Shown: positions 1-64,000 of the stretch, piece by piece
Layout: every line of letters starts with the position of its first letter
Position numbering within the stretch: position 1 is the first letter of the stretch
From: a virus
Direction: 5' to 3' (one strand)
IMG/VR virus record: IMGVR_UViG_3300023174_000040
Location: 1-64,000 of that record
DNA length: 64,000 bases
Notes under the pieces: model-generated
Told to the model about the DNA's origin: nothing
Databases searched by the model: none
Seen by the model: the letters and a program-made list of their open reading frames with translations, nothing else
Translations under genes and position numbers: made by a program

Positions 1-120
1 CTGTAGTAGGTGCTGCTGTAGTAGGTGCTGCTGTAGTAGGTGCTGCTGTAGTAGGTGCTGCTGTAGTAGGTGCTGCTGTAGTAGGTGCTGCTGTAGTAGG
101 TGCTGCTGTAGTAGGTGCTG
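1..120. repeat. 15-bp minisatellite encoding AAPTT
   Basis: Eight consecutive identical copies of ctgtagtaggtgctg lie at the window edge and probably continue beyond it. On the minus strand they encode AAPTT pentapeptides in the linker of the propeller protein. The absence of any base difference between copies indicates recent expansion by slippage or recombination. Confidence 0.95.
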
Positions 121-1156
121 CTGTAGTCGTAGTGCCTGGTATAGGAGGCAAAGTTTCGCAATTTACCGAGTATATAAACTCATTATCATACACAGAGTTG
201 GCGCCACTAGCGGATATATAAAGCTTATCTCCTATGCTATTTAAATCTACCCCGCTAATATACCTGAAAGAATCAGGATTATTTTGATCAATTATATTTG
301 CCCAATAATTTCCCCCATCTTTACTAACTCTATATGAATACGAACCAGCCGCTCCGGCTAAAATTGTGCTAAAGTCATCCGAACAAGCTAATTGCGATGC
401 TATTATGTCCACTCCGACCCAGGTAGACCCGCCGTTTCTACTAATAAATGACCCATAAACTGTTTGACTGTTACATGGGGTGTCATTGAATTTTTCTCTG
501 ATTGAAGCCATCATAGAGGTGCCATTGCTTGACATACAGCAAGCATATAATTGTTCACAATCCGCTTGCTCGTTTAATGCCACGGGTAACGTGCGTACAC
601 TCCAGGACAGCCCAGAATCGTTACTTATATAAACATTGGATTTTCCTGTAGCCAATACTGTATTACCATCACTTGAGCAAGATATGGATGTAAAGGGCTC
701 TAATCCCGATGTAATTTTTGTCCAAGTATCTCCTTTATCTGTGCTTTTGTAAAAATAACCTGTTAAACTCGCATAAAGACCAGGCACTATAAAAATAGTA
801 TCTCCACTATATGATGAGCAAATTATTCTAGATTCTGTAGGAGTAAATTCCTGTAATGGGAGACCCGGTTGTTTATTGACCCAGGTGTGTCCGCTATCCT
901 GAGATACATATATATTATTGTATGTGTAGCGTGATATAAAAATTCCTATTTGACCGTCGCCAGAAATATGAGAAAATCCATTACCTGGGGAATTGATTTT
1001 TTTCACCCATGTACTACCAGAATCTGTGCTGCGGTATAAACCATCATACCGTTTAATACACACTATTTTCGTGCCATTGGAAGAACAAGATACGGATCGC
1101 CAGTCTCCGGGAATATTAATAATTTTAGTTAGATAATTACATGTATTATTGCTCAT
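1..1156 (-). CDS. BNR/Asp-box propeller surface protein, 3' end cut by window edge
   Basis: The reading frame opens at an ATG at 1156 and stays open to the window edge (385 complete codons), so the C-terminus is missing. The first ~340 residues contain repeated Asp-box-like strands (STDSGSTWV, SQDSGHTWV, SNDSGLSWS, SRNGGSTWV, SKDGGNYW), the signature of sialidase/Ycf48/VPS10-type beta-propellers. The visible C-terminal part is a pure AAPTT repeat. There is no signal peptide. A propeller joined to a Thr/Pro-rich linker matches the architecture of the other long surface proteins here, so I infer a virion adhesin or fibre component binding host glycans or proteins. An enzymatic sialidase is unlikely because no catalytic Arg triad or FRIP motif was seen. 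A TATATA stretch lies about 35 bases upstream of the ATG. Confidence 0.75.
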   Translation of the reverse strand, partial: MSNNTCNYLTKIINIPGDWRSVSCSSNGTKIVCIKRYDGLYRSTDSGSTWVKKINSPGNGFSHISGDGQIGIFISRYTYNNIYVSQDSGHTWVNKQPGLPLQEFTPTESRIICSSYSGDTIFIVPGLYASLTGYFYKSTDKGDTWTKITSGLEPFTSISCSSDGNTVLATGKSNVYISNDSGLSWSVRTLPVALNEQADCEQLYACCMSSNGTSMMASIREKFNDTPCNSQTVYGSFISRNGGSTWVGVDIIASQLACSDDFSTILAGAAGSYSYRVSKDGGNYWANIIDQNNPDSFRYISGVDLNSIGDKLYISASGANSVYDNEFIYSVNCETLPPIPGTTTTAAPTTAAPTTAAPTTAAPTTAAPTTAAPTTAAPTTAAPTT

Positions 1157-1276
1157 GAATTTTTTTCTTTTTTATTTAATTAAAATATATAGTTGTAAAG
1201 ATAATAGAAAATTACTATTAAAGTTTAATATATACTAATAGTTGGCAATGATGCCAGCCTTAACAAGGAGGTATGA

Positions 1277-1732
1277 ATGGATTCTAATTTATATATAGTT
1301 GGTTATGAGTACTCATATAGCTACAATGCATATTATGTAGCCAGAAAAGATATGACTATGGATTGGGCTTCTAATAAGTTAGTTGCCAAATCTATACAAT
1401 ATTTTATAGGCGATAATGAAGTAGATAATATTAAATATGAAGTTATGGACGTCTCAAAGATGGCTGATATGCCAAAAATGGATGATAATGGTTTAATTAT
1501 TATTGGCGCCAACGGCCGACCAGTAATGGAAAAAACTGCTCTTGAATTAAAATATGTGAAAATATATTCACAATTTAAATGCTTGAGCAAAAAAGATCCA
1601 ACGAACCCAGCTACCACTTATACACATTCAAGACTATTTTACCCAACATGCAGAGCCATGAATTCTCTATGTTCGGGTATTAGCGGAGCTTACGTTCCTG
1701 CTATAACAGTCTGCAATCAGCAATTATTCTAA
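1277..1732 (+). CDS. Hypothetical protein, 151 aa
   Basis: I do not recognise this family. The start is well supported by a perfect Shine-Dalgarno AAGGAGG at 1265-1271 placed 5 bases before the ATG; an ATG four bases earlier leads to a stop after three codons. The protein is soluble, with no membrane segment or signal peptide, Tyr-rich at the N-terminus (residues 6-22), and carries four Cys in the C-terminal half. The C-terminal third looks structured (RLFYPTCRAMNSLCSG). The gene is monocistronic: it is followed 14 bases later by a strong terminator. A TATATACTAATAG box about 48 bases upstream could be its promoter. Confidence 0.7.
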   Translation: MDSNLYIVGYEYSYSYNAYYVARKDMTMDWASNKLVAKSIQYFIGDNEVDNIKYEVMDVSKMADMPKMDDNGLIIIGANGRPVMEKTALELKYVKIYSQFKCLSKKDPTNPATTYTHSRLFYPTCRAMNSLCSGISGAYVPAITVCNQQLF

Positions 1733-1745
1733 TAGTTTATGTAGA

Positions 1746-1781
1746 TTCCCCCTCTCCTAACCGGGAGGGGGAATTTTTTTT
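1746..1781 (+). terminator. Rho-independent terminator
   Basis: TTCCCCCTC at 1746-1754 pairs with GAGGGGGAA at 1765-1773 (two more pairs extend the stem toward a six-base loop), followed by eight T. It ends the gene at 1277. On the other strand the hairpin lies inside the last codons (IPPPG) and the TAG stop of the 1757 gene, so the site doubles as coding sequence; there is no T run in that direction. Confidence 0.9.
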
Positions 1782-2602
1782 GATAATAGTCTTCCTATAA
1801 AATTCTTAGATTGTTGAAAAGGACATTTTGGCTCCATCTCTTTATCTAAAATTTTATTTTTTTCTTTATGATAAGTTCCGGAGTCCTTAGTCAAAGACCC
1901 ATCAGTTGTTAGAAATTGTTTTCCACCATTTTCGAACTTTTTCTTATTGTAATAAAGATAATATTCAAACACTTTATTACTTTCTCTTGAATTTCGATTT
2001 ATGTTTTCCTCTTGAATTTCACATTTTTCTTCAAAACTCTCTCTTCTTACTGGTAGTAATTGTGCAAATGGAATTGTTTTTTTAATTTGGAATTTTTCGT
2101 TTTCTTTATTGCAAACTAAATTTATCCATATGTCATATTGCATCCAATCAGTCTCTAAAACAGCTTCCATCACATGATATTTTGTGTGTTGAAAATTAAC
2201 TGGACTTCTAAGGTGTAGGCACCACCCAGGAGGAGTCTGAAGGATAAAACCTGTCCAAATTTGTATTACATTCGGCTCGACCATTCCCCAAGTGAATTTG
2301 GTTCGACCATCTTCTGGAAGCCATTTATCTGGCTTGGAATTGTCGCACGGTTTGATTAACGACTTTATAATTCCATGGTCATCATCTCCGTAATCTTCTA
2401 GGTATTCATATTCGAATTTTCCATTTTTATAAATAAAATTGAAATCTATTGGAGGATATATCCAAAATCCATATTTGTTTGCGTTTGTGTAAGGGCCACA
2501 CCAACGTACAGCGGCAGAGTTAGCAGTTCCCAAACAAGTTTTTTCTGCTTTTTCAACTCTGCAGCCTCTTGGATGCAGTCTCCAGATTTTGATATTTTCC
2601 AT
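1757..2602 (-). CDS. DUF6065-like protein of unknown function
   Basis: A 281-residue soluble protein. The central stretch (residues ~105-190: FTWGMVEPNVIQIW, ILQTPPGWCLHLRSPVN, then EAVLETDWMQYDIW and ending IPFAQLLPV) has the order I remember for DUF6065 proteins, a family found in bacteria and phages with no known activity: a TPPGW turn, a PxN segment, a conserved ETDW, and a hydrophobic F..LLPV strand. This is recall of a pattern, not a search. The C-terminal ~90 residues are charged and probably disordered. An AT-rich TATAGATAATATAATC box immediately precedes the ATG and there is no Shine-Dalgarno, the arrangement seen for several surface and cargo genes here. The last codons overlap a terminator that serves the opposite strand. 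Confidence 0.7.
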   Translation of the reverse strand: MENIKIWRLHPRGCRVEKAEKTCLGTANSAAVRWCGPYTNANKYGFWIYPPIDFNFIYKNGKFEYEYLEDYGDDDHGIIKSLIKPCDNSKPDKWLPEDGRTKFTWGMVEPNVIQIWTGFILQTPPGWCLHLRSPVNFQHTKYHVMEAVLETDWMQYDIWINLVCNKENEKFQIKKTIPFAQLLPVRRESFEEKCEIQEENINRNSRESNKVFEYYLYYNKKKFENGGKQFLTTDGSLTKDSGTYHKEKNKILDKEMEPKCPFQQSKNFIGRLLSKKIPPPG

Positions 2603-2640
2603 GATTATATTATCTATATTTTTTGTTTTTTGTCAAATTT

Positions 2641-2670
2641 TTGAGAAAGAATAAAAATACACACTATATT
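2641..2670 (+). promoter_or_regulatory. sigma70-like promoter for csrA
   Basis: TTGAGA at 2641-2646 and TATATT at 2665-2670 are separated by 18 bp and lie about 38 bp upstream of the csrA start codon. Confidence 0.5.
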
Positions 2671-2708
2671 GATTTTGGAAGATTACACATTAAGATGAAA
2701 GGAATTAT

Positions 2709-2915
2709 ATGCTAGTTCTCAGTAGAAAAAAGGATGAGACAATTGTTCTGAAGAGCCCAGGTGCCGACGATATCAAAATCACCGTTGTCAGGATTGACAA
2801 CCGCAATAAAGTTCGTATAGGTATAGATGCTCCTCAAGAAGTCACCGTAATCAGATCTGAATTAGAAAATAAAAATTTATCTAGCGATCTAAGCGATGAT
2901 CTCCGAGTGGATTGA
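2709..2915 (+). CDS. csrA: Carbon storage regulator CsrA/RsmA homologue
   Basis: The 68-residue protein begins with the diagnostic MLVLSRKKDETIVL strand and continues through KITVVRI, NKVRIGIDAP and QEVTVIRSEL, covering the full five-strand CsrA fold with R6 and the GIDAP turn. CsrA dimers bind GGA motifs in mRNA leaders and change translation or decay, so a phage copy could redirect host mRNA use. The insertion between strands 1 and 2 (KSPGADD) is slightly longer than in typical bacterial CsrA, and the C-terminus is acidic. GAAAGGA upstream of the ATG is a good Shine-Dalgarno. The gene has its own promoter-like sequence and terminator, so it is probably expressed alone. The family call is secure; the target RNAs are unknown. 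Confidence 0.95.
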   Translation: MLVLSRKKDETIVLKSPGADDIKITVVRIDNRNKVRIGIDAPQEVTVIRSELENKNLSSDLSDDLRVD

Positions 2916-2973
2916 GCAAACCATGGAATAGATCTGGGTAATGTCTAAAGAATCGATTTTTTAATAGGCCGAC

Positions 2974-2996
2974 CACTCAGCTATTGGGTGTTTTTT
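2974..2996 (+). terminator. Probable Rho-independent terminator of csrA
   Basis: CACTCA (2974-2979) pairs with TGGGTG (2985-2990), with one G-U pair and a five-base loop, followed by six T. The stem is short. It overlaps the end of the PEP-CTERM remnant on the other strand. Confidence 0.6.
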
Positions 2997-3142
2997 GTAA
3001 TTTCCTAGTTAAAAACATTATTCCAAAACCTAATACAGCCATGCAAACAAGCGAGTTGGGTTCTGGCAACTGAACAATTGTGTTTGATATTCCTGGGCGA
3101 TTTCAGCCAGCAAAAAGATTTAGCCAAAATTTTCTTCATCAT
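2977..3142 (-). pseudogene. Remnant of a PEP-CTERM sorting signal
   Basis: Directly after GMP reductase, an ATGATG overlaps the guaC stop and opens MMKKILAKSFCWL, a basic-hydrophobic start like a signal peptide. In the neighbouring frame, after a stop at 3103-3105, a 41-codon frame (3102 down to 2977) ends in LPEPNSLVCMAVLGFG followed by IMFLTRKLQK. That is a complete PEP-CTERM tripartite signal: Pro-Glu-Pro, a hydrophobic segment of about 16 residues and a basic tail. The exosortase substrate itself, normally over 100 residues, is missing and the two pieces are out of frame. I infer a decayed cellular gene captured from a host with an exosortase system. It could be a chance match, but the match is complete and in the right order. 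Confidence 0.5.
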
Positions 3143-4173
3143 TTTAAAATTTTAACAAATTTGGCACACTTTGAATAATCTTTAAGGTTTTTGGCTCCAA
3201 TATAAGCTCCACAAGATCTTATTCCTCCCAAGATTTCTTGAATAACATCTGCTACCGGGCCTTTGTAGGGTATTTTAGATACCTTGCCTTCTGAAGCTCT
3301 GTATTCTTTTTTGCCAACTCCATGCTTTTCTTGTGCGTAATGGGAGCTCATTCCATAGAATGTAAGTGCGGATTTATTTTTTTCCGCATCATATTCCCAT
3401 TCTCCTTCGCATTCATCTGTGCCTGCAAACATGCCTCCCAACATGATCCAATCGGAACCACCACATAATGCTTTGCATATATCGCCAACATCTTTGCAAC
3501 CACCATCACTCATAACCAAACCTAACCTGCTTTTATTTGATTTTAAACCATGGGCGGCATGAGAACATTCTTGTACACATGAAAAAGTTCCATATCCAAC
3601 ACCTGTCATTTTTCTGGTTTCGCATTGAGATCCTGGGCCTATTTGGATTTTACAAATATCAACTTTCCCGTGAATTATAAGCTCTTCACATATTTCTGGT
3701 GTTGTGACATTCCCGGCACAAATTATACTATCTGGAAACTCTTCTCTTACTTGTGCGCAAAATTTAACAAAAGATTCCATATAGCCATTGGGAACGTCTA
3801 TTACTATATTTGGATTTTTATTTAGATCTATAGAAACCTTTTTTATTTTTTTAATATCTTCTTCTGATTTCCCTATTGTTGCCCAAGCGTAATCAGTTCC
3901 AACTTCATTGATTATTTTACTTAAGTCTTTGTGGGAATAATATTTGTGAAGTGCAGTAACAATTTTATAGTTCGATAGTTTTTTTGCCATTGCCAAAGAT
4001 GTAAGAGGAACCATGTTTGAACACATGATTGGAATTCCCTCCCAAATCCTTGGAGAGTTATAAAAATAAAATTTTCTCTCTACGATAACTTCGCTTCTAC
4101 TTTCAAGAGTGGTTCTCTGAGGAACAATTAATACGTCTTGAAAATCTAATTTAAAATCTTGTGAAATAATCAT
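3139..4173 (-). CDS. guaC: GMP reductase (IMPDH/GMPR family)
   Basis: The product would reduce GMP to IMP and ammonia with NADPH, feeding guanine nucleotides back to adenine synthesis. The 344 residues match the ~347 of E. coli GuaC. The catalytic loop is IGPGSQCETRKMTGVGYG with the nucleophile at Cys184, followed by an SDGG phosphate-binding segment, LGGMFAGTDE, and the flap sequence EYRASEGKVSKIPYKGPV. The GPGS-x-C-x-TRK-x-TGVGYP-type loop and the lack of CBS domains favour GMP reductase over IMP dehydrogenase. The gene lies 9 bases downstream of a GNAT gene on the same strand and its stop overlaps the start of the PEP-CTERM remnant. In a phage it may tune the dNTP supply. No catalytic residue appears to be missing. 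Confidence 0.93.
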   Translation of the reverse strand: MIISQDFKLDFQDVLIVPQRTTLESRSEVIVERKFYFYNSPRIWEGIPIMCSNMVPLTSLAMAKKLSNYKIVTALHKYYSHKDLSKIINEVGTDYAWATIGKSEEDIKKIKKVSIDLNKNPNIVIDVPNGYMESFVKFCAQVREEFPDSIICAGNVTTPEICEELIIHGKVDICKIQIGPGSQCETRKMTGVGYGTFSCVQECSHAAHGLKSNKSRLGLVMSDGGCKDVGDICKALCGGSDWIMLGGMFAGTDECEGEWEYDAEKNKSALTFYGMSSHYAQEKHGVGKKEYRASEGKVSKIPYKGPVADVIQEILGGIRSCGAYIGAKNLKDYSKCAKFVKILK

Positions 4174-4182
4174 AATAAACTC

Positions 4183-4593
4183 CTAGTACTTATATCCTCT
4201 GACAACTTCTTCTTTAGTAATCTTTATTGCTTTAAAGAATTTAAGGCTATTTTTGTCATGAGGTATAACCTTAATTTTTTTACCAAATTTTATCTCTGCA
4301 GTTTTTTTGGCTTTTTCTAATATCGTAGTGCCAAATTTTTTACGTCTATATTTTGTTTTTACGTAGATATAAGTTCTTACGGAATTGCTATTTTTGGATA
4401 AAAAGAAATCCAACATAGACCATCCAATTAATTTTTTTTTATCATACAAACAGACAGCAAAATAACTATTTTTTTTTCTTTTTTTGCTTAATATCACTCC
4501 TTCTCTCATATAGTCATCGCCAAGAGGAGTGGAAGATAATAGAGTTTTATACTCTTTTTTGCAATTTTTTAAATCTTTTATGACCCAATTCAT
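4183..4593 (-). CDS. GNAT-family N-acetyltransferase
   Basis: About 136 residues. The core is recognisable as GNAT: YFAVCLYDKKKLIGWSML (strands 2-3), VRTYIYVKTKYRRKKFGTTIL with an acetyl-CoA pyrophosphate loop of the R-x-x-x-x-G type (YRRKKFGT), and the C-terminal HDKNSLKFFKAI helix. The substrate is unknown; the very basic composition (many Lys) is unusual. I start it at the ATG at 4593 because a textbook promoter (TTGATT, 17 bp, TATAAT at 4629-4601) ends seven bases before that ATG, so the in-frame TTG at 4629 would lie in the -35 box. The transcript would be leaderless or nearly so. The gene heads a pair with guaC. Confidence 0.75.
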   Translation of the reverse strand: MNWVIKDLKNCKKEYKTLLSSTPLGDDYMREGVILSKKRKKNSYFAVCLYDKKKLIGWSMLDFFLSKNSNSVRTYIYVKTKYRRKKFGTTILEKAKKTAEIKFGKKIKVIPHDKNSLKFFKAIKITKEEVVRGYKY

Positions 4594-4600
4594 GAATTTG

Positions 4601-4629
4601 ATTATACATATACCAGTTCTATTAATCAA
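4601..4629 (-). promoter_or_regulatory. sigma70-like promoter, leaderless start
   Basis: TTGATT (4629-4624), a 17-bp spacer and TATAAT (4606-4601) precede the ATG at 4593 by seven bases, placing the transcription start within a base or two of the start codon. Confidence 0.65.
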
Positions 4630-4669
4630 TAAGAAAGATATTTTCTAAATCTATATTCATAGATAATTC

Positions 4670-6427
4670 ATGCCTACCACCACTAGCGATCCAACCACAA
4701 CAGCACCCACTACGACTATCCGCCCAGGCTGCCCAGAAATTCCGCAGAACTGCTGTGACATTCCATGTAAAACTTTTGCTTTAAACAAAGTTAAAAATGA
4801 CTGTCCGACAGACAAAACTATGACTTGGATTGCTGATTTAGGTTATGATAAATTATATTTTAAATTTGATGAAAATGATCTTCATATAACAAGTAAAAAT
4901 AATATTTCTTGTTTCAATCAAATAATACTAGATTATAAAAATAAGATTAAAGATGGGACTTTGGTTAGTTTGATACAAGATTGTATTACGACTCCTGCAC
5001 CAACTACTACTTCGGCTCCTTGCTTTTTGAGACCGTCCGGTTGTCAAAACATTCAGACTGGATTGGATAGTACGGGAATTGTTTTCTTGAGAGGATTAAA
5101 TTCTAACGCCACTATGCAAGGAAGATTTTTTGCAATAGGTCCTGATGACATTAATAACCCCACAGGTACTTGGGTTTTTTATGGTGAAAATCAATCAGGT
5201 AGATTTATTGATAATGAATATGTTTGTTTTACGCTACCTAGTAGTTATAAACTTAATTTAGAAAATTACATAGGCATACAAGATGGATCCTGCTATTTAG
5301 CAAAAAAGACCACATTATTATCTATTGAAAATCCATGTGTTCGGCCGGGAGTATTTCCCAATAGTGATTATTTGGCTTTGTATTGCGGTCCAACCGACAC
5401 TACATCTCCACCCAACACTACATCTCCACCTAATACTACATCTCCACCCAATACTACATCTCCACCCAATACTACATCTCCACCCAATACTACATCTCCA
5501 CCCAACACAACGCCTGCTCCATGTTGGTCTTTTAATCAATGTACAGATTTAGAGTGTTTTTCTGTATCGTGTCAGACTGGTGGTTATTCTAGTAGAAGTG
5601 ATTGTGAATCTAACCTTAATGGAGATTGCAATCCCCCTCCAAATTCAATTGAATGTTGGGAGTGCCCTTCGTGTAATTCAATTTTTGTTCAACCTAGTTC
5701 TGAATTCGGCGGAGTTTCCCAAACTTGTGAAAATCTTGGATTTTTTAGTAGCCTTGCATCTTGCCAATCATCTGGTTGCGAGGCTCAACCCACAACAACC
5801 ACACATGGTCCGTGCTGTCCTGGCGAATTAACAATGAACGTTAAATATAGTAACACAGAGGGGCCTTGTCCTGGTGGACATCAATGTGATGGGGCTACTT
5901 TTTATGTTAAAGTTAATGATACTGTATTGGGAACCGCTAATCTGGATAATATGATTGACGGAGGAGATAGAGCAGCAGGATTTAGTATTCCAAGTGAGCT
6001 TATCGGTGAAGGCGGAGTGGTTTCATTTGAATTGGTTTGCGTTGAAGGTGAATCTTGGGGTGGCCCGAATATAGATCCTCAATTTCCTGGATGTCACACT
6101 ACCGTTGAATGGGTTCAAATTCTTGATAATGGGGTTGAAATATTCAACGCTTGCGTTTCTGCTGGTTCGGTGACCACAGTTGGCCGATGTGATGATCCCT
6201 CGCAATGCGGGCCTACTACATCACCGCCTACAACATCAACATCCCCGCCTACAACATCCCCGCCTGACAATTGTACGATTGAAAATTGCGGAGGCTTTCC
6301 TTGCCCCAACCCCTCAGATAAATGCTGCGGAGACAATGCTGGTAACTGTGGTTGTTGCTCAGAAACTACTTGGGTTTGTTGCCCAGATCAAACATATTGC
6401 GCAGCATCCTTGGGTGATTGCCCTTAG
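4670..6427 (+). CDS. Modular Thr/Pro-linker, Cys-rich surface protein
   Basis: A 585-residue protein without signal peptide, built from short modules joined by Thr/Pro linkers (residues 1-16, ~109-116, ~243-283, ~513-532). Modules seen: an N-terminal Cys domain (CPEIPQNCCDIPC); a beta-rich domain; two CW..C-type small Cys domains (~285-380); a module starting EGPCPGGHQCDGATFYVKVN that recurs in the protein at 12241; and a C-terminal granulin-like knot (KCCGDNAGNCGCCSETTWVC to the end) that recurs at the C-terminus of the protein at 11054. I infer a virion surface or fibre protein. Such disulphide-rich domains would fold after release from the cell. It opens a co-directional block of four long surface genes. 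The ATG follows an AT-rich TATATTCATAGATAATTC with no Shine-Dalgarno. Confidence 0.75.
   Translation: MPTTTSDPTTTAPTTTIRPGCPEIPQNCCDIPCKTFALNKVKNDCPTDKTMTWIADLGYDKLYFKFDENDLHITSKNNISCFNQIILDYKNKIKDGTLVSLIQDCITTPAPTTTSAPCFLRPSGCQNIQTGLDSTGIVFLRGLNSNATMQGRFFAIGPDDINNPTGTWVFYGENQSGRFIDNEYVCFTLPSSYKLNLENYIGIQDGSCYLAKKTTLLSIENPCVRPGVFPNSDYLALYCGPTDTTSPPNTTSPPNTTSPPNTTSPPNTTSPPNTTSPPNTTPAPCWSFNQCTDLECFSVSCQTGGYSSRSDCESNLNGDCNPPPNSIECWECPSCNSIFVQPSSEFGGVSQTCENLGFFSSLASCQSSGCEAQPTTTTHGPCCPGELTMNVKYSNTEGPCPGGHQCDGATFYVKVNDTVLGTANLDNMIDGGDRAAGFSIPSELIGEGGVVSFELVCVEGESWGGPNIDPQFPGCHTTVEWVQILDNGVEIFNACVSAGSVTTVGRCDDPSQCGPTTSPPTTSTSPPTTSPPDNCTIENCGGFPCPNPSDKCCGDNAGNCGCCSETTWVCCPDQTYCAASLGDCP
5398..5511. 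repeat. 18-bp tandem repeat encoding TTSPPN
   Basis: Six near-identical units of actacatctccacccaat, differing only at T/C positions, encode a TTSPPN hexapeptide linker inside the modular protein. Confidence 0.95.
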
Positions 6428-6442
6428 TTTTATCTTGGCAAG

Positions 6443-6454
6443 TATATATAAAAT
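6443..6454 (+). promoter_or_regulatory. TATATA box abutting the start codon
   Basis: TATATATAAAAT directly precedes the ATG and no Shine-Dalgarno is present. The same box precedes the paralogous gene at 11054. It resembles a T4-type late promoter (TATAAATA) but lies so close that the mRNA would be leaderless. Confidence 0.5.
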
Positions 6455-9400
6455 ATGCCAAATATTATTGATCATATCATAGTTGAAATTGATTGGACCA
6501 ACAGTGGAATTAACGATCTAGACACAACACTGACGGTCGCAGATATCAACGATAGCGGACAAACATTATACCCTCCCGGCTGTCCCGATTCTGATATTAA
6601 CTCAGTTTGTGCTGATTACACAGGTCCAGTTGGAGCTTGTACTGATAATTTAGCTGATTATGTTGAATATGCTGGAGATCATACAGGGATTGGCAAAGAA
6701 TCTTTTGTTGTTCGTGTTGACAATATATTAAGCAGCTTTCCATCGGCGCTTATTTTGGATTTGCTTCCAAAAGCTCAATGGGGTCACATATTGAGTCAAG
6801 AAGAAAGAGGCTCTATAAATAATGTAGGATTTATAAGAATTAATTATAAATTATATTCTGGTGGAGTTGCTTCTGTAGTGTCTGGGCAATACATCTCAAG
6901 TGGAACTCTGGTTAAAAGTCTTTATACTCTGGTGGATCCTGACGTGCTACTAGGGTCATCTAAATTGTCGTGCTGTCTTGTTGGTGGCAATAAAATTCAA
7001 TCTTGCAATGATTTTGTTTGTTTAGATGTTTTTAGAATAAACTGGGATACCGGTAGTTTAGATGCTTATCAGAACCCTCCTGCGGAGAACAGGATATATG
7101 TAGACCTTACTGTTTTAGAGGGTTATTGTGATCGTAGTTGTGAATGCCCTGCAACTACAACTTCAGGCCCAACAACTACAACAACCACTACAACCACTAC
7201 AACATCACCCCCATGCGCAGATTCTAGCATGTTGTATTTGGGTGCAGCCATAGGTCCTCATGCTCCATACGGAGTGACGGTTCTTCCTAATTTAGCCTTG
7301 TATAAATATGATATAGCTTCTAAAAAATCAACTAGAATAAGTCACGATGTATGGGGAGACCCTATTCTTGGAGATTATTTTCCAACAAATCCTAACTGTA
7401 TCGATATAGCTCATACTAAAAACAAATTTTGGATTGGACCCGTCAATGGTGTCCACCCACCAGATTTTGAACATGGCATAGGGGGATATTGTGATGGTTC
7501 AATAATAACTGAGTGGGATATCGAGTCCTTTGAACCGTTCACAATGTCATATAAAAGGCAATTAATTTTATCTGATTCTGTGCCTAATTTTGGAATGAGT
7601 TGCGATGGAGATGAGACTATCATTACAACCAAAGCAGAGGATCCCTTATACCCAGAAGGCGGTGGCAGAATCATAGTTGGAGTTGACACAAACAATACAA
7701 GTTCTGTGACCGTGCGTGCCGAACTACCAACAAACTGCAGCTTAAGTAGTGCTGCTGATATATGCCTTACAAGCAATGGAAAGCTAATAGTTTCATGCGG
7801 TTGCATGATTACAAGCCCATCTTGGAACATACTAGTGTATGATTATGAATCTGGTTTGTTGGAAAAAAACTATGATATAACAACATCATTAATTGGTTGC
7901 AACTCTTTCCGTGCTGGCTATGGCGGAGTCACAGGTCTGGGTGGAGCAGGTGAAGATATATATCTTTTTACAATTTGCGGCGATGTTTATAAAATGAATT
8001 CCGATGGCACTCTTACCCTTTATGATGAAATAGGAAGAGATCTTTGGGATGAATATAACGATACCCTTGTTTATGGCGGGTATAAAAGTGGACAAAATAC
8101 AAAATTACAAATTTTTGCAGCATCCCAAATAAAGGATTGTATAACTCAGTCTTTGCCTTCTTCATGTAGTTGTAATTCAGTAACAGATGATTGTAATATT
8201 ATTTCTGTTTTTATAGATATTCCTCGTTCTATAATAGCTCCCGTAACAACAACCGTCAATCCCAATGATTGTAATATTTATTTATATGCATGGGGAAATA
8301 ATTTGTTTGGACAAATTGGTGATGGAACACAATTTGAAACCCCTGGGTTTTCCGGTGGCCAAGTTCGTCATAAATTGGTTGGAAATGGATTTGCTAAATT
8401 ATCAAGTGGTGAGAATCACAGTCATTTCTTAGCAATAAAGTCTAATGGAGATTTATATTCTTGGGGCAAAAATTTATATGGAGAGATTGGCAACAACACC
8501 AGAACTGACTCGTTTAACCCAGTTAAAATCGGAGAAGATTATATAGAAGTGAGTGGGGGATCGTATGCTTCTTTTGGCATAAAAAGCAATAGTGATTTAT
8601 ATGCATGGGGAGATGTTGTTGGCGATAACAAACTAGATTATAACACTCCAACCAAAATAGGTGAAGGCTACAAAAAGGTTTCAGCTGGCGAACAATTTGT
8701 TTTTGCAATAAAGTCCAATGGAGATTTATATAGTTGGTGGTATAACTCCATAAACAGCCCAAAGTTTGGGCCAAATAATTATATTCCAACTAAAATAGAT
8801 GAAGATATAGTTGCGGTAAACAGTGGAGATGGAGGTGGAATTGCATTAAAATCCAATGGTGATTTATATCTGATAGCCTATGATGAGTTTTATAATTTTT
8901 CTATAAAAACAAAATTGGGAGAGGGTTATAAAGTAATGGCTCCCGGACATGGGTGGAATGGATACGCCCAGCAACAATACACCCCGTCATTGGCGGCGAT
9001 TAAAAATAATGGAGAGTTACATGTTTGGTACGTCACGGATGATGTTGTTGGAGACTTTCAAATAATTGAAGGTGATTGGCTAGAGGTTAGCACTGGCGAG
9101 GATTTTGTTTTGGCTCTGCGAACAAACGGAGACGTATATGCTTGGGGAGGCAACTTCAAAGCAGCAGGGACATCTCGTCAATCCTCGACGCCAATAAAAA
9201 TTGGCGAGGGCTATTCTTCTATAGCTACATCGGACTGGACCAGTTATGGACTAAAATATAGTTGCCCCACTACAACTACAACAACAACAACAATTGCTCC
9301 TGCGATTATATCCGGAACACTATGGGCTTGGGGATATAACGGGAAGGGACAACTTGGAGATGGAACAGTTTTAGCTAAATCATCACCCATCCAAATAGGT

Positions 9401-10915
9401 TCTGATAATGATTGGAAATCTATAATTGCTAATTCTGGGACAAACCCGGCATCACACACCATGGCCCTAAAAACTAATGGAACACTATGGGCTTGGGGAT
9501 ATAATGAATTTGGCCAACTTGGAGATGGAACAGTTGTTGATAAATTATCACCCATCCAAATAGGTTCTGACAGTGATTGGGAATCAATAAGTGTTGGATC
9601 TAATTTTACCATTGCAATAAAAACTGATAGAACACTATGGGCCTGGGGAAATAATCTAAAGGGTCAGCTTGGAGACGGAACCGGGATCAACAAGAATTCT
9701 CCTATTCAAATAGGTTCTGATAATGATTGGGAATCAATAAGTGCTGGAGGAGAATCTGCTTTTGCCCTAAAAATCAATGGAACACTATGGGCTTGGGGGC
9801 TGAGTCGCTTCTGTCAGCTCGGGAATGGAATGTCTTCTCCCAACCAACTCTCTCCCATCCAAATAGGTTCTGGCAGTGATTGGAAATTAATAAGTACGGG
9901 AGAGAACTCTACCATTGCTCTAAAAAATGATGGAACACTATGGGCTTGGGGATATAATGAATTTGGTCAACTTGGTGTCGGACCGCCTAGATCAACATTA
10001 GACACCCCTACCTTAATAGGCTCCGACAATGATTGGAAATCAATAAGTGTTGGAGGAAATTTTGCCATTGCCCTGAAAACTAATAGAACACTATGGGCTT
10101 GGGGATATAATGGACAACACCAACTTGGAGACGGGACCTGGGTCGATAAAACTTCTCCTGTCCAAATAGGTTCTGATAATGATTGGGAATCAATAAGCGC
10201 TGGAACAGCTCATACTGTTGCCCTAAAAACTAATGGAACATTATGGGCTTGGGGGGCTAATGGATCAGGACAACTTGGAAAGGGTGACCCCTCAGCCCCC
10301 TACTGGGGCAGCATTGCCCAGGTAGGTTCGGATACATGGCACACCGCAATTGCCGGTATTGGGGATAGTCTGGGTATAAAGTCTAATAACACAAACACTA
10401 CAACAACTATTGCTCCAACCACAACTACAACTGTTGCTCCAATCACAACCACTGTTGCTCCAACCACCACAACCGTAGCCCCAGATCCATTTGTTTGTGT
10501 GAGTGGTTCTGTAAATTGCCGAGCAGTTATAACTGATGATATTTGTGCTAATGATCCACCTCAATGCGGCACTTCTGCAAATACATTTATAGGAGGGTTT
10601 GGATCCAATATATGTCAGGCAAAACCGGTAGGAGCAAGTACTTTTGGTAATATTTTCTTAAATTGTCAAATTCAGAATTCCAATGATTATCAGGTCGGTA
10701 TCAGCATGTGTCTTTGGGACGGAAGTATAAATCTTGTGAATTTAAGCATATACGGATTTAATGTTAATTCATATATCTTTATTTCAGATGCTGAAAAAGA
10801 CGTTCCATCTGGATCTACTTCTTCTTATACTCCTTATAACGGCAGGTATTTAATAGTATCACATGGTCCTTTCTACTCAGTATTGCGAAAAGTTGGTAAC
10901 AACGATCAGCCCTGA
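6455..10915 (+). CDS. Giant RCC1-propeller surface protein, 1,486 aa
   Basis: Domains in order: an N-terminal ~235-residue domain starting [14 protein letters not shown], shared with the protein at 11054; a Thr/Pro linker; a beta-propeller-like region (~250-600, repeated I-x-V-x-D strands); a first RCC1-like propeller (~605-935; [16 protein letters not shown], then spaced [12 protein letters not shown] units); a Thr linker; a second RCC1 propeller (~950-1310) of seven near-identical ~50-residue units beginning [16 protein letters not shown]; another Thr/Pro linker; and a C-terminal Cys-containing beta domain. RCC1 propellers mediate protein or glycan contacts. I infer a large receptor-binding or decoration protein of the virion; there is no signal peptide or anchor. 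The second propeller's units are close to identical at DNA level, a sign of recent internal duplication. No catalytic motif was found. Confidence 0.8.
9314..10384. repeat. Seven tandem RCC1 units of 150-165 bp
   Basis: Units begin near 9314, 9479, 9629, 9779, 9932, 10085 and 10235, each opening with a form of ggaacactatgggcttgggg and containing a form of catccaaataggttctg. Seven units match a complete seven-bladed RCC1 propeller. Confidence 0.9.
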
Positions 10916-11016
10916 TTTAGGAAGGTCTCAGCTTCGTCAACCATTAATTTTGGTATCTATCGTGCATTAAAATTTGATGTTTTGGGCAATTTATATTTTG
11001 GTTATTGATTTTTTAT

Positions 11017-11041
11017 CCTTATAACTTTCCCGATTATAAGG
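11017..11041. promoter_or_regulatory. Inverted repeat next to the TATA box of the 11054 gene
   Basis: CCTTATAA (11017-11024) and TTATAAGG (11034-11041) form a perfect 8-bp inverted repeat two bases before the TATATAAAAT box. It has no T run, so it could be an operator or stabilise the 3' end of the upstream mRNA. Confidence 0.5.
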
Positions 11042-11043
11042 CA

Positions 11044-11053
11044 TATATAAAAT
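11044..11053 (+). promoter_or_regulatory. TATATA box abutting the start codon
   Basis: TATATAAAAT directly precedes the ATG, without Shine-Dalgarno. The box and the first ~70 coding bases are nearly identical to those at 6443-6520. Confidence 0.5.
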
Positions 11054-12160
11054 ATGCCAAATATTATTGATCACATCATAGTTGAAATTGATTGGACCAC
11101 CAGCGGAATTAATGGTCTGGATACGACACTAACAGTTGCTGATATATCGGATAGCAGCCACACATTCTACCCGCCCGGTTGCCCTAGTAGCGATATAAAT
11201 TCAGTTTGCGCCAATTATATCGGCCCAGTCGGAGCCTGCACTGATAATTTAGCCAATTATGTTGAATACGCTGGAGACCACACAGGTGTTGGCAAAGAAT
11301 CTTTTGTTGTTCGTATAAGTGGCCCCAATAGTATAACAAGTGATTTCCCGACTGCCGACAATATTTTATTGCTTCCTAAAGCCCAATGGAGTCACAATTT
11401 AAAAAAAACCGAGAAAGATGCAATAAACATAGGCTTCATTAAAGTAAAATATGAATTATATTCTGGCGGGATTGCTTCTGTGGTAGATGGTCAATATGTT
11501 TCAAATGGAGCACTAGTAAAAACTCTCTACACCCTTGTAGATCCAGATATGATGTTAGGATCAGCGGGATCTAAATTAAGATGTTGTCTTCTAGGTGGAT
11601 CCAAGGGTCAATCTTGCGATAATTTTGTTTGTGTAGATGCTCTAAGAATAAACTGGGTTAGTGGTTTAAACGGCTACCAGAACCCCCCTGCGGAGAATAG
11701 AATATACACAGATCTTAATATTTTAGAGGGTTATTGTGATCGTAGTTGTTGTAATATTTTGATTACCGACATTGTAATATCAGAAACTTTTAGCAATGGC
11801 GACAAAACCTTTAAATTAACATTAGACCATCAGACTAACTGTTGTGAAGCCAAAGCCAGTATCGCTGGAGCGCCTTACATTTATGCAAAAGATGTTAGAT
11901 GTAAAAATAACTTGGTTTTTGCCACAGTTAATATACCAGGTCCTACTGAAAATACTAATGTTTGTTTTAAAATGGATTGTTGTAGTTCTTCTTCAGGTTG
12001 TACCACTGAAGATTGCGGAGGTTTTCCTTGTTCCAACCCCCTGACAGATAAATGCTGCTCAGATGGCGCTGGCAACTGTGGTTGCTGTCCGGAAATTACT
12101 TGGGTTTGTTGCCCAGGTCAAGTATATTGTGCGGCATCCTTGGGAGATTGTCCTCCTTAG
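11054..12160 (+). CDS. Surface protein, short paralogue of the 6455 product
   Basis: A 368-residue protein. Residues 1-230 are a clear paralogue of the N-terminal domain of the 6455 protein (same [14 protein letters not shown] start, the VGACTDNLA and [10 protein letters not shown] segments and a matching YCDRSC end). Instead of propellers it carries a ~90-residue beta domain (NILITDIVISETFSNGDKTF) and then the granulin-like Cys knot (EDCGGFPCSNPLTDKCC to C-terminus) also found at the end of the 4670 protein. The shared N-terminus is probably the virion-attachment module and the C-terminal part the exposed module. Position and TATA box match those of its long paralogue, so the two are likely co-expressed. 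Confidence 0.78.
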   Translation: MPNIIDHIIVEIDWTTSGINGLDTTLTVADISDSSHTFYPPGCPSSDINSVCANYIGPVGACTDNLANYVEYAGDHTGVGKESFVVRISGPNSITSDFPTADNILLLPKAQWSHNLKKTEKDAINIGFIKVKYELYSGGIASVVDGQYVSNGALVKTLYTLVDPDMMLGSAGSKLRCCLLGGSKGQSCDNFVCVDALRINWVSGLNGYQNPPAENRIYTDLNILEGYCDRSCCNILITDIVISETFSNGDKTFKLTLDHQTNCCEAKASIAGAPYIYAKDVRCKNNLVFATVNIPGPTENTNVCFKMDCCSSSSGCTTEDCGGFPCSNPLTDKCCSDGAGNCGCCPEITWVCCPGQVYCAASLGDCPP

Positions 12161-12240
12161 CTTTAAACATACAATCTTGTGATTAGACATTAATTTCGAC
12201 TAGTTTAATTATATATAACTTTACCAAAAGTAATTAAATA

Positions 12241-15200
12241 ATGTCAAAAGAAATTGAAAAAAAACTAGAAAAGTTAGACGTAACAACCACAATATCTCCT
12301 TGTGCTTCCTTGCCTTTAGGTGACTCAGATGTTGATTGTGGAGCATGGTGCCCAGATCCATTGTTAAATTGTTGTGAATGGCTGGCTGGACCGGAAGCCT
12401 ACGCAAGAATTCAAGACCCCATCACTTCATGTTATTTTGGATATACATTAGGTAAAATGGATTGTTGTCATTACGGAGCGGGCAGCGTGCTCATCGCCTG
12501 TGATTGCCCTCCCATTGGAAGTTGTTCTAACGAGATTTGCATAGTAGTTCCTCCTCCTGGCACTACAACAACTCCTCCCCCGGTGTGCTTCGGCTTGCCC
12601 GATTTAAGCGGTTATTTAGTTGAAGCAATGTATAGCGATACTGATGGTCCTTGTCCTGGAGGTCATGCCTGTAGTAGAGCTCGTTTTAATTTATATGTTA
12701 ATAATAACTGGATCATGGAGGTAAATTTAAATAATGATTGCCCAGTAGGTAGATCCAACCAGGTCACTGGTGATAAGATCTCGTCGTCAGTACTGCCAGG
12801 GGGCACCGTCGCAGAAGATGGAGTTTTTAAATTTTTCTTACAATGTTGTTGTTGTACCGACGTTCAGGGAGTAGACATGTTGTCTTCTGGTCCACCTGCA
12901 ATTGCAGGGAATGTTGCGACGTGCACTATTTCTACCACAACTACAACCACAACAACAACCACTACAACAACAACTACTACAACTCAAGGTCCTTGTTATT
13001 TTGTAATAGATGATGATTTTTTTGGAACTGGTCACTGGGAAGGTGACTGTTGTTGGTGCCGAACGACTTGTATAGCCGGCCACCCAAGTAACCCGATTTG
13101 CTATAAGTGTCCTTGCTGCTCTCCAGCAGGAAGTAGTACTGCAGTTTTTTCAGAATATCAATCCTGTGATGACTCTAGGATAAATTGTGACCCAGGACCT
13201 GATAATGTCTGCACTACTACAATTGAACCCACAACCACAACTACGACTACAACTACAACTACAACCACAACCACTGGTCCTGGCAACTGTCGTCATACCG
13301 GCTGTCATGATGGAATAACTTGGTTCAGAATTACAAGTCCAGAAGGCGAGGTTGTATTAAGTCAGTGTTTTGTAAATGATATCATAACCGTATTAGATTC
13401 AGAGTGTACTACCACAACAAGTACCACCACAACAACTATTGAGCCTACTCCAACTTTAACAGAAACCCCAGGTTTAACTAGAACACTTACCCTAACGCCA
13501 ACTTTAACAAAAACTCCAACTCAAACCTTGGTTCCTTGTGAATTGTATGCTTGGGGAAATAATTCTAATGGTCAACTTGGAGATGGCACAACTATTAATA
13601 AGTACACCCCAACATTTATAGGAAATTTTTCCAAACTATCCGTTGGTGAAAATCATACTCATTTTTTAGCAATTAAGTCAAATGGAGATTTATATGCTTG
13701 GGGAAATAATTCTAATGGTCAACTTGGAGATGGCACAACCACTGACAGATCAATACCAACAAAAATAGGCACAGATTTTATTGAAGTTTCTGGTGGCACT
13801 GCTGAATCGTTTGCAATAAAATCTAATGGAGATTTGTATGCTTGGGGCAATGGAGGTTACGCAGGCTCACAACTCCCAATTGTTCCTACAAAAATAGGAA
13901 GTGAATTTTCGGCTGTTAGTTGTGGTGAAATCGGAGCGGTGGCACTAAAGACTAATGGGGATATATATAAGATCTCTATTGACCAAATAATCACCGGACC
14001 GATTGATAGCGGATTTATAAAAATTTGTGCTGGCGAGATTGATTATGTGGCACTAAAAAATGATGGAAATGCCTATATTGGCAATCTTTCTAATTCACAA
14101 TTTTATAAAGCAGGTTCGGGTGGTTACATCGATATTAGCATTCACCAGTTGCCATTTGGAATCAAGTCTAACGGTTTTATATACTTGTTGCAAGGTCCAG
14201 ATACTGAAGCTCTTGTTTTTAGCGATCATAATTATAAAATGATAAGAGGGTTGGAGAATAGCAGCGACGGCTTTTTATTGTTAACAAATGACGGTGATAT
14301 ATATTCCTTGAGTTTAGGCGGAGTTGGGAGAAAAATAGGAAGTGGTTTTGACTATATTAGTGCCGGAGACGTCTCTTTTTATGGTTTAAAATGTGCATTA
14401 AGCCCTCCAACCTTAACTAGAACCCTCACCCCAACTCCAACTTTAACCTTAACTTTTACTTCTACCCCTGGTTTAACAAATACACTTACTTCCACACCCG
14501 ATTTAACAAAAACACTTACTTCTACTCCAACACTTACTTTTACCCCAACATTAACAAAAACTCCAACTCTAACAAAAACGCTTACTTCAACTCCAACTCT
14601 AACAAAAACGCTTACTTCAACTCTAACTTTAACACCAACTTTAACTCCCACCCCATCCGCAACAAGATGGTTGACAAAAACTCCAACTTCGACTCCGACA
14701 CTTACTTCGACTCCAACTTTAACAAAAACTCAAACCCATACCCCAACCCTAACTAGGTCATCAGGACCAAATCCAACTCCAACTCTCACAAGAACGTTTG
14801 GCTTAACTCCAACGCCAACTATAATGCCATGTTCTTGCAACATGGAAGAATACACACTTGAGTTGGTGTTCAAGCCAGAGCCAGACAACACAACATTTGG
14901 TAAATTAATAGATTTTAAAGGCAAATCTTCAGATAATGGAATTTATATATATGATAATGGAGCAAATCTTTATATATCATATATACCAGGAGGTTACGTA
15001 GGTCAAACTGAACTCGAAGTCAATGATTATAACCAACTGGTCATCACAAGAAATAAAAATACTAAAAATGTTTGTGTATTTTTAAATAAAATTAAACAAT
15101 TTGAATTTACAGACACGGCAGGCAATGTAGTGTTAAATGATAATATATGGTTGTTTGTAGATGATGATATTACTGCTGTTGAAAATATCGGCAATAGAGT

Positions 15201-16428
15201 TTCTAAAATTAAGTTATTTGCTGAATATTACACGCAACAAGAAATAATTAATCTTCCAATATTTCATGGAAAAATATCAGGCTGTTCACCAGAGGATCCT
15301 TGGACTAGACCAACAACCACAACTCCTGCTCCGCAATCTTATTGTTCTATAAATAGTATAGAAGATATACCTAGTAGTTTATTTTTAAGTATAGATTGTG
15401 AATATGATGAAATAACCACCTCTATTCCAACCACAACAGTCTCTCCTTCTACTACGACAACTACTACTATTTCCCCAACAACAACAACGACAACAACAAT
15501 CTCTCCGTTATGTCTGCCGGAAATCCCACAGAACATAGCCATAGAATGTGTAAACCCGGGAGACACTTCCTCATCAGTATTGGCTTCAATTTCTTGGGAA
15601 TATCCAACTTATTTGTGTAATATACCTAACTGGATGACTGTTTATGTCATAGAGGCAATGTACAATGCCGAAGACCCAGGCTCTAATTGGGTTGAGAAAG
15701 ATTCATTTTTTGCAAGTCTTTATAGTGGCCCCAATCTGGGCACCATACCCAGGGTATCCCGCACTTTTCAAATAAGTAGAGCTCTAGGAGATCACCGATT
15801 TAGAGTTACTGCTGCCCTTATTCAGGTAGGCACTCTATGGGATCATAACACCTCTCGCTCTGTTATTACATCTACAATTAATTGGAATAATTGCGCTTTA
15901 TTAGCAACAAACACTCCTACTCCAACCCCGACTATTACCCCAACTAGGACTTTAACTCCCACCCCCACACAGGCACCAGCCCCAACCAATACTTCTACAT
16001 TAACTTCAACTCCAACAATCACAAAGACATCTACATCTACTTTAATAAATCCCGATTTAACACAAACGCCAACTTCAACTTTCACAAATACTCCAACCTT
16101 GACTCCAACTGGGACATCAACCCCAACCTTAACACCAACCTTAACACCAACCTTAACAAATACCACGACATCAAATAACCCGACTAACACACCAACTTTA
16201 ACAAGAACATCTACTAACACACCAACTTTAACAAGAACATCTACTAACACACCAACTTTAACAAGAACATCTACTAACACACCAACTTTAACAAGAACAT
16301 CTACTAACACACCAACTTTAACAAGAACATCTACTAACACACCAACTTTGACACCAACATTAACAAGAACTCAAACTCCATCTGCAGCAAATCCAAGTTT
16401 GAAAGTTCTCTGGGTTTCTTTCGTATAA
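12241..16428 (+). CDS. Giant modular surface protein with RCC1, ConA-like and FN3-like modules
   Basis: A 1,395-residue protein. In order: a Cys-rich N-terminal domain (~15-105); the DGPCPGGHACSRARFNLYVN module shared with the 4670 protein (~125-210); poly-Thr linkers; two small Cys modules; an RCC1 propeller (~435-715; YAWGNNSNGQLGDGT twice); a long TPT-repeat linker (~720-865); a laminin-G/ConA-like sandwich (~870-1015; YTLELVFKPEPDN, FGKLIDFKG); an FN3-like domain (~1090-1210); and a C-terminal ~180-residue linker of TPTLTRTSTN repeats. There is no signal peptide or membrane anchor. I infer a long fibre or adhesin whose stalk is an extended Thr/Pro polymer. A TATATATAAC box lies about 30 bases upstream. 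Confidence 0.78.
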   Translation: MSKEIEKKLEKLDVTTTISPCASLPLGDSDVDCGAWCPDPLLNCCEWLAGPEAYARIQDPITSCYFGYTLGKMDCCHYGAGSVLIACDCPPIGSCSNEICIVVPPPGTTTTPPPVCFGLPDLSGYLVEAMYSDTDGPCPGGHACSRARFNLYVNNNWIMEVNLNNDCPVGRSNQVTGDKISSSVLPGGTVAEDGVFKFFLQCCCCTDVQGVDMLSSGPPAIAGNVATCTISTTTTTTTTTTTTTTTTTQGPCYFVIDDDFFGTGHWEGDCCWCRTTCIAGHPSNPICYKCPCCSPAGSSTAVFSEYQSCDDSRINCDPGPDNVCTTTIEPTTTTTTTTTTTTTTTGPGNCRHTGCHDGITWFRITSPEGEVVLSQCFVNDIITVLDSECTTTTSTTTTTIEPTPTLTETPGLTRTLTLTPTLTKTPTQTLVPCELYAWGNNSNGQLGDGTTINKYTPTFIGNFSKLSVGENHTHFLAIKSNGDLYAWGNNSNGQLGDGTTTDRSIPTKIGTDFIEVSGGTAESFAIKSNGDLYAWGNGGYAGSQLPIVPTKIGSEFSAVSCGEIGAVALKTNGDIYKISIDQIITGPIDSGFIKICAGEIDYVALKNDGNAYIGNLSNSQFYKAGSGGYIDISIHQLPFGIKSNGFIYLLQGPDTEALVFSDHNYKMIRGLENSSDGFLLLTNDGDIYSLSLGGVGRKIGSGFDYISAGDVSFYGLKCALSPPTLTRTLTPTPTLTLTFTSTPGLTNTLTSTPDLTKTLTSTPTLTFTPTLTKTPTLTKTLTSTPTLTKTLTSTLTLTPTLTPTPSATRWLTKTPTSTPTLTSTPTLTKTQTHTPTLTRSSGPNPTPTLTRTFGLTPTPTIMPCSCNMEEYTLELVFKPEPDNTTFGKLIDFKGKSSDNGIYIYDNGANLYISYIPGGYVGQTELEVNDYNQLVITRNKNTKNVCVFLNKIKQFEFTDTAGNVVLNDNIWLFVDDDITAVENIGNRVSKIKLFAEYYTQQEIINLPIFHGKISGCSPEDPWTRPTTTTPAPQSYCSINSIEDIPSSLFLSIDCEYDEITTSIPTTTVSPSTTTTTTISPTTTTTTTISPLCLPEIPQNIAIECVNPGDTSSSVLASISWEYPTYLCNIPNWMTVYVIEAMYNAEDPGSNWVEKDSFFASLYSGPNLGTIPRVSRTFQISRALGDHRFRVTAALIQVGTLWDHNTSRSVITSTINWNNCALLATNTPTPTPTITPTRTLTPTPTQAPAPTNTSTLTSTPTITKTSTSTLINPDLTQTPTSTFTNTPTLTPTGTSTPTLTPTLTPTLTNTTTSNNPTNTPTLTRTSTNTPTLTRTSTNTPTLTRTSTNTPTLTRTSTNTPTLTRTSTNTPTLTPTLTRTQTPSAANPSLKVLWVSFV
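16183..16353. repeat. 30-bp tandem repeat encoding TNTPTLTRTS
   Basis: Five complete units with no difference (starts 16183, 16213, 16243, 16273, 16303) and a partial sixth from 16333. The identity shows recent expansion or homogenisation. Confidence 0.95.
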
Positions 16429-16441
16429 TCGAGGTAAAACT

Positions 16442-17809
16442 ATGCAACTAACAGAAGAATTAAAAAAAGAAATAGAAAGATTACATCGTGAAACACCTGA
16501 TAATATTCACGGAGTATCTTTGGGATATAAATATAAAAATGGCCTAAAAACAAATGTGATAGGTATTGTTTTTAATGTTGATGCTAAGATACCAGAAACC
16601 GACCTGCCTAGTGATCAGATACTGCCAAAGACAATAAAAGCCGGAGATCAATATTATCTCACTGATGTGATGGAGGCCAAAAGAGCAGAATTTGTTTCTT
16701 GTTATTGTAATTCCGCTAATGCAAATACAAATCCTTGTCCAACTGTTCAAGATATAACAAGGCTGGCTCCTTGGCCAAACGGTGGGTCTGCATTATTGCC
16801 TATGAGGGGTGGGCAAGAAATAGTTCAATACCCAACATCGTGGTCTAATGTGGGCAACTCATATTATGCTAGTTTGGGAACGCTTGGTTTTTTTTGTGTA
16901 GATAACATTGACAACAAGATAGTTGGTGTCACAAATAGTCACGTTGTTTGTCATAGAAGATATTTTGCCACAAACAGAAATTGGGCTACTGAGAACTCAG
17001 ATGCGTATAATACATTCGAACCAAGAAACTGGATTTTGGACAATAAGAACCATAACCCGGGCGCTATAACCTTAATTAACTCTGGTTCATCTGTGAGAAT
17101 TGTTTGTCCTTTTATTAAGAGATATCAACCTGTGGCACCATCGCCCACATACAATTATTCAGATGTTGCTTTAATGGTTATGGATCCTGGTGCGATATCT
17201 TCTTCTGCTTCTTATAAAGTATGGCAGCCGATAGGAACAACAGACTACGCAGGATTTCTAGATTTTGCTACAACTTTAGAAATAGATAACTTATTGAACA
17301 CTAATCCAAGATTATACAGCACTGGAAGAACCACTGGTCCGAAGGGATACGCTGACACAGCAACATGTAGACTTCGTGTAAGATCAGTTGGTGGTTGGTC
17401 TAATGTCTCGAACGTAGGAGAAGAGGCCGATATTACTGTGTGGGGAGACTTGATAGAATATGGCTATGAAGATGGTAGCAATGGAACGTCCTTAGGGGGA
17501 GATTCTGGTTCGGCATTACTCGCAGATATATCCGGGGTCAGGAAAATAATAGGTTTAGTTTTTGCTGGAAATGGTACCATAGGACTGGCCTCTAGGATAG
17601 ATAGAGTTGCCTCTGAGATGAATATACGTGCATGGGATGGAACCTATAATACAGCACTACCTACATCAACAACCGGAGCCTTCACTGGCAGTGCAGTCAC
17701 AACAGATCCGGGTAATATTAAATCTAGCCAGACAATCTTAGTGTATGGCGGAAAAACTTACTACCAAGTTGGATTCACGAAAACTACTGGTTTAACTAAT
17801 ATAAATTAA
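16442..17809 (+). CDS. Trypsin-like serine protease, 455 aa
   Basis: A chymotrypsin-fold protease of the kind often seen as an orphan in bacteria and phages. The likely triad is His167 (TNSHVVCH), Asp241 (YSDVALMVMD) and Ser355 (LGGDSGSALL), in the right order and spacing. Residues 1-85 form an N-terminal domain (GVSLGYKYKNGLKTNVIGI; KTIKAGDQYYLTDVMEA) that recurs in the second protease at 62706, so the two are paralogues. There is no signal peptide. GAGG upstream of the ATG is a weak Shine-Dalgarno. The gene follows the giant fibre gene by 13 bases, suggesting a joint mRNA; processing of surface proteins or attack on host surface proteins are both possible roles. Confidence 0.85.
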   Translation: MQLTEELKKEIERLHRETPDNIHGVSLGYKYKNGLKTNVIGIVFNVDAKIPETDLPSDQILPKTIKAGDQYYLTDVMEAKRAEFVSCYCNSANANTNPCPTVQDITRLAPWPNGGSALLPMRGGQEIVQYPTSWSNVGNSYYASLGTLGFFCVDNIDNKIVGVTNSHVVCHRRYFATNRNWATENSDAYNTFEPRNWILDNKNHNPGAITLINSGSSVRIVCPFIKRYQPVAPSPTYNYSDVALMVMDPGAISSSASYKVWQPIGTTDYAGFLDFATTLEIDNLLNTNPRLYSTGRTTGPKGYADTATCRLRVRSVGGWSNVSNVGEEADITVWGDLIEYGYEDGSNGTSLGGDSGSALLADISGVRKIIGLVFAGNGTIGLASRIDRVASEMNIRAWDGTYNTALPTSTTGAFTGSAVTTDPGNIKSSQTILVYGGKTYYQVGFTKTTGLTNIN

Positions 17810-17810
17810 T

Positions 17811-17975
17811 ATGCAAAAAACAATTCAAGACATCAAAAACTTAATTGCCGACCATAGAAGTTATATTTGTTCTGAATTTTGCGATAATCCAAGTTTTGTG
17901 TATGAAGAGATTTCGAAACTCAATAAATTATTGGAAGAAAAAATTAAACTTGAAGAAAAGAATAACCAAGAATAA
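17811..17975 (+). CDS. Small helical hypothetical protein, 54 aa
   Basis: A short frame starting one base after the stop of the protease gene (MQKTIQDIKNLIADHRSYIC) and ending NNQE. It is charged and predicted helical, with a KLNKLLEEKIKLEEK coiled-coil-like end. It is the last gene before a terminator, and the tight spacing suggests translational coupling. Function unknown. Confidence 0.6.
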   Translation: MQKTIQDIKNLIADHRSYICSEFCDNPSFVYEEISKLNKLLEEKIKLEEKNNQE

Positions 17976-18014
17976 TTTATTGGATGACATATCCTTTTAA
18001 TTTTATTTTTATTT

Positions 18015-18047
18015 AACTCTCTCGTCTAAAAAATGAGAGGGTTTTTA
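18015..18047 (+). terminator. Rho-independent terminator
   Basis: AACTCTCTC (18015-18023) pairs with GAGAGGGTT (18035-18043), one G-U pair, followed by a T-rich run. It closes the surface-protein block. Confidence 0.8.
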
Positions 18048-18076
18048 TTGATTTTTTTGCCTATATCATCTATAAT
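18048..18076 (+). promoter_or_regulatory. sigma70-like promoter, nearly leaderless
   Basis: TTGATT (18048-18053), 17 bp, TATAAT (18071-18076); the ATG at 18086 is nine bases after the box. Confidence 0.7.
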
Positions 18077-18085
18077 TACTGATAG

Positions 18086-18418
18086 ATGATAGCCTATTTG
18101 ATCAGTAGCAGAGAAGAAAAATTATCTGAAATATATTTGTCAGGTGATATTAGACAAATTTTAAATCTTCTTAATTGTGAAATTCATACTGAGATAGATT
18201 TGAAGAATGGAGATTGCCTACTTATTGACAAGCATTGTTTGTTACTTGTCAATAACTATTCTAAATTTTTTGAAATCGATGGGTTTCTCCCCAACCCAGA
18301 AAATGGTTTGATTATAGGTAAGGGTTTTACTGATCCTAAAAATAGCTTAGAATATTACAAGAATACAATAAAATATCACAATATGTTTTATCTTAAAGAA
18401 GTCTTCAATCACCAGTAA
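18086..18418 (+). CDS. Hypothetical protein, 110 aa
   Basis: I do not recognise this family. It is a soluble alpha/beta protein (MIAYLISSREEKLSEIYLSG start) without membrane segment. It has its own promoter directly behind a terminator and no Shine-Dalgarno. Its 3' end overlaps the convergent glycosyltransferase-like gene by 10 bases. Confidence 0.65.
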   Translation: MIAYLISSREEKLSEIYLSGDIRQILNLLNCEIHTEIDLKNGDCLLIDKHCLLLVNNYSKFFEIDGFLPNPENGLIIGKGFTDPKNSLEYYKNTIKYHNMFYLKEVFNHQ

Positions 18419-19269
18419 GCACCGTTCTCAACCATTTTATATTTTTTTGGGGTTTCGTTTTCTAATACACGAACCCAATGTTTATTGTAAAATACTTGTC
18501 CAATAATTTTACTATCCCATCTAGATCCCGCTATTCCGAAAAGTATCTGCAATGCTCCGCCAAGATGAATTGCCTTTTTTCCGCTAGTTTTGGCGAAAGA
18601 CACAAGGGGTAGTGAGCTGGCACCGGTACCGATTAATGCCACATCATAGTTTATGGCGTTCATTTGCTCTTTCATGTCTGCTATCATCTCGGACCAATCT
18701 TTATATTTGCTTGGTTCTCCGACACCTGGAGAGTGCTGATGACCCAATGTGATTAAATCAAATTTAGGCAAAATTCTTTTATCTTCCCATAGAACTTCTC
18801 TTTTATTATATTGGTTTCTGATTGTTTCCGGAAAACTAGTTACGACCAAAACTTTTTTATCTTTTAGATTTTGGGTCCAAGGAATTCCTGAATAATATGG
18901 TTCCAAGCTTCTTAATGGCACTAATGTAGAATTTGGTGAATATTTTTCTATAAATCTTTTTTCATATTCGATGTCATATGGGGACCAAAGCGAAAGACAA
19001 TCCATATCTTTAATGCAATAAATTAATTCATTTATAAAACTGATTTTTGCTTCTGTTGTTTGTGGAAAAATACCATTTTGATAATATGTCTTATATTCAA
19101 CTTCTTCTGTCCAGACCGGCTCCTGCCCCTTTTCATGATATTCAAAATAGTTTTTTACACATCTTAACTCATTGCATCCTATTTTGCCAGCAGCAAATGG
19201 TTCTTCATTATTGAATTTTGAAGAAAGGTGTGTGCTTGCATCTACGAAATCGTTTATATATTTTTGCAT
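18409..19269 (-). CDS. Putative GT-D-type glycosyltransferase
   Basis: A 286-residue protein without signal peptide. FAAGKIGCNELRCVKNYF near the N-terminus and the C-terminal KKAIHLGGALQILFGIAGSR with a following W are the features I associate with the GT-D/DUF1792-like glycosyltransferase group (an acidic N-terminal sugar-nucleotide site and an AIHxGG..Q.LFG segment). In the middle, KKVLVVTSFPETIRNQY and VALIGTGASSLPLVSFAK look like Rossmann-type strands. The assignment is by pattern recall. It is the last gene of a minus-strand cluster (21135 to 18409) whose four genes overlap or nearly overlap, so all are probably one operon acting on one glycan. Confidence 0.6.
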   Translation of the reverse strand: MQKYINDFVDASTHLSSKFNNEEPFAAGKIGCNELRCVKNYFEYHEKGQEPVWTEEVEYKTYYQNGIFPQTTEAKISFINELIYCIKDMDCLSLWSPYDIEYEKRFIEKYSPNSTLVPLRSLEPYYSGIPWTQNLKDKKVLVVTSFPETIRNQYNKREVLWEDKRILPKFDLITLGHQHSPGVGEPSKYKDWSEMIADMKEQMNAINYDVALIGTGASSLPLVSFAKTSGKKAIHLGGALQILFGIAGSRWDSKIIGQVFYNKHWVRVLENETPKKYKMVENGAYW

Positions 19270-19916
19270 TTGTTTATTAAATACCTATTTAAATTGAATT
19301 TTATGAATTTTTCTTTTCTGTCAATGCCTGTTGCTTCTTGAAACCAATCTTGCGCTGTTAAATAATTGTTCTTATTAATATTCCAGTAAGGACTATGCAT
19401 TTTATGAAATAAAAATGGAAAATCTATTAAGTACACATCTAGATTTTGTTTGGTGGATATGTATAAAAGATACCAATCCCATGCACATTGGCCCATTAAG
19501 AACTTATCATTATCAAAAACAATCTTTTTATTTAAGATAAAGAAATCTAAACCATGCCAGTTTAGAACTGGGTTTTTTCCTTCGTCGTAATCATATTTGT
19601 GTCCGACAACTATAGAGTTTTCATCCAACTTGCTTGTTATCTTATTCCAATTTTCTTGATTTTGCTGAATCTTTATATCGCTATTTATTATGCAAAAATA
19701 TTCTGACTGGCTTTGTCCTATTCTTATTATATCTCTAATTCTTTGGAATTTTTTGCCATCAAAATTAGCGGCCTTATTATATATCTTTTCACAGTTAACC
19801 TCTATGTTTTCTGATGGGTCCTGTACCGCATATATTTTATTTGCAAAAAGTAGCCAGCTCTTATATTGTTGCCCAACATCTCTTGGGTTAAACGAGGTGT
19901 AAAAATCTAATTTCAT
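19254..19916 (-). CDS. Putative GT-A-type glycosyltransferase
   Basis: About 220 residues. CIINSDIKI resembles the acidic metal-binding motif of GT-A enzymes, and WHGLDFFIL followed by GQCAWDWYLLY resembles the acceptor/catalytic region seen in GT2-like proteins. I start it at the ATG at 19916, which shares its A with the upstream TGA (TGATG coupling), rather than the GTG at 19925; GAGG lies 11 bases before. It sits between an exostosin-like and a GT-D-like gene and overlaps the latter by 16 bases. The donor sugar cannot be told from sequence. Confidence 0.55.
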   Translation of the reverse strand: MKLDFYTSFNPRDVGQQYKSWLLFANKIYAVQDPSENIEVNCEKIYNKAANFDGKKFQRIRDIIRIGQSQSEYFCIINSDIKIQQNQENWNKITSKLDENSIVVGHKYDYDEGKNPVLNWHGLDFFILNKKIVFDNDKFLMGQCAWDWYLLYISTKQNLDVYLIDFPFLFHKMHSPYWNINKNNYLTAQDWFQEATGIDRKEKFIKFNLNRYLINKCKNI

Positions 19917-20848
19917 CAAAAACACCTCATTTTTGAAAATTTATAATAAGCTGATAAACAATTATTTTTCATGAATTCTATTTTTTCATTATTATAAGAT
20001 TTTAGTATTTCCAATGTATTGATAGCCTCTTCTCTCTTTATGAATATTGCAATATCTTCCCAATTAAATTCTTTTATAATCGGAGGCTGCCACTCATCTG
20101 AAAAAATAACTGGTATAGAACCTATAGACATACTCTCCCATAATCTTAGAGTATTTGGCCCAGTACCCTCTGGACACAAAGAGAATATTGTATCCGATAA
20201 TATCTCATTGTATTTTTTTGTGTTTTTTTTATATTCCTCTAAATAAGATTCTTCTAGCTCTTCTTTTTTGATTTGTTTTCCATATACTATTTTGTGATAA
20301 AACCATCTTTCTTTTAATTCGTAAAGAGTTCCATCGACTCCTTCTAAATATTCTTTTAATTTCAATCTAATATCTGACCTGTATTGTTTTGAATTTGATC
20401 CTATAAAAGATGTTATATATTTTTTATCTTTATTATTTTTTATTATTAATCCTTCCCGCCGGTCTAGGTTCTCATAATTAACTGCTATCAATGGCCAGGA
20501 ATGAAAATTAAATTTGTCTGATCGATTGTTCTTTTCGCAGTGTGATAGATGAACATCTGACACCCCTATTTCTTTCCAAAGATTCTCAATATATCTCCAG
20601 CTAATATGCTGACAAACCGTATGAATTTTTTTACCTTTGAATTTTTCTATTTTTTCAAATATGAGTTCTCTATATTTTTTTAAGTTTATTCCTTCTTTTG
20701 AATGAGTTAAATTATCGATAAGAGTTGCCCATGGAAAAGCTAGGTATATATTTTCTTCATCTTTGATATAGATGTGATTGTTAAATGCTTGTTTTTCCGT
20801 TAATGCTGGATATTGCCAATCTAAATTTGTTTCTATAAAAATATGCAT
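19916..20848 (-). CDS. Exostosin-like (GT47) glycosyltransferase
   Basis: The 310-residue protein ends in the characteristic exostosin block: SDTIFSLCPEGTGPNTLRLW, then ESMSIGSIPVIFSDEWQPP, the nucleotide-sugar binding region of GT47 enzymes, where the conserved Glu-x-x-x-x-G-x-x-P-V/I arrangement is intact. Upstream lie VCQHISWRYIENLWKEIGV and a KKYITSFIGSNSKQYRSDIR segment, matching the SFxG.....R motif of the family. No transmembrane segment, unlike eukaryotic exostosins. Likely acts in the cytoplasm on a phage or host glycan with its cluster neighbours. Confidence 0.75.
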   Translation of the reverse strand: MHIFIETNLDWQYPALTEKQAFNNHIYIKDEENIYLAFPWATLIDNLTHSKEGINLKKYRELIFEKIEKFKGKKIHTVCQHISWRYIENLWKEIGVSDVHLSHCEKNNRSDKFNFHSWPLIAVNYENLDRREGLIIKNNKDKKYITSFIGSNSKQYRSDIRLKLKEYLEGVDGTLYELKERWFYHKIVYGKQIKKEELEESYLEEYKKNTKKYNEILSDTIFSLCPEGTGPNTLRLWESMSIGSIPVIFSDEWQPPIIKEFNWEDIAIFIKREEAINTLEILKSYNNEKIEFMKNNCLSAYYKFSKMRCF

Positions 20849-21135
20849 TAATTATTTTTTTTATTAAAATATGTTTCGCCTTCTTTGTCGACACTTATTT
20901 TTACTTTATTTTCTAAAAAGTTTTTTAATAATAAGGCCCCCACTCTGGCGTTTGTTGCCCATGCAACAATTTTTATCATGCTGTCTTCATCGGTTATTCC
21001 TTGATCAATACAATTTGAGAGTATCGAATCGAGCTCATCCATAGATAAAGCAGTATATTTTTTTTCAATTTCATTCCAATGCAGATCATCAGCCGCAATT
21101 ATATTGTTTAATGTTTCCCTGTATAAATTGCTCAT
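20848..21135 (-). CDS. Hypothetical protein, 95 aa
   Basis: A small acidic helical protein (MSNLYRETLNNIIAADDLHW start; LSMDELDSILSNCIDQGITD). I do not recognise it. It is the first gene of the glycosyltransferase cluster, and its stop shares a base with the next start, so it is likely co-translated. AAAGGAGAT upstream of the ATG is a good Shine-Dalgarno. Confidence 0.6.
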   Translation of the reverse strand: MSNLYRETLNNIIAADDLHWNEIEKKYTALSMDELDSILSNCIDQGITDEDSMIKIVAWATNARVGALLLKNFLENKVKISVDKEGETYFNKKNN

Positions 21136-21196
21136 AATATCTCCTTTTTCGTATTATACATAGGTTAATTTAAAAATCAATAAATTCTGCATTATA

Positions 21197-21247
21197 CTTA
21201 TCCGCTCCCAGATAAGGAGGGGTCATATTTAGCTGACCACCCGGTCA
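21197..21247. promoter_or_regulatory. Cluster of inverted repeats between divergent blocks
   Basis: CTTATC/GATAAG (21197-21202 and 21211-21216) is followed by GGTCA/TGACC (21221-21225 and 21234-21238) and TGACC-ACC-CGGTCA (21234-21247). The second TGACC can pair with either neighbour, so the hairpins are mutually exclusive. It lies between the minus-strand glycosyltransferase cluster and the first metalloprotease gene; regulatory use is inference. Confidence 0.4.
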
Positions 21248-21297
21248 TAGGTATGGTCTACTTGATCAAAAATTAATAAACTAGAATATATACTTTT

Positions 21298-23103
21298 ATG
21301 GAAAACAACAAACAAATTATCGCTATGCTTGATGGAAAAGAAATCCGCATCTCCAAAGAAAGAAAATGCGGAGCCTCCTGTATGGCTAAAAATGATCCCC
21401 GCCTTATTGCAAATTTAAACCAAATTGAGGCATTAAGATCTAGGGGTCCGATAAGCTCAGATAGTGTTGTTACCATACCAATAGTTTTTAATGTAATATC
21501 TAATCCTAATTTACCTTGGACAAATATCACCGATGCAAAACTAAATGAACAGGTAAATCAGTTAAATTTAGATTATTCCGGAAACAACCCAGACGTTGTT
21601 AATTTACCTTGTGTTTTTGCTCCTTATTTACCAAGTGGAACAGGAATAAGATTTGAAATAAATCAAATAAGAAGAAAGGTCTCAAATACACTTATATTTT
21701 CGAAAGGCAACTTTTTTGGCAATTGGGCTCTTCAAGAAAGTATGAAGTATGAACCGGCCGGACTTAATCCGATATTAATACTTCCTAATAATATAAAGCC
21801 TCTTAATATATGGGTTTGTCTTTTTAATAATGATGGACTAATAAGCAGCGATCCGGATTTACTAGGATATAGTTATTTCCCCGATTTTCAGGATGGTTCA
21901 GCGGATTTTTTAAGAAATGATGGCGTGGTTGTCCAGCCATACTGCGTTGGAAGCAATAATAGTCCAACCTTTTTACCAAATGGCACTTCCAGCACGTTTG
22001 GTAGGGGTCGCACATTAACCCATGAAATTGGGCACTGGTTGGGTCTACGTCATACTTGGTTCGACGATGAGGTTAGGGACGCCCAAGGCAACCATCTCAG
22101 TTGGCTTTGTAATTCGAGTCCTGATGATATTCCGCCAAAAAAAGGTCCATCATATGGGTGTCCTTCCTTCCCTAATCTTTCTGGCCACCCCGTGGAGGGC
22201 TCTTGTTTTCCAAGCTCTCCAAACGGTGATCTCACCGTTGGTCTTGGTATAAGTAAATTTCCGCTTGTTGAAGGTTCTGGTACTTTATTCATGAATTACA
22301 TGGATTATGTAGATGATTCTTGTATGATTATGTTTACCAAATCCCAAAGAGACATAATGAGGGGTTTCCTTTCGACAAGGTTTAGGAAATCATCCATAAT
22401 CAGTGTGACTTCTCCATTCCCGAGCTCTATATCTGTGCCTTGTACACCTACTATTACACTGACCAAAACAATAAGGCCTACCAAGACGCCCACGCCCACT
22501 TGCACATCCACTCTAACATTAACTCCTACTCGCACATCCACTCCAACATTAACTAACACACTAACATTAACTAAAACTATCAGGCTCACAAAAACTCCTA
22601 CTCCAACTTTAACATCAACTCCAACATCAACACCTACTCCCACACCAACATTAACTAAAACTATCAGGCTCACAAAAACGCCTACTCCAACATCCACGCC
22701 TACTCCAACATCCACGCCTACTCCAACTCAAACATTAACAAGAACAATTAGAACTACAAGAACACTTACTCCGACTCCAACGTTGACACCAACCTCAACA
22801 AAAGGAAGTTTGCCTGGTACTCCAACTAATTTAATTGTGACATCAAACGGTGCCGGATCTGTTAGTATAGCTTGGGCTGTACCATTATCAGACGGCGGCA
22901 GAACAATAAATAGTTATATTATCAGATATACCCGTGACCAAGTTAATTATAGTTATAAAACAGTGGCATCTACAGGTATGATGAATGCAACAACAGTTTC
23001 AAGCTTAGTTGTGGGTTCAACATATACATTCAGGGTCGCAGCAATTAACTCTGAAGGACAAGGGGGATGGTCGACTGGTTTTCAATTTCTTGTTACCTCT
23101 TGA
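21298..23103 (+). CDS. M43-type metalloprotease with TPT linker and FN3 domain
   Basis: A 601-residue protein. The zinc site is [11 protein letters not shown] at residues 242-252 (HExxHxxGxxH, metzincin type), and [16 protein letters not shown] downstream supplies the Met-turn, as in M43 (pappalysin/cytophagalysin) peptidases. Four or more Cys between the two probably form disulphides. Residues ~380-500 are a Thr/Pro linker of TPTPTLT type; ~505-601 is a fibronectin type III domain ([20 protein letters not shown]). There is no signal peptide, so I infer a virion-borne enzyme attacking host surface proteins, or maturing neighbouring fibres. A TATATACTTTT box directly precedes the ATG. Confidence 0.88.
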
Positions 23104-23189
23104 TATATTGGATATTCACATCCCTCATTACTTGTGACGTATCTTTTGTTGTTTTATAACAAAAAATCAACAAAAAACGTATATATTTT

Positions 23190-25091
23190 ATGGAAAACGA
23201 AAAAATCGTCCATATATCCGAGAACATCAGGAGATGTGGAGTAGACGAAATAATTAGGAGAGACCCCGCTCTCAGAAGAACCCTCAAAGCAGCTAATATT
23301 CACGCATTAGAAGTCACTCTCAGCTCAGATAGTGTTGTTACCATACCAATAGTTTTTAATGTAATATCTAATCCTAATTTACCTTGGACAAATGTTACTG
23401 ATGCAAAACTAAATGAACAAGTAAATCAGTTAAATTTAGATTATTCCGGAAACAACCCAGACGTTGTTGATTTACCTTGTGTTTTTGCTCCTTATTTACC
23501 AAGTGGAACAGGAATAAGATTTGAAATAAATCAAATAAGAAGAGCAAATTCAACCAAACTTTTCTCGGCTGGCGGAACTGGCGCTGATTGGATCCTTAAT
23601 GAAAGCATGAAATTTTCTAATCAAGGAGGAATAAATCCAATATTAACGCTTGCTAATGGTATAAAGCCTCTTAATATATGGGTTTGTTCTTATAATTCTG
23701 ATGGTAATCCATCAACTGGATATGACCTTTTAGGATATTCTTATTATCCTCATTACTCCATTTACGGCTCAAATTATGCGAGAAATGATGGTGTCGTGGC
23801 TATATCCTACAGTGTGGGCAGCCGCAATAGCCCAACAACTGACCCAAAAGGAAGAACATTTTTTGGTTTAGGTCGAACATTGACCCATGAAATTGGGCAC
23901 TGGTTGGGTCTTGCTCACACATGGAACGACAACGAGGTTACAGACGAGGCAGGTAAGCATATTCGATGGGTTTGTGACGCAAGTCCATTTGATTTGCCGC
24001 CTCAAAAAGGCTATTCATTTGAATGCCCTTCTTTCCCTAATTTCAATAACATAGAAGGTGGCTGTTTTCCGAGCAGCCCAGGTGGTGATCCCACCGATGG
24101 TCTTTACACGGGCCTCTTTCCACTTGTCGAGGGCTGTGGTAGTTTATACATGAATTATATGGATTATGTTGATGACTCTTGTATGATTATGTTTACCAAA
24201 TCCCAAAGGGATATAATGAGGGGTGTCCTCTCATCAGTGTATAGAAATAACTCAATAATCAGGACGACCTCTCCATTCCCGAGTGCCATATCTGTTAATC
24301 CTTGCACACCAACACTCACTAGAACAAATACTTCCACTCCCACCAAAACTTTAACTCCTACACCCACCAAAACGCCAACACTAACCCAAACCAAAACGCC
24401 TACCCAGACTCCAACAAAAACCCAGACTTTAACTATAACTCCCACATTAACTGGAACTCCAACATTAACCCCTACATTAACAAAAACCCCAACCTTAACC
24501 AGAACGATGCGAGTTTGGCCTGTACCTGGGACGACACGTGTAACGCAAACTCCAACATTAACCACCAATTCTCAAACCCCCACCCTGACCAGAACCCCAA
24601 CTTTAACCAATACTCCGACCCTAACTAGTTCTCAAACACCAACAAGGACTAGCACACCCACTCCCACTCCAACTAATACGCCCACCTCAACTTCTACTCC
24701 CACTCAAACATTAACCAAAACAATTAAGCTTACTAAAACCCCAACTTTAACACTTACGCCGACTCCAACATTAACACCAACCTCAACAAGAGGAGGCTTA
24801 CCTGGTACTCCAACGAATTTAATTGTGAGATCAAACGGTGCTGGGTCCGTTAGTATAACCTGGTCGGCACCACTATCAGATGGAGGCAGAATGATAAATA
24901 GTTATATTGTCAGATACACCCGTGACCAGGTCAATTATAATTTTAAAACAGTGGCATCTGGAGGTCTGATGAATGCAACAAATGTTTCAAGCTTAGTGTT
25001 AGGTTCAACTTATACATTCAGAGTTGCAGCAATTAACTCTGAAGGACAAGGGGCATACTCGACTGGTGCTCAATTTGTTGTGCCCTCTTGA
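23190..25091 (+). CDS. Second M43-type metalloprotease, paralogue of the 21298 product
   Basis: A 633-residue protein with the same architecture: N-terminal pro-like region, catalytic domain with [11 protein letters not shown] at 233-243 and [16 protein letters not shown], a longer TPT linker (~370-535) and an FN3 domain ([20 protein letters not shown]). The first ~45 residues and the mid-catalytic region are diverged from its neighbour, yet 222 bp (23322-23543) are almost identical, pointing to gene conversion. Two enzymes with different substrate loops may broaden the target range. A TATATATTTT box directly precedes the ATG and there is no Shine-Dalgarno. Confidence 0.88.
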   Translation: MENEKIVHISENIRRCGVDEIIRRDPALRRTLKAANIHALEVTLSSDSVVTIPIVFNVISNPNLPWTNVTDAKLNEQVNQLNLDYSGNNPDVVDLPCVFAPYLPSGTGIRFEINQIRRANSTKLFSAGGTGADWILNESMKFSNQGGINPILTLANGIKPLNIWVCSYNSDGNPSTGYDLLGYSYYPHYSIYGSNYARNDGVVAISYSVGSRNSPTTDPKGRTFFGLGRTLTHEIGHWLGLAHTWNDNEVTDEAGKHIRWVCDASPFDLPPQKGYSFECPSFPNFNNIEGGCFPSSPGGDPTDGLYTGLFPLVEGCGSLYMNYMDYVDDSCMIMFTKSQRDIMRGVLSSVYRNNSIIRTTSPFPSAISVNPCTPTLTRTNTSTPTKTLTPTPTKTPTLTQTKTPTQTPTKTQTLTITPTLTGTPTLTPTLTKTPTLTRTMRVWPVPGTTRVTQTPTLTTNSQTPTLTRTPTLTNTPTLTSSQTPTRTSTPTPTPTNTPTSTSTPTQTLTKTIKLTKTPTLTLTPTPTLTPTSTRGGLPGTPTNLIVRSNGAGSVSITWSAPLSDGGRMINSYIVRYTRDQVNYNFKTVASGGLMNATNVSSLVLGSTYTFRVAAINSEGQGAYSTGAQFVVPS

Positions 25092-25138
25092 TTTTGAATA
25101 AATTTTGTATATACTTTAATTTAAAGTGGAGTTAAATT

Positions 25139-25594
25139 ATGCAAAAACATTTATCTGATCCATTGGATTGTTTAATAGAGTGGTGCGAGAACAATAGTGA
25201 GATAAAAGATAAATATCCACTTATTATTAATAATGCAAAAGACGAATTGAAAAAATTAAGAAAAAAAGCTGAGTTTTATTGCGAAAAAACAGATAAAGGT
25301 TGTTATCAAAAATCAAAAAAAATAGATGAAGAGTTTAAAAAATTCATTGAAAAATGGATCGAACAGAAACAGGCCGAACTAAAGAGAATCTCGTTCCCAG
25401 AATTCAAAATCATGGTGGATGAATATTTGGCCAAACACAATCTTAGACAAGGGCAGACAATAATGAATGTCCTTGGGGACACATACCCAGAAATATATCG
25501 TGAGATAACAGGCACAGATTTAGATTGTTTTTACAATGATGAAAAATCAAATAAGCTTTTGGAATATTTGGAAGAAAAATTAGGCGGTAAGTAG
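25139..25594 (+). CDS. Hypothetical protein, 151 aa
   Basis: A charged helical protein: residues 35-85 are Lys/Glu-rich and probably a coiled coil; the C-terminal half has RQGQTIMNVLGDTYPEIYRE and TDLDCFYNDEKSNKLLEYLE, a pattern (RxGQxxMNxL, DCFYxD) I have seen in small proteins of phages and bacteria with no known role. TATATACTTTAA lies ~25 bases upstream and GTGGAG before the ATG is a usable Shine-Dalgarno. Confidence 0.65.
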   Translation: MQKHLSDPLDCLIEWCENNSEIKDKYPLIINNAKDELKKLRKKAEFYCEKTDKGCYQKSKKIDEEFKKFIEKWIEQKQAELKRISFPEFKIMVDEYLAKHNLRQGQTIMNVLGDTYPEIYREITGTDLDCFYNDEKSNKLLEYLEEKLGGK

Positions 25595-25661
25595 TTGATA
25601 TTTAATATTGATTTGTTATAATCAATTTTTGGCCAACGTTACCTATTATAAGGGTTATAAA

Positions 25662-25880
25662 ATGGATCACCAATATTTAGAAGAACAGATTAACAGTATT
25701 TTAACCATTTGTGATGATTTAGATTTGTTAGCCATTGGTATTATTGATGAGGACCTCACCACAGATGAAATAGCAAATATTACCATTGGCATAAGCTCTT
25801 TAATTAAACTCAAACATAAAAGATTATTCGATACTTATAAAAGAGTTTTTAAGCTGGATGAATATAACGAAAATTATTGA
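25662..25880 (+). CDS. Small acidic hypothetical protein, 72 aa
   Basis: Starts MDHQYLEEQINSILTICDDL at an ATG preceded by AAGGGTTATAAA; earlier in-frame starts lack support. All-helical, no known motif. Its stop lies next to the stop of the convergent fibre-like gene. Confidence 0.55.
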   Translation: MDHQYLEEQINSILTICDDLDLLAIGIIDEDLTTDEIANITIGISSLIKLKHKRLFDTYKRVFKLDEYNENY

Positions 25881-28136
25881 TTAGTTTGCTGGACAACAAG
25901 TTACTGCGACATCGCAGTAGTCAAAATTCGGCACTTCTCTTGCCGCACAATTCCATCCGGGGAGACTATCCATGAAAATAGATGTGCCCCCACAAGGAAC
26001 ATAAAACATTTGATATCCTGTACACCCCCCACAGCCCATGACCCAGGCGCCGTTCCAATAATGAGAGCAATTCTCACAGGACTGCTCAGAACAGGAAATA
26101 TTTGTATTAACCCAAACATATTCTCCCGGGTTATTATAGCCTGGTCTTGGTCCCGGTGTTTTTCCGTTTCCTGAAAAGTCGCATTCATTCCCAAGTTCGT
26201 GATATGCGTTACACCACAATGTTTTCCGACAAGACTCTTCTGACACACATCTTTTAACTCCTTCTCCAACATCGCAGCAAACAAGCTCGCCATCACAGTC
26301 GATCGTGTTTACACACGGCGCTGGCGTTGTGGTTGTTGTCAAGGAAATACACTCGCAATTTGACCCAGCTCTTATTTGTCCTTCTGGGCAAGGGTCGTAA
26401 CAATTTTCATCCACAAGAGAAAAACATGGTACTTTTCCTTCTGGGCATTCACAATTGCATCCATCCATGGGATTAGGAAAAACCTTGCCACCAGTGCAAT
26501 TTGGGCAACACTCGCAAGTCAATGGATTCAAGGTCTCCCCCTCCGGGCAAGTTTTTTGCACACTTATTTCATTTAGATAACTATAGAGAAGCGCAATAGA
26601 AGCTGCTAATTCTTGTAATCTAGTAGCTAAGGTTTTTTCATTCATTTCAAGTATGGATTGCTTAATAAATAAGTCAGCTTCAGCACTCTGTTTTATGGAT
26701 TCTCGAGTGCTTAGTTCCATTTCTTTTGCAATCACGTCCTCAGCTTTTACGTCATACTGTCGCTGCAGATTTTTTGCTTTCTCCATTCGCTCTAGAATAA
26801 TTTTGCGTATTCTATTGTCTTCATCTATTAGTTTATTTAATTCATGCCAAATAGGGTCGTTTTCTACATCGATCGTTACTCCGCTTTTGCTTAGCTCATT
26901 AATTATTTCTCGTAGTTTATTTATTTCATCATCTAGGCTATTTTTTCTGGCTATTGCGCTATTTATCTGAGCGACGAGATTGTTTATATCATCCATTAAA
27001 GCGGCCATTTGCGATCTTAATTGACTAATTCTGGTCGCCAGGGCTCTTATAGCAGCTATTGCATCATCAACTATAGCAATTAAACCTTTTATTATACTTT
27101 TAAGGTCAAATATGCTTTTCATTATAGCGCAAATGCCAGCTTTGGCCGCCGACACGCCAGAAGCAGCCCCAATTATTAGATCAATAGTTATCTGCGAAGG
27201 CTCCCAACAACCGCATGTTCCGCCAAGCAATCTTGGTGGCCCTATTCCATCCTCTGTTATCGCCCAGTTACCCCTGGTTTGATTTCCAGGGCAGGGCTCG
27301 GGTGGTGTAACAGTTAATCTAAAGTCGCACTGTCCTTGTCCTGGCCCCCATGCGTTAGGTGGCGGATAAGAGCCAATCATAAACGGGCTCAAAGAATTCA
27401 CAACGCCTGATATTTTTCCCTCTATCGCTTCTGCAGTTACATCTTCATAAGAAACTTCTTCTAATTCTTCGTAATATTTAAGATGTATTATTGCGGGGTC
27501 ATCTTCTGGATTTATATTTGAATCATTAAATGAAATTGTTATATTGCCACTAAATTCAGCATCGGTGTTTATATCGTAAATTGATATCTCACTAGATTCA
27601 GAACTTACTTTCTCAAATGTTACCTCACCTGCTTTGGTTATATTTTCAAAAGTTAATTCAACGTTATTATCGCTTGATGAGATTTGAATTTGCGTACCTA
27701 GTCCCAGACGCAAGTTATCTTTTGAGCTTGTTACTAGAATATCAAATTCTTTTCTTGTATGATATTTTGCCCCAGAGTAGTTGACCCCAACTTTATATGA
27801 AATTCCTGGCCTGTGGTAGAATATTTGATTGCTTTTAAGTTTATTTCCTTCTATCACAAATTTATCATTATCGTTTTGGCCAACAAATTCAGAATAGAGA
27901 GTGAACACCCCATTTTCGTTTTTATCTACTGTTAATGTTCCAACCTCAGTCCCGCTCTCCTGAAGCTCTTCTATTTCATTATTGGATAATGATAGATTAC
28001 ATTCTTTTTTTACTGGGTGCGATAATTTTTCAGATTGATCACAAGATATAGAAACAACTGGTACCCATGCATTCTTTACATTGGACCATTCTACTGTTCG
28101 TATAATTCCATCTTTGCCTTTGCACCTAAATGACAT
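25881..28136 (-). CDS. Coiled-coil and Cys-rich fibre-like protein, 751 aa
   Basis: Order of regions: a beta-rich N-terminal half (residues 1-260); a Cys/Pro segment (~270-310); an Ala/Gly-rich hydrophobic helix (~315-350); a long heptad-like coiled coil (~350-560; DDINNLVAQINSAIARKNSL, KLIDEDNRIRKIILERMEKA); then an EGF/tenascin-like Cys region (~565-640; CPEGETLNPLTCECCPNC, CPEGKVPC, CPEGQIRAGSNCEC), a TTTTTPAP linker and a Cys-rich C-terminus. A trimeric coiled-coil stalk with a Cys-rich tip suits a tail fibre or spike. Its start codon lies inside the end of the upstream 28126 gene (11-base overlap), so the two are translated together. Confidence 0.7.
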   Translation of the reverse strand: MSFRCKGKDGIIRTVEWSNVKNAWVPVVSISCDQSEKLSHPVKKECNLSLSNNEIEELQESGTEVGTLTVDKNENGVFTLYSEFVGQNDNDKFVIEGNKLKSNQIFYHRPGISYKVGVNYSGAKYHTRKEFDILVTSSKDNLRLGLGTQIQISSSDNNVELTFENITKAGEVTFEKVSSESSEISIYDINTDAEFSGNITISFNDSNINPEDDPAIIHLKYYEELEEVSYEDVTAEAIEGKISGVVNSLSPFMIGSYPPPNAWGPGQGQCDFRLTVTPPEPCPGNQTRGNWAITEDGIGPPRLLGGTCGCWEPSQITIDLIIGAASGVSAAKAGICAIMKSIFDLKSIIKGLIAIVDDAIAAIRALATRISQLRSQMAALMDDINNLVAQINSAIARKNSLDDEINKLREIINELSKSGVTIDVENDPIWHELNKLIDEDNRIRKIILERMEKAKNLQRQYDVKAEDVIAKEMELSTRESIKQSAEADLFIKQSILEMNEKTLATRLQELAASIALLYSYLNEISVQKTCPEGETLNPLTCECCPNCTGGKVFPNPMDGCNCECPEGKVPCFSLVDENCYDPCPEGQIRAGSNCECISLTTTTTPAPCVNTIDCDGELVCCDVGEGVKRCVSEESCRKTLWCNAYHELGNECDFSGNGKTPGPRPGYNNPGEYVWVNTNISCSEQSCENCSHYWNGAWVMGCGGCTGYQMFYVPCGGTSIFMDSLPGWNCAAREVPNFDYCDVAVTCCPAN

Positions 28137-30081
28137 TTTTATCCTTTTTGCTTAATAAAAAATCACTAAATGTTTTTTGTGTATACTCTGGTTTTGGTTT
28201 GACTATCTTTGGCAAAGTGTTGAATTCTTTGTCTCTCTTAGCCAAATCCCCCTTGACAGTTAGATCAAATATTTGGCTCAATCTCTTCATATAAGCATCC
28301 CAATTTTTATCAAGTTGTTTTATTTGGGCTATTATCTTAGATTTATTGTTATAGTCTAGGTGCTGGAAACTCTTGGAAAATTTAACGTAAACATATCCTG
28401 TTAGTTTCCGGTTAGTTCCACTGTGCCAACCTTGTGTGGTGTTTTTAGGCATGTACAAAATTATGCTTTTAGGATCAATAAATGGGATTGCTTTTACCGA
28501 AGGGTTGTTAAAGATTTCATCTTTTAGCACGCCTAGATATATGTCGTATTCACGATCAATTTTAACTGGAGAGCTATTTGGTCCGTCTATTGGATAATCT
28601 TTTAGATAACCTATTTTTTCCGGGCTACTATACATTGTGATGTCGCCTTCTTCATCATCGATTTCTACTTCAAAGTTTTTAAAGTCGAAATCAGTTTTTG
28701 GGCTTTTCATGTAACCCTCTTTTATCAATTTTGCATAAACTTTTTGAACATGAGTTTCATAGTTTTTGTCTAGAACATCTATGTAATCTAAAAATTGTTC
28801 TAATGCTGTGAGTTGATCATTTGCACGATCTTCATCATCTATGGATAGATTTACTACGTGATATTCTTTTTTGCCTTGTTGATGATCATCCCAATTAATA
28901 TCACTTATTGAGTATATATCAATTGATCTTTTTATCATACTCTCTAGATCTCTACCATCCCTCCAATTTTCTCTTGCTTTTTCAAATTTATCAGTAGTTT
29001 CCCTGGTTGGTATTGTAAAACTCACACTTGCACTATAATGTAAATACGCTCCGCCTTCTCCATCAAAATCATCAGTAACATCATGATAAACATGAAAATG
29101 TTTCCAGTTAGCACTATGTTCTCTTATTTGTTGTTCTGCTAACTCCTCAATATCATCTGCACTAGTTGGATCTTTACGTTCTTCTTTTTCATCCTTGCTA
29201 GTTTTTCTTGCGCCCGCAAATTTTTTATCAAAAAATTCTCCCCAAATTTTGTCTGCGGGAGTGTCTTGATAAGTTCCGCCTTTTAGATCAAACTTATCGT
29301 AATCTTCTTCTGGGTTTATGTCTTTTATAACATCTGATTGAGCGGATTTGGCCCAGTTTTTAACAGCATCGTAAAATCCTATATGATCTATGCCATACGT
29401 GCTAATCTCGGGGGCCAGCAGATCTATTTCACCTTTGTTAAATCTTCTAAGTCTCAATCTTTCAAGTGGAACTATTCCGTCTATTTTTCTGTCTTTGTCT
29501 TTGAATAATTCAGATTTTTGTATATCCACACCAGCTAAATCTGAGTTCTTAACAACATAAGCTATAGCACCACCAGTTCTTGCTTCTTGTTTAGCGCATT
29601 TAAAATGAGATCTCTTTGGGTCATGGCAGCTTGTAATATTGTCATGGTCGCTCATTCTCACTAGATCAATTGGGCTTCTGCTTATTATGATGCTTGCGCC
29701 TGTTTGCGAATTTTTAAGATGAGAACTATTTTTTTGCCACCAATCCAATAATTCTTCGGCTTTATTTGATGGTGGTGTTTTAAAGTTTATTGCGCTCTGC
29801 AATGCTTTTCCTACTTTTTCTGGTCTATTTTTGTCGCCTTCTTTTGTTTTTATTTTTTTATAGACTATTTTTTTTTCAACCAAATCTCCGTAATCAACTG
29901 TGTAACCCAGATTTTCAAGCAGTTTTATTAATTCCTGCAGTTCTTTGTTTGAATCCAATGGTATCAATACTCTTAGTTTATCTTTGAATATATTATTAAA
30001 TAATAAGTCTCTCTCTGGTTCTATGCCGGCAAGACTTTTGATCTCATTGATATTTTGTTCTAGCCAATTCTTAAAATTCAT
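28126..30081 (-). CDS. Large protein with T4-like capsid-targeting N-terminus
   Basis: A 651-residue soluble protein starting MNFKNWLEQNINEIKSLAG, similar to the T4 internal-protein targeting peptide MKTYQEFIAEA. Residues ~135-200 hold a conserved block, SIIISRSPIDLVRMSDHDNI, SCHDPKRSHFKCAKQEARTG and GAIAYVVKNSDL, that I have met in large phage proteins of unknown function; the His/Cys cluster could bind metal. The remainder is charged and probably multi-domain. I infer a protein packaged in the head or assembled with the tail, but the enzymatic role is unknown. TATTTAT directly precedes the ATG. It overlaps the fibre-like gene downstream by 11 bases. Confidence 0.65.
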   Translation of the reverse strand: MNFKNWLEQNINEIKSLAGIEPERDLLFNNIFKDKLRVLIPLDSNKELQELIKLLENLGYTVDYGDLVEKKIVYKKIKTKEGDKNRPEKVGKALQSAINFKTPPSNKAEELLDWWQKNSSHLKNSQTGASIIISRSPIDLVRMSDHDNITSCHDPKRSHFKCAKQEARTGGAIAYVVKNSDLAGVDIQKSELFKDKDRKIDGIVPLERLRLRRFNKGEIDLLAPEISTYGIDHIGFYDAVKNWAKSAQSDVIKDINPEEDYDKFDLKGGTYQDTPADKIWGEFFDKKFAGARKTSKDEKEERKDPTSADDIEELAEQQIREHSANWKHFHVYHDVTDDFDGEGGAYLHYSASVSFTIPTRETTDKFEKARENWRDGRDLESMIKRSIDIYSISDINWDDHQQGKKEYHVVNLSIDDEDRANDQLTALEQFLDYIDVLDKNYETHVQKVYAKLIKEGYMKSPKTDFDFKNFEVEIDDEEGDITMYSSPEKIGYLKDYPIDGPNSSPVKIDREYDIYLGVLKDEIFNNPSVKAIPFIDPKSIILYMPKNTTQGWHSGTNRKLTGYVYVKFSKSFQHLDYNNKSKIIAQIKQLDKNWDAYMKRLSQIFDLTVKGDLAKRDKEFNTLPKIVKPKPEYTQKTFSDFLLSKKDKNVI

Positions 30082-30092
30082 ATAAATATGTA

Positions 30093-30121
30093 TTGAAAAA
30101 ACTGATTTTTTTTGGTATAAT
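30093..30121 (+). promoter_or_regulatory. sigma70-like promoter for the small-gene operon
   Basis: TTGAAA (30093-30098), 17 bp, TATAAT (30116-30121), about 33 bp upstream of the ATG at 30155. Confidence 0.7.
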
Positions 30122-30154
30122 TTTATCTCAAGCCAGGTTAAAAAAGGTTTAATT

Positions 30155-30745
30155 ATGGGTATGTTTGACTATTTAATTTGTCAAGGGCAATTACCTATTT
30201 CTGACGAATTAAAGGATTTTAAAGTGGATTGGGATAGAGAGGTATTTCAGACAAAAAGTTTGGACAAACTCCTTTTTACCTATCTTATCTCTAAAGATGG
30301 TTATTTATATCGTGATGCTAATCCTAAAAAAGTGGCAGAGAATTCCGCCATCCCTTTTAGCACGGGACTCGCCTTTAACTTTCACGAAGATAATTGGGGA
30401 TTGGATTGCCCGGAAAAAGAAAGAGCCAACGGCTTAGAAGACGCTTTAGCTTTAATAGATTATAAGATTGAATATCACGGCTATATTATATTTTATACTA
30501 TAATTCACGATTTAAAGCATGGGTATTTAAATAAAGATTGTAGGGTAGAATTTATGGCTAAGTTCACTGATGGAAAGCTTCAAAATATAGAAGTTAAAAA
30601 ATTAGATTGGTATAGAGCCGAATCAGAATGTAAAAAAATTCATCTTGTTAAAAAAAGAGGGTTTCTCGGGAACCTTATTATTGAAACTGGTTTATTTTTG
30701 TCTAGAATTAGTCACAAAATCATTAAACTTGGTTATTGGATATGA
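30155..30745 (+). CDS. MGMFD-type phage protein, 196 aa
   Basis: Begins MGMFDYLICQGQLPISDEL, the conserved opening of a widespread phage family of unknown function (MGMFDxxxCxxxLP). Residues ~20-150 follow its alternating beta pattern (FQTKSLDKLLFTYLISKDGYLY, in part). The C-terminal ~40 residues are basic and partly hydrophobic. AAAAGG lies before the ATG. It is the first gene of an operon of eight tightly spaced genes ending in a methyltransferase. Confidence 0.75.
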   Translation: MGMFDYLICQGQLPISDELKDFKVDWDREVFQTKSLDKLLFTYLISKDGYLYRDANPKKVAENSAIPFSTGLAFNFHEDNWGLDCPEKERANGLEDALALIDYKIEYHGYIIFYTIIHDLKHGYLNKDCRVEFMAKFTDGKLQNIEVKKLDWYRAESECKKIHLVKKRGFLGNLIIETGLFLSRISHKIIKLGYWI

Positions 30746-30930
30746 TTGAAAGAAAAAGAGTTATGCCCAGCTTCTGGGTGTTTTTGTCAATTATAGGACT
30801 ATTAATTAGTTCTATTTCTATATATGAAAATATTTTACTCTATAATAGATTTATAATTTTAAAAGAAGAGTATATTAAATTACAAAAAAAATATAATGAA
30901 CCAAATTTATCGATTTTTGACAAAACCTAA
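30742..30930 (+). CDS. Small single-pass membrane protein, 62 aa
   Basis: The ATG overlaps the upstream stop (ATGA). Residues ~10-30 (SFWVFLSIIGLLISSISIY) form one membrane helix after a basic MIERKRVMP start, followed by a charged Lys/Tyr-rich tail that may be helical. No family recognised; single-helix proteins next to lysis or superinfection functions are common in phages, but nothing here shows that role. Confidence 0.6.
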   Translation: MIERKRVMPSFWVFLSIIGLLISSISIYENILLYNRFIILKEEYIKLQKKYNEPNLSIFDKT

Positions 30931-31090
30931 AATAGTTGTTATACTTTTTTTACTGGCATATATAACGGCTGTTTTTCCAATGATTTTTGGTTTTATTTTG
31001 CCGATGAAAATTTTTGTTACTATTTCGCAATTTTTGATTACACCTCTCCTTTTTTACTGTCTTTTTCTAATGCTTTTGAAGTTAACATGA
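30896..31090 (+). CDS. Small two-helix membrane protein, 64 aa
   Basis: MNQIYRFLTKPKIVVILFLL start, with two hydrophobic segments (~12-33 and ~38-60) and almost no loops. It overlaps the previous gene by 35 bases in another frame. Function unknown; a holin-like or membrane-remodelling role is only a guess. Confidence 0.55.
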   Translation: MNQIYRFLTKPKIVVILFLLAYITAVFPMIFGFILPMKIFVTISQFLITPLLFYCLFLMLLKLT

Positions 31091-31269
31091 GTGGCATTAA
31101 AGTTTTAATAGATACCAAAAACTACGACAATCAGCCAATAAATGGCTTTGGCTATATTCTTAGAAGATTAAATGCCCAAGCATATGAGATATGGCTAGAA
31201 GGAATGGAAACGGTGCTGGTTTTACATCCCGACGAATTCAAGGAGATTGAAGAAAATGGAAATATTTAA
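31087..31269 (+). CDS. Hypothetical protein, 60 aa
   Basis: A small soluble beta protein (MSGIKVLIDTKNYDNQPING) starting in an ATGA overlap with the gene before it. Not recognised. Confidence 0.55.
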   Translation: MSGIKVLIDTKNYDNQPINGFGYILRRLNAQAYEIWLEGMETVLVLHPDEFKEIEENGNI

Positions 31270-31453
31270 TAAGTACCCAGATATTAGTATCAATGCTGAT
31301 ATGATAGATGATAACTACAGAGTCACATACACAGAAGTTGTCGAAGATTTCGGTAGGTATTTTTTTGTAAAGAAACAGGTAAAATTATCCAAACATCAAA
31401 TTGAAAGAATGGTTGAAAGAATATTAGAGGAATGTGAAAATAAGAAACAATAA
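31256..31453 (+). CDS. Hypothetical protein, 65 aa
   Basis: MEIFNKYPDISINADMIDDN start; the in-frame TTG nine bases earlier is less likely. The C-terminal half (KLSKHQIERMVERILEECEN) is a single amphipathic helix. It overlaps the previous gene by 14 bases. Confidence 0.5.
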   Translation: MEIFNKYPDISINADMIDDNYRVTYTEVVEDFGRYFFVKKQVKLSKHQIERMVERILEECENKKQ

Positions 31454-31485
31454 TTACTCCTGTGAATTAAAAGAAAGGCAAATAT

Positions 31486-31581
31486 ATGAACGGAAAAGGT
31501 GATTCCCCAAGACCTAAAACCGTGACTCAAGAGGTTTGGGATAAAAATTGGATTAAAATATTCAAAAAAAAGCCTAAATAA
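31486..31581 (+). CDS. Tiny GKGDxPRP-type phage protein, 31 aa
   Basis: The whole product is MNGKGDSPRPKTVTQEVWDK followed by an aromatic-basic end (NWIKIFKKKPK). A tiny protein opening with (M)NGKGDxPRP and ending in W..N...IF is found again and again in phage genomes, with no known function. AAGAAAGG precedes the ATG at a normal distance. Confidence 0.7.
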   Translation: MNGKGDSPRPKTVTQEVWDKNWIKIFKKKPK

Positions 31582-31587
31582 CTTATT

Positions 31588-31800
31588 GTGAAAGAAAATA
31601 ATATATTTTCAGTGGGTTTGGTGGGTGGACCTCTTTGCGGCCAGGCTGTGACAAGCAAAGATGGAAGGATGCCAAATATTCTCCCTATCCCATATAAAAG
31701 AAAAAAATATACCTATAAATTAAAAATAAACAATAAATCAAAAGATTACACAGAGATATACTATCAATATTATGTAGAAAAAGGAATGGACAATGGGTGA
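31588..31800 (+). CDS. Hypothetical protein with GGPLCGQ motif, GTG start
   Basis: About 70 residues opening VKENNIFSVGLVGGPLCGQA; the GGPxxGQ turn recurs in small phage and bacterial proteins of unknown role. The rest is Lys/Tyr-rich beta sequence. The only upstream start in frame is GTG, with no clear Shine-Dalgarno, so the exact start is uncertain. It overlaps the methyltransferase start by 8 bases. Confidence 0.5.
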   Translation: MKENNIFSVGLVGGPLCGQAVTSKDGRMPNILPIPYKRKKYTYKLKINNKSKDYTEIYYQYYVEKGMDNG

Positions 31801-32332
31801 ATTATCTGAATTATCAAAAAACTACGGTACCGATAAGAACACATTGCATTGTTATATTGATGAAGTCTATGAAAAGGTGTTCCCAAGTAGAAAGAACTCG
31901 GCCAAAAAGGTTCTTGAAATTGGTGTCTATAATGGAGAAAGTATAAGGTTGTGGAGAGATTATTTTATCAATGCAGAAATTTATGGTCTAGATATCTCGG
32001 AGTGCAGTGCGATTAAAAACTCAGACAGAATAACCCATGTTGTAAATGATGCTTATGATAAGAGTGTTATAGACTCTCTTCCAAATGATTTTGATATTGT
32101 TATTGACGACGGCCCCCACTCACTAGAGAGTATGAAGATATTTTTAAAAGAATATTCGAGCAAAATTAATCCGAATGGTGTGCTAATTTTAGAGGACATT
32201 CAACACTATAGTTGGCTGGATGAATTGAGAGAAGAAGCACCAGAACATCTTAAAAATAAAATTCAATTTTATGATCTAAGAAAAATAAAAGATAGATACG
32301 ATGATCTTGTTATGGTGATTGATCTAAGATGA
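31793..32332 (+). CDS. Class I SAM-dependent methyltransferase
   Basis: A 179-residue Rossmann-type methyltransferase. YGTDKNTLHCYIDEVYEKVF at the N-terminus followed by VLEIGVYNGESIRLWRDYF (motif I, residues ~40-58), IYGLDIS (motif II acidic residue) and FDIVIDDGPHSLESMKIF (motif IV) match the YGTDK group of small methyltransferases found in glycan and cell-surface clusters (Methyltransf_24/cephalosporin hydroxylase-like). The substrate may be a sugar. AAAGGA precedes the ATG. It closes the small-gene operon and its end overlaps the convergent ATPase gene by 9 bases. Confidence 0.85.
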   Translation: MGELSELSKNYGTDKNTLHCYIDEVYEKVFPSRKNSAKKVLEIGVYNGESIRLWRDYFINAEIYGLDISECSAIKNSDRITHVVNDAYDKSVIDSLPNDFDIVIDDGPHSLESMKIFLKEYSSKINPNGVLILEDIQHYSWLDELREEAPEHLKNKIQFYDLRKIKDRYDDLVMVIDLR

Positions 32333-33493
32333 AAATCCTATTCTTTTTTCTTCTTTTTCCTTTGTATAATTTTCTTCGCTATTGTTGTATATCTCGGCCA
32401 GAGTCATTGGAACACTTGTTGTCTTTTTAACTCCAAGCTTCTTCAATAGCTTATTGCTATTTTCAATTGATAGTGGCTCAAAATGATGTTCTAGAATAAG
32501 CCTGCCCTTTCTCAGCAGTGCGCTATCAATTTTTTCTCTGTCTGTATTGAAGGTGGCAATTACCAATATATTTAAACAGTCGCCTAATATCCCGTCAGTT
32601 ACGTTTAGAATATTACTGATTGCTTCATTGTCTTGTGTTTCTCTGCTTCGCAGCGCTTTCTCCGCATCCTCTAGTAAAAGGATACAGTTCCTTTGCCCCA
32701 TGATGAAACTGAGGAAATCCGGACTTGTCAGTTGTTCAGCAGCAGTGCTGCTTATGTATATAATTTTTCTTGTAGTTTCACGGCTAAGATATTTTATAAA
32801 AGTGCTCTTTCCTGTGCCTGGGGCACCACTGAATAAAATAAGTCCATTTTTATTGTTGCCGAGATACTCTGAAACTTTTTTATATTTGTCTGCAGCTTCT
32901 TTTCCATAATTTAATTCTATATCGATCTTTTCTTGCGGAAACTTTGTATCGAATTTTTGTGTTGATAACATTCCATCCATGGAGCAAAGAAGATGGATGT
33001 TGCTATTTTGCTTAACATCTAATGAATACTCTATATTTTTTTTGATTTCTTTAAGAGTCTTTTCCTCTAGATATAAAATTTTTACAATATATTCATTATT
33101 ATCAACTTCATTTTCTTCATCCTCTTCTTCTATTCCAAAATCCAAATTATTTAGTATGCTTGCTTTTTTAGACAAAGATATCATTGCATCTTTATATTCA
33201 AAACATAACTCTGCAATTGTGTTTGTTTTTTTATTTTTTTCTAATTTCTCAAAATTGTGAGTATAGAATTTTTTGGCCCCTAATTTTTCAAGATTATTTA
33301 TGGTTTGTCCCTTTATGGGAACCCTAATCTCTAACACAGAGGGCTGAGTATTTTTGTGAAAAACATAATAATAATACAGATTTATATTTGTCCCATATTC
33401 ATTTGGAGGAATTTTTGTCGCATATGGGCGATAGGTATGTGTGGGTTTTTCCATAATATTTTCCATTTCTATTTCATCTCGCATTTTTGCCAT
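32324..33493 (-). CDS. BCS1/ClpX-like AAA+ ATPase
   Basis: A 389-residue protein with a ~210-residue N-terminal domain, acidic near 121-131 (IEEEDEENEVDN), and a C-terminal AAA module: Walker A GAPGTGKST at 223-231, Walker B ILLLED at 271-276, sensor 1 (ILVIATFN) and an arginine-finger segment SALLRKGR. The ALLRKGR box and single AAA module recall BCS1-type ATPases, which extract or thread folded proteins. The N-terminal domain is not one I recognise and probably sets the substrate. It is read alone, divergent from the RuvB-like ATPase. Confidence 0.82.
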   Translation of the reverse strand: MAKMRDEIEMENIMEKPTHTYRPYATKIPPNEYGTNINLYYYYVFHKNTQPSVLEIRVPIKGQTINNLEKLGAKKFYTHNFEKLEKNKKTNTIAELCFEYKDAMISLSKKASILNNLDFGIEEEDEENEVDNNEYIVKILYLEEKTLKEIKKNIEYSLDVKQNSNIHLLCSMDGMLSTQKFDTKFPQEKIDIELNYGKEAADKYKKVSEYLGNNKNGLILFSGAPGTGKSTFIKYLSRETTRKIIYISSTAAEQLTSPDFLSFIMGQRNCILLLEDAEKALRSRETQDNEAISNILNVTDGILGDCLNILVIATFNTDREKIDSALLRKGRLILEHHFEPLSIENSNKLLKKLGVKKTTSVPMTLAEIYNNSEENYTKEKEEKRIGFSS

Positions 33494-33555
33494 ATCATCA
33501 TTCTACATAAAAAATAAAATTTCTTCAAGTAGTCAATTCAACTTTCTCACTTGGC

Positions 33556-33583
33556 TTGACAGCACAAATACCACGCCTAGAAT
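33556..33583 (+). promoter_or_regulatory. sigma70-like promoter for the RuvB-like ATPase
   Basis: TTGACA (33556-33561), 16 bp, TAGAAT (33578-33583). The predicted mRNA leader of about 100 bases contains a copy of the GGTACGGTT element. Confidence 0.65.
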
Positions 33584-33619
33584 ATCTTGTTCTGAGTGCC
33601 CGATTCTCAGGGGATCTTG

Positions 33620-33637
33620 TTTCTTTTTGGTACGGTT
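33620..33637 (+). promoter_or_regulatory. GGTACGGTT element, copy 1
   Basis: TTTCTTTTTGGTACGGTT, 54 bases upstream of the RuvB-like ATPase start. One of eight copies in the window. Confidence 0.85.
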
Positions 33638-33690
33638 GGACCAAGGAGAGTCGGCTGGATATTAAAATAATAAAATTATAAGGCATCGAA

Positions 33691-34776
33691 ATGCAACTTG
33701 AAAAGAAGTTTTTCAATTCTAATAACATTATAACTGAAGAAGATAAGGATTATTTCAAAGGTCTGGTGGATCCAGACAATCATGTTTCGCCTTTTTATGG
33801 TTTTGTGGGAAATCGAAAAGCCATATCCAAGCTTTCTATTATTGCTTTTGATGCTCTTCAAAAAGAGAATCACCTCTGCAGGGATATATCCCTCTGCATC
33901 ACAGGCCCGGCAAGTAGCGGAAAAACCTCTTTGGTGAGAAAGTTCGCCAAAGTGTTGCAGTTGCCCCTGGTTGAGATTAGCCCTAGAAGCATCACGAGTC
34001 TCGACGATTTAGTGGAACAGATTTCTATTTCTTTGTATAAAGAAAATATTCCCCTGGTCGAACAGGTCAAGGATAGCAATTCTTATATGCTTCCTCCGTG
34101 TATTATTTTTATTGATGAAGTTCATGCTCTAAGAAACAATATTGTTCAGGGTCTTCTAAAGGCCACTGAAACCAAGGATGCTATTCTAACAACCGAGTCT
34201 GGAAGCCATATTGACTGTTACAAGGCTTGTTGGATTATAGCCACAACAGACATAGGTAAAGTTTTTGATGCCTTTAGGTCGAGATTCAGTGGCCTAGAAC
34301 TTAAATATTTGACTAAGAAAGAAATTGGTCAGATAGTTCATCATAATTTTCCTGAATTACCTCAGAATGTTTGCGATTTGGTTGCGCACTATAATTCTAA
34401 GATACCAAGAAAAGCCATAGAATTTGCGAAATATATGAAACTTCACAGGTCTATGAATGGTTTTTCTTGGGAAGAAACAGCCAGAACCATTGCCGCAAAC
34501 GAGGGAATTGATGAACACGGGATGCACGAAACCCATCTGGCCATTTTGAAATATCTCTATAAATATAAGACTGTGGCCATGAAGAGGCTCCAGTACCTTC
34601 TCAATAAAAAGACGGAAGAAATAGACAAATATATTCTTCCTTGGCTGCTGGCGGATTCCGAAGACCAGCCCAGCCTTGTTTATGTCACCCCTAGAGGTCT
34701 AAGATTAACCAAGCAGGGCCGCAAAGAATTAATTAAAAGAAATCTTGTAGAGAAGAAAATTAAGGAAGTTGCCTGA
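33691..34776 (+). CDS. RuvB-like AAA+ ATPase
   Basis: The 361-residue protein has the layout of RuvB-type motors: FYGFVGNRKAISKLSI at the N-terminus (RuvB box), Walker A GPASSGKTS at 72-80, Walker B IIFIDE at 138-143 with EVHAL after it, sensor 1 (WIIATTD), an FRSRFS arginine-finger segment, and a C-terminal winged-helix region ending VYVTPRGLRLTKQGRKEL. RuvB drives Holliday-junction branch migration; T4-like phages normally use other helicases, so a recombination or replication-clamp role is inference. AAGG lies just before the ATG. The gene is preceded by a sigma70-like promoter and a GGTACGGTT element, and followed 12 bases later by a cargo-type gene. Confidence 0.85.
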   Translation: MQLEKKFFNSNNIITEEDKDYFKGLVDPDNHVSPFYGFVGNRKAISKLSIIAFDALQKENHLCRDISLCITGPASSGKTSLVRKFAKVLQLPLVEISPRSITSLDDLVEQISISLYKENIPLVEQVKDSNSYMLPPCIIFIDEVHALRNNIVQGLLKATETKDAILTTESGSHIDCYKACWIIATTDIGKVFDAFRSRFSGLELKYLTKKEIGQIVHHNFPELPQNVCDLVAHYNSKIPRKAIEFAKYMKLHRSMNGFSWEETARTIAANEGIDEHGMHETHLAILKYLYKYKTVAMKRLQYLLNKKTEEIDKYILPWLLADSEDQPSLVYVTPRGLRLTKQGRKELIKRNLVEKKIKEVA

Positions 34777-34788
34777 ATATATAAATTG

Positions 34789-35235
34789 ATGCAATTCCGA
34801 GAATACCTAGAAATGGCAAGTTTCATCTTGCCTCATAAACTCAGAATAGGGGACAGTGTTGTTTCCGCTGTGGATATGCAGTTTGAAAAACATCCCGCCA
34901 CTATTAACAGTGATGGCAGGGTTATGAACCAAGGTTCCAAATTTATAGCAAAAGTTCCACAATCCCCAGATTACCTATCCTATGACGGTCAAGGAAGCAG
35001 TGAATTTGTTAAAAAAGATAATCTAATAGATTATATTAAAAAAGGTTTTCATAAAATACCAGATAATTGGTGGAAAAAAGCAAATTTTATAACAAATGAA
35101 AGTGTTGGAAGTTTTAGTGTTGTTACCTGCAAAGATTTAAATAATCCGAATTTTCAGATTTGGGGCGCACTCTCAGATTTGAAATGTAAAAATCAAAAAA
35201 AGCTTAAATTAAAGAACCTTATTGACAAAAAATAA
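34789..35235 (+). CDS. Protein with capsid-targeting-like N-terminus, 148 aa
   Basis: Begins MQFREYLEMASFILPHKLR, resembling the T4 internal-protein targeting peptide. The remainder is a small basic beta domain not recognised. I use the ATG at 34789 rather than the TTG directly before it: TATATAAATTG abuts this ATG, the box seen at other late-type genes. It may be an injected internal protein; its gene sits among metabolism genes yet appears to have late-type control. Confidence 0.6.
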   Translation: MQFREYLEMASFILPHKLRIGDSVVSAVDMQFEKHPATINSDGRVMNQGSKFIAKVPQSPDYLSYDGQGSSEFVKKDNLIDYIKKGFHKIPDNWWKKANFITNESVGSFSVVTCKDLNNPNFQIWGALSDLKCKNQKKLKLKNLIDKK

Positions 35236-35250
35236 ACCCTTTTATATAAT
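35222..35250 (+). promoter_or_regulatory. Consensus sigma70-like promoter
   Basis: TTGACA (35222-35227), 17 bp, TATAAT (35245-35250): both hexamers are perfect. It starts within the last codons of the gene before it and drives the gene at 35275. Confidence 0.85.
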
Positions 35251-35274
35251 AATCCTCTTCAAAGGAGGAATATT

Positions 35275-35544
35275 ATGGGTCCAATGCTTGAAGGCGTATC
35301 TGTTTGCAGAAAACAAAAACAATCACCAAATGTGGCACTTGCGTTAGTTGCTGCGATGATGTGCGGTAAAGACTTGGCTACAGACAAAGAATTGATGGAT
35401 TATTGTGAGAATTGGATTGAAGAACACGGCAAGATAACTTATAAAAAAGTATTTGACTTTGTTGAAAAATTGGGCTATGAAAGAGAGATTGCTGAAATTT
35501 CACTGTGTTTTGACTGGTCCCCTGATTTTGATCCGAACTGTTGA
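35275..35544 (+). CDS. Hypothetical protein, 89 aa
   Basis: MGPMLEGVSVCRKQKQSPNV start with a perfect AAAGGAGG Shine-Dalgarno and a consensus promoter; strong early expression is likely. The protein is helical and acidic toward the C-terminus, with three Cys. Not recognised. A 158-bp non-coding stretch follows it, AT-rich, in which I see no clear promoter or terminator. Confidence 0.65.
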   Translation: MGPMLEGVSVCRKQKQSPNVALALVAAMMCGKDLATDKELMDYCENWIEEHGKITYKKVFDFVEKLGYEREIAEISLCFDWSPDFDPNC

Positions 35545-35702
35545 TCCATTATCTTCGTATTTGAAATAGTTGAAAATCATCCCATCTAGGAGACTCGCCT
35601 GTGTGATATATTAAGATTTTTATAAAAATATTGACTAAGAATGGAAGTTTTAGCCAATTTTAAATTTTAAAGGAATATAGTTTTTAACAAAGAGTTACTA
35701 CC

Positions 35703-36032
35703 ATGAAAATGAGAGATTATATTAATAACGGTTTTGAAAACAGGGAAAAGAAGATTGTTGAGAAGAGGGATTTCGTAAAGATTCCGGCTTTTCAATTAAA
35801 CAAGTTCCAAAGTGAATTCAATCTTAGTTTCAATCAGGAAATGGCTAAAATGTTGGCTGACGCTCTATTAAATAATGAGGATACCATTCAAAATAGAGGT
35901 CGAAATATTCCGCCTCCCCTATTCGCTCTTCTGACCAAATTAGAAGATATGCAGAAGAATAGGTTTTTTGATGATCGTGATGAAGGATATGATCGTGACG
36001 ATCGTCAAGAAGATGAATATTCTCCTCGATAA
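35703..36032 (+). CDS. Hypothetical protein, 109 aa, acidic/Arg-rich tail
   Basis: Starts MKMRDYINNGFENREKKIVE; residues 30-85 look like a helical domain (KFQSEFNLSFNQEMAKMLAD), and the last ~25 residues are Asp/Arg-rich (FFDDRDEGYDRDDRQEDEY). Not recognised. A strong terminator follows 30 bases later, so it ends a transcript. Confidence 0.6.
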   Translation: MKMRDYINNGFENREKKIVEKRDFVKIPAFQLNKFQSEFNLSFNQEMAKMLADALLNNEDTIQNRGRNIPPPLFALLTKLEDMQKNRFFDDRDEGYDRDDRQEDEYSPR

Positions 36033-36060
36033 CTTCTAATTAAAAAAACATATTTTTTAA

Positions 36061-36088
36061 AACGCTGGAGCGATCCAGCGTTTTTTTT
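36061..36088 (+). terminator. Rho-independent terminator
   Basis: AACGCTGGA (36061-36069) and TCCAGCGTT (36074-36082) form a perfect 9-bp stem with loop GCGA, followed by T residues to 36088. Confidence 0.95.
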
Positions 36089-36090
36089 GC

Positions 36091-36118
36091 TTGCATACAA
36101 CAAACTAAATGATATAAT
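36091..36118 (+). promoter_or_regulatory. sigma70-like promoter
   Basis: TTGCAT (36091-36096), 16 bp, TATAAT (36113-36118), directly behind the terminator and 26 bp before the ATG at 36144. Confidence 0.8.
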
Positions 36119-36143
36119 AGATTCACACACGAAAGGTAAAATT

Positions 36144-36392
36144 ATGTCATACAATAAAGAATACAGAAGAGAAAAGGCAATTGAACGTCAAGAATTAAGA
36201 AATAAGAGAAGCCACTCTGAGCAACTTGCTGTTTTAGACAAGATTTTTGGAGTAGGTTTGGGGGCAAAAAAAGAGCGTGAACGCTTAGCCGGACTTATTA
36301 GCAATAAAAGTAAACCCAAAAAAGAAATTGAGTCTGACGCTTCCGAAGAAAAGCCAAAGAAGAAGAGAAAGAAGAAAAATCAAGATAGTTGA
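36144..36392 (+). CDS. Small basic hypothetical protein, 82 aa
   Basis: MSYNKEYRREKAIERQELRN start; nearly half of the residues are charged and the C-terminus is a Lys/Arg tail (KPKKKRKKKN). It may bind nucleic acid. AAAGG lies before this ATG and the promoter lies 26 bp upstream, which excludes the longer frame from 36087 that starts in the terminator. It overlaps the convergent 36380 gene by 13 bases. Confidence 0.65.
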   Translation: MSYNKEYRREKAIERQELRNKRSHSEQLAVLDKIFGVGLGAKKERERLAGLISNKSKPKKEIESDASEEKPKKKRKKKNQDS

Positions 36393-37927
36393 TGTAATTC
36401 ATCACTCAAATTATCGTTGAAATAGTCTTCGTTAAAACCTTCATATCCATGATATGGATGTGTGTAGTCTATTTTAACAAATTCTCTTAGTTCGTAATTA
36501 TCTTTGGCATGCTCTTTGTATATGTCTTTGAGATTTGATATAGCAATCTTTACCATTATATTTTCTGCATTTTCTACATCTGCATAGAATCCATTTTCAT
36601 CTTTTTGGGAAAGAGAGGACGTAACTCTTTGCCAAGCGTCTGATTGAGCCCCATCTTCATATCCAAGTCTACCCGCTGATTCTACTGCGCTGAGCAATTC
36701 TTTGTTGCGATTTATTGCACCCATAATATCATCTTCATCATATTCTTGCCCTTCTGAGGTTAGTATTTTTTTGATGATTTTGATGTTTTTGTCTGAAATA
36801 TGATCAAAAACATCTTTGATTGATATGTGGTCTATTTGTGGATCAAAATTATCCATAAAAGATAAATCTTCTACATCTCCCGAGTAGTATCTCTTTGCTC
36901 TCTCAGAAAAATCTTTAAAGCTATCAAATTTATCGACTACCAATTCATCTCCAACCACTGAGTCGAAAATATCATTAAACATTTCTTGTATTTTTATTAG
37001 TATTTCTCTTGGATTCTTTAATTTAAATATTTCTTTGTTAAAATATTGCTCAATATATAGATCGTAATTTAGACTTGGTTTTAATTTGTAAAGAGTTTGT
37101 TTTACACTTTCATCTAAATCATCCATAGAAAAATTGTTCTCTGGCTTGTATCCTCCACCCTTGACTGTCTTCACAATATTATTTTTTAGTAATTCTATTA
37201 TCGCTGGGTGGAATCTTATTGAGGGCTTGCTATTGTTTCTGCCTTTCATTTCTCCCAAAGCACCGTCGTTAATTATGAATGTTAAATATGCAACATTACT
37301 TGTGTCTCTTAACGATAGAATGTTATCGCCTTCTTTTCCTGCTGCATTTCCACAATGACCTGCACTTGCGCCTTCTTTTTCACATGATCTTTTATCTAAT
37401 AGAACCCATCTCCATCCATTCCAAGAAGATCCTAAGTGACTTAGATCCATAAATGTATCAGCCTCTGCCGCAGGTTTAGCTTTTGAAGTCTCAATTCTTT
37501 CGTGCCATTCTTCGCTTTCTTTTATTAGCATCTCAATAGTGAATTGGCTGTTGTTGAGTTTTGATTTTAAAATATTGTTGTCACTATTAGCCACTAAATA
37601 ATCAATTGTTTCATCTATTTGGTTGCCAAGTTGAGCTAACACACCTGGTTGTGCATATCTCATGAATCCCCTATTGTATGGTTTATTGTATGGGTTGTTG
37701 ACTGTTACACTTGTGAGTTTTTTGTAAAAATTATAAAAAAAGAAATTGATATATGTGGTAATGTATTTGGAACCTGGATTCACCCCTGATAAGATTCTAT
37801 TATTTATATAATTGACCACTTTTAGATAATCTGGGTCCGACTTTATTTCTTTGTCATTTTTTAGCAATTGCGCTATAGTTTGGCTCTCTATTAATAATAA
37901 CCATTCTGAAAATTTGATTTCTTCCAT
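36380..37927 (-). CDS. Large protein with capsid-targeting-like N-terminus and PcfJ-like block
   Basis: About 515 residues starting MEEIKFSEWLLLIESQTIAQ, again of the F-x-E-W-L type; LLLIE-S would fit a T4 prohead protease site (L-x-E). Residues ~175-230 carry LLDKRSCEKEGASAGHCGNA then GDNILSLRD, LTFIINDGALGEMKGRNN and SKP: an EG...HCG plus SLRD arrangement reminiscent of the PcfJ family. A nucleic-acid or signalling enzyme is possible but unproven. I start at the ATG at 37927 because it abuts a TATA element shared with the divergent 37937 gene; the longer TTG frame would run through that gene's start. Likely co-packaged with phage DNA. Confidence 0.6.
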   Translation of the reverse strand: MEEIKFSEWLLLIESQTIAQLLKNDKEIKSDPDYLKVVNYINNRILSGVNPGSKYITTYINFFFYNFYKKLTSVTVNNPYNKPYNRGFMRYAQPGVLAQLGNQIDETIDYLVANSDNNILKSKLNNSQFTIEMLIKESEEWHERIETSKAKPAAEADTFMDLSHLGSSWNGWRWVLLDKRSCEKEGASAGHCGNAAGKEGDNILSLRDTSNVAYLTFIINDGALGEMKGRNNSKPSIRFHPAIIELLKNNIVKTVKGGGYKPENNFSMDDLDESVKQTLYKLKPSLNYDLYIEQYFNKEIFKLKNPREILIKIQEMFNDIFDSVVGDELVVDKFDSFKDFSERAKRYYSGDVEDLSFMDNFDPQIDHISIKDVFDHISDKNIKIIKKILTSEGQEYDEDDIMGAINRNKELLSAVESAGRLGYEDGAQSDAWQRVTSSLSQKDENGFYADVENAENIMVKIAISNLKDIYKEHAKDNYELREFVKIDYTHPYHGYEGFNEDYFNDNLSDELHQLS

Positions 37928-37936
37928 ATATAATAT
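37928..37936. promoter_or_regulatory. 9-bp bidirectional TATA spacer between divergent start codons
   Basis: CAT-ATATAATAT-ATG: two start codons face away from each other with nine A/T bases between them, giving TATATAATAT before the plus-strand ATG and TATATTATAT before the minus-strand ATG. Confidence 0.65.
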
Positions 37937-38530
37937 ATGCTTAGTTTTAAAGATTTTATCAACCAATCTCCTGCTCCTATGGAATTAGTCCAGAATATTA
38001 AAGTTAGTGAAAACTTAAAATATCACTTAGATAACAAGATATCTCTCTCGGAGAATATTTTCAGGTTATACAGTGAGTCATATTTTGATCTTATTAAAGA
38101 GGTCAGAGAATTGTATAATAAAAATATGATATCTATCAATGATGATGACCTCGAATTGGTATCCAGCGATGCAGGTGAAACAGCCGACTATAATGGGAAA
38201 ACTATTTATTTGGATTGCCCCGTTATTGACAACGAAATAAATGAAGCTGAGTATAAGGGAAAAAAAGTTCAATTGGGAAAACCCCATAGAACTCCTGGTG
38301 AAAACAAAAAATTTGCTGTTTATGTCAAATCGCCATCAGGAAATATAAAGAAAGTTCGTTTTGGAGATCCTAATTTAAAGATTAAAAATAATAACCCATC
38401 CCGAGCCAAGAGGTTTCGTGCAAGACACAAGTGCTCAGAAAAGAAAGATCGGACTACTCCTGGTTATTGGTCGTGCAATATAGCGAGATTTGCTAAATCT
38501 GTTGGTCTGGTTAGCTCGAGGACATGGTGA
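37937..38530 (+). CDS. Phage protein with FRARHxC...YWSC domain, capsid-targeting-like N-terminus
   Basis: A 197-residue protein starting MLSFKDFINQSPAPMELVQN. The C-terminal half is a domain conserved in T4-like phages: KFAVYVKSPSGNIKKVRFGD then RAKRFRARHKCSEKKDRTTP and GYWSC. The Cys/His residues may bind zinc. Its exact function is unknown; it often occurs at the end of phage structural or prohead proteins. The N-terminal peptide suggests incorporation in the head. The stop is one base before the start of the next gene, so the two are probably coupled. The TATATAATAT element directly before the ATG is shared with the divergent gene. Confidence 0.75.
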   Translation: MLSFKDFINQSPAPMELVQNIKVSENLKYHLDNKISLSENIFRLYSESYFDLIKEVRELYNKNMISINDDDLELVSSDAGETADYNGKTIYLDCPVIDNEINEAEYKGKKVQLGKPHRTPGENKKFAVYVKSPSGNIKKVRFGDPNLKIKNNNPSRAKRFRARHKCSEKKDRTTPGYWSCNIARFAKSVGLVSSRTW

Positions 38531-38531
38531 T

Positions 38532-38813
38532 ATGAAATTTCCTTTTGAAGAAGAAAAGATTAGTCCCAACACATTTGTTAGAACTTTTAAAGAAAATGTG
38601 CTAGATGATGATCTACAATGGCATTATGATAAAGAAGATAGAATTATCGAGTGCAATGAGGATACAGATTGGATGTTTCAATTTGATGATGAATTGCCAA
38701 TTCAAATAAAAGGACAGATATTCATTCCGAAAGACAAATGGCACAGACTCATAAAAGGAACAAAAGATCTGTCGGTTGTCGTAAAAAAAAGCCTTCCTGA
38801 AAAAATTTTTTAG
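38532..38813 (+). CDS. Hypothetical protein, 93 aa
   Basis: MKFPFEEEKISPNTFVRTFK start, one base after the stop of the upstream gene. The fold looks beta-rich and acidic (ECNEDTDWMFQFDDELPIQI). Not recognised; coupling points to a shared role with the FRARHxC protein. Confidence 0.6.
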   Translation: MKFPFEEEKISPNTFVRTFKENVLDDDLQWHYDKEDRIIECNEDTDWMFQFDDELPIQIKGQIFIPKDKWHRLIKGTKDLSVVVKKSLPEKIF

Positions 38814-38872
38814 GGGGGCTTGACAAGCTTGAAAAATCTGCTATTTTCTCGCAGCCCCCATAAATGGGGATG

Positions 38873-38890
38873 TTTCTTTCTGGTACGGTT
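38873..38890 (+). promoter_or_regulatory. GGTACGGTT element, copy 2
   Basis: TTTCTTTCTGGTACGGTT, about 26 bases after the TATTTT box of the 38820 promoter, so probably in the mRNA leader. Confidence 0.85.
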
Positions 38891-39012
38891 GAATCACACT
38901 GCCTAGTCGGGGGACTGATTTTGGAAAGGATTTCCACCCCTGACATCTTTTTCATTTGCAAAGAATTTTCATTTGCACAGCCCCTCGGCTAGGCAGAAAT
39001 AAATCCCATAAG

Positions 39013-39030
39013 TTTCCCTCTGGTACGGTT
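39013..39030 (+). promoter_or_regulatory. GGTACGGTT element, copy 3
   Basis: TTTCCCTCTGGTACGGTT in the first unit of the 51-bp tandem duplication. Confidence 0.85.
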
Positions 39031-39063
39031 GGTCAAGAATGGGGCAGAAATAAATCCCATAAG

Positions 39064-39081
39064 TTTCCCTCTGGTACGGTT
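39064..39081 (+). promoter_or_regulatory. GGTACGGTT element, copy 4
   Basis: TTTCCCTCTGGTACGGTT in the second unit of the duplication, identical to copy 3 and 52 bases before the MoxR start codon. Confidence 0.85.
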
Positions 39082-39133
39082 GGTGACGACGGGTTCAAGG
39101 AATGGCCGACACTACAAATAAAAGGACAAAATA

Positions 39134-40213
39134 ATGTACTATATTTTTACCGACAAAGAAAACAATCATCTTTTGAAGATCGAAAAGACTCGTGGAAGAA
39201 CCAAGAGTGGATTCACTCAGAAGTCGGATGGCAATTGGTATAAGATTGTTACGCCTGAAGAACTCAGAGTTATTGTAAATTCCAAAATTACAAATTTTGA
39301 GGAGATAGAAGGTGAATACGAAATCGGTGAACCCAAAGATGGTTCTTTTCAATCAAGGTTCTTGAGTGAAAGCAGGATCGAAGGTGGGGTATTTTATCCC
39401 AAACCCGATCCTTCTTATATCTCTGGGACAAATGTATCCAATCTATTTAAGAATTTGGATAAGCTCAGTGAGATATCCCCTCAGAATATTCGCTTAGTTG
39501 GTCCTCATGGTTGTGGTAAGACCGAATTGGCTATCCAATATGCGGCACAATATAATATGCCAATTCTTATTATGGATTGTGCTAATCTTCGTGAGCCAAG
39601 AGATTGGTTTGGTCATAAGACCGCTAAGGATGGCTCTGTATATTGGAAAGAAAGCCAGTTTGATAAGTGCATCACAAGTGGTGGCCATGTAATTCTTTTG
39701 GATGAAATCAATAGAACTTCTCCAAATGTTTTGAATACTTTGCTTCCATTATTGGACGATAGGAGATTCACCTATCTGGAAGAAAAGGGAGATATCATTA
39801 AGGTTGGCAAAAAGACAGTATTTTTTGCGACCATGAATGAAGGTGCAGGATATACAGGGGCGTCCAGTGTAGATTTTGCTCTTGAAGATAGATTCCCAAG
39901 ACTAATTGAGCTTAATTATCTCTTGAACAGCCAGGAAATCCAACTGCTCATTAGTAGGACTGGCATTGCAAAGTCTGATGCTAATAAGTTGGTGGATATA
40001 GCAACTACTATTAGGAAGAAAAATATGGGCCTTGATGCTTCGTTCTCCAAGAGCGTTAGCACAAGGCAGCTAATATCCATCGCACAGGATTTTGTTGTTG
40101 GTGGAGTTCCAACACTCGAATATACTTTGACCAATCATTTTAGCAGCGAAGGCGGCAGAGAGAGTGAACGAGCCGCAATCCTTCAAATGATTCAAGGAAA
40201 GTGGGGCAATTGA
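39134..40213 (+). CDS. MoxR/CobS-like AAA+ ATPase
   Basis: A 359-residue protein. After a ~95-residue N-terminal domain comes a MoxR-type AAA+ module: Walker A GPHGCGKTE at 123-131, Walker B VILLDE at 186-191 followed by the MoxR-typical INRTSPNVLNTLLPLLDDRR, sensor 1 FFATMNEG and an arginine-finger EDRFPRL. MoxR ATPases act with vWA partners as chaperones that remodel or insert metal into protein complexes; phage versions are often annotated as CobS. One base separates its stop from the next start, which encodes exactly such a partner. AAAGGA gives a good Shine-Dalgarno. Three GGTACGGTT elements precede it. Confidence 0.88.
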   Translation: MYYIFTDKENNHLLKIEKTRGRTKSGFTQKSDGNWYKIVTPEELRVIVNSKITNFEEIEGEYEIGEPKDGSFQSRFLSESRIEGGVFYPKPDPSYISGTNVSNLFKNLDKLSEISPQNIRLVGPHGCGKTELAIQYAAQYNMPILIMDCANLREPRDWFGHKTAKDGSVYWKESQFDKCITSGGHVILLDEINRTSPNVLNTLLPLLDDRRFTYLEEKGDIIKVGKKTVFFATMNEGAGYTGASSVDFALEDRFPRLIELNYLLNSQEIQLLISRTGIAKSDANKLVDIATTIRKKNMGLDASFSKSVSTRQLISIAQDFVVGGVPTLEYTLTNHFSSEGGRESERAAILQMIQGKWGN

Positions 40214-40214
40214 C

Positions 40215-42140
40215 ATGGCATTTAATTCTTCAGAATATAATGTGAATTATTCTCCCACTAGTATTTGGACAAAGAAATTAGGAATCTTTGATTATCAAGA
40301 AAAGACAGATAACAAGAACAAATGTTTGTCTCTGCTCAGGCAATTAAACAGATCCGCCAATATTATTTTGAATGATGGAGAAAATGAGAAGAATGTAAAA
40401 GTATCGTTTAGTAGTGGTGAAGAATCCAACAGTGTCTGTAAAAATGATATCTTCATTAGTCCTGATGATTTTCTTAATTCTAAGGATGAGTTCATAGTAG
40501 ATGCTCTTACCGGTAAAGTTTTATTGGCAACTCAACTTAAGAGATCTGTAGATAAAAATACTTGGAAAAAAGTTAAACTTGAGTCTAGGCTCGGCGGCAA
40601 GCGAAAGGGTTCCGATTTCGATTCTTGCAAGAATATTTGGCAGGCAATAGAGCAGTTCGTTGCAAGAGAAGAAGTAATTAAAAATTGGGAAGGCTTTGTT
40701 CCCTACTTTGTAAAACATTCAGAAAATTACATCTCAGAGAAGGACAAGATTCAAAGTCTATTGAATAAAACTTTCGACATAGATGGTTTTTCTTCTATGT
40801 TTGCTTGGAATATTCTTTTTTCTGAGAATTCACTAAAGATCCCCTTTCAGTATTCTGAATTATACGAAAAGTGCAAAAAACTTCTCGATATAGATAATTT
40901 GCCAGCCGATAAAAGGTGGGAATTTAGTAAAAAAGTTGTTGATATTGCTAAAGAATATTTCAAAGAAAATTCAAGTCACTCAGGTAATCAAGAATCCACA
41001 AAAGATTCAGATGAATCTAAGGAAGACTCAAACAACTCGGGTAATTCCGGTAATTCCGATCAAGAATCCACAGAAGATTCAGATGAATCTAAGGAAGACT
41101 CAAACAACTCGGGTAATTCCGGTAATTCCGATCAAGAATCCACAGAAGATTTAGACGAATCTAATGAGTCAGAATCGGAATTTGACAACTACAAAATAAC
41201 AGATAATGAACTTTTCGGAGATAAAGTTAAAAATAAAAGTTTTTCTGAGGCAAAAACTATTGATGTAGAAGCTCCTCAAGAAGAAGATTATGTTTGTCGT
41301 ATTTACGAGAATTGTGCCGAGCCGTTAGAGCCAAAATTTATTTTTAAAAATGAAAACAAGAAAAATCTATTGTTGAGAGAGAAGTATCTGAAAAAATTTA
41401 AGAAAGAAATTCAATCAATAAGCAAGTGTTTGCTTTTTAGAAATACAGATTCTTCTGTTGAAGATTATGGGCATGAGAATGGAGCCATAGATGAAAACAG
41501 TCTTCATAAGCTCGCCTATAACGACTATAGAATATATTCTGAAAAGACAATAAAATCTAAGAAAAATATTGCAATCTGTCTTTTAGTTGATGAAAGCGGC
41601 TCTATGATGGATAGACATAGAATAAATTTGGCAAAAGAGGTTGCTTTTGTTTTATCTGAGGCCATGAAATCTGTCAGCGGTTTGAAAGTCTGTATATATG
41701 GACATACCGCACAAACCGAAAACAACGAAGACATTGATATTACTTGCTACAAGACTTTTGATCAACAAGATACCTCAAGTATTTTTGAAATGAACGCCAA
41801 GCAGCAGAATCTTGATGGTCATGCCATTAAATATGTTGCGAAAAAATTTGCTGAGGATTCTTTTTCTTTTGATAAAAGAATTATGTTTATTATTTCCGAT
41901 GGAGAGCCAGAAGGATATGGCTATGGCGGAAGTCCTGCCATTAAGCACACCGGTAGTGTTTGTGAATTTTGTCGTAAAAAAATGTCTATTGACATAATCG
42001 GTATTGGTATCGACAATGCTTTTTCTACGACCACAGCCGAAAAACTATATGGAAAAAACAAAAGTATTGTTTTAGATGATGTCAAGAAGTCCCTGTCTGT
42101 TATGTCAAGATACATAAGACAGATAAGCCTTAGGATGTAA
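40215..42140 (+). CDS. vWA-domain protein, CobT-like MoxR partner
   Basis: A 641-residue protein whose C-terminal ~180 residues are a von Willebrand A domain with an intact MIDAS: DESGSM at 459-464, a Thr/Asp-containing loop (FDQQDTSS) and IMFIISDGEPEGYGYGG. The middle (~255-325) is a low-complexity acidic Ser/Asp/Asn region with 24-residue tandem repeats, as in CobT-type proteins, which have an acidic linker before the vWA domain. The N-terminal ~240 residues resemble the helical CobT N-terminus in position only. It is read with the MoxR ATPase and probably forms a Mg-dependent complex. GGAAAG lies upstream. The substrate is unknown. Confidence 0.85.
   Translation: MAFNSSEYNVNYSPTSIWTKKLGIFDYQEKTDNKNKCLSLLRQLNRSANIILNDGENEKNVKVSFSSGEESNSVCKNDIFISPDDFLNSKDEFIVDALTGKVLLATQLKRSVDKNTWKKVKLESRLGGKRKGSDFDSCKNIWQAIEQFVAREEVIKNWEGFVPYFVKHSENYISEKDKIQSLLNKTFDIDGFSSMFAWNILFSENSLKIPFQYSELYEKCKKLLDIDNLPADKRWEFSKKVVDIAKEYFKENSSHSGNQESTKDSDESKEDSNNSGNSGNSDQESTEDSDESKEDSNNSGNSGNSDQESTEDLDESNESESEFDNYKITDNELFGDKVKNKSFSEAKTIDVEAPQEEDYVCRIYENCAEPLEPKFIFKNENKKNLLLREKYLKKFKKEIQSISKCLLFRNTDSSVEDYGHENGAIDENSLHKLAYNDYRIYSEKTIKSKKNIAICLLVDESGSMMDRHRINLAKEVAFVLSEAMKSVSGLKVCIYGHTAQTENNEDIDITCYKTFDQQDTSSIFEMNAKQQNLDGHAIKYVAKKFAEDSFSFDKRIMFIISDGEPEGYGYGGSPAIKHTGSVCEFCRKKMSIDIIGIGIDNAFSTTTAEKLYGKNKSIVLDDVKKSLSVMSRYIRQISLRM
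40989..41168. repeat. 72-bp tandem repeat in the acidic linker
   Basis: Units start at 40989, 41061 and 41133 (third partial). The first two differ by a base or so; each encodes 24 residues of QEST(K/E)DSDESKEDSNN type. Confidence 0.92.
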
Positions 42141-42149
42141 AAAAAAAAC

Positions 42150-42177
42150 TTGACAACCTAAAAAATAAAAGTATATT
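42150..42177 (+). promoter_or_regulatory. sigma70-like promoter
   Basis: TTGACA (42150-42155), 16 bp, TATATT (42172-42177), about 48 bp before the ATG at 42226. Confidence 0.75.
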
Positions 42178-42225
42178 GTTCGACTTCGGTTTGTTTGTTT
42201 TCTTTTTTTCAATTAGGAGGTAATT

Positions 42226-42969
42226 ATGTCAAAGGACGGCAGAGGGCGAAAAGAACATGAACTAAAGAAGATGTGTCGTGAACGTGCGGAGGTTCGCAAT
42301 GCTCTCTTTGAATTGGCGTCTTCTATGAGACGAATGACTGATCTTGTTAGTCATCTCGTTTCTAATGGTATCAACGTTGAAGCCGAGATTATCAAGGTCA
42401 AGAGCATTAGTGTCCCCACCCTCACCAGCATTCTTGGCGAGCATGGGCACACTAGGCAGAAGGGTCGTCCCAAGGGGACTGGTAGCACTTCGTGGATCAA
42501 CAACCCACAGGCTATTAAGATCGTCGCAGATGTTCTCAGGAATCATGGACTTCACAAGGGTCGTGAGAAACTCCTTGAAGAAGGAATCGATTGTAAGAAC
42601 GAGAATGGTGAAAATGAACACTATTCATTTGTTGGCGATAATGGTAAGAAACTCTTGAGCATTACAACTCTAAGAGAAATTGCCAAAGATAATGGGATCA
42701 CCTTCGCAGTTGGTCCTAAATCGTCATCTTCTTCATCCTCTGTTGTTGAGGATCGTTATGACGAAGATGATGATGATGACGAAGATGATGAAGACGAAGA
42801 TGATGAAGACGAAGATGATGAAGACGATGATGATGATATCGAAGATGCCGAAGATGCAGAAGAAGATACCGAAGAAGATGATGAAGATATCGAAGAAGTC
42901 GAAGACGATGATGAAGACTTCGATGATGATATCGATGATTTTGAAGACGAGGATGAAGAGGACGAATAG
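42226..42969 (+). CDS. DNA-binding-like protein with AT-hook-like motif and long acidic tail
   Basis: A 247-residue protein. The N-terminal ~60 residues are basic-helical (SKDGRGRKEHELKKMCRERA); GHTRQKGRPKGTGSTSW (~75-90) contains a GRPKG core like an AT-hook; a middle domain follows (QAIKIVADVLRNHGLHKGRE). After a Ser run the last ~75 residues are nearly all Asp/Glu. Acidic tails of this length occur on nucleic-acid chaperones and DNA mimics. I infer a phage chromatin or transcription factor; no family is recognised. A perfect AGGAGG and strong promoter suggest high expression. Codon use differs from its neighbours (more GTC, AAG, CTC), as also in the 45687 gene, possibly a mark of high expression. 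Confidence 0.65.
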   Translation: MSKDGRGRKEHELKKMCRERAEVRNALFELASSMRRMTDLVSHLVSNGINVEAEIIKVKSISVPTLTSILGEHGHTRQKGRPKGTGSTSWINNPQAIKIVADVLRNHGLHKGREKLLEEGIDCKNENGENEHYSFVGDNGKKLLSITTLREIAKDNGITFAVGPKSSSSSSSVVEDRYDEDDDDDEDDEDEDDEDEDDEDDDDDIEDAEDAEEDTEEDDEDIEEVEDDDEDFDDDIDDFEDEDEEDE

Positions 42970-42995
42970 AGTCCTTTTCTTTTAACCTCACCAAA

Positions 42996-43013
42996 TTTCC
43001 TTCCGGTACGGTT
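42996..43013 (+). promoter_or_regulatory. GGTACGGTT element, copy 5
   Basis: TTTCCTTCCGGTACGGTT, 26 bases after the acidic-tail gene and 72 bases before the 43086 start. No TTGACA promoter lies near it. Confidence 0.85.
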
Positions 43014-43085
43014 CCATCTTGTTGGTTTCTCCCTCCTTCCTGTGTAAAAATGGGAAGGGGGGAGAAACTTTTTTGAAAGGCATTT

Positions 43086-43466
43086 ATGAAAAAGAAAAAG
43101 ATCATCTTTTCTGATATTGACAAGTTAACTAAAAAAATAAAGAGAATCACTCTTGATGTCAATGGAAATTTTACTGTAGATCTAAATCAGCAACTATCAA
43201 CTCTATTCAACAGAACTATAAATATAGATGAAGTATTATCTGTTGAATTCAAGAAAATGATAACAGAGGAAGAGATTCGATCGATAATTTTGGATAATCT
43301 CAAAAGAACAAAGAGTGGCAAGTATTCCCTTCCAGAAAAAGATCTGAATAAATTTATGGATTTATTTCGTGTAAGACTGGCAAGCAATATTGTTGTCTAT
43401 CTAGTCAAAAATAATTATGTGGAACAGGCTTATGATGAGGAGGAGAACAACTTTTGTTTCTTTTAG
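43086..43466 (+). CDS. Hypothetical protein, 126 aa
   Basis: Basic N-terminus (MKKKKIIFSDIDKLTKKIKR), then a helical region with a short acidic end. Not recognised. GAAAGG before the ATG is a Shine-Dalgarno. It abuts the next gene with no gap, opening a run of four small genes up to the peptidase at 44480. Confidence 0.6.
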   Translation: MKKKKIIFSDIDKLTKKIKRITLDVNGNFTVDLNQQLSTLFNRTINIDEVLSVEFKKMITEEEIRSIILDNLKRTKSGKYSLPEKDLNKFMDLFRVRLASNIVVYLVKNNYVEQAYDEEENNFCFF

Positions 43467-43895
43467 ATGAAAATAACTAAGATAGACCTTCATGTTAAAA
43501 TCGATTCTCTATCTAGACTAGATCATTTAAGAGAAAATATAATTGGTGTCAAGAGACCCAATTGGTATACCGAGAGTTATGATAATAGTATTGTTATAGC
43601 CGGATATCTTGTTGACGAATCAACAGAATCAGATCTGCAAAATTTTATCGACAATATAATTAGAAAGGATTTTGATGAGGAAATAAAATTCCTGATCTTT
43701 GCAGAAAATCGTTATTCTTTTGAATTAAAGAAAAATAACAAAAATTATGTCATCAGATGCCTGAGAACTGAAAATAAAATCTGGCGAATTTGGAAAGAAT
43801 TTCACAATATTGAAATTCAAGATTGCGAAAAAACAATAATGAATAGTTTTAAACTAATGGAGAAAGAATTTATTTTGGGTTCTTTTACAACATGA
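43467..43895 (+). CDS. Hypothetical protein, 142 aa
   Basis: MKITKIDLHVKIDSLSRLDH start directly after the preceding stop. Alternating strands and helices in the first half, a Trp-containing C-terminal segment (IWRIWKEFHNIEIQD). Not recognised. It overlaps the next gene by 4 bases (ATGA). Confidence 0.6.
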   Translation: MKITKIDLHVKIDSLSRLDHLRENIIGVKRPNWYTESYDNSIVIAGYLVDESTESDLQNFIDNIIRKDFDEEIKFLIFAENRYSFELKKNNKNYVIRCLRTENKIWRIWKEFHNIEIQDCEKTIMNSFKLMEKEFILGSFTT

Positions 43896-44164
43896 ATAAA
43901 CAAGAATATATCCATCTTGCAAGTAAATTTTCAATCGATCAAATGATTGGAGAATCTTATTTGATGGACATGAACGAAATAGATCAATTTATTGATTCAA
44001 CGGATAATACAATTAAAATTTTAAAGAGTGTTCTTGAGGAAGAAGGTGTAAGTAAGAGTACGTTGAAATCTGCGCTTGAGCATTCTCTTTTATTTATAAT
44101 GTCTTCATCTTCAAGAATGCTCAACATTAATCGTGCTGGTTCTATGTATAAAAGCAAACTTTAG
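43892..44164 (+). CDS. Hypothetical protein, 90 aa
   Basis: A helical acidic protein (MNKQEYIHLASKFSIDQMIG) starting in an ATGA overlap. Not recognised. Confidence 0.55.
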   Translation: MNKQEYIHLASKFSIDQMIGESYLMDMNEIDQFIDSTDNTIKILKSVLEEEGVSKSTLKSALEHSLLFIMSSSSRMLNINRAGSMYKSKL

Positions 44165-44181
44165 AAAGGACTCACTTGCCA

Positions 44182-44409
44182 ATGAAAGTCGAATTCCCAC
44201 TAGGAACTTTTAATTTTCGTCCTGAGTTGATTGGAGATATGAATCCGGGTAAAAATTATTACCCTACTATAGACGAGATCCAAAAAGCTTGTATTGAAAT
44301 AAGAAGTAAGTGGCACACTGAAGAAGTGAAAAGGCGTAGTTGCGACAAAAGTAGAAGCGACTGGGTGATTCCGACCTATAACACGTCAGATATCGAAGGT
44401 TCCAATTGA
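44182..44409 (+). CDS. Small hypothetical protein, ~75 aa
   Basis: MKVEFPLGTFNFRPELIGDM start. AGAAAGGA at 44163-44170 serves either this ATG or an in-frame TTG two codons earlier, which has the better spacing. Not recognised. Confidence 0.5.
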   Translation: MKVEFPLGTFNFRPELIGDMNPGKNYYPTIDEIQKACIEIRSKWHTEEVKRRSCDKSRSDWVIPTYNTSDIEGSN

Positions 44410-44479
44410 TATCATTGATTGTGGCATATTTTATGTGTTTTTTTGTATTCATTCTAATGTGCAAGATTCTTCACCTTAT

Positions 44480-45283
44480 ATGATAAATCTAAAAGATGTT
44501 CTTTCTATACCAAGTGTCTCAAAGAGAGAAGATAGGGTCATAGAATTCATATTAGATTTTTGCCGTAAGAACGATTTGTATCATTATCTTGATGAAAAAA
44601 GAAATATTTATGTGCAAAAAGGATCATTAAATGAAGATGAGTATTTTCCTTGCGTGATTAGTCATATGGATACTGTCCACAGTGATCAAGACTATCTTGT
44701 AGACAAAAATATTAATCTTAATATTTTTGAATTATATAATGAATTTTCCGACTATAAGCCGATATTGGTTGCTTATGATCCAATAACCAAATTAAAAACA
44801 GGCATAGGCGGAGATAATAAATGTGGTGTGTACGTTTGCCTAAGATTGCTAGAGGAATTAGATAATATAAAGATTGCCTTCTTTGTAGAAGAAGAAATTG
44901 GTATGCTTGGATCATCTTCTTTGGATCCCAAATTCTTTGAGAATGTAGGTTATGCCCTTCAACCTGATGCCCCAACGAATAACTGGTTCAGCAAGACTTG
45001 CAGTGGACATAAACTCTGGACAGAAGAGTTTTTTTCCACTGTTGAAAGCATATTAGACAAGTATAATATCAATAATATCTCAAGGGATCCTTTCACCGAT
45101 GTTGTTCAATTGAGGAAAAATTTTGATTTCTGTTGTGCTGTTCTACCTGTGGGCTACTACAATCAGCATTGTGCAGATGAATACGTTGTAGAATCAGACA
45201 CGAAACTTTGTGTAGAATTAGCCAAAGATATTATAAGCGACTTGGGAAATAGAAAGTTTTATATGGAGAGATCTTCTAACTGA
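44480..45283 (+). CDS. M20-family zinc peptidase (PepT-like)
   Basis: About 267 residues. All M20 metal ligands are visible in order: VISHMDTVH (His and Asp), GIGGDNKCGVYV (bridging Asp), FVEEEIGMLGSSS (catalytic Glu and ligand Glu), LQPDAP (Asp) and YYNQHCADEYV (final His). M20 aminopeptidases trim peptides and need two zinc ions. The protein is shorter than PepT (~400 residues) because the lid/dimerisation domain seems reduced to a short insert, as in minimal family members. I start at the ATG at 44480 (MINLKDVLSIPSVSKREDRV), whose start matches the family; the upstream frame lacks support. Phages rarely carry such a gene; roles in nutrient recycling or in processing a peptide signal are guesses. 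Confidence 0.8.
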   Translation: MINLKDVLSIPSVSKREDRVIEFILDFCRKNDLYHYLDEKRNIYVQKGSLNEDEYFPCVISHMDTVHSDQDYLVDKNINLNIFELYNEFSDYKPILVAYDPITKLKTGIGGDNKCGVYVCLRLLEELDNIKIAFFVEEEIGMLGSSSLDPKFFENVGYALQPDAPTNNWFSKTCSGHKLWTEEFFSTVESILDKYNINNISRDPFTDVVQLRKNFDFCCAVLPVGYYNQHCADEYVVESDTKLCVELAKDIISDLGNRKFYMERSSN

Positions 45284-45288
45284 AAGAG

Positions 45289-45306
45289 TTTCTTTTTGGT
45301 ACGGTA
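45289..45306 (+). promoter_or_regulatory. GGTACGGTT element, copy 6 (last base A)
   Basis: TTTCTTTTTGGTACGGTA, only 7 bases before the ATG at 45314 and the only copy with a change in the 3' core. No Shine-Dalgarno lies between. Confidence 0.85.
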
Positions 45307-45313
45307 GAAGTTC

Positions 45314-45622
45314 ATGGAAATAGATGTAACAAAAATTTTAGCTGAACTTATGTCTAATGCTTGCCGAGATTCTTTGGAAGACAAGAAATACGGTTGCAGA
45401 GAATATCATATAGAATCCATCTTAGTAGATAATGAAACTAATCCTTGGCAATTTACCTTAAAATATTACAAGGATGAAAGTATGAGGCCCACTAAGATCA
45501 AGCGTAACTTAAATTATGTCCAAACTATTGAGATGCTTACTCGTGCTATAGCAGAATTAGCGTCTCAGACTTTGCAGAATTCATTGCCCCGACGCCGCAA
45601 CCTTGAGAAAATTTGTTGTTGA
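45314..45622 (+). CDS. Hypothetical protein, 102 aa
   Basis: MEIDVTKILAELMSNACRDS start, basic C-terminus (RRRNLEKICC) ending in Cys-Cys. Not recognised. It lacks a Shine-Dalgarno; the GGTACGG(T) element takes its place. A new promoter begins in its last codons. Confidence 0.6.
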   Translation: MEIDVTKILAELMSNACRDSLEDKKYGCREYHIESILVDNETNPWQFTLKYYKDESMRPTKIKRNLNYVQTIEMLTRAIAELASQTLQNSLPRRRNLEKICC

Positions 45623-45647
45623 CAAATTTTTACTAGTCGTCTACATT
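45619..45647 (+). promoter_or_regulatory. sigma70-like promoter
   Basis: TTGACA (45619-45624), 17 bp, TACATT (45642-45647), about 40 bp before the ATG at 45687. Confidence 0.7.
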
Positions 45648-45686
45648 TTGTAGTGTTCCGTTAGTTTAACCAAAGGAGATTCTTCA

Positions 45687-46082
45687 ATGACTGATAGTGT
45701 TGAAAATACTGAGAAAGCCCCCAAGGTCAATAAGACCAGCATAATCCGTGATCTTATTGCCAAGAATCCTTCGGCAAAGCCCGCTGAAATTGTCAAGGAA
45801 CTTGCAGAGAAGGGTATTGAAGTCACCAGTACCTTCGTTTCTGTAACTAAGAGCAGGATGAAGAACCCTATCCCCAAGAAATCAAAGGTGATGGCCGCTG
45901 GAAAGCGCCGTCGCAAGGTTTCTCCTAAGAAGGGTTTTTCTGCAAAGAAGAGCCGTGGACATAATCGTTACAGCAATCAGCCTGTAATTGAGCATATGCT
46001 CCTTGTCAAGGGTCTTATGGAAAAGATGTCTGTTGAGGATATTGTTTCTGCTGCAAACGCACTTAAGAAGTTGTCTTATTGA
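45687..46082 (+). CDS. Small basic DNA-binding-like protein, planctomycete-type
   Basis: A 131-residue protein. Residues ~14-57 (KTSIIRDLIAKNPSAKPAEI, VKELAEKGIEVTSTFVSVTK) form a small helix-turn-helix-like domain: the KxxxIRxxLxxNPxAKPxEIVxxLxxKGIxVxxxxVSxxK pattern is, from memory, frequent in small proteins of Planctomycetes and some Acidobacteria. A Lys/Arg-rich stretch (KSKVMAAGKRRRKVSPKKGF) and a C-terminal helix pair (LLVKGLMEKMSVEDIVSAAN) follow. I infer a DNA-binding regulator or nucleoid protein. A good AAAGGAG Shine-Dalgarno and promoter indicate strong expression. Of host origin by inference. Confidence 0.65.
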   Translation: MTDSVENTEKAPKVNKTSIIRDLIAKNPSAKPAEIVKELAEKGIEVTSTFVSVTKSRMKNPIPKKSKVMAAGKRRRKVSPKKGFSAKKSRGHNRYSNQPVIEHMLLVKGLMEKMSVEDIVSAANALKKLSY

Positions 46083-46097
46083 CAATTTCTTGAAAAA

Positions 46098-46143
46098 AGG
46101 AGGGTAATAATGGGTGCCGCCCAAGCCCCATTATTACCCTCCT
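46098..46143 (+). promoter_or_regulatory. Perfect 17-bp stem hairpin enclosing a Shine-Dalgarno and micro-ORF
   Basis: AGGAGGGTAATAATGGG (46098-46114) is the exact reverse complement of CCCATTATTACCCTCCT (46127-46143), with a 12-base loop. The left arm contains AGGAGG and an ATG. A T-rich stretch starts about nine bases after the stem, so it could act as a terminator of the 45687 gene, but the buried ribosome site suggests translational control. Confidence 0.85.
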
Positions 46144-46145
46144 GA
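46110..46145 (+). CDS. Candidate 11-codon leader peptide inside the hairpin
   Basis: ATG at 46110 with AAAAAGGAGG upstream (46094-46103, six-base spacing) opens MGAAQAPLLPS and stops at TGA 46143-46145, exactly where the stem ends. Translation would open the hairpin. Whether it is translated is unknown. Confidence 0.35.
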   Translation: MGAAQAPLLPS

Positions 46146-46185
46146 TTAATTTGTTTTTATCTCAAATAATATTGGGAACATAATC

Positions 46186-47004
46186 ATGGATGTAATGGTT
46201 GTTGACAATAAGGCTAATGTTGATATTGAGCCTGCAAGTAAATCTCAAACATACTACTTGTTCCTGCTCACTGGCTTGGATTCAAGAAATTGCAATCTAA
46301 GTAAAAAAGAATGTTTCGAATTGATTGCCTTATGGAAAGGCAATAAAAGAGAAGATCAAGAATTTGTTTATGATTTCTTGATTACAAAAAATGCGGTTGT
46401 TCGTCGTAAAAAGAGTTTTCCAAAAAATAACACAAAGAAGGGCGCTATTATGAATAAGTTTAGTCGTAAAGAAACTTACGAGAGAATTGACGGTCTTGTT
46501 AACGCAAAGAAGAGTTGGGATTATATTGTTAAGATCTTGAACAAAGAAGGTCATGCAACTAATCGAATTAGTGTTGGCAAATGGACCGTTAAAGGTTCGT
46601 ACGATTTTTATCGTAGAACTCAGCCTGAGCGTCCCACCGGAGTCAGAAAGGTTCAGCAGGAACGAAGGCTTGAAATGTGTGAACTGCTCAATAGCGGCAA
46701 GACAATCAAAGAAATTGCTGCCCAATTTAATATTTGCGATGTGGCTGTGCGTAGTGCGATTAAAACCGCCCTGCGTAAGAATGAAGCTGTCATAGACGCC
46801 AAATATAGTTTTGGTAAGAATGCAAAGCGGAGTAGGAGCAAGAACAAGAACAAGAAAGTTCTGACCCAGAAAACTGTTTTAAAGCCCAGTTTTCCCGCTT
46901 TTGCCATTTCAGAAATGAAGTCTGTATTGGATAGCATTCTTGATTCCAATATGGACAACAGTTCTAAACTGGCCATCATTAAAACTGTGTTGAGTCAAAA
47001 GTAA
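46186..47004 (+). CDS. Helix-turn-helix DNA-binding protein
   Basis: A 272-residue basic protein. Residues ~160-195 (MCELLNSGKTIKEIAAQFNI then CDVAVRSAIKTALRK) form a classic resolvase/sigma-like helix-turn-helix. A second possible domain covers ~90-150 (KFSRKETYERIDGLVNAKKS, VGKWTVKGSYDFYRR), and a Lys/Arg/Ser/Asn-rich linker (KRSRSKNKNKK) precedes a helical C-terminus that may oligomerise. Likely a transcription regulator, possibly acting on the repeated elements of this block (inference). The ATG has no Shine-Dalgarno and lies 40 bases after the large hairpin. Confidence 0.65.
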   Translation: MDVMVVDNKANVDIEPASKSQTYYLFLLTGLDSRNCNLSKKECFELIALWKGNKREDQEFVYDFLITKNAVVRRKKSFPKNNTKKGAIMNKFSRKETYERIDGLVNAKKSWDYIVKILNKEGHATNRISVGKWTVKGSYDFYRRTQPERPTGVRKVQQERRLEMCELLNSGKTIKEIAAQFNICDVAVRSAIKTALRKNEAVIDAKYSFGKNAKRSRSKNKNKKVLTQKTVLKPSFPAFAISEMKSVLDSILDSNMDNSSKLAIIKTVLSQK

Positions 47005-47006
47005 TA

Positions 47007-47138
47007 ATGGAATACCTAATTCTTATTGCCATTGTATTCTGTTTTATGCGTGGTGTTTTTGCCCCAGACACAAACTCGACTTCATATAAGTTGGGCAAAG
47101 GTCTGGGTCATAAGACTAGACTGGAACGGTTGAAGTGA
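47007..47138 (+). CDS. Tiny membrane-anchored protein, 43 aa
   Basis: MEYLILIAIVFCFMRGVFAP start gives one N-terminal hydrophobic helix, then a short basic tail (GLGHKTRLERLK). It starts two bases after the preceding stop, so it may be coupled. Its last codons contain CTGGAACGGTT, a degraded match to the 18-bp element. Function unknown. Confidence 0.45.
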   Translation: MEYLILIAIVFCFMRGVFAPDTNSTSYKLGKGLGHKTRLERLK

Positions 47139-47210
47139 GAACGATGCGATCTGCGGCTTGTCGGGCTCCCGATTTTGTAACCACAATCAGTTGGTGAAAG
47201 GAATACTATT

Positions 47211-47774
47211 ATGAACGATGAACCAGTTACACCTGTTCAGCAGAAGAAGGCCCGGCTGCCACCCAAGTTTAAGGATAATCACTACTACGTGATTCAACCT
47301 AATGGGCTTAATACCCAGGGAAAACCGCTGGGTAAAATACTTGGCTTATATAATGCTAACAACTATAGTTTTGAAGATAGTAATATTACATGGGATGAAG
47401 ATATAGTAACTGTACTCGGTGGCCCGTTTACTATTGAGTGGTACGAAGATCTTCTTCGTGGCATCAAAGACCACTTTCCCCAGGTGAACGTGCATGGGTT
47501 TTCACCTCCCGAGCCACACCGTCCAATCTATGCTGTTTACGCCACTTATGCGTCCGTTGCGGCTCATCTGCTGGGCTACTGCATCAGCAATTCTGATGAG
47601 GACATTAAGGCATATTACGATGAACAAAATGGCTATGGACTTGACATTCAAGTTGTAACTCCTATTGTGATACCCTCTGGTTATGCGACTCAAAAGAGCG
47701 AACTAGTTCGTCAACGAGAAGTGCTAAAAAAGCAAATTGAACTCATAGACAGAAAGATACAGGCAAAAACATGA
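47211..47774 (+). CDS. Hypothetical protein, 187 aa
   Basis: MNDEPVTPVQQKKARLPPKF start with an AAAGGA Shine-Dalgarno. Residues ~20-150 look like one alpha/beta domain (NHYYVIQPNGLNTQGKPLGK); the last ~30 residues (SELVRQREVLKKQIELIDRK) are a coiled coil. Not recognised. Confidence 0.65.
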   Translation: MNDEPVTPVQQKKARLPPKFKDNHYYVIQPNGLNTQGKPLGKILGLYNANNYSFEDSNITWDEDIVTVLGGPFTIEWYEDLLRGIKDHFPQVNVHGFSPPEPHRPIYAVYATYASVAAHLLGYCISNSDEDIKAYYDEQNGYGLDIQVVTPIVIPSGYATQKSELVRQREVLKKQIELIDRKIQAKT

Positions 47775-47855
47775 GACAAGAATAGAAAAATAAACCTTAA
47801 TATCTGGGTACGTTGGTGGGATAGACTGGATAGAAAACACTGATTCTTGATCTTG

Positions 47856-47873
47856 TTTCTTTCCGGTACGGTT
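47856..47873 (+). promoter_or_regulatory. GGTACGGTT element, copy 7
   Basis: TTTCTTTCCGGTACGGTT, 40 bases before the DNA ligase start. A degraded relative, CTGGGTACGTTGGTGGG, lies ~45 bases further upstream. Confidence 0.85.
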
Positions 47874-47913
47874 TGGTGTTGGTCCGTTAAAACACCTTCT
47901 TGCAAAGATATTT

Positions 47914-49188
47914 ATGATTTTAAATAAAATAAAAAAATTATCGGATCTTCTTAAAGATACATCTTCAAGTTTAGATAAAGTAAAAATATTAAAAACTCAT
48001 CTTGAAGATGATGATCTAAAAAAACTGGTGATGTATGTTTACAATCCGTATTACCAGTTTTATATTACAAGCAGTGTTTGCGAAAAGAATGGTTCACTGA
48101 AAGGAAAATCTTTCAATGACGTCTTTGAATTGCTTGATAATCTAAGAAAAAGAATTGTCACGGGACACGAAGCAATTGGCTGCGTGAATTCTTTTATTGA
48201 AAAAAATCCTGATCACAAGGATATTTTATTCAATATCTTGGACAAGGATCTTAAAACAAGAATAGCAGAAAAAACTATCAATAAGGCAATTCCTGGACTC
48301 ATCCCTGAGTTTGAAGTTGCTCTTGCTGAAAAGCATGAAAAAGATTTAGATTTTTCTTCTAGCGACTACTACGCCAGCAGGAAATTAGATGGATGCCGAT
48401 GTATTGTTGTTATTGATGAAAACGGCAATGCAACCTCCTATAGCAGGCAAGGTAAAATTTTCACCACGCTTTCTGTTCTTGAAAAAGAAGTTCAAAACTT
48501 GGGTCTTAAGAATGTCGTCCTAGATGGTGAAGTTTGTATCTTCAAGGATGGCATTGAAGACTTCCAAGGTATTATGAAATTAATTAGGAAAAAGGATTAT
48601 TCGATTCCTTTTCCTGTTTACAAAATATTTGATTTTCTTAGTGCAGAAGAATTTTATAATAAAAAAGGAAAGTTAAATCTCGAGGATAGATTATCTCTTC
48701 TTGAGAAGAATATCCCCAAAGATAATAAATTCCTTCATATATTGCATCAGGAAATCGTTAAAGATGATGACCACTTTAAAAAGCTATTGAAGGAAGCGGA
48801 TGATAGTAATTGGGAAGGCTTGATGCTTCGATTAAATTCAACATATAAAGGCAAAAGAACAAAAGAGCTATTAAAATGCAAGACATTCTTTGATGCTGAG
48901 TACGTTGTAAAGGATGTTGAATTTGGACCTATTCATCAAGTTGTTGACGGAAAAGAGATAGAAGAAGTAATGCTGAGTTGTGTTACTATAGAACACAAGG
49001 GGTTTCCTGTTAGGGTAGGCAGCGGATGGAACGTAGAAGAAAGAAGAGAGTATTATAAAAATCCTAAAAAGATTATCGGCAAAACAATCACTGTAAAGTA
49101 TTTCGCAGAATCTACCAATCAAGATGGTGGGCTTAGTTTGAGGTTTCCTGTTTTTAAGTGTCTATACGACGGAGAACGAGATGTCTGA
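47914..49188 (+). CDS. ATP-dependent DNA ligase
   Basis: The 424-residue enzyme would seal nicks in duplex DNA through an enzyme-AMP intermediate. Motif I is ASRKLDGCRC with the adenylated Lys157; motif III lies at VVLDGEVCIF, motif IIIa at VYKIFDFL, motif IV at WEGLMLR and motif V at ELLKCKTF. A ~150-residue helical N-terminal domain and a C-terminal OB fold ending VKYFAESTNQDGGLSLRFPV complete the T4 gp30-like layout, slightly shorter than T4 ligase (487). It lacks a Shine-Dalgarno and has the GGTACGGTT element 40 bases upstream. It overlaps the next gene by 8 bases. No essential residue is missing. Confidence 0.93.
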   Translation: MILNKIKKLSDLLKDTSSSLDKVKILKTHLEDDDLKKLVMYVYNPYYQFYITSSVCEKNGSLKGKSFNDVFELLDNLRKRIVTGHEAIGCVNSFIEKNPDHKDILFNILDKDLKTRIAEKTINKAIPGLIPEFEVALAEKHEKDLDFSSSDYYASRKLDGCRCIVVIDENGNATSYSRQGKIFTTLSVLEKEVQNLGLKNVVLDGEVCIFKDGIEDFQGIMKLIRKKDYSIPFPVYKIFDFLSAEEFYNKKGKLNLEDRLSLLEKNIPKDNKFLHILHQEIVKDDDHFKKLLKEADDSNWEGLMLRLNSTYKGKRTKELLKCKTFFDAEYVVKDVEFGPIHQVVDGKEIEEVMLSCVTIEHKGFPVRVGSGWNVEERREYYKNPKKIIGKTITVKYFAESTNQDGGLSLRFPVFKCLYDGERDV

Positions 49189-49528
49189 CTTTGATGGGGG
49201 ATACCCTGTTTATATCCTAGATGACGACACAGTTCTTCATGTTAAAGAAGATAAAAACCATACAGAATTTTGGGAAGAAGTTGTCGCCCCAATAGTAGCC
49301 AATAAATACAAAGTATCACTCTCCAATATAATCAATCTTCCTTATTGCCAAAGAAGGGCGAGAATCGTTGGAGATTGTTTTTATTTTGGAGAAAAGATTA
49401 CAAAAAAGCTTCTTAAAAAGATCGAAAAGACAGTAGGGCATAAATTAAGACATGCCTACGATGAGCACGAAACTAGATGCGATATCAGCGTATCTGAGTT
49501 TCGTTCTAATATCCCATATCAACAATAA
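49181..49528 (+). CDS. Hypothetical protein, 115 aa
   Basis: MSDFDGGYPVYILDDDTVLH start overlapping the ligase end, so the two are coupled. A small alpha/beta protein with a basic centre (PYCQRRARIVGDCFYFGEKI). Not recognised. It ends convergently over the kinase-like gene by 23 bases. Confidence 0.6.
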   Translation: MSDFDGGYPVYILDDDTVLHVKEDKNHTEFWEEVVAPIVANKYKVSLSNIINLPYCQRRARIVGDCFYFGEKITKKLLKKIEKTVGHKLRHAYDEHETRCDISVSEFRSNIPYQQ

Positions 49529-50135
49529 CGTATCTGTCACCAGTATCAAGAATATTATCCTGATAGTCAGTTAGTGATATTCCATAAAATCTTTCGAGTT
49601 GGAATAGACTTTCGAACATTTCGGCTAATTTATTATGTTCTTCATCCGTATTCTTCTTGTATAGATTCAATATATCTTGCTGCTTTCTATTGCCACCAGA
49701 GTTCAGCCAGTCTTTGGCCTTTTGAAATTGTCCTCCAAGAGCAAGCATATAAAAATGATTAGTTGAATAATCCATTGGTTTTCCAATAATTTTTTCAACT
49801 AAAATCGCAAGAGATTCATTTGGCTTGGTTGCTACCGTTTTAAAACTTGTCTTATCTGGCCATGGATAAATTTTAACAACGTTGCTACTCTTTATCTTTT
49901 GAGCCCTTATTATATTTTGAACGTCTTCCTTGTGGGATGTTATTTTTATTAGGATATTGCTGTTTTCTGGATGTTGGTATAGAGTGGCAAAACTTCCTTC
50001 GTTTACTTTTACCAATGGTTTTTTGAACCCTAGCAGTTTGGCAACGTTCGTTTTTTGAGTTTGATGCTTTTGTGAAAAAGCTTTTTCGCTATCATCTTCT
50101 AATTCTTCTTTTATTATCCACTCTTTAAAATTCAT
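49506..50135 (-). CDS. Protein-kinase-like protein with capsid-targeting-like N-terminus
   Basis: A 209-residue protein. MNFKEWIIKEELEDDSEKAF matches the targeting-type N-terminus, and IKE-E fits a T4 prohead protease site. Then a minimal kinase fold: Gly-rich loop VNEGSFATLYQ (44-54), the ATP-anchoring Lys64 in ILIKIT, a hinge near AILVEKIIGKP, a catalytic-loop-like LTDYQDNIL (Asp190, Asn194) and the metal-binding DMG (Asp206). The usual HRD His is Leu, and the DMG lies two residues from the C-terminus, so the whole activation segment and C-terminal lobe are absent. It could phosphorylate a small molecule or host protein after injection, or be a pseudokinase. It shares a 9-bp TATA spacer with the divergent UV endonuclease gene. 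Confidence 0.68.
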   Translation of the reverse strand: MNFKEWIIKEELEDDSEKAFSQKHQTQKTNVAKLLGFKKPLVKVNEGSFATLYQHPENSNILIKITSHKEDVQNIIRAQKIKSSNVVKIYPWPDKTSFKTVATKPNESLAILVEKIIGKPMDYSTNHFYMLALGGQFQKAKDWLNSGGNRKQQDILNLYKKNTDEEHNKLAEMFESLFQLERFYGISLTDYQDNILDTGDRYVIVDMGY

Positions 50136-50144
50136 ACATTATAT
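50136..50144. promoter_or_regulatory. 9-bp bidirectional TATA spacer between divergent start codons
   Basis: CAT-ACATTATAT-ATG: the same geometry and nearly the same sequence as at 37928-37936. Neither gene has a Shine-Dalgarno. Confidence 0.65.
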
Positions 50145-51059
50145 ATGAACATTAGATACGGAATTTGTTGTATTATTCTCTCGTTAGAGGAAAATGATCC
50201 TCCAAAGAAATTTCAAAGAATGACTTATAAAAAGTTTAGTCAAACTCCAAGAGAAGAGGCCGTGACTGAACTTAGCAAAAGAATACTCAATAATATTGAT
50301 GTTACATTCAATGCTATAAAGTATTGTAAAGAACGTAATTTTAATTATAGGCTAAGTAGCGACTTATTTTCATTGATAACGTATGATAAGGCCGATTTAT
50401 CGCTAGAGCAATTGCCGGATTATGATAAAATAATTGATCTTTTCAAGCAGATAAAAGAATATAATGCTGTGAACAGTGTTAGGATAAGCCTGCACCCTGA
50501 TCAATTCAATGTCCTTGCCAGCAAAGATGAAAATGCTTTATCAAGAACTATTAAGGAATTAAATTTTTATAGCTGGGTTATGGATCAAATTGGATGCTCT
50601 GCTGATTATAACTCCCCTATAAACCTTCATATAAATAACAATCAGGATAGTTGTGAGGAGATAATCGATAGGCTATCTGCTAGTTTAGATATATTGGATG
50701 ACAATTGCAGGTCTAGGATAGTTTTTGAGAATGACGATAAAACAAAGTGTTGGAGTGTAAAAAAACTATCTGGATTTTATTATAAAAAATTTAATTCGCC
50801 AATTACTTTCGACTTTCTCCATCACAAATGCCACCCGGACGGATTATCGGAGAAAGAGGCGTTCGAACTCTGCTGTCACTCTTGGGGCAGTTTTAAGCCC
50901 CTGTTCCACTACAGTGAGTCTCGGGATGAAAAGAATCCAAGAGCACACGCAGACTATCCTTCAAATATTCCCAGCTTTTACGACAGCGAAATTGACATAG
51001 ATTTTGAGTTTAAGAAAAAAGAAAAAGCTATTGAAAAATTCATTACTCTAAACCATTAG
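50145..51059 (+). CDS. uvsE: UV DNA damage endonuclease (UvdE/UvsE family)
   Basis: The 304-residue TIM-barrel enzyme would nick DNA 5' to UV photoproducts to start alternative excision repair. It begins MNIRYGICCIILSLEENDPP, and RISLHPDQFNVLASKDENAL, LHINN, RIVFENDDKTKCWSV and ITFDFLHHKCHPDG carry the conserved His/Asp/Glu metal ligands, with PLFHYSES and AHADY near the end as in UvsE. Length matches bacterial members (~300). Phage versions are rare; T4 uses the unrelated DenV. With both ligases nearby it suggests adaptation to sunlit water. No Shine-Dalgarno; a TATTATAT box abuts the ATG. Confidence 0.9.
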   Translation: MNIRYGICCIILSLEENDPPKKFQRMTYKKFSQTPREEAVTELSKRILNNIDVTFNAIKYCKERNFNYRLSSDLFSLITYDKADLSLEQLPDYDKIIDLFKQIKEYNAVNSVRISLHPDQFNVLASKDENALSRTIKELNFYSWVMDQIGCSADYNSPINLHINNNQDSCEEIIDRLSASLDILDDNCRSRIVFENDDKTKCWSVKKLSGFYYKKFNSPITFDFLHHKCHPDGLSEKEAFELCCHSWGSFKPLFHYSESRDEKNPRAHADYPSNIPSFYDSEIDIDFEFKKKEKAIEKFITLNH

Positions 51060-52581
51060 ATATTTTATAATTATCTGTTAAGGTTTCCATTATATCTTTA
51101 TTTTCATAATTCTCAGATCTGACTGAATCTGGATGTGGCATATGAATTATACATGGTTTGTTATGGTTTAAATATTTTCTTTCCAAACCAATGCCAGTTA
51201 ATCTATTGAATATATCGCAATCTTCATATCCATAATTTTTCATCAATTCGTTATATCCGCCTATTTTTATCAAATTTTCTCTGTGAACATAAAGGAATCC
51301 GTGTAAATATCTAATAAATCCCATATCATTGTCGATCAGGAAATCTTCCCAGTTACCTGTTAGAAACTCATTTTTTTTAATTTTATATTCTTGAAAAAAG
51401 TCGTAATATGGATTTAAAATATAATCCACATCCATTTTTATAATCAAGTCGCCACAGGTATTTTTTATTGCTAAATTTGGTGCTTTTACAACTGAAAAGT
51501 ATTTTTCATTTTCTACCCTGATTACTTTAATCCGATTATCCAACTTTGATAGGTAAGATATGTCTTCATCTGAGGACCAATCTACTATTACATATTCTTT
51601 TATATCTTTATGTTTTATCCATGATTGAATAGATATTTTCAGCATATCAGTTCTGTTCTTAACAGAACAAATCAATGAAATAGTTTCTTCTTTTTTTGGA
51701 ACTAATTTTACTTCTTGTTTTTTTGCTATAATTAATGGAATTTTATTTATCTTTGAGGAGATGTATGAAAAGCTACTCCAATTTGATCCTATTATTTTTT
51801 TTGTTCCAGACAATAACATCATATCAATCAATGCATCTTTTTGACCTGGTTTACTTTCTAAATGATTTATGTTTTTAAAAAACTTTTTATCTTTGTTCCA
51901 TAATAAATTTGGAAATTTATTTACAAAATAGTTGTTGGTATCCTCACAGTCTGTTGATAAGAAAAAATTACAATCTGGATTTGCTTCCATTTCTTCATTT
52001 ATTTTAATCACAAATGACTCATTATCGGAAATGCCAAACTTGTCTTTCCATGGACTTGTTGTTGAGTCTCCTCTTCTTATGTGAATCCCTATGGTATTTT
52101 TATTAAAAGACTTTCTTATATTCTTTATTTTATTTTGTATTTCTGGTTTGAATTTTAAACTTTTAATGAAGTCATACTTGCCATAATTGTGCCACAAAGA
52201 ACTTAGCATGTATTCAATGCAAGAATCGCCACAATAACAAAAAGAATTTTTTTTAATAAAATCAATTATTGAATTTTGTTCAATTTCTTGAACATATTCG
52301 TCTGGATTTTTTTCATTTTTGTAAACCACCCTGTCTAGATTAAAATTATCTTTGCTGAATTCTTCATATTCTTTTTCATTTATGAATTTTAATTTTGTTT
52401 TTTGAAACAAGTCGTAGAATTTCTCATCAGACCACCCTGCTCCCCCACCCCAGAGAACTCTTAATTCGAAATTATTCTCTTCTGCAAAATTGTAAAAAGA
52501 ATTCAAAGTGCGCAATCTATTTGCCAATCCATGTTTTACTTTGATGCAAATAATTCTATTAGAAGGCTCCATATCTCTCAT
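51043..52581 (-). CDS. Two-domain glycosyltransferase: fucosyltransferase-like plus GT2
   Basis: A 512-residue fusion. Residues ~8-290 resemble O-fucosyltransferase/alpha-fucosyltransferase-type GT-B proteins: KVKHGLANRLRTLNSFYNFA (GLANRLR opening), NTIGIHIRRGDSTTSPWKDK with the HxRRGD signature, FFLSTDCEDTNNYF and KKIIGSNWSSFSYIS. Residues ~300-505 are a GT2-type GT-A domain: ETISLICSVKNRTDMLKISI, EYVIVDWSSDEDISYLSKL, and the DxD-like metal site KMDVDYILNP. Two activities in one chain could build two steps of one glycan. Alternative ATG at 52572. It stands alone on the minus strand, overlapping the UV endonuclease 3' end by 17 bases. Donors unknown. Confidence 0.78.
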   Translation of the reverse strand: MRDMEPSNRIICIKVKHGLANRLRTLNSFYNFAEENNFELRVLWGGGAGWSDEKFYDLFQKTKLKFINEKEYEEFSKDNFNLDRVVYKNEKNPDEYVQEIEQNSIIDFIKKNSFCYCGDSCIEYMLSSLWHNYGKYDFIKSLKFKPEIQNKIKNIRKSFNKNTIGIHIRRGDSTTSPWKDKFGISDNESFVIKINEEMEANPDCNFFLSTDCEDTNNYFVNKFPNLLWNKDKKFFKNINHLESKPGQKDALIDMMLLSGTKKIIGSNWSSFSYISSKINKIPLIIAKKQEVKLVPKKEETISLICSVKNRTDMLKISIQSWIKHKDIKEYVIVDWSSDEDISYLSKLDNRIKVIRVENEKYFSVVKAPNLAIKNTCGDLIIKMDVDYILNPYYDFFQEYKIKKNEFLTGNWEDFLIDNDMGFIRYLHGFLYVHRENLIKIGGYNELMKNYGYEDCDIFNRLTGIGLERKYLNHNKPCIIHMPHPDSVRSENYENKDIMETLTDNYKISNGLE

Positions 52582-52617
52582 AAGAGGATTGAATTTTTAA
52601 TTTTTTACCCCTCTCGG

Positions 52618-52635
52618 TTTCCTTTTGGTACGGTT
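52618..52635 (+). promoter_or_regulatory. GGTACGGTT element, copy 8
   Basis: TTTCCTTTTGGTACGGTT, 34 bases before the start of the secreted-protein gene at 52670 and directly upstream of the divergent glycosyltransferase. Confidence 0.85.
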
Positions 52636-52669
52636 GATAACGGGAAGGTCCACAGAGAATTTGTCTTAA

Positions 52670-53263
52670 ATGTTTAAAAAAATAATTGCACCCCTGTCGT
52701 TGCTGTTTATTTGTTGTTTTTCCTTAAAAGCCCAGGAAGAATCGACAGATCGAATTACTACCACACAAGACGATAATGGTTATTTCAACACTATTGAAGA
52801 AATTTGCGAAGCAGCAAACGCAGAAGATCACAATAAATATCTTTCTCTTCGTGTGAGTTCCACTAAAAGAGAGAAGAGAGAAATTGCACTGTTCTTTTTG
52901 TCTAATAAAATTAATATATCTATATTAGACAAAAAGTTAATAGATATTAAGGATGATTTTGCCGAGATAGCAGTTGAATACAAAATGACTGTTAATGAAA
53001 CAAACAATATTATTGTGAGCTTACTTGCAATGAAAAAAATAGACTCTGATTGGAAGCTAATCAAAGAGACGGTGATTAGTAAGAAACTGGAATCCCGGTG
53101 TAGGAGTGGAAATTGTCGTGCTGTTGATAATGATTTTTCTAACCCTCCTAGACTAAATTGCCCCAATGGTAAATGTCGTGCCGTGGGCGATAGTCCTTTG
53201 TCTTTGCCTCCAAAGCCTAATTGTGCTAACGGCAGGTGCAATCTTCTTATGAGAATTGAGTAA
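52670..53263 (+). CDS. Secreted protein with CxxGxCR repeats
   Basis: A 197-residue protein with a clear signal peptide (MFKKIIAPLSLLFICCFSLK, probable cleavage after LKAQ), the clearest such signal seen in the window. The middle (~40-140) is an NTF2-like alpha/beta domain (TIEEICEAANAEDHNKYLSL, EIAVEYKMTV, DSDWKLIKETV). The C-terminus has three CxxGxC(R) repeats: SRCRSGNCRAV, NCPNGKCRAVG, NCANGRCNL. This would act outside the cytoplasm of the infected host, for example in superinfection exclusion or envelope modification (inference). It could be host-derived. No Shine-Dalgarno; the GGTACGGTT element lies upstream. Confidence 0.7.
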   Translation: MFKKIIAPLSLLFICCFSLKAQEESTDRITTTQDDNGYFNTIEEICEAANAEDHNKYLSLRVSSTKREKREIALFFLSNKINISILDKKLIDIKDDFAEIAVEYKMTVNETNNIIVSLLAMKKIDSDWKLIKETVISKKLESRCRSGNCRAVDNDFSNPPRLNCPNGKCRAVGDSPLSLPPKPNCANGRCNLLMRIE

Positions 53264-53283
53264 AAAAAATAAAATAGTTTAAT

Positions 53284-53306
53284 AAATAACCTCATGAAGG
53301 TTATTT
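53284..53306 (+). promoter_or_regulatory. Hairpin presenting a start codon in its loop
   Basis: AAATAACC (53284-53291) and GGTTATTT (53299-53306) form a perfect 8-bp stem; the seven-base loop tcatgaa contains the ATG of the 53294 gene. There is no Shine-Dalgarno. Confidence 0.6.
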
Positions 53307-53458
53307 GTGAAAACAATGATTATTATCCTGCCGCTCTTAAGACCGGCAACGTCTATGATGTCTATATTGCAAAAGATTCTACTTTTATCATAATTGATGA
53401 ATTTCTTGAAAATCAAGAATATCCAAGAAATATATTCAAGATAATGGAACATTCTTGA
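53294..53458 (+). CDS. Small hypothetical protein, 54 aa
   Basis: MKVICENNDYYPAALKTGNV start; a compact beta-rich frame (VYDVYIAKDSTFIIIDEFLE) typical of a folded small protein. Its start codon sits in a hairpin loop. Not recognised, 22 bases before the deaminase-like gene. Confidence 0.55.
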   Translation: MKVICENNDYYPAALKTGNVYDVYIAKDSTFIIIDEFLENQEYPRNIFKIMEHS

Positions 53459-53480
53459 CAATTTGATTATAAGCTTTAAA

Positions 53481-53888
53481 ATGTTCAGGATGAACTTATC
53501 TAAAGTAATAGAAATTAGTTATGCCTTGGCGGGCAAACACAGGGGAAATCATAGGTGCCGCCATTTTAGTTTTATTTATGAAAGAAATACATTAATCTCT
53601 GTGGGGATGAACAGCGCAAAAACTCATCCATTAAATTTAAAATATAATTATATCAACAAGCAAAAAGATAAAATTAGTGATATTGTTGGCACCCATTCTG
53701 AATTGAGTGCAGTTCTAAAATTAGGCTATGAAGATTGTAGTGGACTAACAATAATAAATACAAGAATCAACCGCAGAAACGAGGTTGATTATAGTCGCCC
53801 GTGCATAGGATGCATGGATATGTTGACTCAACTTGGCTTTAAAAGAATTTTATACACAACTAAAGACAAGACGTTTTTAGAGATATGA
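53481..53888 (+). CDS. Cytidine/deoxycytidylate deaminase-like protein
   Basis: About 135 residues. The deaminase zinc site is visible as THSELSAVL (HxE, with Ser in place of the usual Ala) and RPCIGCMDML (PCxxC), in the correct order, with an N-terminal alpha/beta start (KVIEISYALAGKHRGNHRCR, FSFIYERNTLISVGMN). The family deaminates cytosine in nucleosides, nucleotides, RNA or DNA; in phages dCMP deaminase supplies dUMP for thymidylate. Substrate residues cannot be judged, so it could also act on RNA. I use ATG 53481; ATG 53490 and TTG 53463 are possible. It overlaps the RNA ligase start by 4 bases, so joint action with RNA repair is conceivable. Confidence 0.75.
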   Translation: MFRMNLSKVIEISYALAGKHRGNHRCRHFSFIYERNTLISVGMNSAKTHPLNLKYNYINKQKDKISDIVGTHSELSAVLKLGYEDCSGLTIINTRINRRNEVDYSRPCIGCMDMLTQLGFKRILYTTKDKTFLEI

Positions 53889-54940
53889 TAGATAAACTAA
53901 TAGATGATGGTTACGTTAATGTAGTGAAGCATCCTACTGACGAACTATTTATCTACAATTATACTGCTCGGGCACAATATGAAAATAAGTGGGCAGAATA
54001 TCCTGAGATTAGGAAATATAGAGGTCTGATATTGGACCCTTCAGGACAAATAGTGGGTAAATCTTTTGATAAGTTTCATAACTTAGAAGAATATTCTGAA
54101 AATAGTATTCTCGGTCCATTGCCGGATTACAACGATTTCGAAGTTTATGACAAACTAGACGGCAGCCTGGGTATATCGTATAAATACTCTGGGGGTGTTG
54201 CTATAGCAACAAGAGGCAGTTTCACATCAGAGCAGTCCTTTTGGGCCACCAACCATCTAAATAAAAAATATCCAAACTTTAACCCGCCAGATGATTTGAC
54301 TTTTCTTTTTGAGATATTATATAAAAAAAATAGAATAGTTGTTGATTATGATTACGAGGGATTAGTTTTACTTTCTGTTTTTAGAAAAGAAATAGAATTA
54401 TCTCGAGAAGAAATAGAAGTTATTTCAAAAGAGTATGATTTTGAATTAGTGGAAAAGTTTGATGGGATAAAAGATTTTGATAATATAAGAACTCTTTATG
54501 CAAGAGATAATGCCGAAGGCTTTGTGATAAAGTTCGATAATGGATTAAGGGTAAAATTAAAATATGAAGAATATTGTCGATTGCATAAAATAGTCACAGG
54601 TGTAAATTCTAAGATAATATGGGAAATGCTAAAAGAGAACAAAAACTTTGATGAAATTTTAGATCATGTCCCCGATGAATTTTACGATTGGGTAAAAAAC
54701 ACAAGAGACGCCATACAGGAAAAATATGAAGGAATAATTGAATCTGCGGAAGAAAAGAAAGAAAGTATTAAAAATTTAACAAGAAAAGAGCAGGCAGAAA
54801 TTATACTTCGGGATTGCAGAGACTATTCCGGTGTGGTATTCTCTCTGCTTGATAATAGGCCAGATAAGGCAAAAGAAATAAGTTGGAAATTAAGCAAGCC
54901 AGAAAATGATAAGCCGTTTAAGGATGAACAACAAGGCTGA
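53885..54940 (+). CDS. T4 RnlA-like RNA ligase
   Basis: A 351-residue nucleotidyltransferase that would join 5'-phosphate and 3'-OH RNA ends, classically to repair tRNA cut by host anticodon nucleases. Motif I is EVYDKLDGSLGISY with Lys90 as the adenylated residue; upstream YTARAQYENKWAEYPEIRKY and RGLILD match the Rnl1 N-terminus; TRGSF is the motif Ia region; TFLFEILYKKNRIVVDYD is motif IIIa, AEGFVIKF motif IV, and VKLKYEEYCRLH motif V. Length fits T4 Rnl1 (374). The C-terminal helical domain is kept. It starts in an ATGA overlap with the deaminase-like gene. No missing catalytic residue noted. Confidence 0.9.
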   Translation: MIDKLIDDGYVNVVKHPTDELFIYNYTARAQYENKWAEYPEIRKYRGLILDPSGQIVGKSFDKFHNLEEYSENSILGPLPDYNDFEVYDKLDGSLGISYKYSGGVAIATRGSFTSEQSFWATNHLNKKYPNFNPPDDLTFLFEILYKKNRIVVDYDYEGLVLLSVFRKEIELSREEIEVISKEYDFELVEKFDGIKDFDNIRTLYARDNAEGFVIKFDNGLRVKLKYEEYCRLHKIVTGVNSKIIWEMLKENKNFDEILDHVPDEFYDWVKNTRDAIQEKYEGIIESAEEKKESIKNLTRKEQAEIILRDCRDYSGVVFSLLDNRPDKAKEISWKLSKPENDKPFKDEQQG

Positions 54941-54954
54941 GATAAGGGGGATTT

Positions 54955-55542
54955 ATGATTAATATTAAACCACGCCTCCAACCAGAAGATTTTGAATTCT
55001 GGTTTAGTGTTCGTGGCTTTAGCAACTATGAAAACTACTGCTCGGAAACTAAAGAAAAAATTTCAACCGATCCCAGGTTCGCTTTTAAATATGCGGAAAA
55101 ATTTGGGCCTCTTCCAGAAGAGTGTGAATCTGTATTTTTAAAGAGTCCCGAATATGCTTATAATTATTCTTATTGGATAAAAAATAAAAGACTTTCTCCT
55201 AAACTTGAGAAAGTTTTTTCCCGATGTCCTAAGTGGGCTTATATTTATGCAAAAAAAATAATTAAAGGTAGATTGCCAAAAAGCATAGAAAAAGCTTTCT
55301 TAAAGTCACCCGAATATGCACTGCAGTACGCATACCTCATTGGTAAGCTGGAAGAAGATTTAGAATTTGTTTTTTTAGAAGATTGTGAACTTGCTCTAAA
55401 ATACGCAAGAGAGATAATAAAGAAAGGATTCTCGGGAAAAATGCACAATGCATTATTTTTAAAATTTTCTTTTGAGAAAAATAATGGTTATCAAAAACTT
55501 CATCTATCTCAGTACTTTCAAGAGTTTCCACAACCAACCTAG
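54955..55542 (+). CDS. Helical repeat protein of phage type, 195 aa
   Basis: Built from ~30-residue helical repeats with consensus (s)PEYAYxYAYxIxxxRLPxxLExxF: DPRFAFKYAEKFGPLPEE, SPEYAYNYSYWIKNKRLSPK, CPKWAYIYAKKIIKGRLPKS, SPEYALQYAYLIGKLEED and DCELALKYAREIIKKGFS. Such repeats occur in many T4-like and jumbo phages in proteins of unknown role; by analogy with TPR/Sel1 arrays they probably bind protein partners. AAGGGGGA precedes the ATG. It lies 14 bases after the RNA ligase and probably shares its mRNA. Confidence 0.75.
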   Translation: MINIKPRLQPEDFEFWFSVRGFSNYENYCSETKEKISTDPRFAFKYAEKFGPLPEECESVFLKSPEYAYNYSYWIKNKRLSPKLEKVFSRCPKWAYIYAKKIIKGRLPKSIEKAFLKSPEYALQYAYLIGKLEEDLEFVFLEDCELALKYAREIIKKGFSGKMHNALFLKFSFEKNNGYQKLHLSQYFQEFPQPT

Positions 55543-55547
55543 TTCAA

Positions 55548-56402
55548 TCAACCTAATAAAATACTTATATTTTTTAATAACTCCGTATCATTTGCGATTT
55601 CTGCTTCGTTTATAAAATTATCTATATTTAAAACTTTTTGTCTTAATGTAAGGGTGTTAGTTTTTATTTTTTTTTGTTTTGGAGTTCCACTGATATCAAA
55701 GAAGTTTTTGGGATCCTCTCCTAAAAATTTAATAATATTCTTATAAAAAGAAATATAATTTTCTCCTGTTAAATTTTCATAAGTCACATGTTGATAATCA
55801 ATATTGTTCCTTAAACAGAAGTTAAATACTATTTCTTCTTCTTCTAATAAATCTTTTTTATACTCAATAAATTCTTTGTAAAATACATTGATTCCAATTG
55901 AATGAAATTTTATTGATTCTAATTCTGAATTATAATTTTTTGTAATGCCTGCTGTTTTGTGCGAAATATATTTCAAAAAGATATTATTACGAGTCAAATG
56001 TATAATTTTTATATTATTATTTTTTATATATTTTAAAAAATTGCTGATCCCGATATGGTCTCCTGGCGGCAATTTATTATTGGTTCCTATGTGATGACTA
56101 AAAAATACCTTAAATCCAAAATGTTCCGACTGTTTTATCTCCTCCCAAATCTTTAAATATTCAATAAAGTTTCTGTTTCTGTTTCCTATAAATTGATTCG
56201 GATCACTACCAAATAAGATTTCACATCTTTTTCTAACTTCTGAATTGTTTTCTGCTAAATTCAATAAATTTAAACACGGTCTTACTTTGTATGGATGAAA
56301 TATCTCATACTGGCAACGTATGCTTTTTTGACTATCGAGGAACTCACATAGCATCTGAGACCCACTTCTGGGTGTTGTAACTATTATAAATTTTTTTGCC
56401 AT
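55548..56402 (-). CDS. Sulfotransferase-like protein
   Basis: A 284-residue protein with the sulfotransferase 5'-phosphosulfate loop near the start (KFIIVTTPRSGSQMLCEFLD, PRSGS at 11-15) and a downstream KIIHLTRNNIFLKYIS segment, the 3'-phosphate loop (R-x-N in place of the usual R-x-P). This matches the Stf0/NodH-like group that transfers sulfate from PAPS to sugars or lipids. The acceptor is unknown; with the glycosyltransferases elsewhere it may decorate a glycan. It is followed on the same strand by nothing, its 3' end lying 5 bases from the convergent repeat-protein gene. Confidence 0.8.
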   Translation of the reverse strand: MAKKFIIVTTPRSGSQMLCEFLDSQKSIRCQYEIFHPYKVRPCLNLLNLAENNSEVRKRCEILFGSDPNQFIGNRNRNFIEYLKIWEEIKQSEHFGFKVFFSHHIGTNNKLPPGDHIGISNFLKYIKNNNIKIIHLTRNNIFLKYISHKTAGITKNYNSELESIKFHSIGINVFYKEFIEYKKDLLEEEEIVFNFCLRNNIDYQHVTYENLTGENYISFYKNIIKFLGEDPKNFFDISGTPKQKKIKTNTLTLRQKVLNIDNFINEAEIANDTELLKNISILLG

Positions 56403-56440
56403 AATACCAATGCGGATTATTTGCTAAAAAACCGGTAGAG

Positions 56441-56632
56441 TCATCGACTCTTTTTCTTCTTCTTTTTCTTTTTCTTTTTGAGGCTATTTCTACTGGCCTT
56501 TACATATACTTGATCTGGGCCTGTTTGGTTGGCTAGTGGTGGATATTGGCCCACACCGCCATATTGCGGGGGATATATTCCCACTATCTCTTCTCCAAAT
56601 ATTTTCTTTACATATTCTTTAAAAGTTATCAT
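56441..56632 (-). CDS. Small protein with capsid-targeting-like N-terminus and poly-Lys tail
   Basis: A 63-residue protein starting MITFKEYVKKIFGEEIVGIY, followed by a Pro/Gly/Tyr-rich middle (YPPQYGGVGQYPPLANQ) and ending in eleven Lys then Ser-Arg. The combination of a targeting-type N-terminus and a polycation fits a DNA-condensing internal head protein. TATATAACTTT abuts the ATG. Similar YPP..GG.GQYPP small proteins occur in marine T4-like phages (recalled, not searched). Confidence 0.65.
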   Translation of the reverse strand: MITFKEYVKKIFGEEIVGIYPPQYGGVGQYPPLANQTGPDQVYVKASRNSLKKKKKKKKKKSR

Positions 56633-56688
56633 AAAGTTATATATCCACTATATAGTTTTTTTACTTAGAGCTTAAACTATATAGATTT
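56633..56688. promoter_or_regulatory. Divergent pair of TATATA boxes
   Basis: TATATAACTTT abuts the minus-strand ATG at 56632 and TATATAGATTT abuts the plus-strand ATG at 56689; in both the box occupies -11 to -6 relative to the A of ATG. Confidence 0.55.
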
Positions 56689-57849
56689 ATGCAAGACGAT
56701 GCAGTTCCAACTACAACTCCATTATTTACCGTAGGAAGCGAAGTTTATTCTTTGCTTCAAGAGAAAAATGGTTATTTAGAAAAAGTTGTAATTAAAAAAA
56801 TAATATACAATCCAGAAAATCAATCTTATCTTTATAAAGATACTTGGAATGGTATTTATTTTGAGGAAGATTTGCGTGAGATACAATCCCCAACCCCAAC
56901 ATTAACACCCACTTTAACGCTAACAAAAACCCCAACATCCACTCCAACAAAAACCAATACTCCGACTAGCACTAGGACCCCAACATCCACTCCAACAAAA
57001 ACAAAAACCAATACTCCGACTAGCACTAGGACCCCAACATCCACTCCAACAAAAACCAATACTCCGACTATTACTAGGACCCCTCTTCCCACACAAACAT
57101 CAACTCTTGCCCCAACCCCAACCTGTACTTCAACGCCCACATTGACTCTTACTCTAACGCCCACACTGACATCAACATCCACTCTAACACCAACACCTAC
57201 ACTCACTTCGAATACAATAATTCCAAGCTGTAACTCAATTACTTTGGTGGGCATCAATGCGGACACAACAGGAAATTCTGCGACGAAAACATCTGCTGGT
57301 GGTTGGGATTCATCATCGTATTCCGTTGAAACTTATTCAGAACCAGTCTCAGTAACATTCCAGGCTTCAACTAACGGAAATTATTTTATGGGTGGATTTT
57401 CTTATAATCCAACTACAAATACTCAGACTTATATAAATACAACCTATGGATTTTATATACAAAATGGATTTTTAGAGATATACGAATATGGAGGCCAAGT
57501 TAATGTCCCCGGCTCTACCATCACATTATCCACCGATGTTTGGAAGGTAGATTATAATGGAACAAATGTTGAATATTATAAAAATAATAATTTAATTTAT
57601 ACCTCATTAAATCCAATAACACAACCACTGCACGTTTTCTTTGCACTTTTGACTGGGGGGCAAGGCGTCACTAATATTTGTGTCAGATCAACAAACACTC
57701 CAAAACCGACGCCAACAAATACACCTACCAATACACTTGTTATGCTTTCTTATGAAAGAAGCTCAGATGCCCCAATCAGCACAGATCAAAATTGGGGTTT
57801 ATTAAGATCAGTCATACCAAACAACATACAAGGGTGGGGCGAATCATGA
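56689..57849 (+). CDS. TPT-linker surface protein, 386 aa
   Basis: Residues 1-65 are a small beta domain ([20 protein letters not shown]) that could attach it to the virion; ~68-180 are a [11 protein letters not shown]-type linker; ~182-345 are a beta-sandwich ([40 protein letters not shown]) resembling a lectin-like/ConA domain with a Y-x-N-x-x-L-x-Y strand pair; a short TPTNTPT linker and a C-terminal tail follow. No signal peptide. It is translationally coupled to the subtilase gene by an ATGA overlap, so both probably sit in one surface complex. Confidence 0.75.
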
Positions 57850-60800
57850 AAAAATATACCATAGTTTTAAAAAACATTTCCGAAAAAGAACAATTTCAAT
57901 CTGAGCTGAGAGGGGTTTCATCACTAGAGTATATCCCCAATAGAGAGTGTAATATCGAAAATATTGAATATTCAAGATGTTTACTTTCGGAATTAACTGA
58001 TGAGGAGGCTGTTCTATTAAAGAACGATAATAGAGTTAGTGCTATAAAAATGACAGCACCAACTATTTTAAAACCAGCTGTATTTACTTCCGAAAGTCTA
58101 TTGCCATCAAAAATATTATTTAAATCACAATCAAATACAGATAATATTAAAATACAATCACTATCTCAGCAAGCAAATATAGAAAATATTCCTGATGGTA
58201 ATGGTGTTGACGTTGTTATTGTGGATGGAATAATTACAGGAAAATCAAGAAATGAAAGTTTGATTTTTGATGACGAGGACATACACCCAGAATTATTGGA
58301 TATAAACGGTAATTCTAGAGTAGAATTGATAAATTGGAATGCATATGTTAATAAACCAAGGTCATATCCATATAAAGCTATTTTAGAATTTCCTCCTGAA
58401 AAAGATAATAATCTTCATGGACTACACGTTGCCGGAACAGCATGTGGTGCAACATTAGGGTGGGCAAAAAATAGTAAAATATATAATATTTCTCCTTATG
58501 CAGGCCCACTTGGTTATCAATACCTATCAGCCGTAACAAATTGGCATTTATCAAAAGGAAATTCTAGGCCAACAATTACCAATCATAGCTATGGTGTTAG
58601 TTATCCTCTTTATGAGGCTAGATATATTACTAAAATTATAGCTGGCGGGGTGGAATACATTGCCCCAAGAGAAACAGAACAAGCTGTAGCGGAGGCTGTG
58701 ATCAACCAAAATGGTCAAATTGAATCATTTAATATTATTAATTCGGGTGCTGGTTATACTAATAATCCGGACATATCATATAATGGTGGTGGTGGAGATG
58801 AAGCCGCAATAATAATGGCTAGTGGAACAGTAAAAGAGATAACAGTTACTAATATAGGATCTGGATACAATCAAAATAGCCCACCAAATATTATATTTTC
58901 TCAGCCCTTGGCAGGAGTAGCAGCATCTGGAACGTGTACGGTTAACTCTAATGGGAATATCGATAGTATTAAAATAACAGAATGGGGTAGTGGATACGAT
59001 CAGCCACCAACTATAACTTTTGATGACCCTGCTTCTGGGACAACAGCAACAGCAACAGCAATAATTGGCTCTAATTTTATTAAATCCATACAAATACTAA
59101 ATAGTGCTCCTGGCTTTGGGAGAAATGGCACTAAAATATATGCTGATCCTCCGTTTATTATATTCAGCGGAGGAAATTGTATTAAAGATGCATTGTGGAC
59201 AATTTCAAATGATAATGGAGAATATAATACTTATTGTGGGCTAGGCGAACCAAACGACTATTCGAGGATTGTTACTGGTCTATATGTTATAGCTACAAAA
59301 AAGACTAATATTGATTCAATTAGTTTTAAATATACTTTACTAGGAGGGGAATATGGTTCGGTACCGAATGTGTCGTTTAGATACCAAGGCCCTTCCTTGG
59401 AGGGAACGTCGGGTCCAATAGCCAGGACAACAGTAGATGAAGGTCAAGTTTCTAGCATAATACCATCATGGTCGGAGGATGTCTCGGTGAACGACTCATC
59501 TTACGGATGGTTTACTTCTCCACCACAAATTTATATAACAAATGGTGGTGGATTTAGTGAAGAAGTTTTAGATAATTGGGGAATCCTTCTTTATAAGGTA
59601 TCAATTCCAGGCAATCCAGCAGCGGGGTTATTTTTTCCTACTTATATTTACCCGGCTCCTGCCAGAGACATAGTTATGGATTCATTACTAGAGGATATGA
59701 TAGAGGCGGGTGTTGTAGTTGTTGCAGCTGCGGGGAATAGTTTCTATGATATACGAATTCCTACCTCTGGTAATTATGATTTAACCATAGAGGCAAATTT
59801 ATGCAATCTACAAAAATCAAATCCATCAATTCCATATGACGACAGCATAACAGAAGATATTATAACCCCAGGAGGCAATTATACTGCTCTGTATCGTGGA
59901 CAGTTGTGGGGGGATAATATCTATGATTTTTTTCCATTTCAAGGAAGCAGTCCAGGATCAGCTAGTGGAGTCATTACTGTTGGTTCTATGTCTTATGAAT
60001 GCTGTCCTGAGATTAAATCTTTATTTAGCAATTCAGGAAAAAGAATAGACATATATGCTCCTGGCGGTCAAATCTTATCATCAGCTTTTTTTAATGCTGA
60101 GTCATTTGGTGGCAGTTTTTTTTGCGATCATCCAAAGGATAATAGATTTGGTATGTCAAAATTAAGCGGAACAAGTATGGCTAGTCCTCAAGTTTGTGGA
60201 GCAATAGCCAGCTATTTAACAGAAGGCAACATACAGAGATCAGAGAATATAGTAGAGCAAGCCACGCAATGGATCAAAGATAATGGTATACCAACATTAT
60301 CTAACGGAGCTTTTCCATATAATCTTCATGACGGGACAAATAAAATTTTGTATTTTCCCAACATTATAGTAAATGTTTCAACAACTGCGATTGCTCCAAC
60401 GTTAACACCTACTTCTACACCAACCCCCACACCAACCAATCAAGATGTTCCTACGACTTTGCCTCCATATCCAACTAATACTCCAACTTTAACAAATACT
60501 CCAACTTTAACAAATACACCAACTCTAACAAATACACCAACTCTAACATCACCAGAGCCAATGCTAGTTACCGATGGATTGGTATTGCACTATGACTTCA
60601 GCAATCCACTCAGTTATTCCGGAAATGGCTCCAATATAGTTGATTTATCAAATTCCAACAATAATGGAACCCTTATAAATAATTATGCTGCGGCTATATC
60701 TTGGGTTAATGATGGTGACAAAAGTTATTTTAATTGGTCAACAAATGATGGTGGAAGTGGGAGTAACTCATTTGGAGGTTGTATACAAACAACCTCAACT

Positions 60801-62696
60801 AATACCTATAAAGATTTTACCATTGTATTTCAACCGGATTTTAGCACCTCTGGAATAGTAGGTCTATTTTGTATTCCAAATGATAAAAGTTTAAGATTTT
60901 ATAATGGAAATACTTGGGTGATACCAAATCCCGGTAACGGTGATGATTGGGCAGGATCACCAACAACATATTATGTAAACGGGCAAGTGAGCAATACAAT
61001 GCTATCTGGATGGAATATTTTTGGCGGAGCAAAGAACAATAACAATCCAGCTTTCCCCGACAATGCCAGGCTATATATTGGCACAAGCGGTTATCAAGAC
61101 CGTCATATGCAAGGTAAGATTGCTGTGGTATTGATGTATAATAGAGTTTTAACACATCAAGAGCAAATACAAAACTATAATTTCTTAAAAACAAGATTCG
61201 ATCAGATCTCAAATCCGACTCCCACACCAACCAATACACCAACACCTACACCAACGCAGACGCCCGAAAATGGAAATCCATATAAATTTGATCAACCTAA
61301 AATTTTTGATATTATCCCAATAAACACCACGAGTTTAGATAAAAATGTGGCTTCAACAGGAAGAGAACCAGTAAAAATAGAAGATAATTATAAAATATAC
61401 ATATTTGAAAAATTAAATAATTATAAAGCTGATTCAGGAGGGGGACATACTTCCGTTCAATCTACAATATTCTTTTTATCTGTAAAAGGACATAATATAA
61501 GAGGTCCATTAACTATTGATTTCTGTTCTGGAGATGGAGATGAAGACAATAATTTATTTGAGATAAGCGGTCCTTATTATAATGACTTTTCATACACCGG
61601 ATCTACTGTTGCAATACTTGTCAAAGAGGATTTGATTTACGAAAATAAATCCGAATATAATATAAGAATTAGAGCTGGTTCTTGTGGTTGGGACGAATGT
61701 TATTCTTTTGAAAAATTATTTAAAATAATTTTAGTAAAAGTCAATCCAGAAAACATTGAACTTAAAACTGATATGGTTATATTTTTAGATAATCCTTGGA
61801 GGGATAATAGACTTCCTTTGTCCTCAAATCTGTATACAGTCTTTAATTATGAAAATTCAATTAAAAAAATTGATGCTTATTCTAATATAGAGTTTGCCTC
61901 CGGTGTTGGCGATGATGATAATTATAGATTCTTGCTTAGTAAAGGAACATTCACAGACTATGTTAGTGGCTTGTCCAATATTTGGTGTAATTGTTATACC
62001 AGTTGTTATACTCTCATATGTTATAACACAGAAGGTTTATCAGATGGAGATGTAATAAGCATAAGAATTAAATTATATAATCAGGACAGAACTTATGGTA
62101 ATTCTTACGCAAGCAGTTGTGATTCTTTTTTACAATATTCTACTTTATTAAGCCCAACACAGCCAAGAGCAGAGTATGTAGAAAAGATACTAAATATTCC
62201 TGTTTATCAATCAACAAGCATACCCAGAACAGACAGTGTGACAGACTTTAGTTTAGTTGCTAATACTTTAGATGCGTCATATCCAGAATATTTATATTTG
62301 TGGATTATTCATCCAAAAGAATATATGTTTTTAGATGAAAATATATATATTAGAATAGAATATACAAAAAACAATGGTTTAAATTGGAATTTTTTAATTG
62401 ACGCCTATTCTTCTGGGGGATGGCACAGCTTCATCAACTATGGTTGGGTATTTTTTGATTTAAAATCACAAATATTTTATACTCAATATGAACGTGCATC
62501 ATCACAGGAAAATCATAATTCTCCAATAAGTTATTGTGATACTGTTCAGTTTAGATGCGCCACAGTAGACAAAAGTGGAGAGGTCGAATCTTTATCTAAT
62601 TGGACTTATTCAAATGTTTTTTCTACTTTAAGCCGTTTTGGAGAAGACTGTTCCAATCAAGTTGAATCTAAAAGCCTATACATCTCTTTTGACTAA
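57846..62696 (+). CDS. Giant subtilisin-like serine protease with inserted repeats and ConA-like domain, 1,617 aa
   Basis: The S8 triad is present in order: Asp127 (VDVVIVDG), His191 ([12 protein letters not shown]) and Ser777 ([13 protein letters not shown]); the oxyanion Asn region is [10 protein letters not shown] (~625). Residues 1-110 look like an I9-type propeptide ([20 protein letters not shown]). Between His and Ser lie ~585 residues, roughly four times the usual spacing, including an insert (~275-440) of GSGY-repeat type ([34 protein letters not shown]) common in viral fibres. After the protease come a TPT linker (~850-900), a laminin-G/ConA-like domain (~905-1115; [19 protein letters not shown]), a TPTPTNTPT linker and a beta-rich C-terminus (~1140-1617). 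I start at 57846, where ATGA overlaps the upstream stop. Confidence 0.87.
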
Positions 62697-62705
62697 GGAT
62701 TTTTT

Positions 62706-64000
62706 ATGAATTTTGATCATTATGTTAAAAATTTATTTTTATTAAAAAAAGACGAAAATATAAAAAGTATTTCTGTTGGAGTAAAAACCATCTCTGGACA
62801 ACCGTCCGAAGAAGAAGCAATAGTTTATTTTGTTGAAAAAAAAATTGATGAAAAAAAAATAGATCCTGATAAAATAATTCCAAAAACTTTAAAAATTAAT
62901 GGCAAACAATATAAAACAGATGTTGTAGAAGGTAATTTTGAACTTATTGATTGTTATGCCTATAGCGATACTCAAAAACAATCTAATTATCTATGGTGTA
63001 CTGATTGTGAAAATCCTCCAGAATCTATACGTGCTCATAGAAAAAAAACAAGACCTTTAATAGGTGGAATTAGTATTGGAAATTCAACAATAGCAGGCGT
63101 AGGTTCAAATCTAACGGCTGGTGGTTATGGTTCTGCTGGTACATTAGGTTTAATTGCTATAGATAAAAGAGATGGCTGTGCAGTTGGAATAACTTGTGCC
63201 CACGTAGTTTGTTCTGATTATTTAATATCTAACGAAAAAAATAATGTAAATAATACAGCTGAACAAATTATTAATCAGCCAGCTTATTTTGACTGTCCTG
63301 GTGATATTTGCTCTGATACAGCTATTGGAAAAATAAAAAGACATTCCATAGCAAGTGCAAATCCAGATTATGAAAACTATATTGATTGTGCTTTAGTTTC
63401 AATAAATAATGGTTTATTAGATGAATCTTCTTTCGGTCAATTAGGATTTTCTTCACAAGAGTTAGATTGGGCCACAGAAGCAGAATGTAATAGTTTAATT
63501 ACCTCAAATATAAAATTATATAAAAGTGGTAGAACTACAGGCGCTATAGGAGGTGATGATTGTCCTATAGTTCCTTTTGCATTAAATGCATCATTAACGA
63601 CAGTAGCCCCTGCACAATATAAATATCCTAGTATTCTTTATCAGGGAGGTATAATTTTTAGGTATGCAGCAAATTCACCAGTGCCCGACCGCTGGGGCCA
63701 ACCGATGCCGAAAGAAGGGGTTGCAGTTGGGGGAGACTCTGGATCTGCTTTGATTGGGGATTTTAATGGAGTAAAAAAAATAGTCGGCATAATTTATGCG
63801 GCAGGCTCACAATATGATTATCAAGCAAATTTGAAAGTGGGTGTTTATGGCATAGCGTATCCAATATATAAACTGGCAGAAATTATGAATGTGGAACCAC
63901 TATCACAAACTCCTGGTAGAAATACTATAAATTATAGTAATTCAGAAAATTGGACATATAAAACTTTTGATTCTGATGAACCTTTTATTATTTTTGAAGG
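62706..64000 (+). CDS. Trypsin-like serine protease, cut by right window edge
   Basis: The frame from ATG 62706 is open to the edge (431 complete codons). It is a paralogue of the protease at 16442: the N-terminal domain (ISVGVKTISGQ, then IIPKTLKINGKQYKTDVVEG) and a chymotrypsin-type core with His166 (GITCAHVVCSD), Asp227 (NYIDCALVSI) and Ser345 (VGGDSGSALIGD). Unlike its paralogue it has extra Cys pairs (CTDC region near residue 98). AAGGA nine bases before the ATG is a Shine-Dalgarno. It follows the subtilase by nine bases, repeating the pattern of a trypsin-like protease placed right behind a giant surface gene. Confidence 0.85.
   Translation, partial: MNFDHYVKNLFLLKKDENIKSISVGVKTISGQPSEEEAIVYFVEKKIDEKKIDPDKIIPKTLKINGKQYKTDVVEGNFELIDCYAYSDTQKQSNYLWCTDCENPPESIRAHRKKTRPLIGGISIGNSTIAGVGSNLTAGGYGSAGTLGLIAIDKRDGCAVGITCAHVVCSDYLISNEKNNVNNTAEQIINQPAYFDCPGDICSDTAIGKIKRHSIASANPDYENYIDCALVSINNGLLDESSFGQLGFSSQELDWATEAECNSLITSNIKLYKSGRTTGAIGGDDCPIVPFALNASLTTVAPAQYKYPSILYQGGIIFRYAANSPVPDRWGQPMPKEGVAVGGDSGSALIGDFNGVKKIVGIIYAAGSQYDYQANLKVGVYGIAYPIYKLAEIMNVEPLSQTPGRNTINYSNSENWTYKTFDSDEPFIIFE

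What the first reader, a model, noticed from the sequence alone, without database searches (positions are those of the whole stretch)
28126..56632. Six proteins with T4-type capsid-targeting N-termini: a candidate injected-protein set
MNFKNWLEQ (28126 gene), MEEIKFSEWLLLIE (36380), MLSFKDFINQ (37937), MQFREYLEMA (34789), MNFKEWIIKEE (49506) and MITFKEYVKKIFGEE (56441) share an F-[KSR]-[END]-[WFY]-[ILV] core resembling the T4 internal-protein peptide MKTYQEFIAEA; at least two also contain an [LI]-x-E site like that cut by the T4 prohead protease. The set includes a kinase-like protein, two large uncharacterised proteins with His/Cys blocks and a poly-Lys protein. Such proteins could be packed in the head and enter the host with the DNA.
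Basis: partly seen in the sequence, partly recalled or inferred. Interest (0 to 1): 0.75.

Follow-up and report, generated by a model that had tools for sequence, protein, structure and literature searches.

The report
Shared capsid-targeting tag on phage proteins
A giant T4-like phage puts the same short address label, resembling the one T4 uses to pack proteins into its head, on about thirty otherwise unrelated proteins (among them RNA-repair-type enzymes, a helicase and a protease-like protein), so it probably ships a whole toolkit into the bacterium together with its DNA.

Summary
All six N-termini exist. In the sampled 247 kb of this 323-kb T4-like phage record, the core [FY]-x-[EDNQ]-[FWY]-[ILV] sits at residues 3-4 of 21 of 308 called proteins (0.34 expected). 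With looser or start-corrected members, about 28 proteins are tagged. The genome encodes a gp21-type prohead protease and gp23. A weight matrix built only from the uncultured phages picks gp61.1, IPII and IPI from T4 (ranks 1, 2, 6 of 269). Tagged genes carry a late-promoter-like TA[TAG]ATA box 2-10 nt before the ATG, significant in three separate sets. LR756511.1 (595 kb) and several IMG/VR contigs show the same expansion; in one 13-kb locus 14 of 16 genes are tagged. Some proteins also, or only, carry the core at the C-terminus, which I know of no precedent for in T4. Cargo includes CCA/poly(A)-polymerase-like enzymes, an AAA_33 kinase, a SNF2 helicase and, in relatives, NUDIX, a HAD RNA-repair phosphatase and a C39 peptidase. 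Best reading: an expanded T4-type capsid-targeting system loading a large, probably injected, effector set. Packaging, cleavage and injection are inferred; there are no proteomics. The kinase-like call for 49506 is unconfirmed.

The parts
28126..30081 (-). N- and C-tagged 651-aa protein: N-terminus MNFKNWLEQ, C-terminus KTFSDFLLSKKDKNVI; central conserved SCH...FKCAKQEA..GGAIAYVV block
   Evidence: tagged homolog MNFKMWLEG in L173, 27% identity, E 5e-16; 75%-identical homolog L108 keeps the C-terminal core as INFEDFI
28156..28170 (-). C-terminal copy of the core, FSDFL (residues 638-642)
   Evidence: position conserved with changed letters in L108
36380..37924 (-). N-tagged 514-aa protein MEEIKFSEWLLLIES with conserved C..E....GHCGN...GEMKGRNN..K block; candidate cut LIE|S
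   Evidence: 37-39%-identical homolog L109 has N-tag MNFKQWLLLTES and C-tag SFNEYL
37937..38530 (+). N-tagged 197-aa basic protein MLSFKDFINQ with FRARHKCSEKKDRTTPGYWSC domain (phrog_7595)
   Evidence: homolog in isolated Flavobacterium phage immuto aligns from residue 15 and lacks the tag
37926..37933 (.). A/T box shared by the two divergent tagged genes 36380 and 37937, whose starts are 12 bp apart
34789..35235 (+). N-tagged 148-aa protein MQFREYLEMA; C-terminal VTCKDLNNPNFQIWGALSDLKC block shared with a protein of relative G002
34777..34783 (+). ATATATA late-promoter-like box, 5 nt before the ATG of 34789
49506..50135 (-).
50140..50146 (-). ATATATA box, 4 nt before the ATG of 49506
56441..56632 (-). 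N-tagged 63-aa protein MITFKEYVKKIFGEE + GIYPPQYGGVGQYPPLANQTG + poly-Lys tail
   Evidence: orthologs in G002 (78% identity) and LR756511 (49%) keep tag, YPP block and poly-Lys; two further tagged members in G000 (161389, 218787) and one in LR756511 (487260)
56638..56644 (-). ATATATA box, 5 nt before the ATG of 56441

Best explanation
The motif is the capsid-targeting sequence of a T4-type prohead core, massively expanded. Roughly 28 late-expressed proteins of this phage begin with M-x(1-2)-F-x-[E/D/N/Q]-[W/F/Y]-[L/I/V], usually followed by an acidic stretch and in about half the cases by an [LI]xE site. Proposed mechanism: (1) late promoters with a TA[TAG]ATA box just upstream of the ATG switch these genes on together with head and tail genes (box association shown; promoter activity inferred). 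(2) The short aromatic/acidic tag, probably an amphipathic helix, docks each protein on the assembling scaffold core (inferred from T4). (3) The gp21-type protease (present) trims tags that carry [LI]xE when the prohead matures (inferred). (4) The cargo stays in the head with the DNA and enters the host at infection (inferred). The cargo looks like a take-over and counter-defence kit: CCA/poly(A)-polymerase-like nucleotidyltransferases, an AAA_33 (Pnkp-like) kinase, an HD-type protein, a SNF2 helicase, a zincin-like protein, and NUDIX, HAD RNA-repair and C39-peptidase proteins in relatives. In some proteins the same core lies at the C-terminus, so the tag probably works from either end.
For: gp21 protease and gp23 present. 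Tag enrichment in G000: 21/308 vs 0.34 expected, whole-genome pattern 35+35 vs 5+9 control. Replicated in LR756511.1: 48 vs 11. No clear excess in nine other phages. Matrix from these phages ranks T4 61.1, IPII, IPI at 1, 2, 6 of 269 T4 genes; T4 IPs are experimentally packaged through this N-terminal leader (PMC3012670, PMC12373910). Late-type box 2-10 nt before ATG: 12/21 vs 28/287 (p 6e-7), 15/25 vs 35/553 (p 2e-11), 28/81 vs 56/992 (p 2e-13); untagged boxed genes with known function are mostly virion or packaging genes. [LI]xE after the core 10/21 vs 4.1, p = 0.001, in G000. gp23 pro-region ends RLINE before the conserved mature part. Cassettes: 14 of 16 genes tagged in L173; tagged genes flank gp20-gp23 in G001. 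Modular cargo: PolyA_pol, AAA_33, SNF2, NUDIX with N-tag in L173 and L196 and C-tag in LR756511, HAD_SAK_1.
Against: No virion proteomics and no cultured host. [LI]xE is not enriched after the tag in LR756511 (4/20 vs 3.6), so proteolytic trimming may not apply to all members. T4 IPIII was not among the top matrix hits, because its residues after the core differ. C-terminal copies are statistically modest (6 vs 3 in G000, p = 0.08 for the loose core; 2 vs 0.08, p = 0.003 for the tight one; none in excess in LR756511). The gp22 scaffold that the tag should bind is assigned only by gene order.
Confidence: 0.83

Rival explanations
1. The tag docks proteins on the scaffold core only: they are morphogenetic (core or scaffold) factors, processed or expelled before or during DNA packaging, not injected effectors.
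For: Several small tagged proteins flank gp20-gp23 (284295, 285407, 286997, 294104; G001), where T4 keeps core genes.
Against: Many tagged proteins are large enzymes (SNF2 helicase, polyA polymerases, NUDIX) with no obvious assembly role, lie far from head genes and differ between phages.
Confidence: 0.1
2. The tag addresses proteins to another phage-specific site (replication compartment, membrane, host protease adaptor) and the likeness to the T4 leader is superficial convergence.
For: The tag occurs at both ends of proteins, as sorting tags or degrons do. [LI]xE is not universal.
Against: Matrix cross-recognition of T4 internal proteins, late-type boxes shared with virion and terminase genes, presence of gp21.
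Confidence: 0.06
3. The N-termini are chance or codon-context similarities around start codons.
For: A short core of five residues, and some weak members (62706, 92418; the primase 267533 is a false positive).
Against: Reversed-pattern controls, mid-protein rates, replication in independent genomes and conservation between orthologs.
Confidence: 0.01

Closest known systems
Phage T4 internal proteins IPI, IPII, IPIII and their N-terminal capsid targeting sequence (CTS)
   Same: Short N-terminal F/Y-x-E-F-I core at the same distance from the Met, unrelated bodies behind it, gp21-type protease and gp23 head.
   Different: T4 has about 3 IPs of 10-21 kDa. Here about 28 proteins up to 971 aa, W preferred at core position 4, tag also at C-termini, cassettes of more than 10 in other phages, enzyme cargo.
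T-even IP hot-spot cassettes (at least 10 IPs across T-evens, cited in PMC12373910)
   Same: Variable accessory genes recognised by a common leader; at least IPI-IPIII are anti-restriction.
   Different: Far more tagged genes per genome, spread over the whole genome, in uncultured huge phages.
Phage P1 Dar proteins (DarB N-terminal packaging signal)
   Same: N-terminal residues direct large injected defence proteins into the head.
   Different: No consensus among Dar N-termini (PMC9024508); no such shared core reported.
phiKZ/SPN3US ejection proteins
   Same: Giant phages that pack a large protein mass with the DNA and process it with a prohead protease.
   Different: No excess of this tag in phiKZ; gp23-type capsid here.
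Polyvalent, MuF- and ART-type injected effectors (Iyer and Aravind; PMC5512222, PMC9503650)
   Same: Virion-packed NUDIX, ART and RNA-repair-type domains, inferred from context.
   Different: There inferred from fusions and neighbourhoods. Here separate proteins share a short terminal tag; no MuF hit in the proteins scanned.

Membership tests
T4-type CTS / internal head proteins | N-terminal leader of the T4 IP type | tested here: met
   Core enrichment and matrix cross-recognition of T4 IPII, IPI and 61.1
T4-type CTS / internal head proteins | Genome encodes gp21-type prohead protease and gp23 capsid | tested here: met
   PF03420 E 2.4e-28; phrog_207 and phrog_138
T4-type CTS / internal head proteins | Leader cut by the protease at [LI]-x-E | tested here: inconclusive
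   Site enriched in G000 (p 0.001), not in LR756511; cleavage itself not testable
T4-type CTS / internal head proteins | Late gene expression | tested here: met
   Late-promoter-like box association in three sets, shared with virion genes and terminase; activity not tested
T4-type CTS / internal head proteins | gp22-type scaffold core for docking | tested here: inconclusive
   298-aa protein between gp21 and gp23 (290009), no PHROG match
T4-type CTS / internal head proteins | Protein found in the virion and injected | not testable with these tools
   Needs proteomics or reporter injection
P1 Dar system | Homologs of Dar proteins | not tested
   Considered from the literature only
phiKZ-type ejection proteins | phiKZ-type head with the same leader | tested here: not met
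   gp23-type capsid; no pattern excess in phiKZ
MuF/polyvalent effectors | MuF or multi-domain fusion for packaging | tested here: not met
   No MuF domain in Pfam scans of the tagged proteins

The most novel reading that the evidence does not exclude
A lineage of uncultured T4-like huge phages turned the T4 leader into a general cargo address that works at either protein end. With it they build cassettes of dozens of swappable head-packed effectors, including an injected RNA/tRNA-repair set (CCA/poly(A)-polymerase-like, Pnkp-like kinase, HAD phosphatase), NUDIX enzymes and a sigma-region-4-like protein, delivered ahead of any phage gene expression to defeat defences. The tag would make the injected proteomes of metagenomic phages readable from sequence alone.
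Probability: 0.5. Interest if true: 0.87.

Novelty: new variant of a known kind. Interest (0 to 1): 0.8.

Why it matters
Which proteins a phage injects is normally known only from virion proteomics of cultured phages; for huge uncultured phages it is almost unknown. A readable tag that also recognises T4 internal proteins would let injected effectors, likely a rich source of counter-defence and host-takeover enzymes, be listed directly from metagenomes. It also suggests that T4's three internal proteins are the small end of a far larger delivery system and offers naturally tested cargo, including C-terminal tags, for protein loading of phage heads.

Tried and rejected
Kinase identity of 49506: no Pfam, PHROG, NCBIfam or PDB sequence hit, no relatives in phages or viral contigs, single-sequence model pLDDT 40. 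AlphaFold of 36380 with 7 sequences: pLDDT 53, no significant PDB fold match; the PcfJ-like resemblance I noticed by eye was not supported by Pfam and is not claimed. 28126 has no match in the phage collection. A general C-terminal enrichment in all genomes was rejected: only the G000/G001/G002 set shows it clearly. False or weak tags set aside: 267533 (DNA primase), 92418 (49 aa), 62706 (no box). Ranking every T4 ATG rather than gene calls dilutes the matrix signal. Literature searches found no report of this expansion in the held library, which does not prove novelty.

Full report
The window is bases 1-64000 of a 323,267-bp virus record (G000) whose head genes are T4-like: a gp21-type prohead protease (PF03420, E 2.4e-28, 289419-289841; phrog_207) and a gp23 major head protein (phrog_138) that is 75% identical to that of LR756511.1, a 595-kb uncultured huge phage.

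All six N-termini are present. I called genes with a simple codon-usage script over 247 kb of G000. The core [FY]-x-[EDNQ]-[FWY]-[ILV] occurs at residue 3 or 4 in 21 of 308 proteins; its rate inside proteins predicts 0.34. Part of the sequence was picked around hits, so the unbiased figure is the whole-genome DNA pattern: 35 and 35 sites for the two spacings against 5 and 9 for the same pattern read backwards. Adding the two reader genes missed by the caller's start choice and relaxed members (145754, 217580 and others) gives about 28 N-tagged proteins.

The same expansion is in LR756511.1 (48 sites against 11 in the control; about 36 loosely tagged genes in the stretches read), in IMG/VR fragments G001, G002 and G006 and in other contigs found by scanning for MK[ST]F[KN][ED]W. 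Among 956 neighbours of those anchors, 30 more are tagged, where 1.2 is expected. In L173, 14 of 16 consecutive called genes are tagged although their bodies are unrelated. P-SSM2, Syn33, KVP40, XacN1, RAS14, RM378, Mel-JY01, SD-2_S15 and phiKZ show no clear excess.

Why capsid targeting: a position weight matrix made only from the uncultured phages, applied to 269 called T4 genes, ranks gp61.1 first, IPII second and IPI sixth. IPII and IPI are packaged in the T4 head, and T4 internal proteins share only this leader (PMC3012670, PMC12373910). T4 UvsW.1 (MLLEFKQFLYEAS) also scores high among all ATG starts.

Expression: tagged genes carry TA[TAG]ATA ending 2-10 nt before the ATG far more often than untagged genes, in G000 (12/21 vs 28/287), LR756511 (15/25 vs 35/553) and the other contigs (28/81 vs 56/992), p from 6e-7 to 2e-13. 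In G000 the gap is mostly 3-7 nt, so if the box is a T4-like late -10 element (TATAAATA in T4, own knowledge) the messages would be nearly leaderless. Untagged boxed genes with recognisable function are mostly virion structural, tail or terminase genes. That the box is a promoter is inferred.

Processing: [LI]xE within seven residues of the core end occurs in 10 of 21 G000 tags against 4.1 in shuffles (p 0.001), but not above chance in LR756511. The G000 gp23 pro-region ends in RLINE just before the conserved mature part, and the tags of 308284 (WLINE) and 209123 (FINE) end in the same triplet. Cleavage is likely for part of the set.

Both ends: 28126 carries KTFSDFLLSKK at its C-terminus, and its 75%-identical homolog L108 keeps the core with other letters, INFEDFIKNK. 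The 36380 homolog in G002 has MNFKQWLLLTES and ...SFNEYLKSLI. A 64-aa G002 protein has only the C-terminal KSFKEWLEEK, and a NUDIX enzyme of LR756511 inside a tagged cluster has only the C-terminal HSFKEWLSQRI. In G000, C-copies prefer N-tagged proteins (4/27 vs 3/281, p 0.0014). Overall enrichment is modest and not seen in LR756511. I rate a working C-terminal tag as likely but not secure.

Cargo: PolyA_pol head domain twice in G000 and once in LR756511, AAA_33 kinase with Pnkp-like score, SNF2-type helicase, weak HD domain, a zincin-like AHRLGHAI block in 209123 (read by eye), DUF5872-like and phrog_7595 basic proteins, HAD_SAK_1 RNA-repair phosphatase and C39 peptidase in LR756511, NUDIX in L173 and L196, weak ParB_N and sigma-region-4 hits in L173. 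Untagged homologs exist: the Flavobacterium phage relative of 37937 aligns from residue 15 and has no tag. More distant homologs of 36380 in other huge phages instead start with peptides ending in [LI]xEA (ITEA, LLEA, LFEA, LIEA), which look like T4-type cut leaders of another lineage.

Conclusion: the motif is a genuine terminal tag (about 0.98), most likely a T4-type capsid-targeting sequence (0.83), with injection of the cargo likely (about 0.7). Membership of the T4 IP/CTS kind is met on sequence, protease and late-type box, inconclusive on cleavage and scaffold, untestable on packaging. It is a large and partly new variant of a known kind.

Noticed in passing
T4 NC_000866 18966-19130 (L105): T4 gp61.1 (54 aa, MKTFKEFIKE..., Lys-rich end) scores above the known internal proteins; T4 uvsW.1 (114210 +, MLLEFKQFLYEAS) also looks like a leader with an LYE|A site. 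Both may be overlooked T4 internal proteins.
   Followed up: partly
L110 2485, L111 2422 and 4329, L112 2533: Homologs of 36380 in other huge phages begin with different leaders ending in [LI]xEA (MRWNQIITEA, MLISEMITLLEA, MKLIEVVELFEA), possibly a second leader type with a T4-like cut site.
   Followed up: partly
window 37925-37936: Two tagged genes start divergently only 12 bp apart and share one near-palindromic TATATA box.
   Followed up: no
window 6455-10915 and 11054-12160: Boxed genes whose proteins start identically ([15 protein letters not shown]); the first carries RCC1-type repeats (phrog_7220).
   Followed up: no
L122 11705-11830: 41-aa tagged peptide MNFKNWIKNKCECSCSACSKQKDCSKCDCENCDCKNCKCKS, metallothionein-like; a tagged metal-binding peptide next to the head genes of G001.
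   Followed up: no
G000:C1 88730-89410: GNAT-like acetyltransferase (weak Pfam) with only a C-terminal tag-like end, ESFKNWLFNIENIRD.
   Followed up: partly
window 53885-54940: Untagged T4-type RNA ligase (PF09511), which together with the tagged polymerase- and kinase-like proteins suggests an RNA-repair theme.
   Followed up: no
window 62706-64000: MNFDHYVKNLFL..., a weak tag without box on a protein with a NAL1_N-like stretch that runs off the window.
   Followed up: partly
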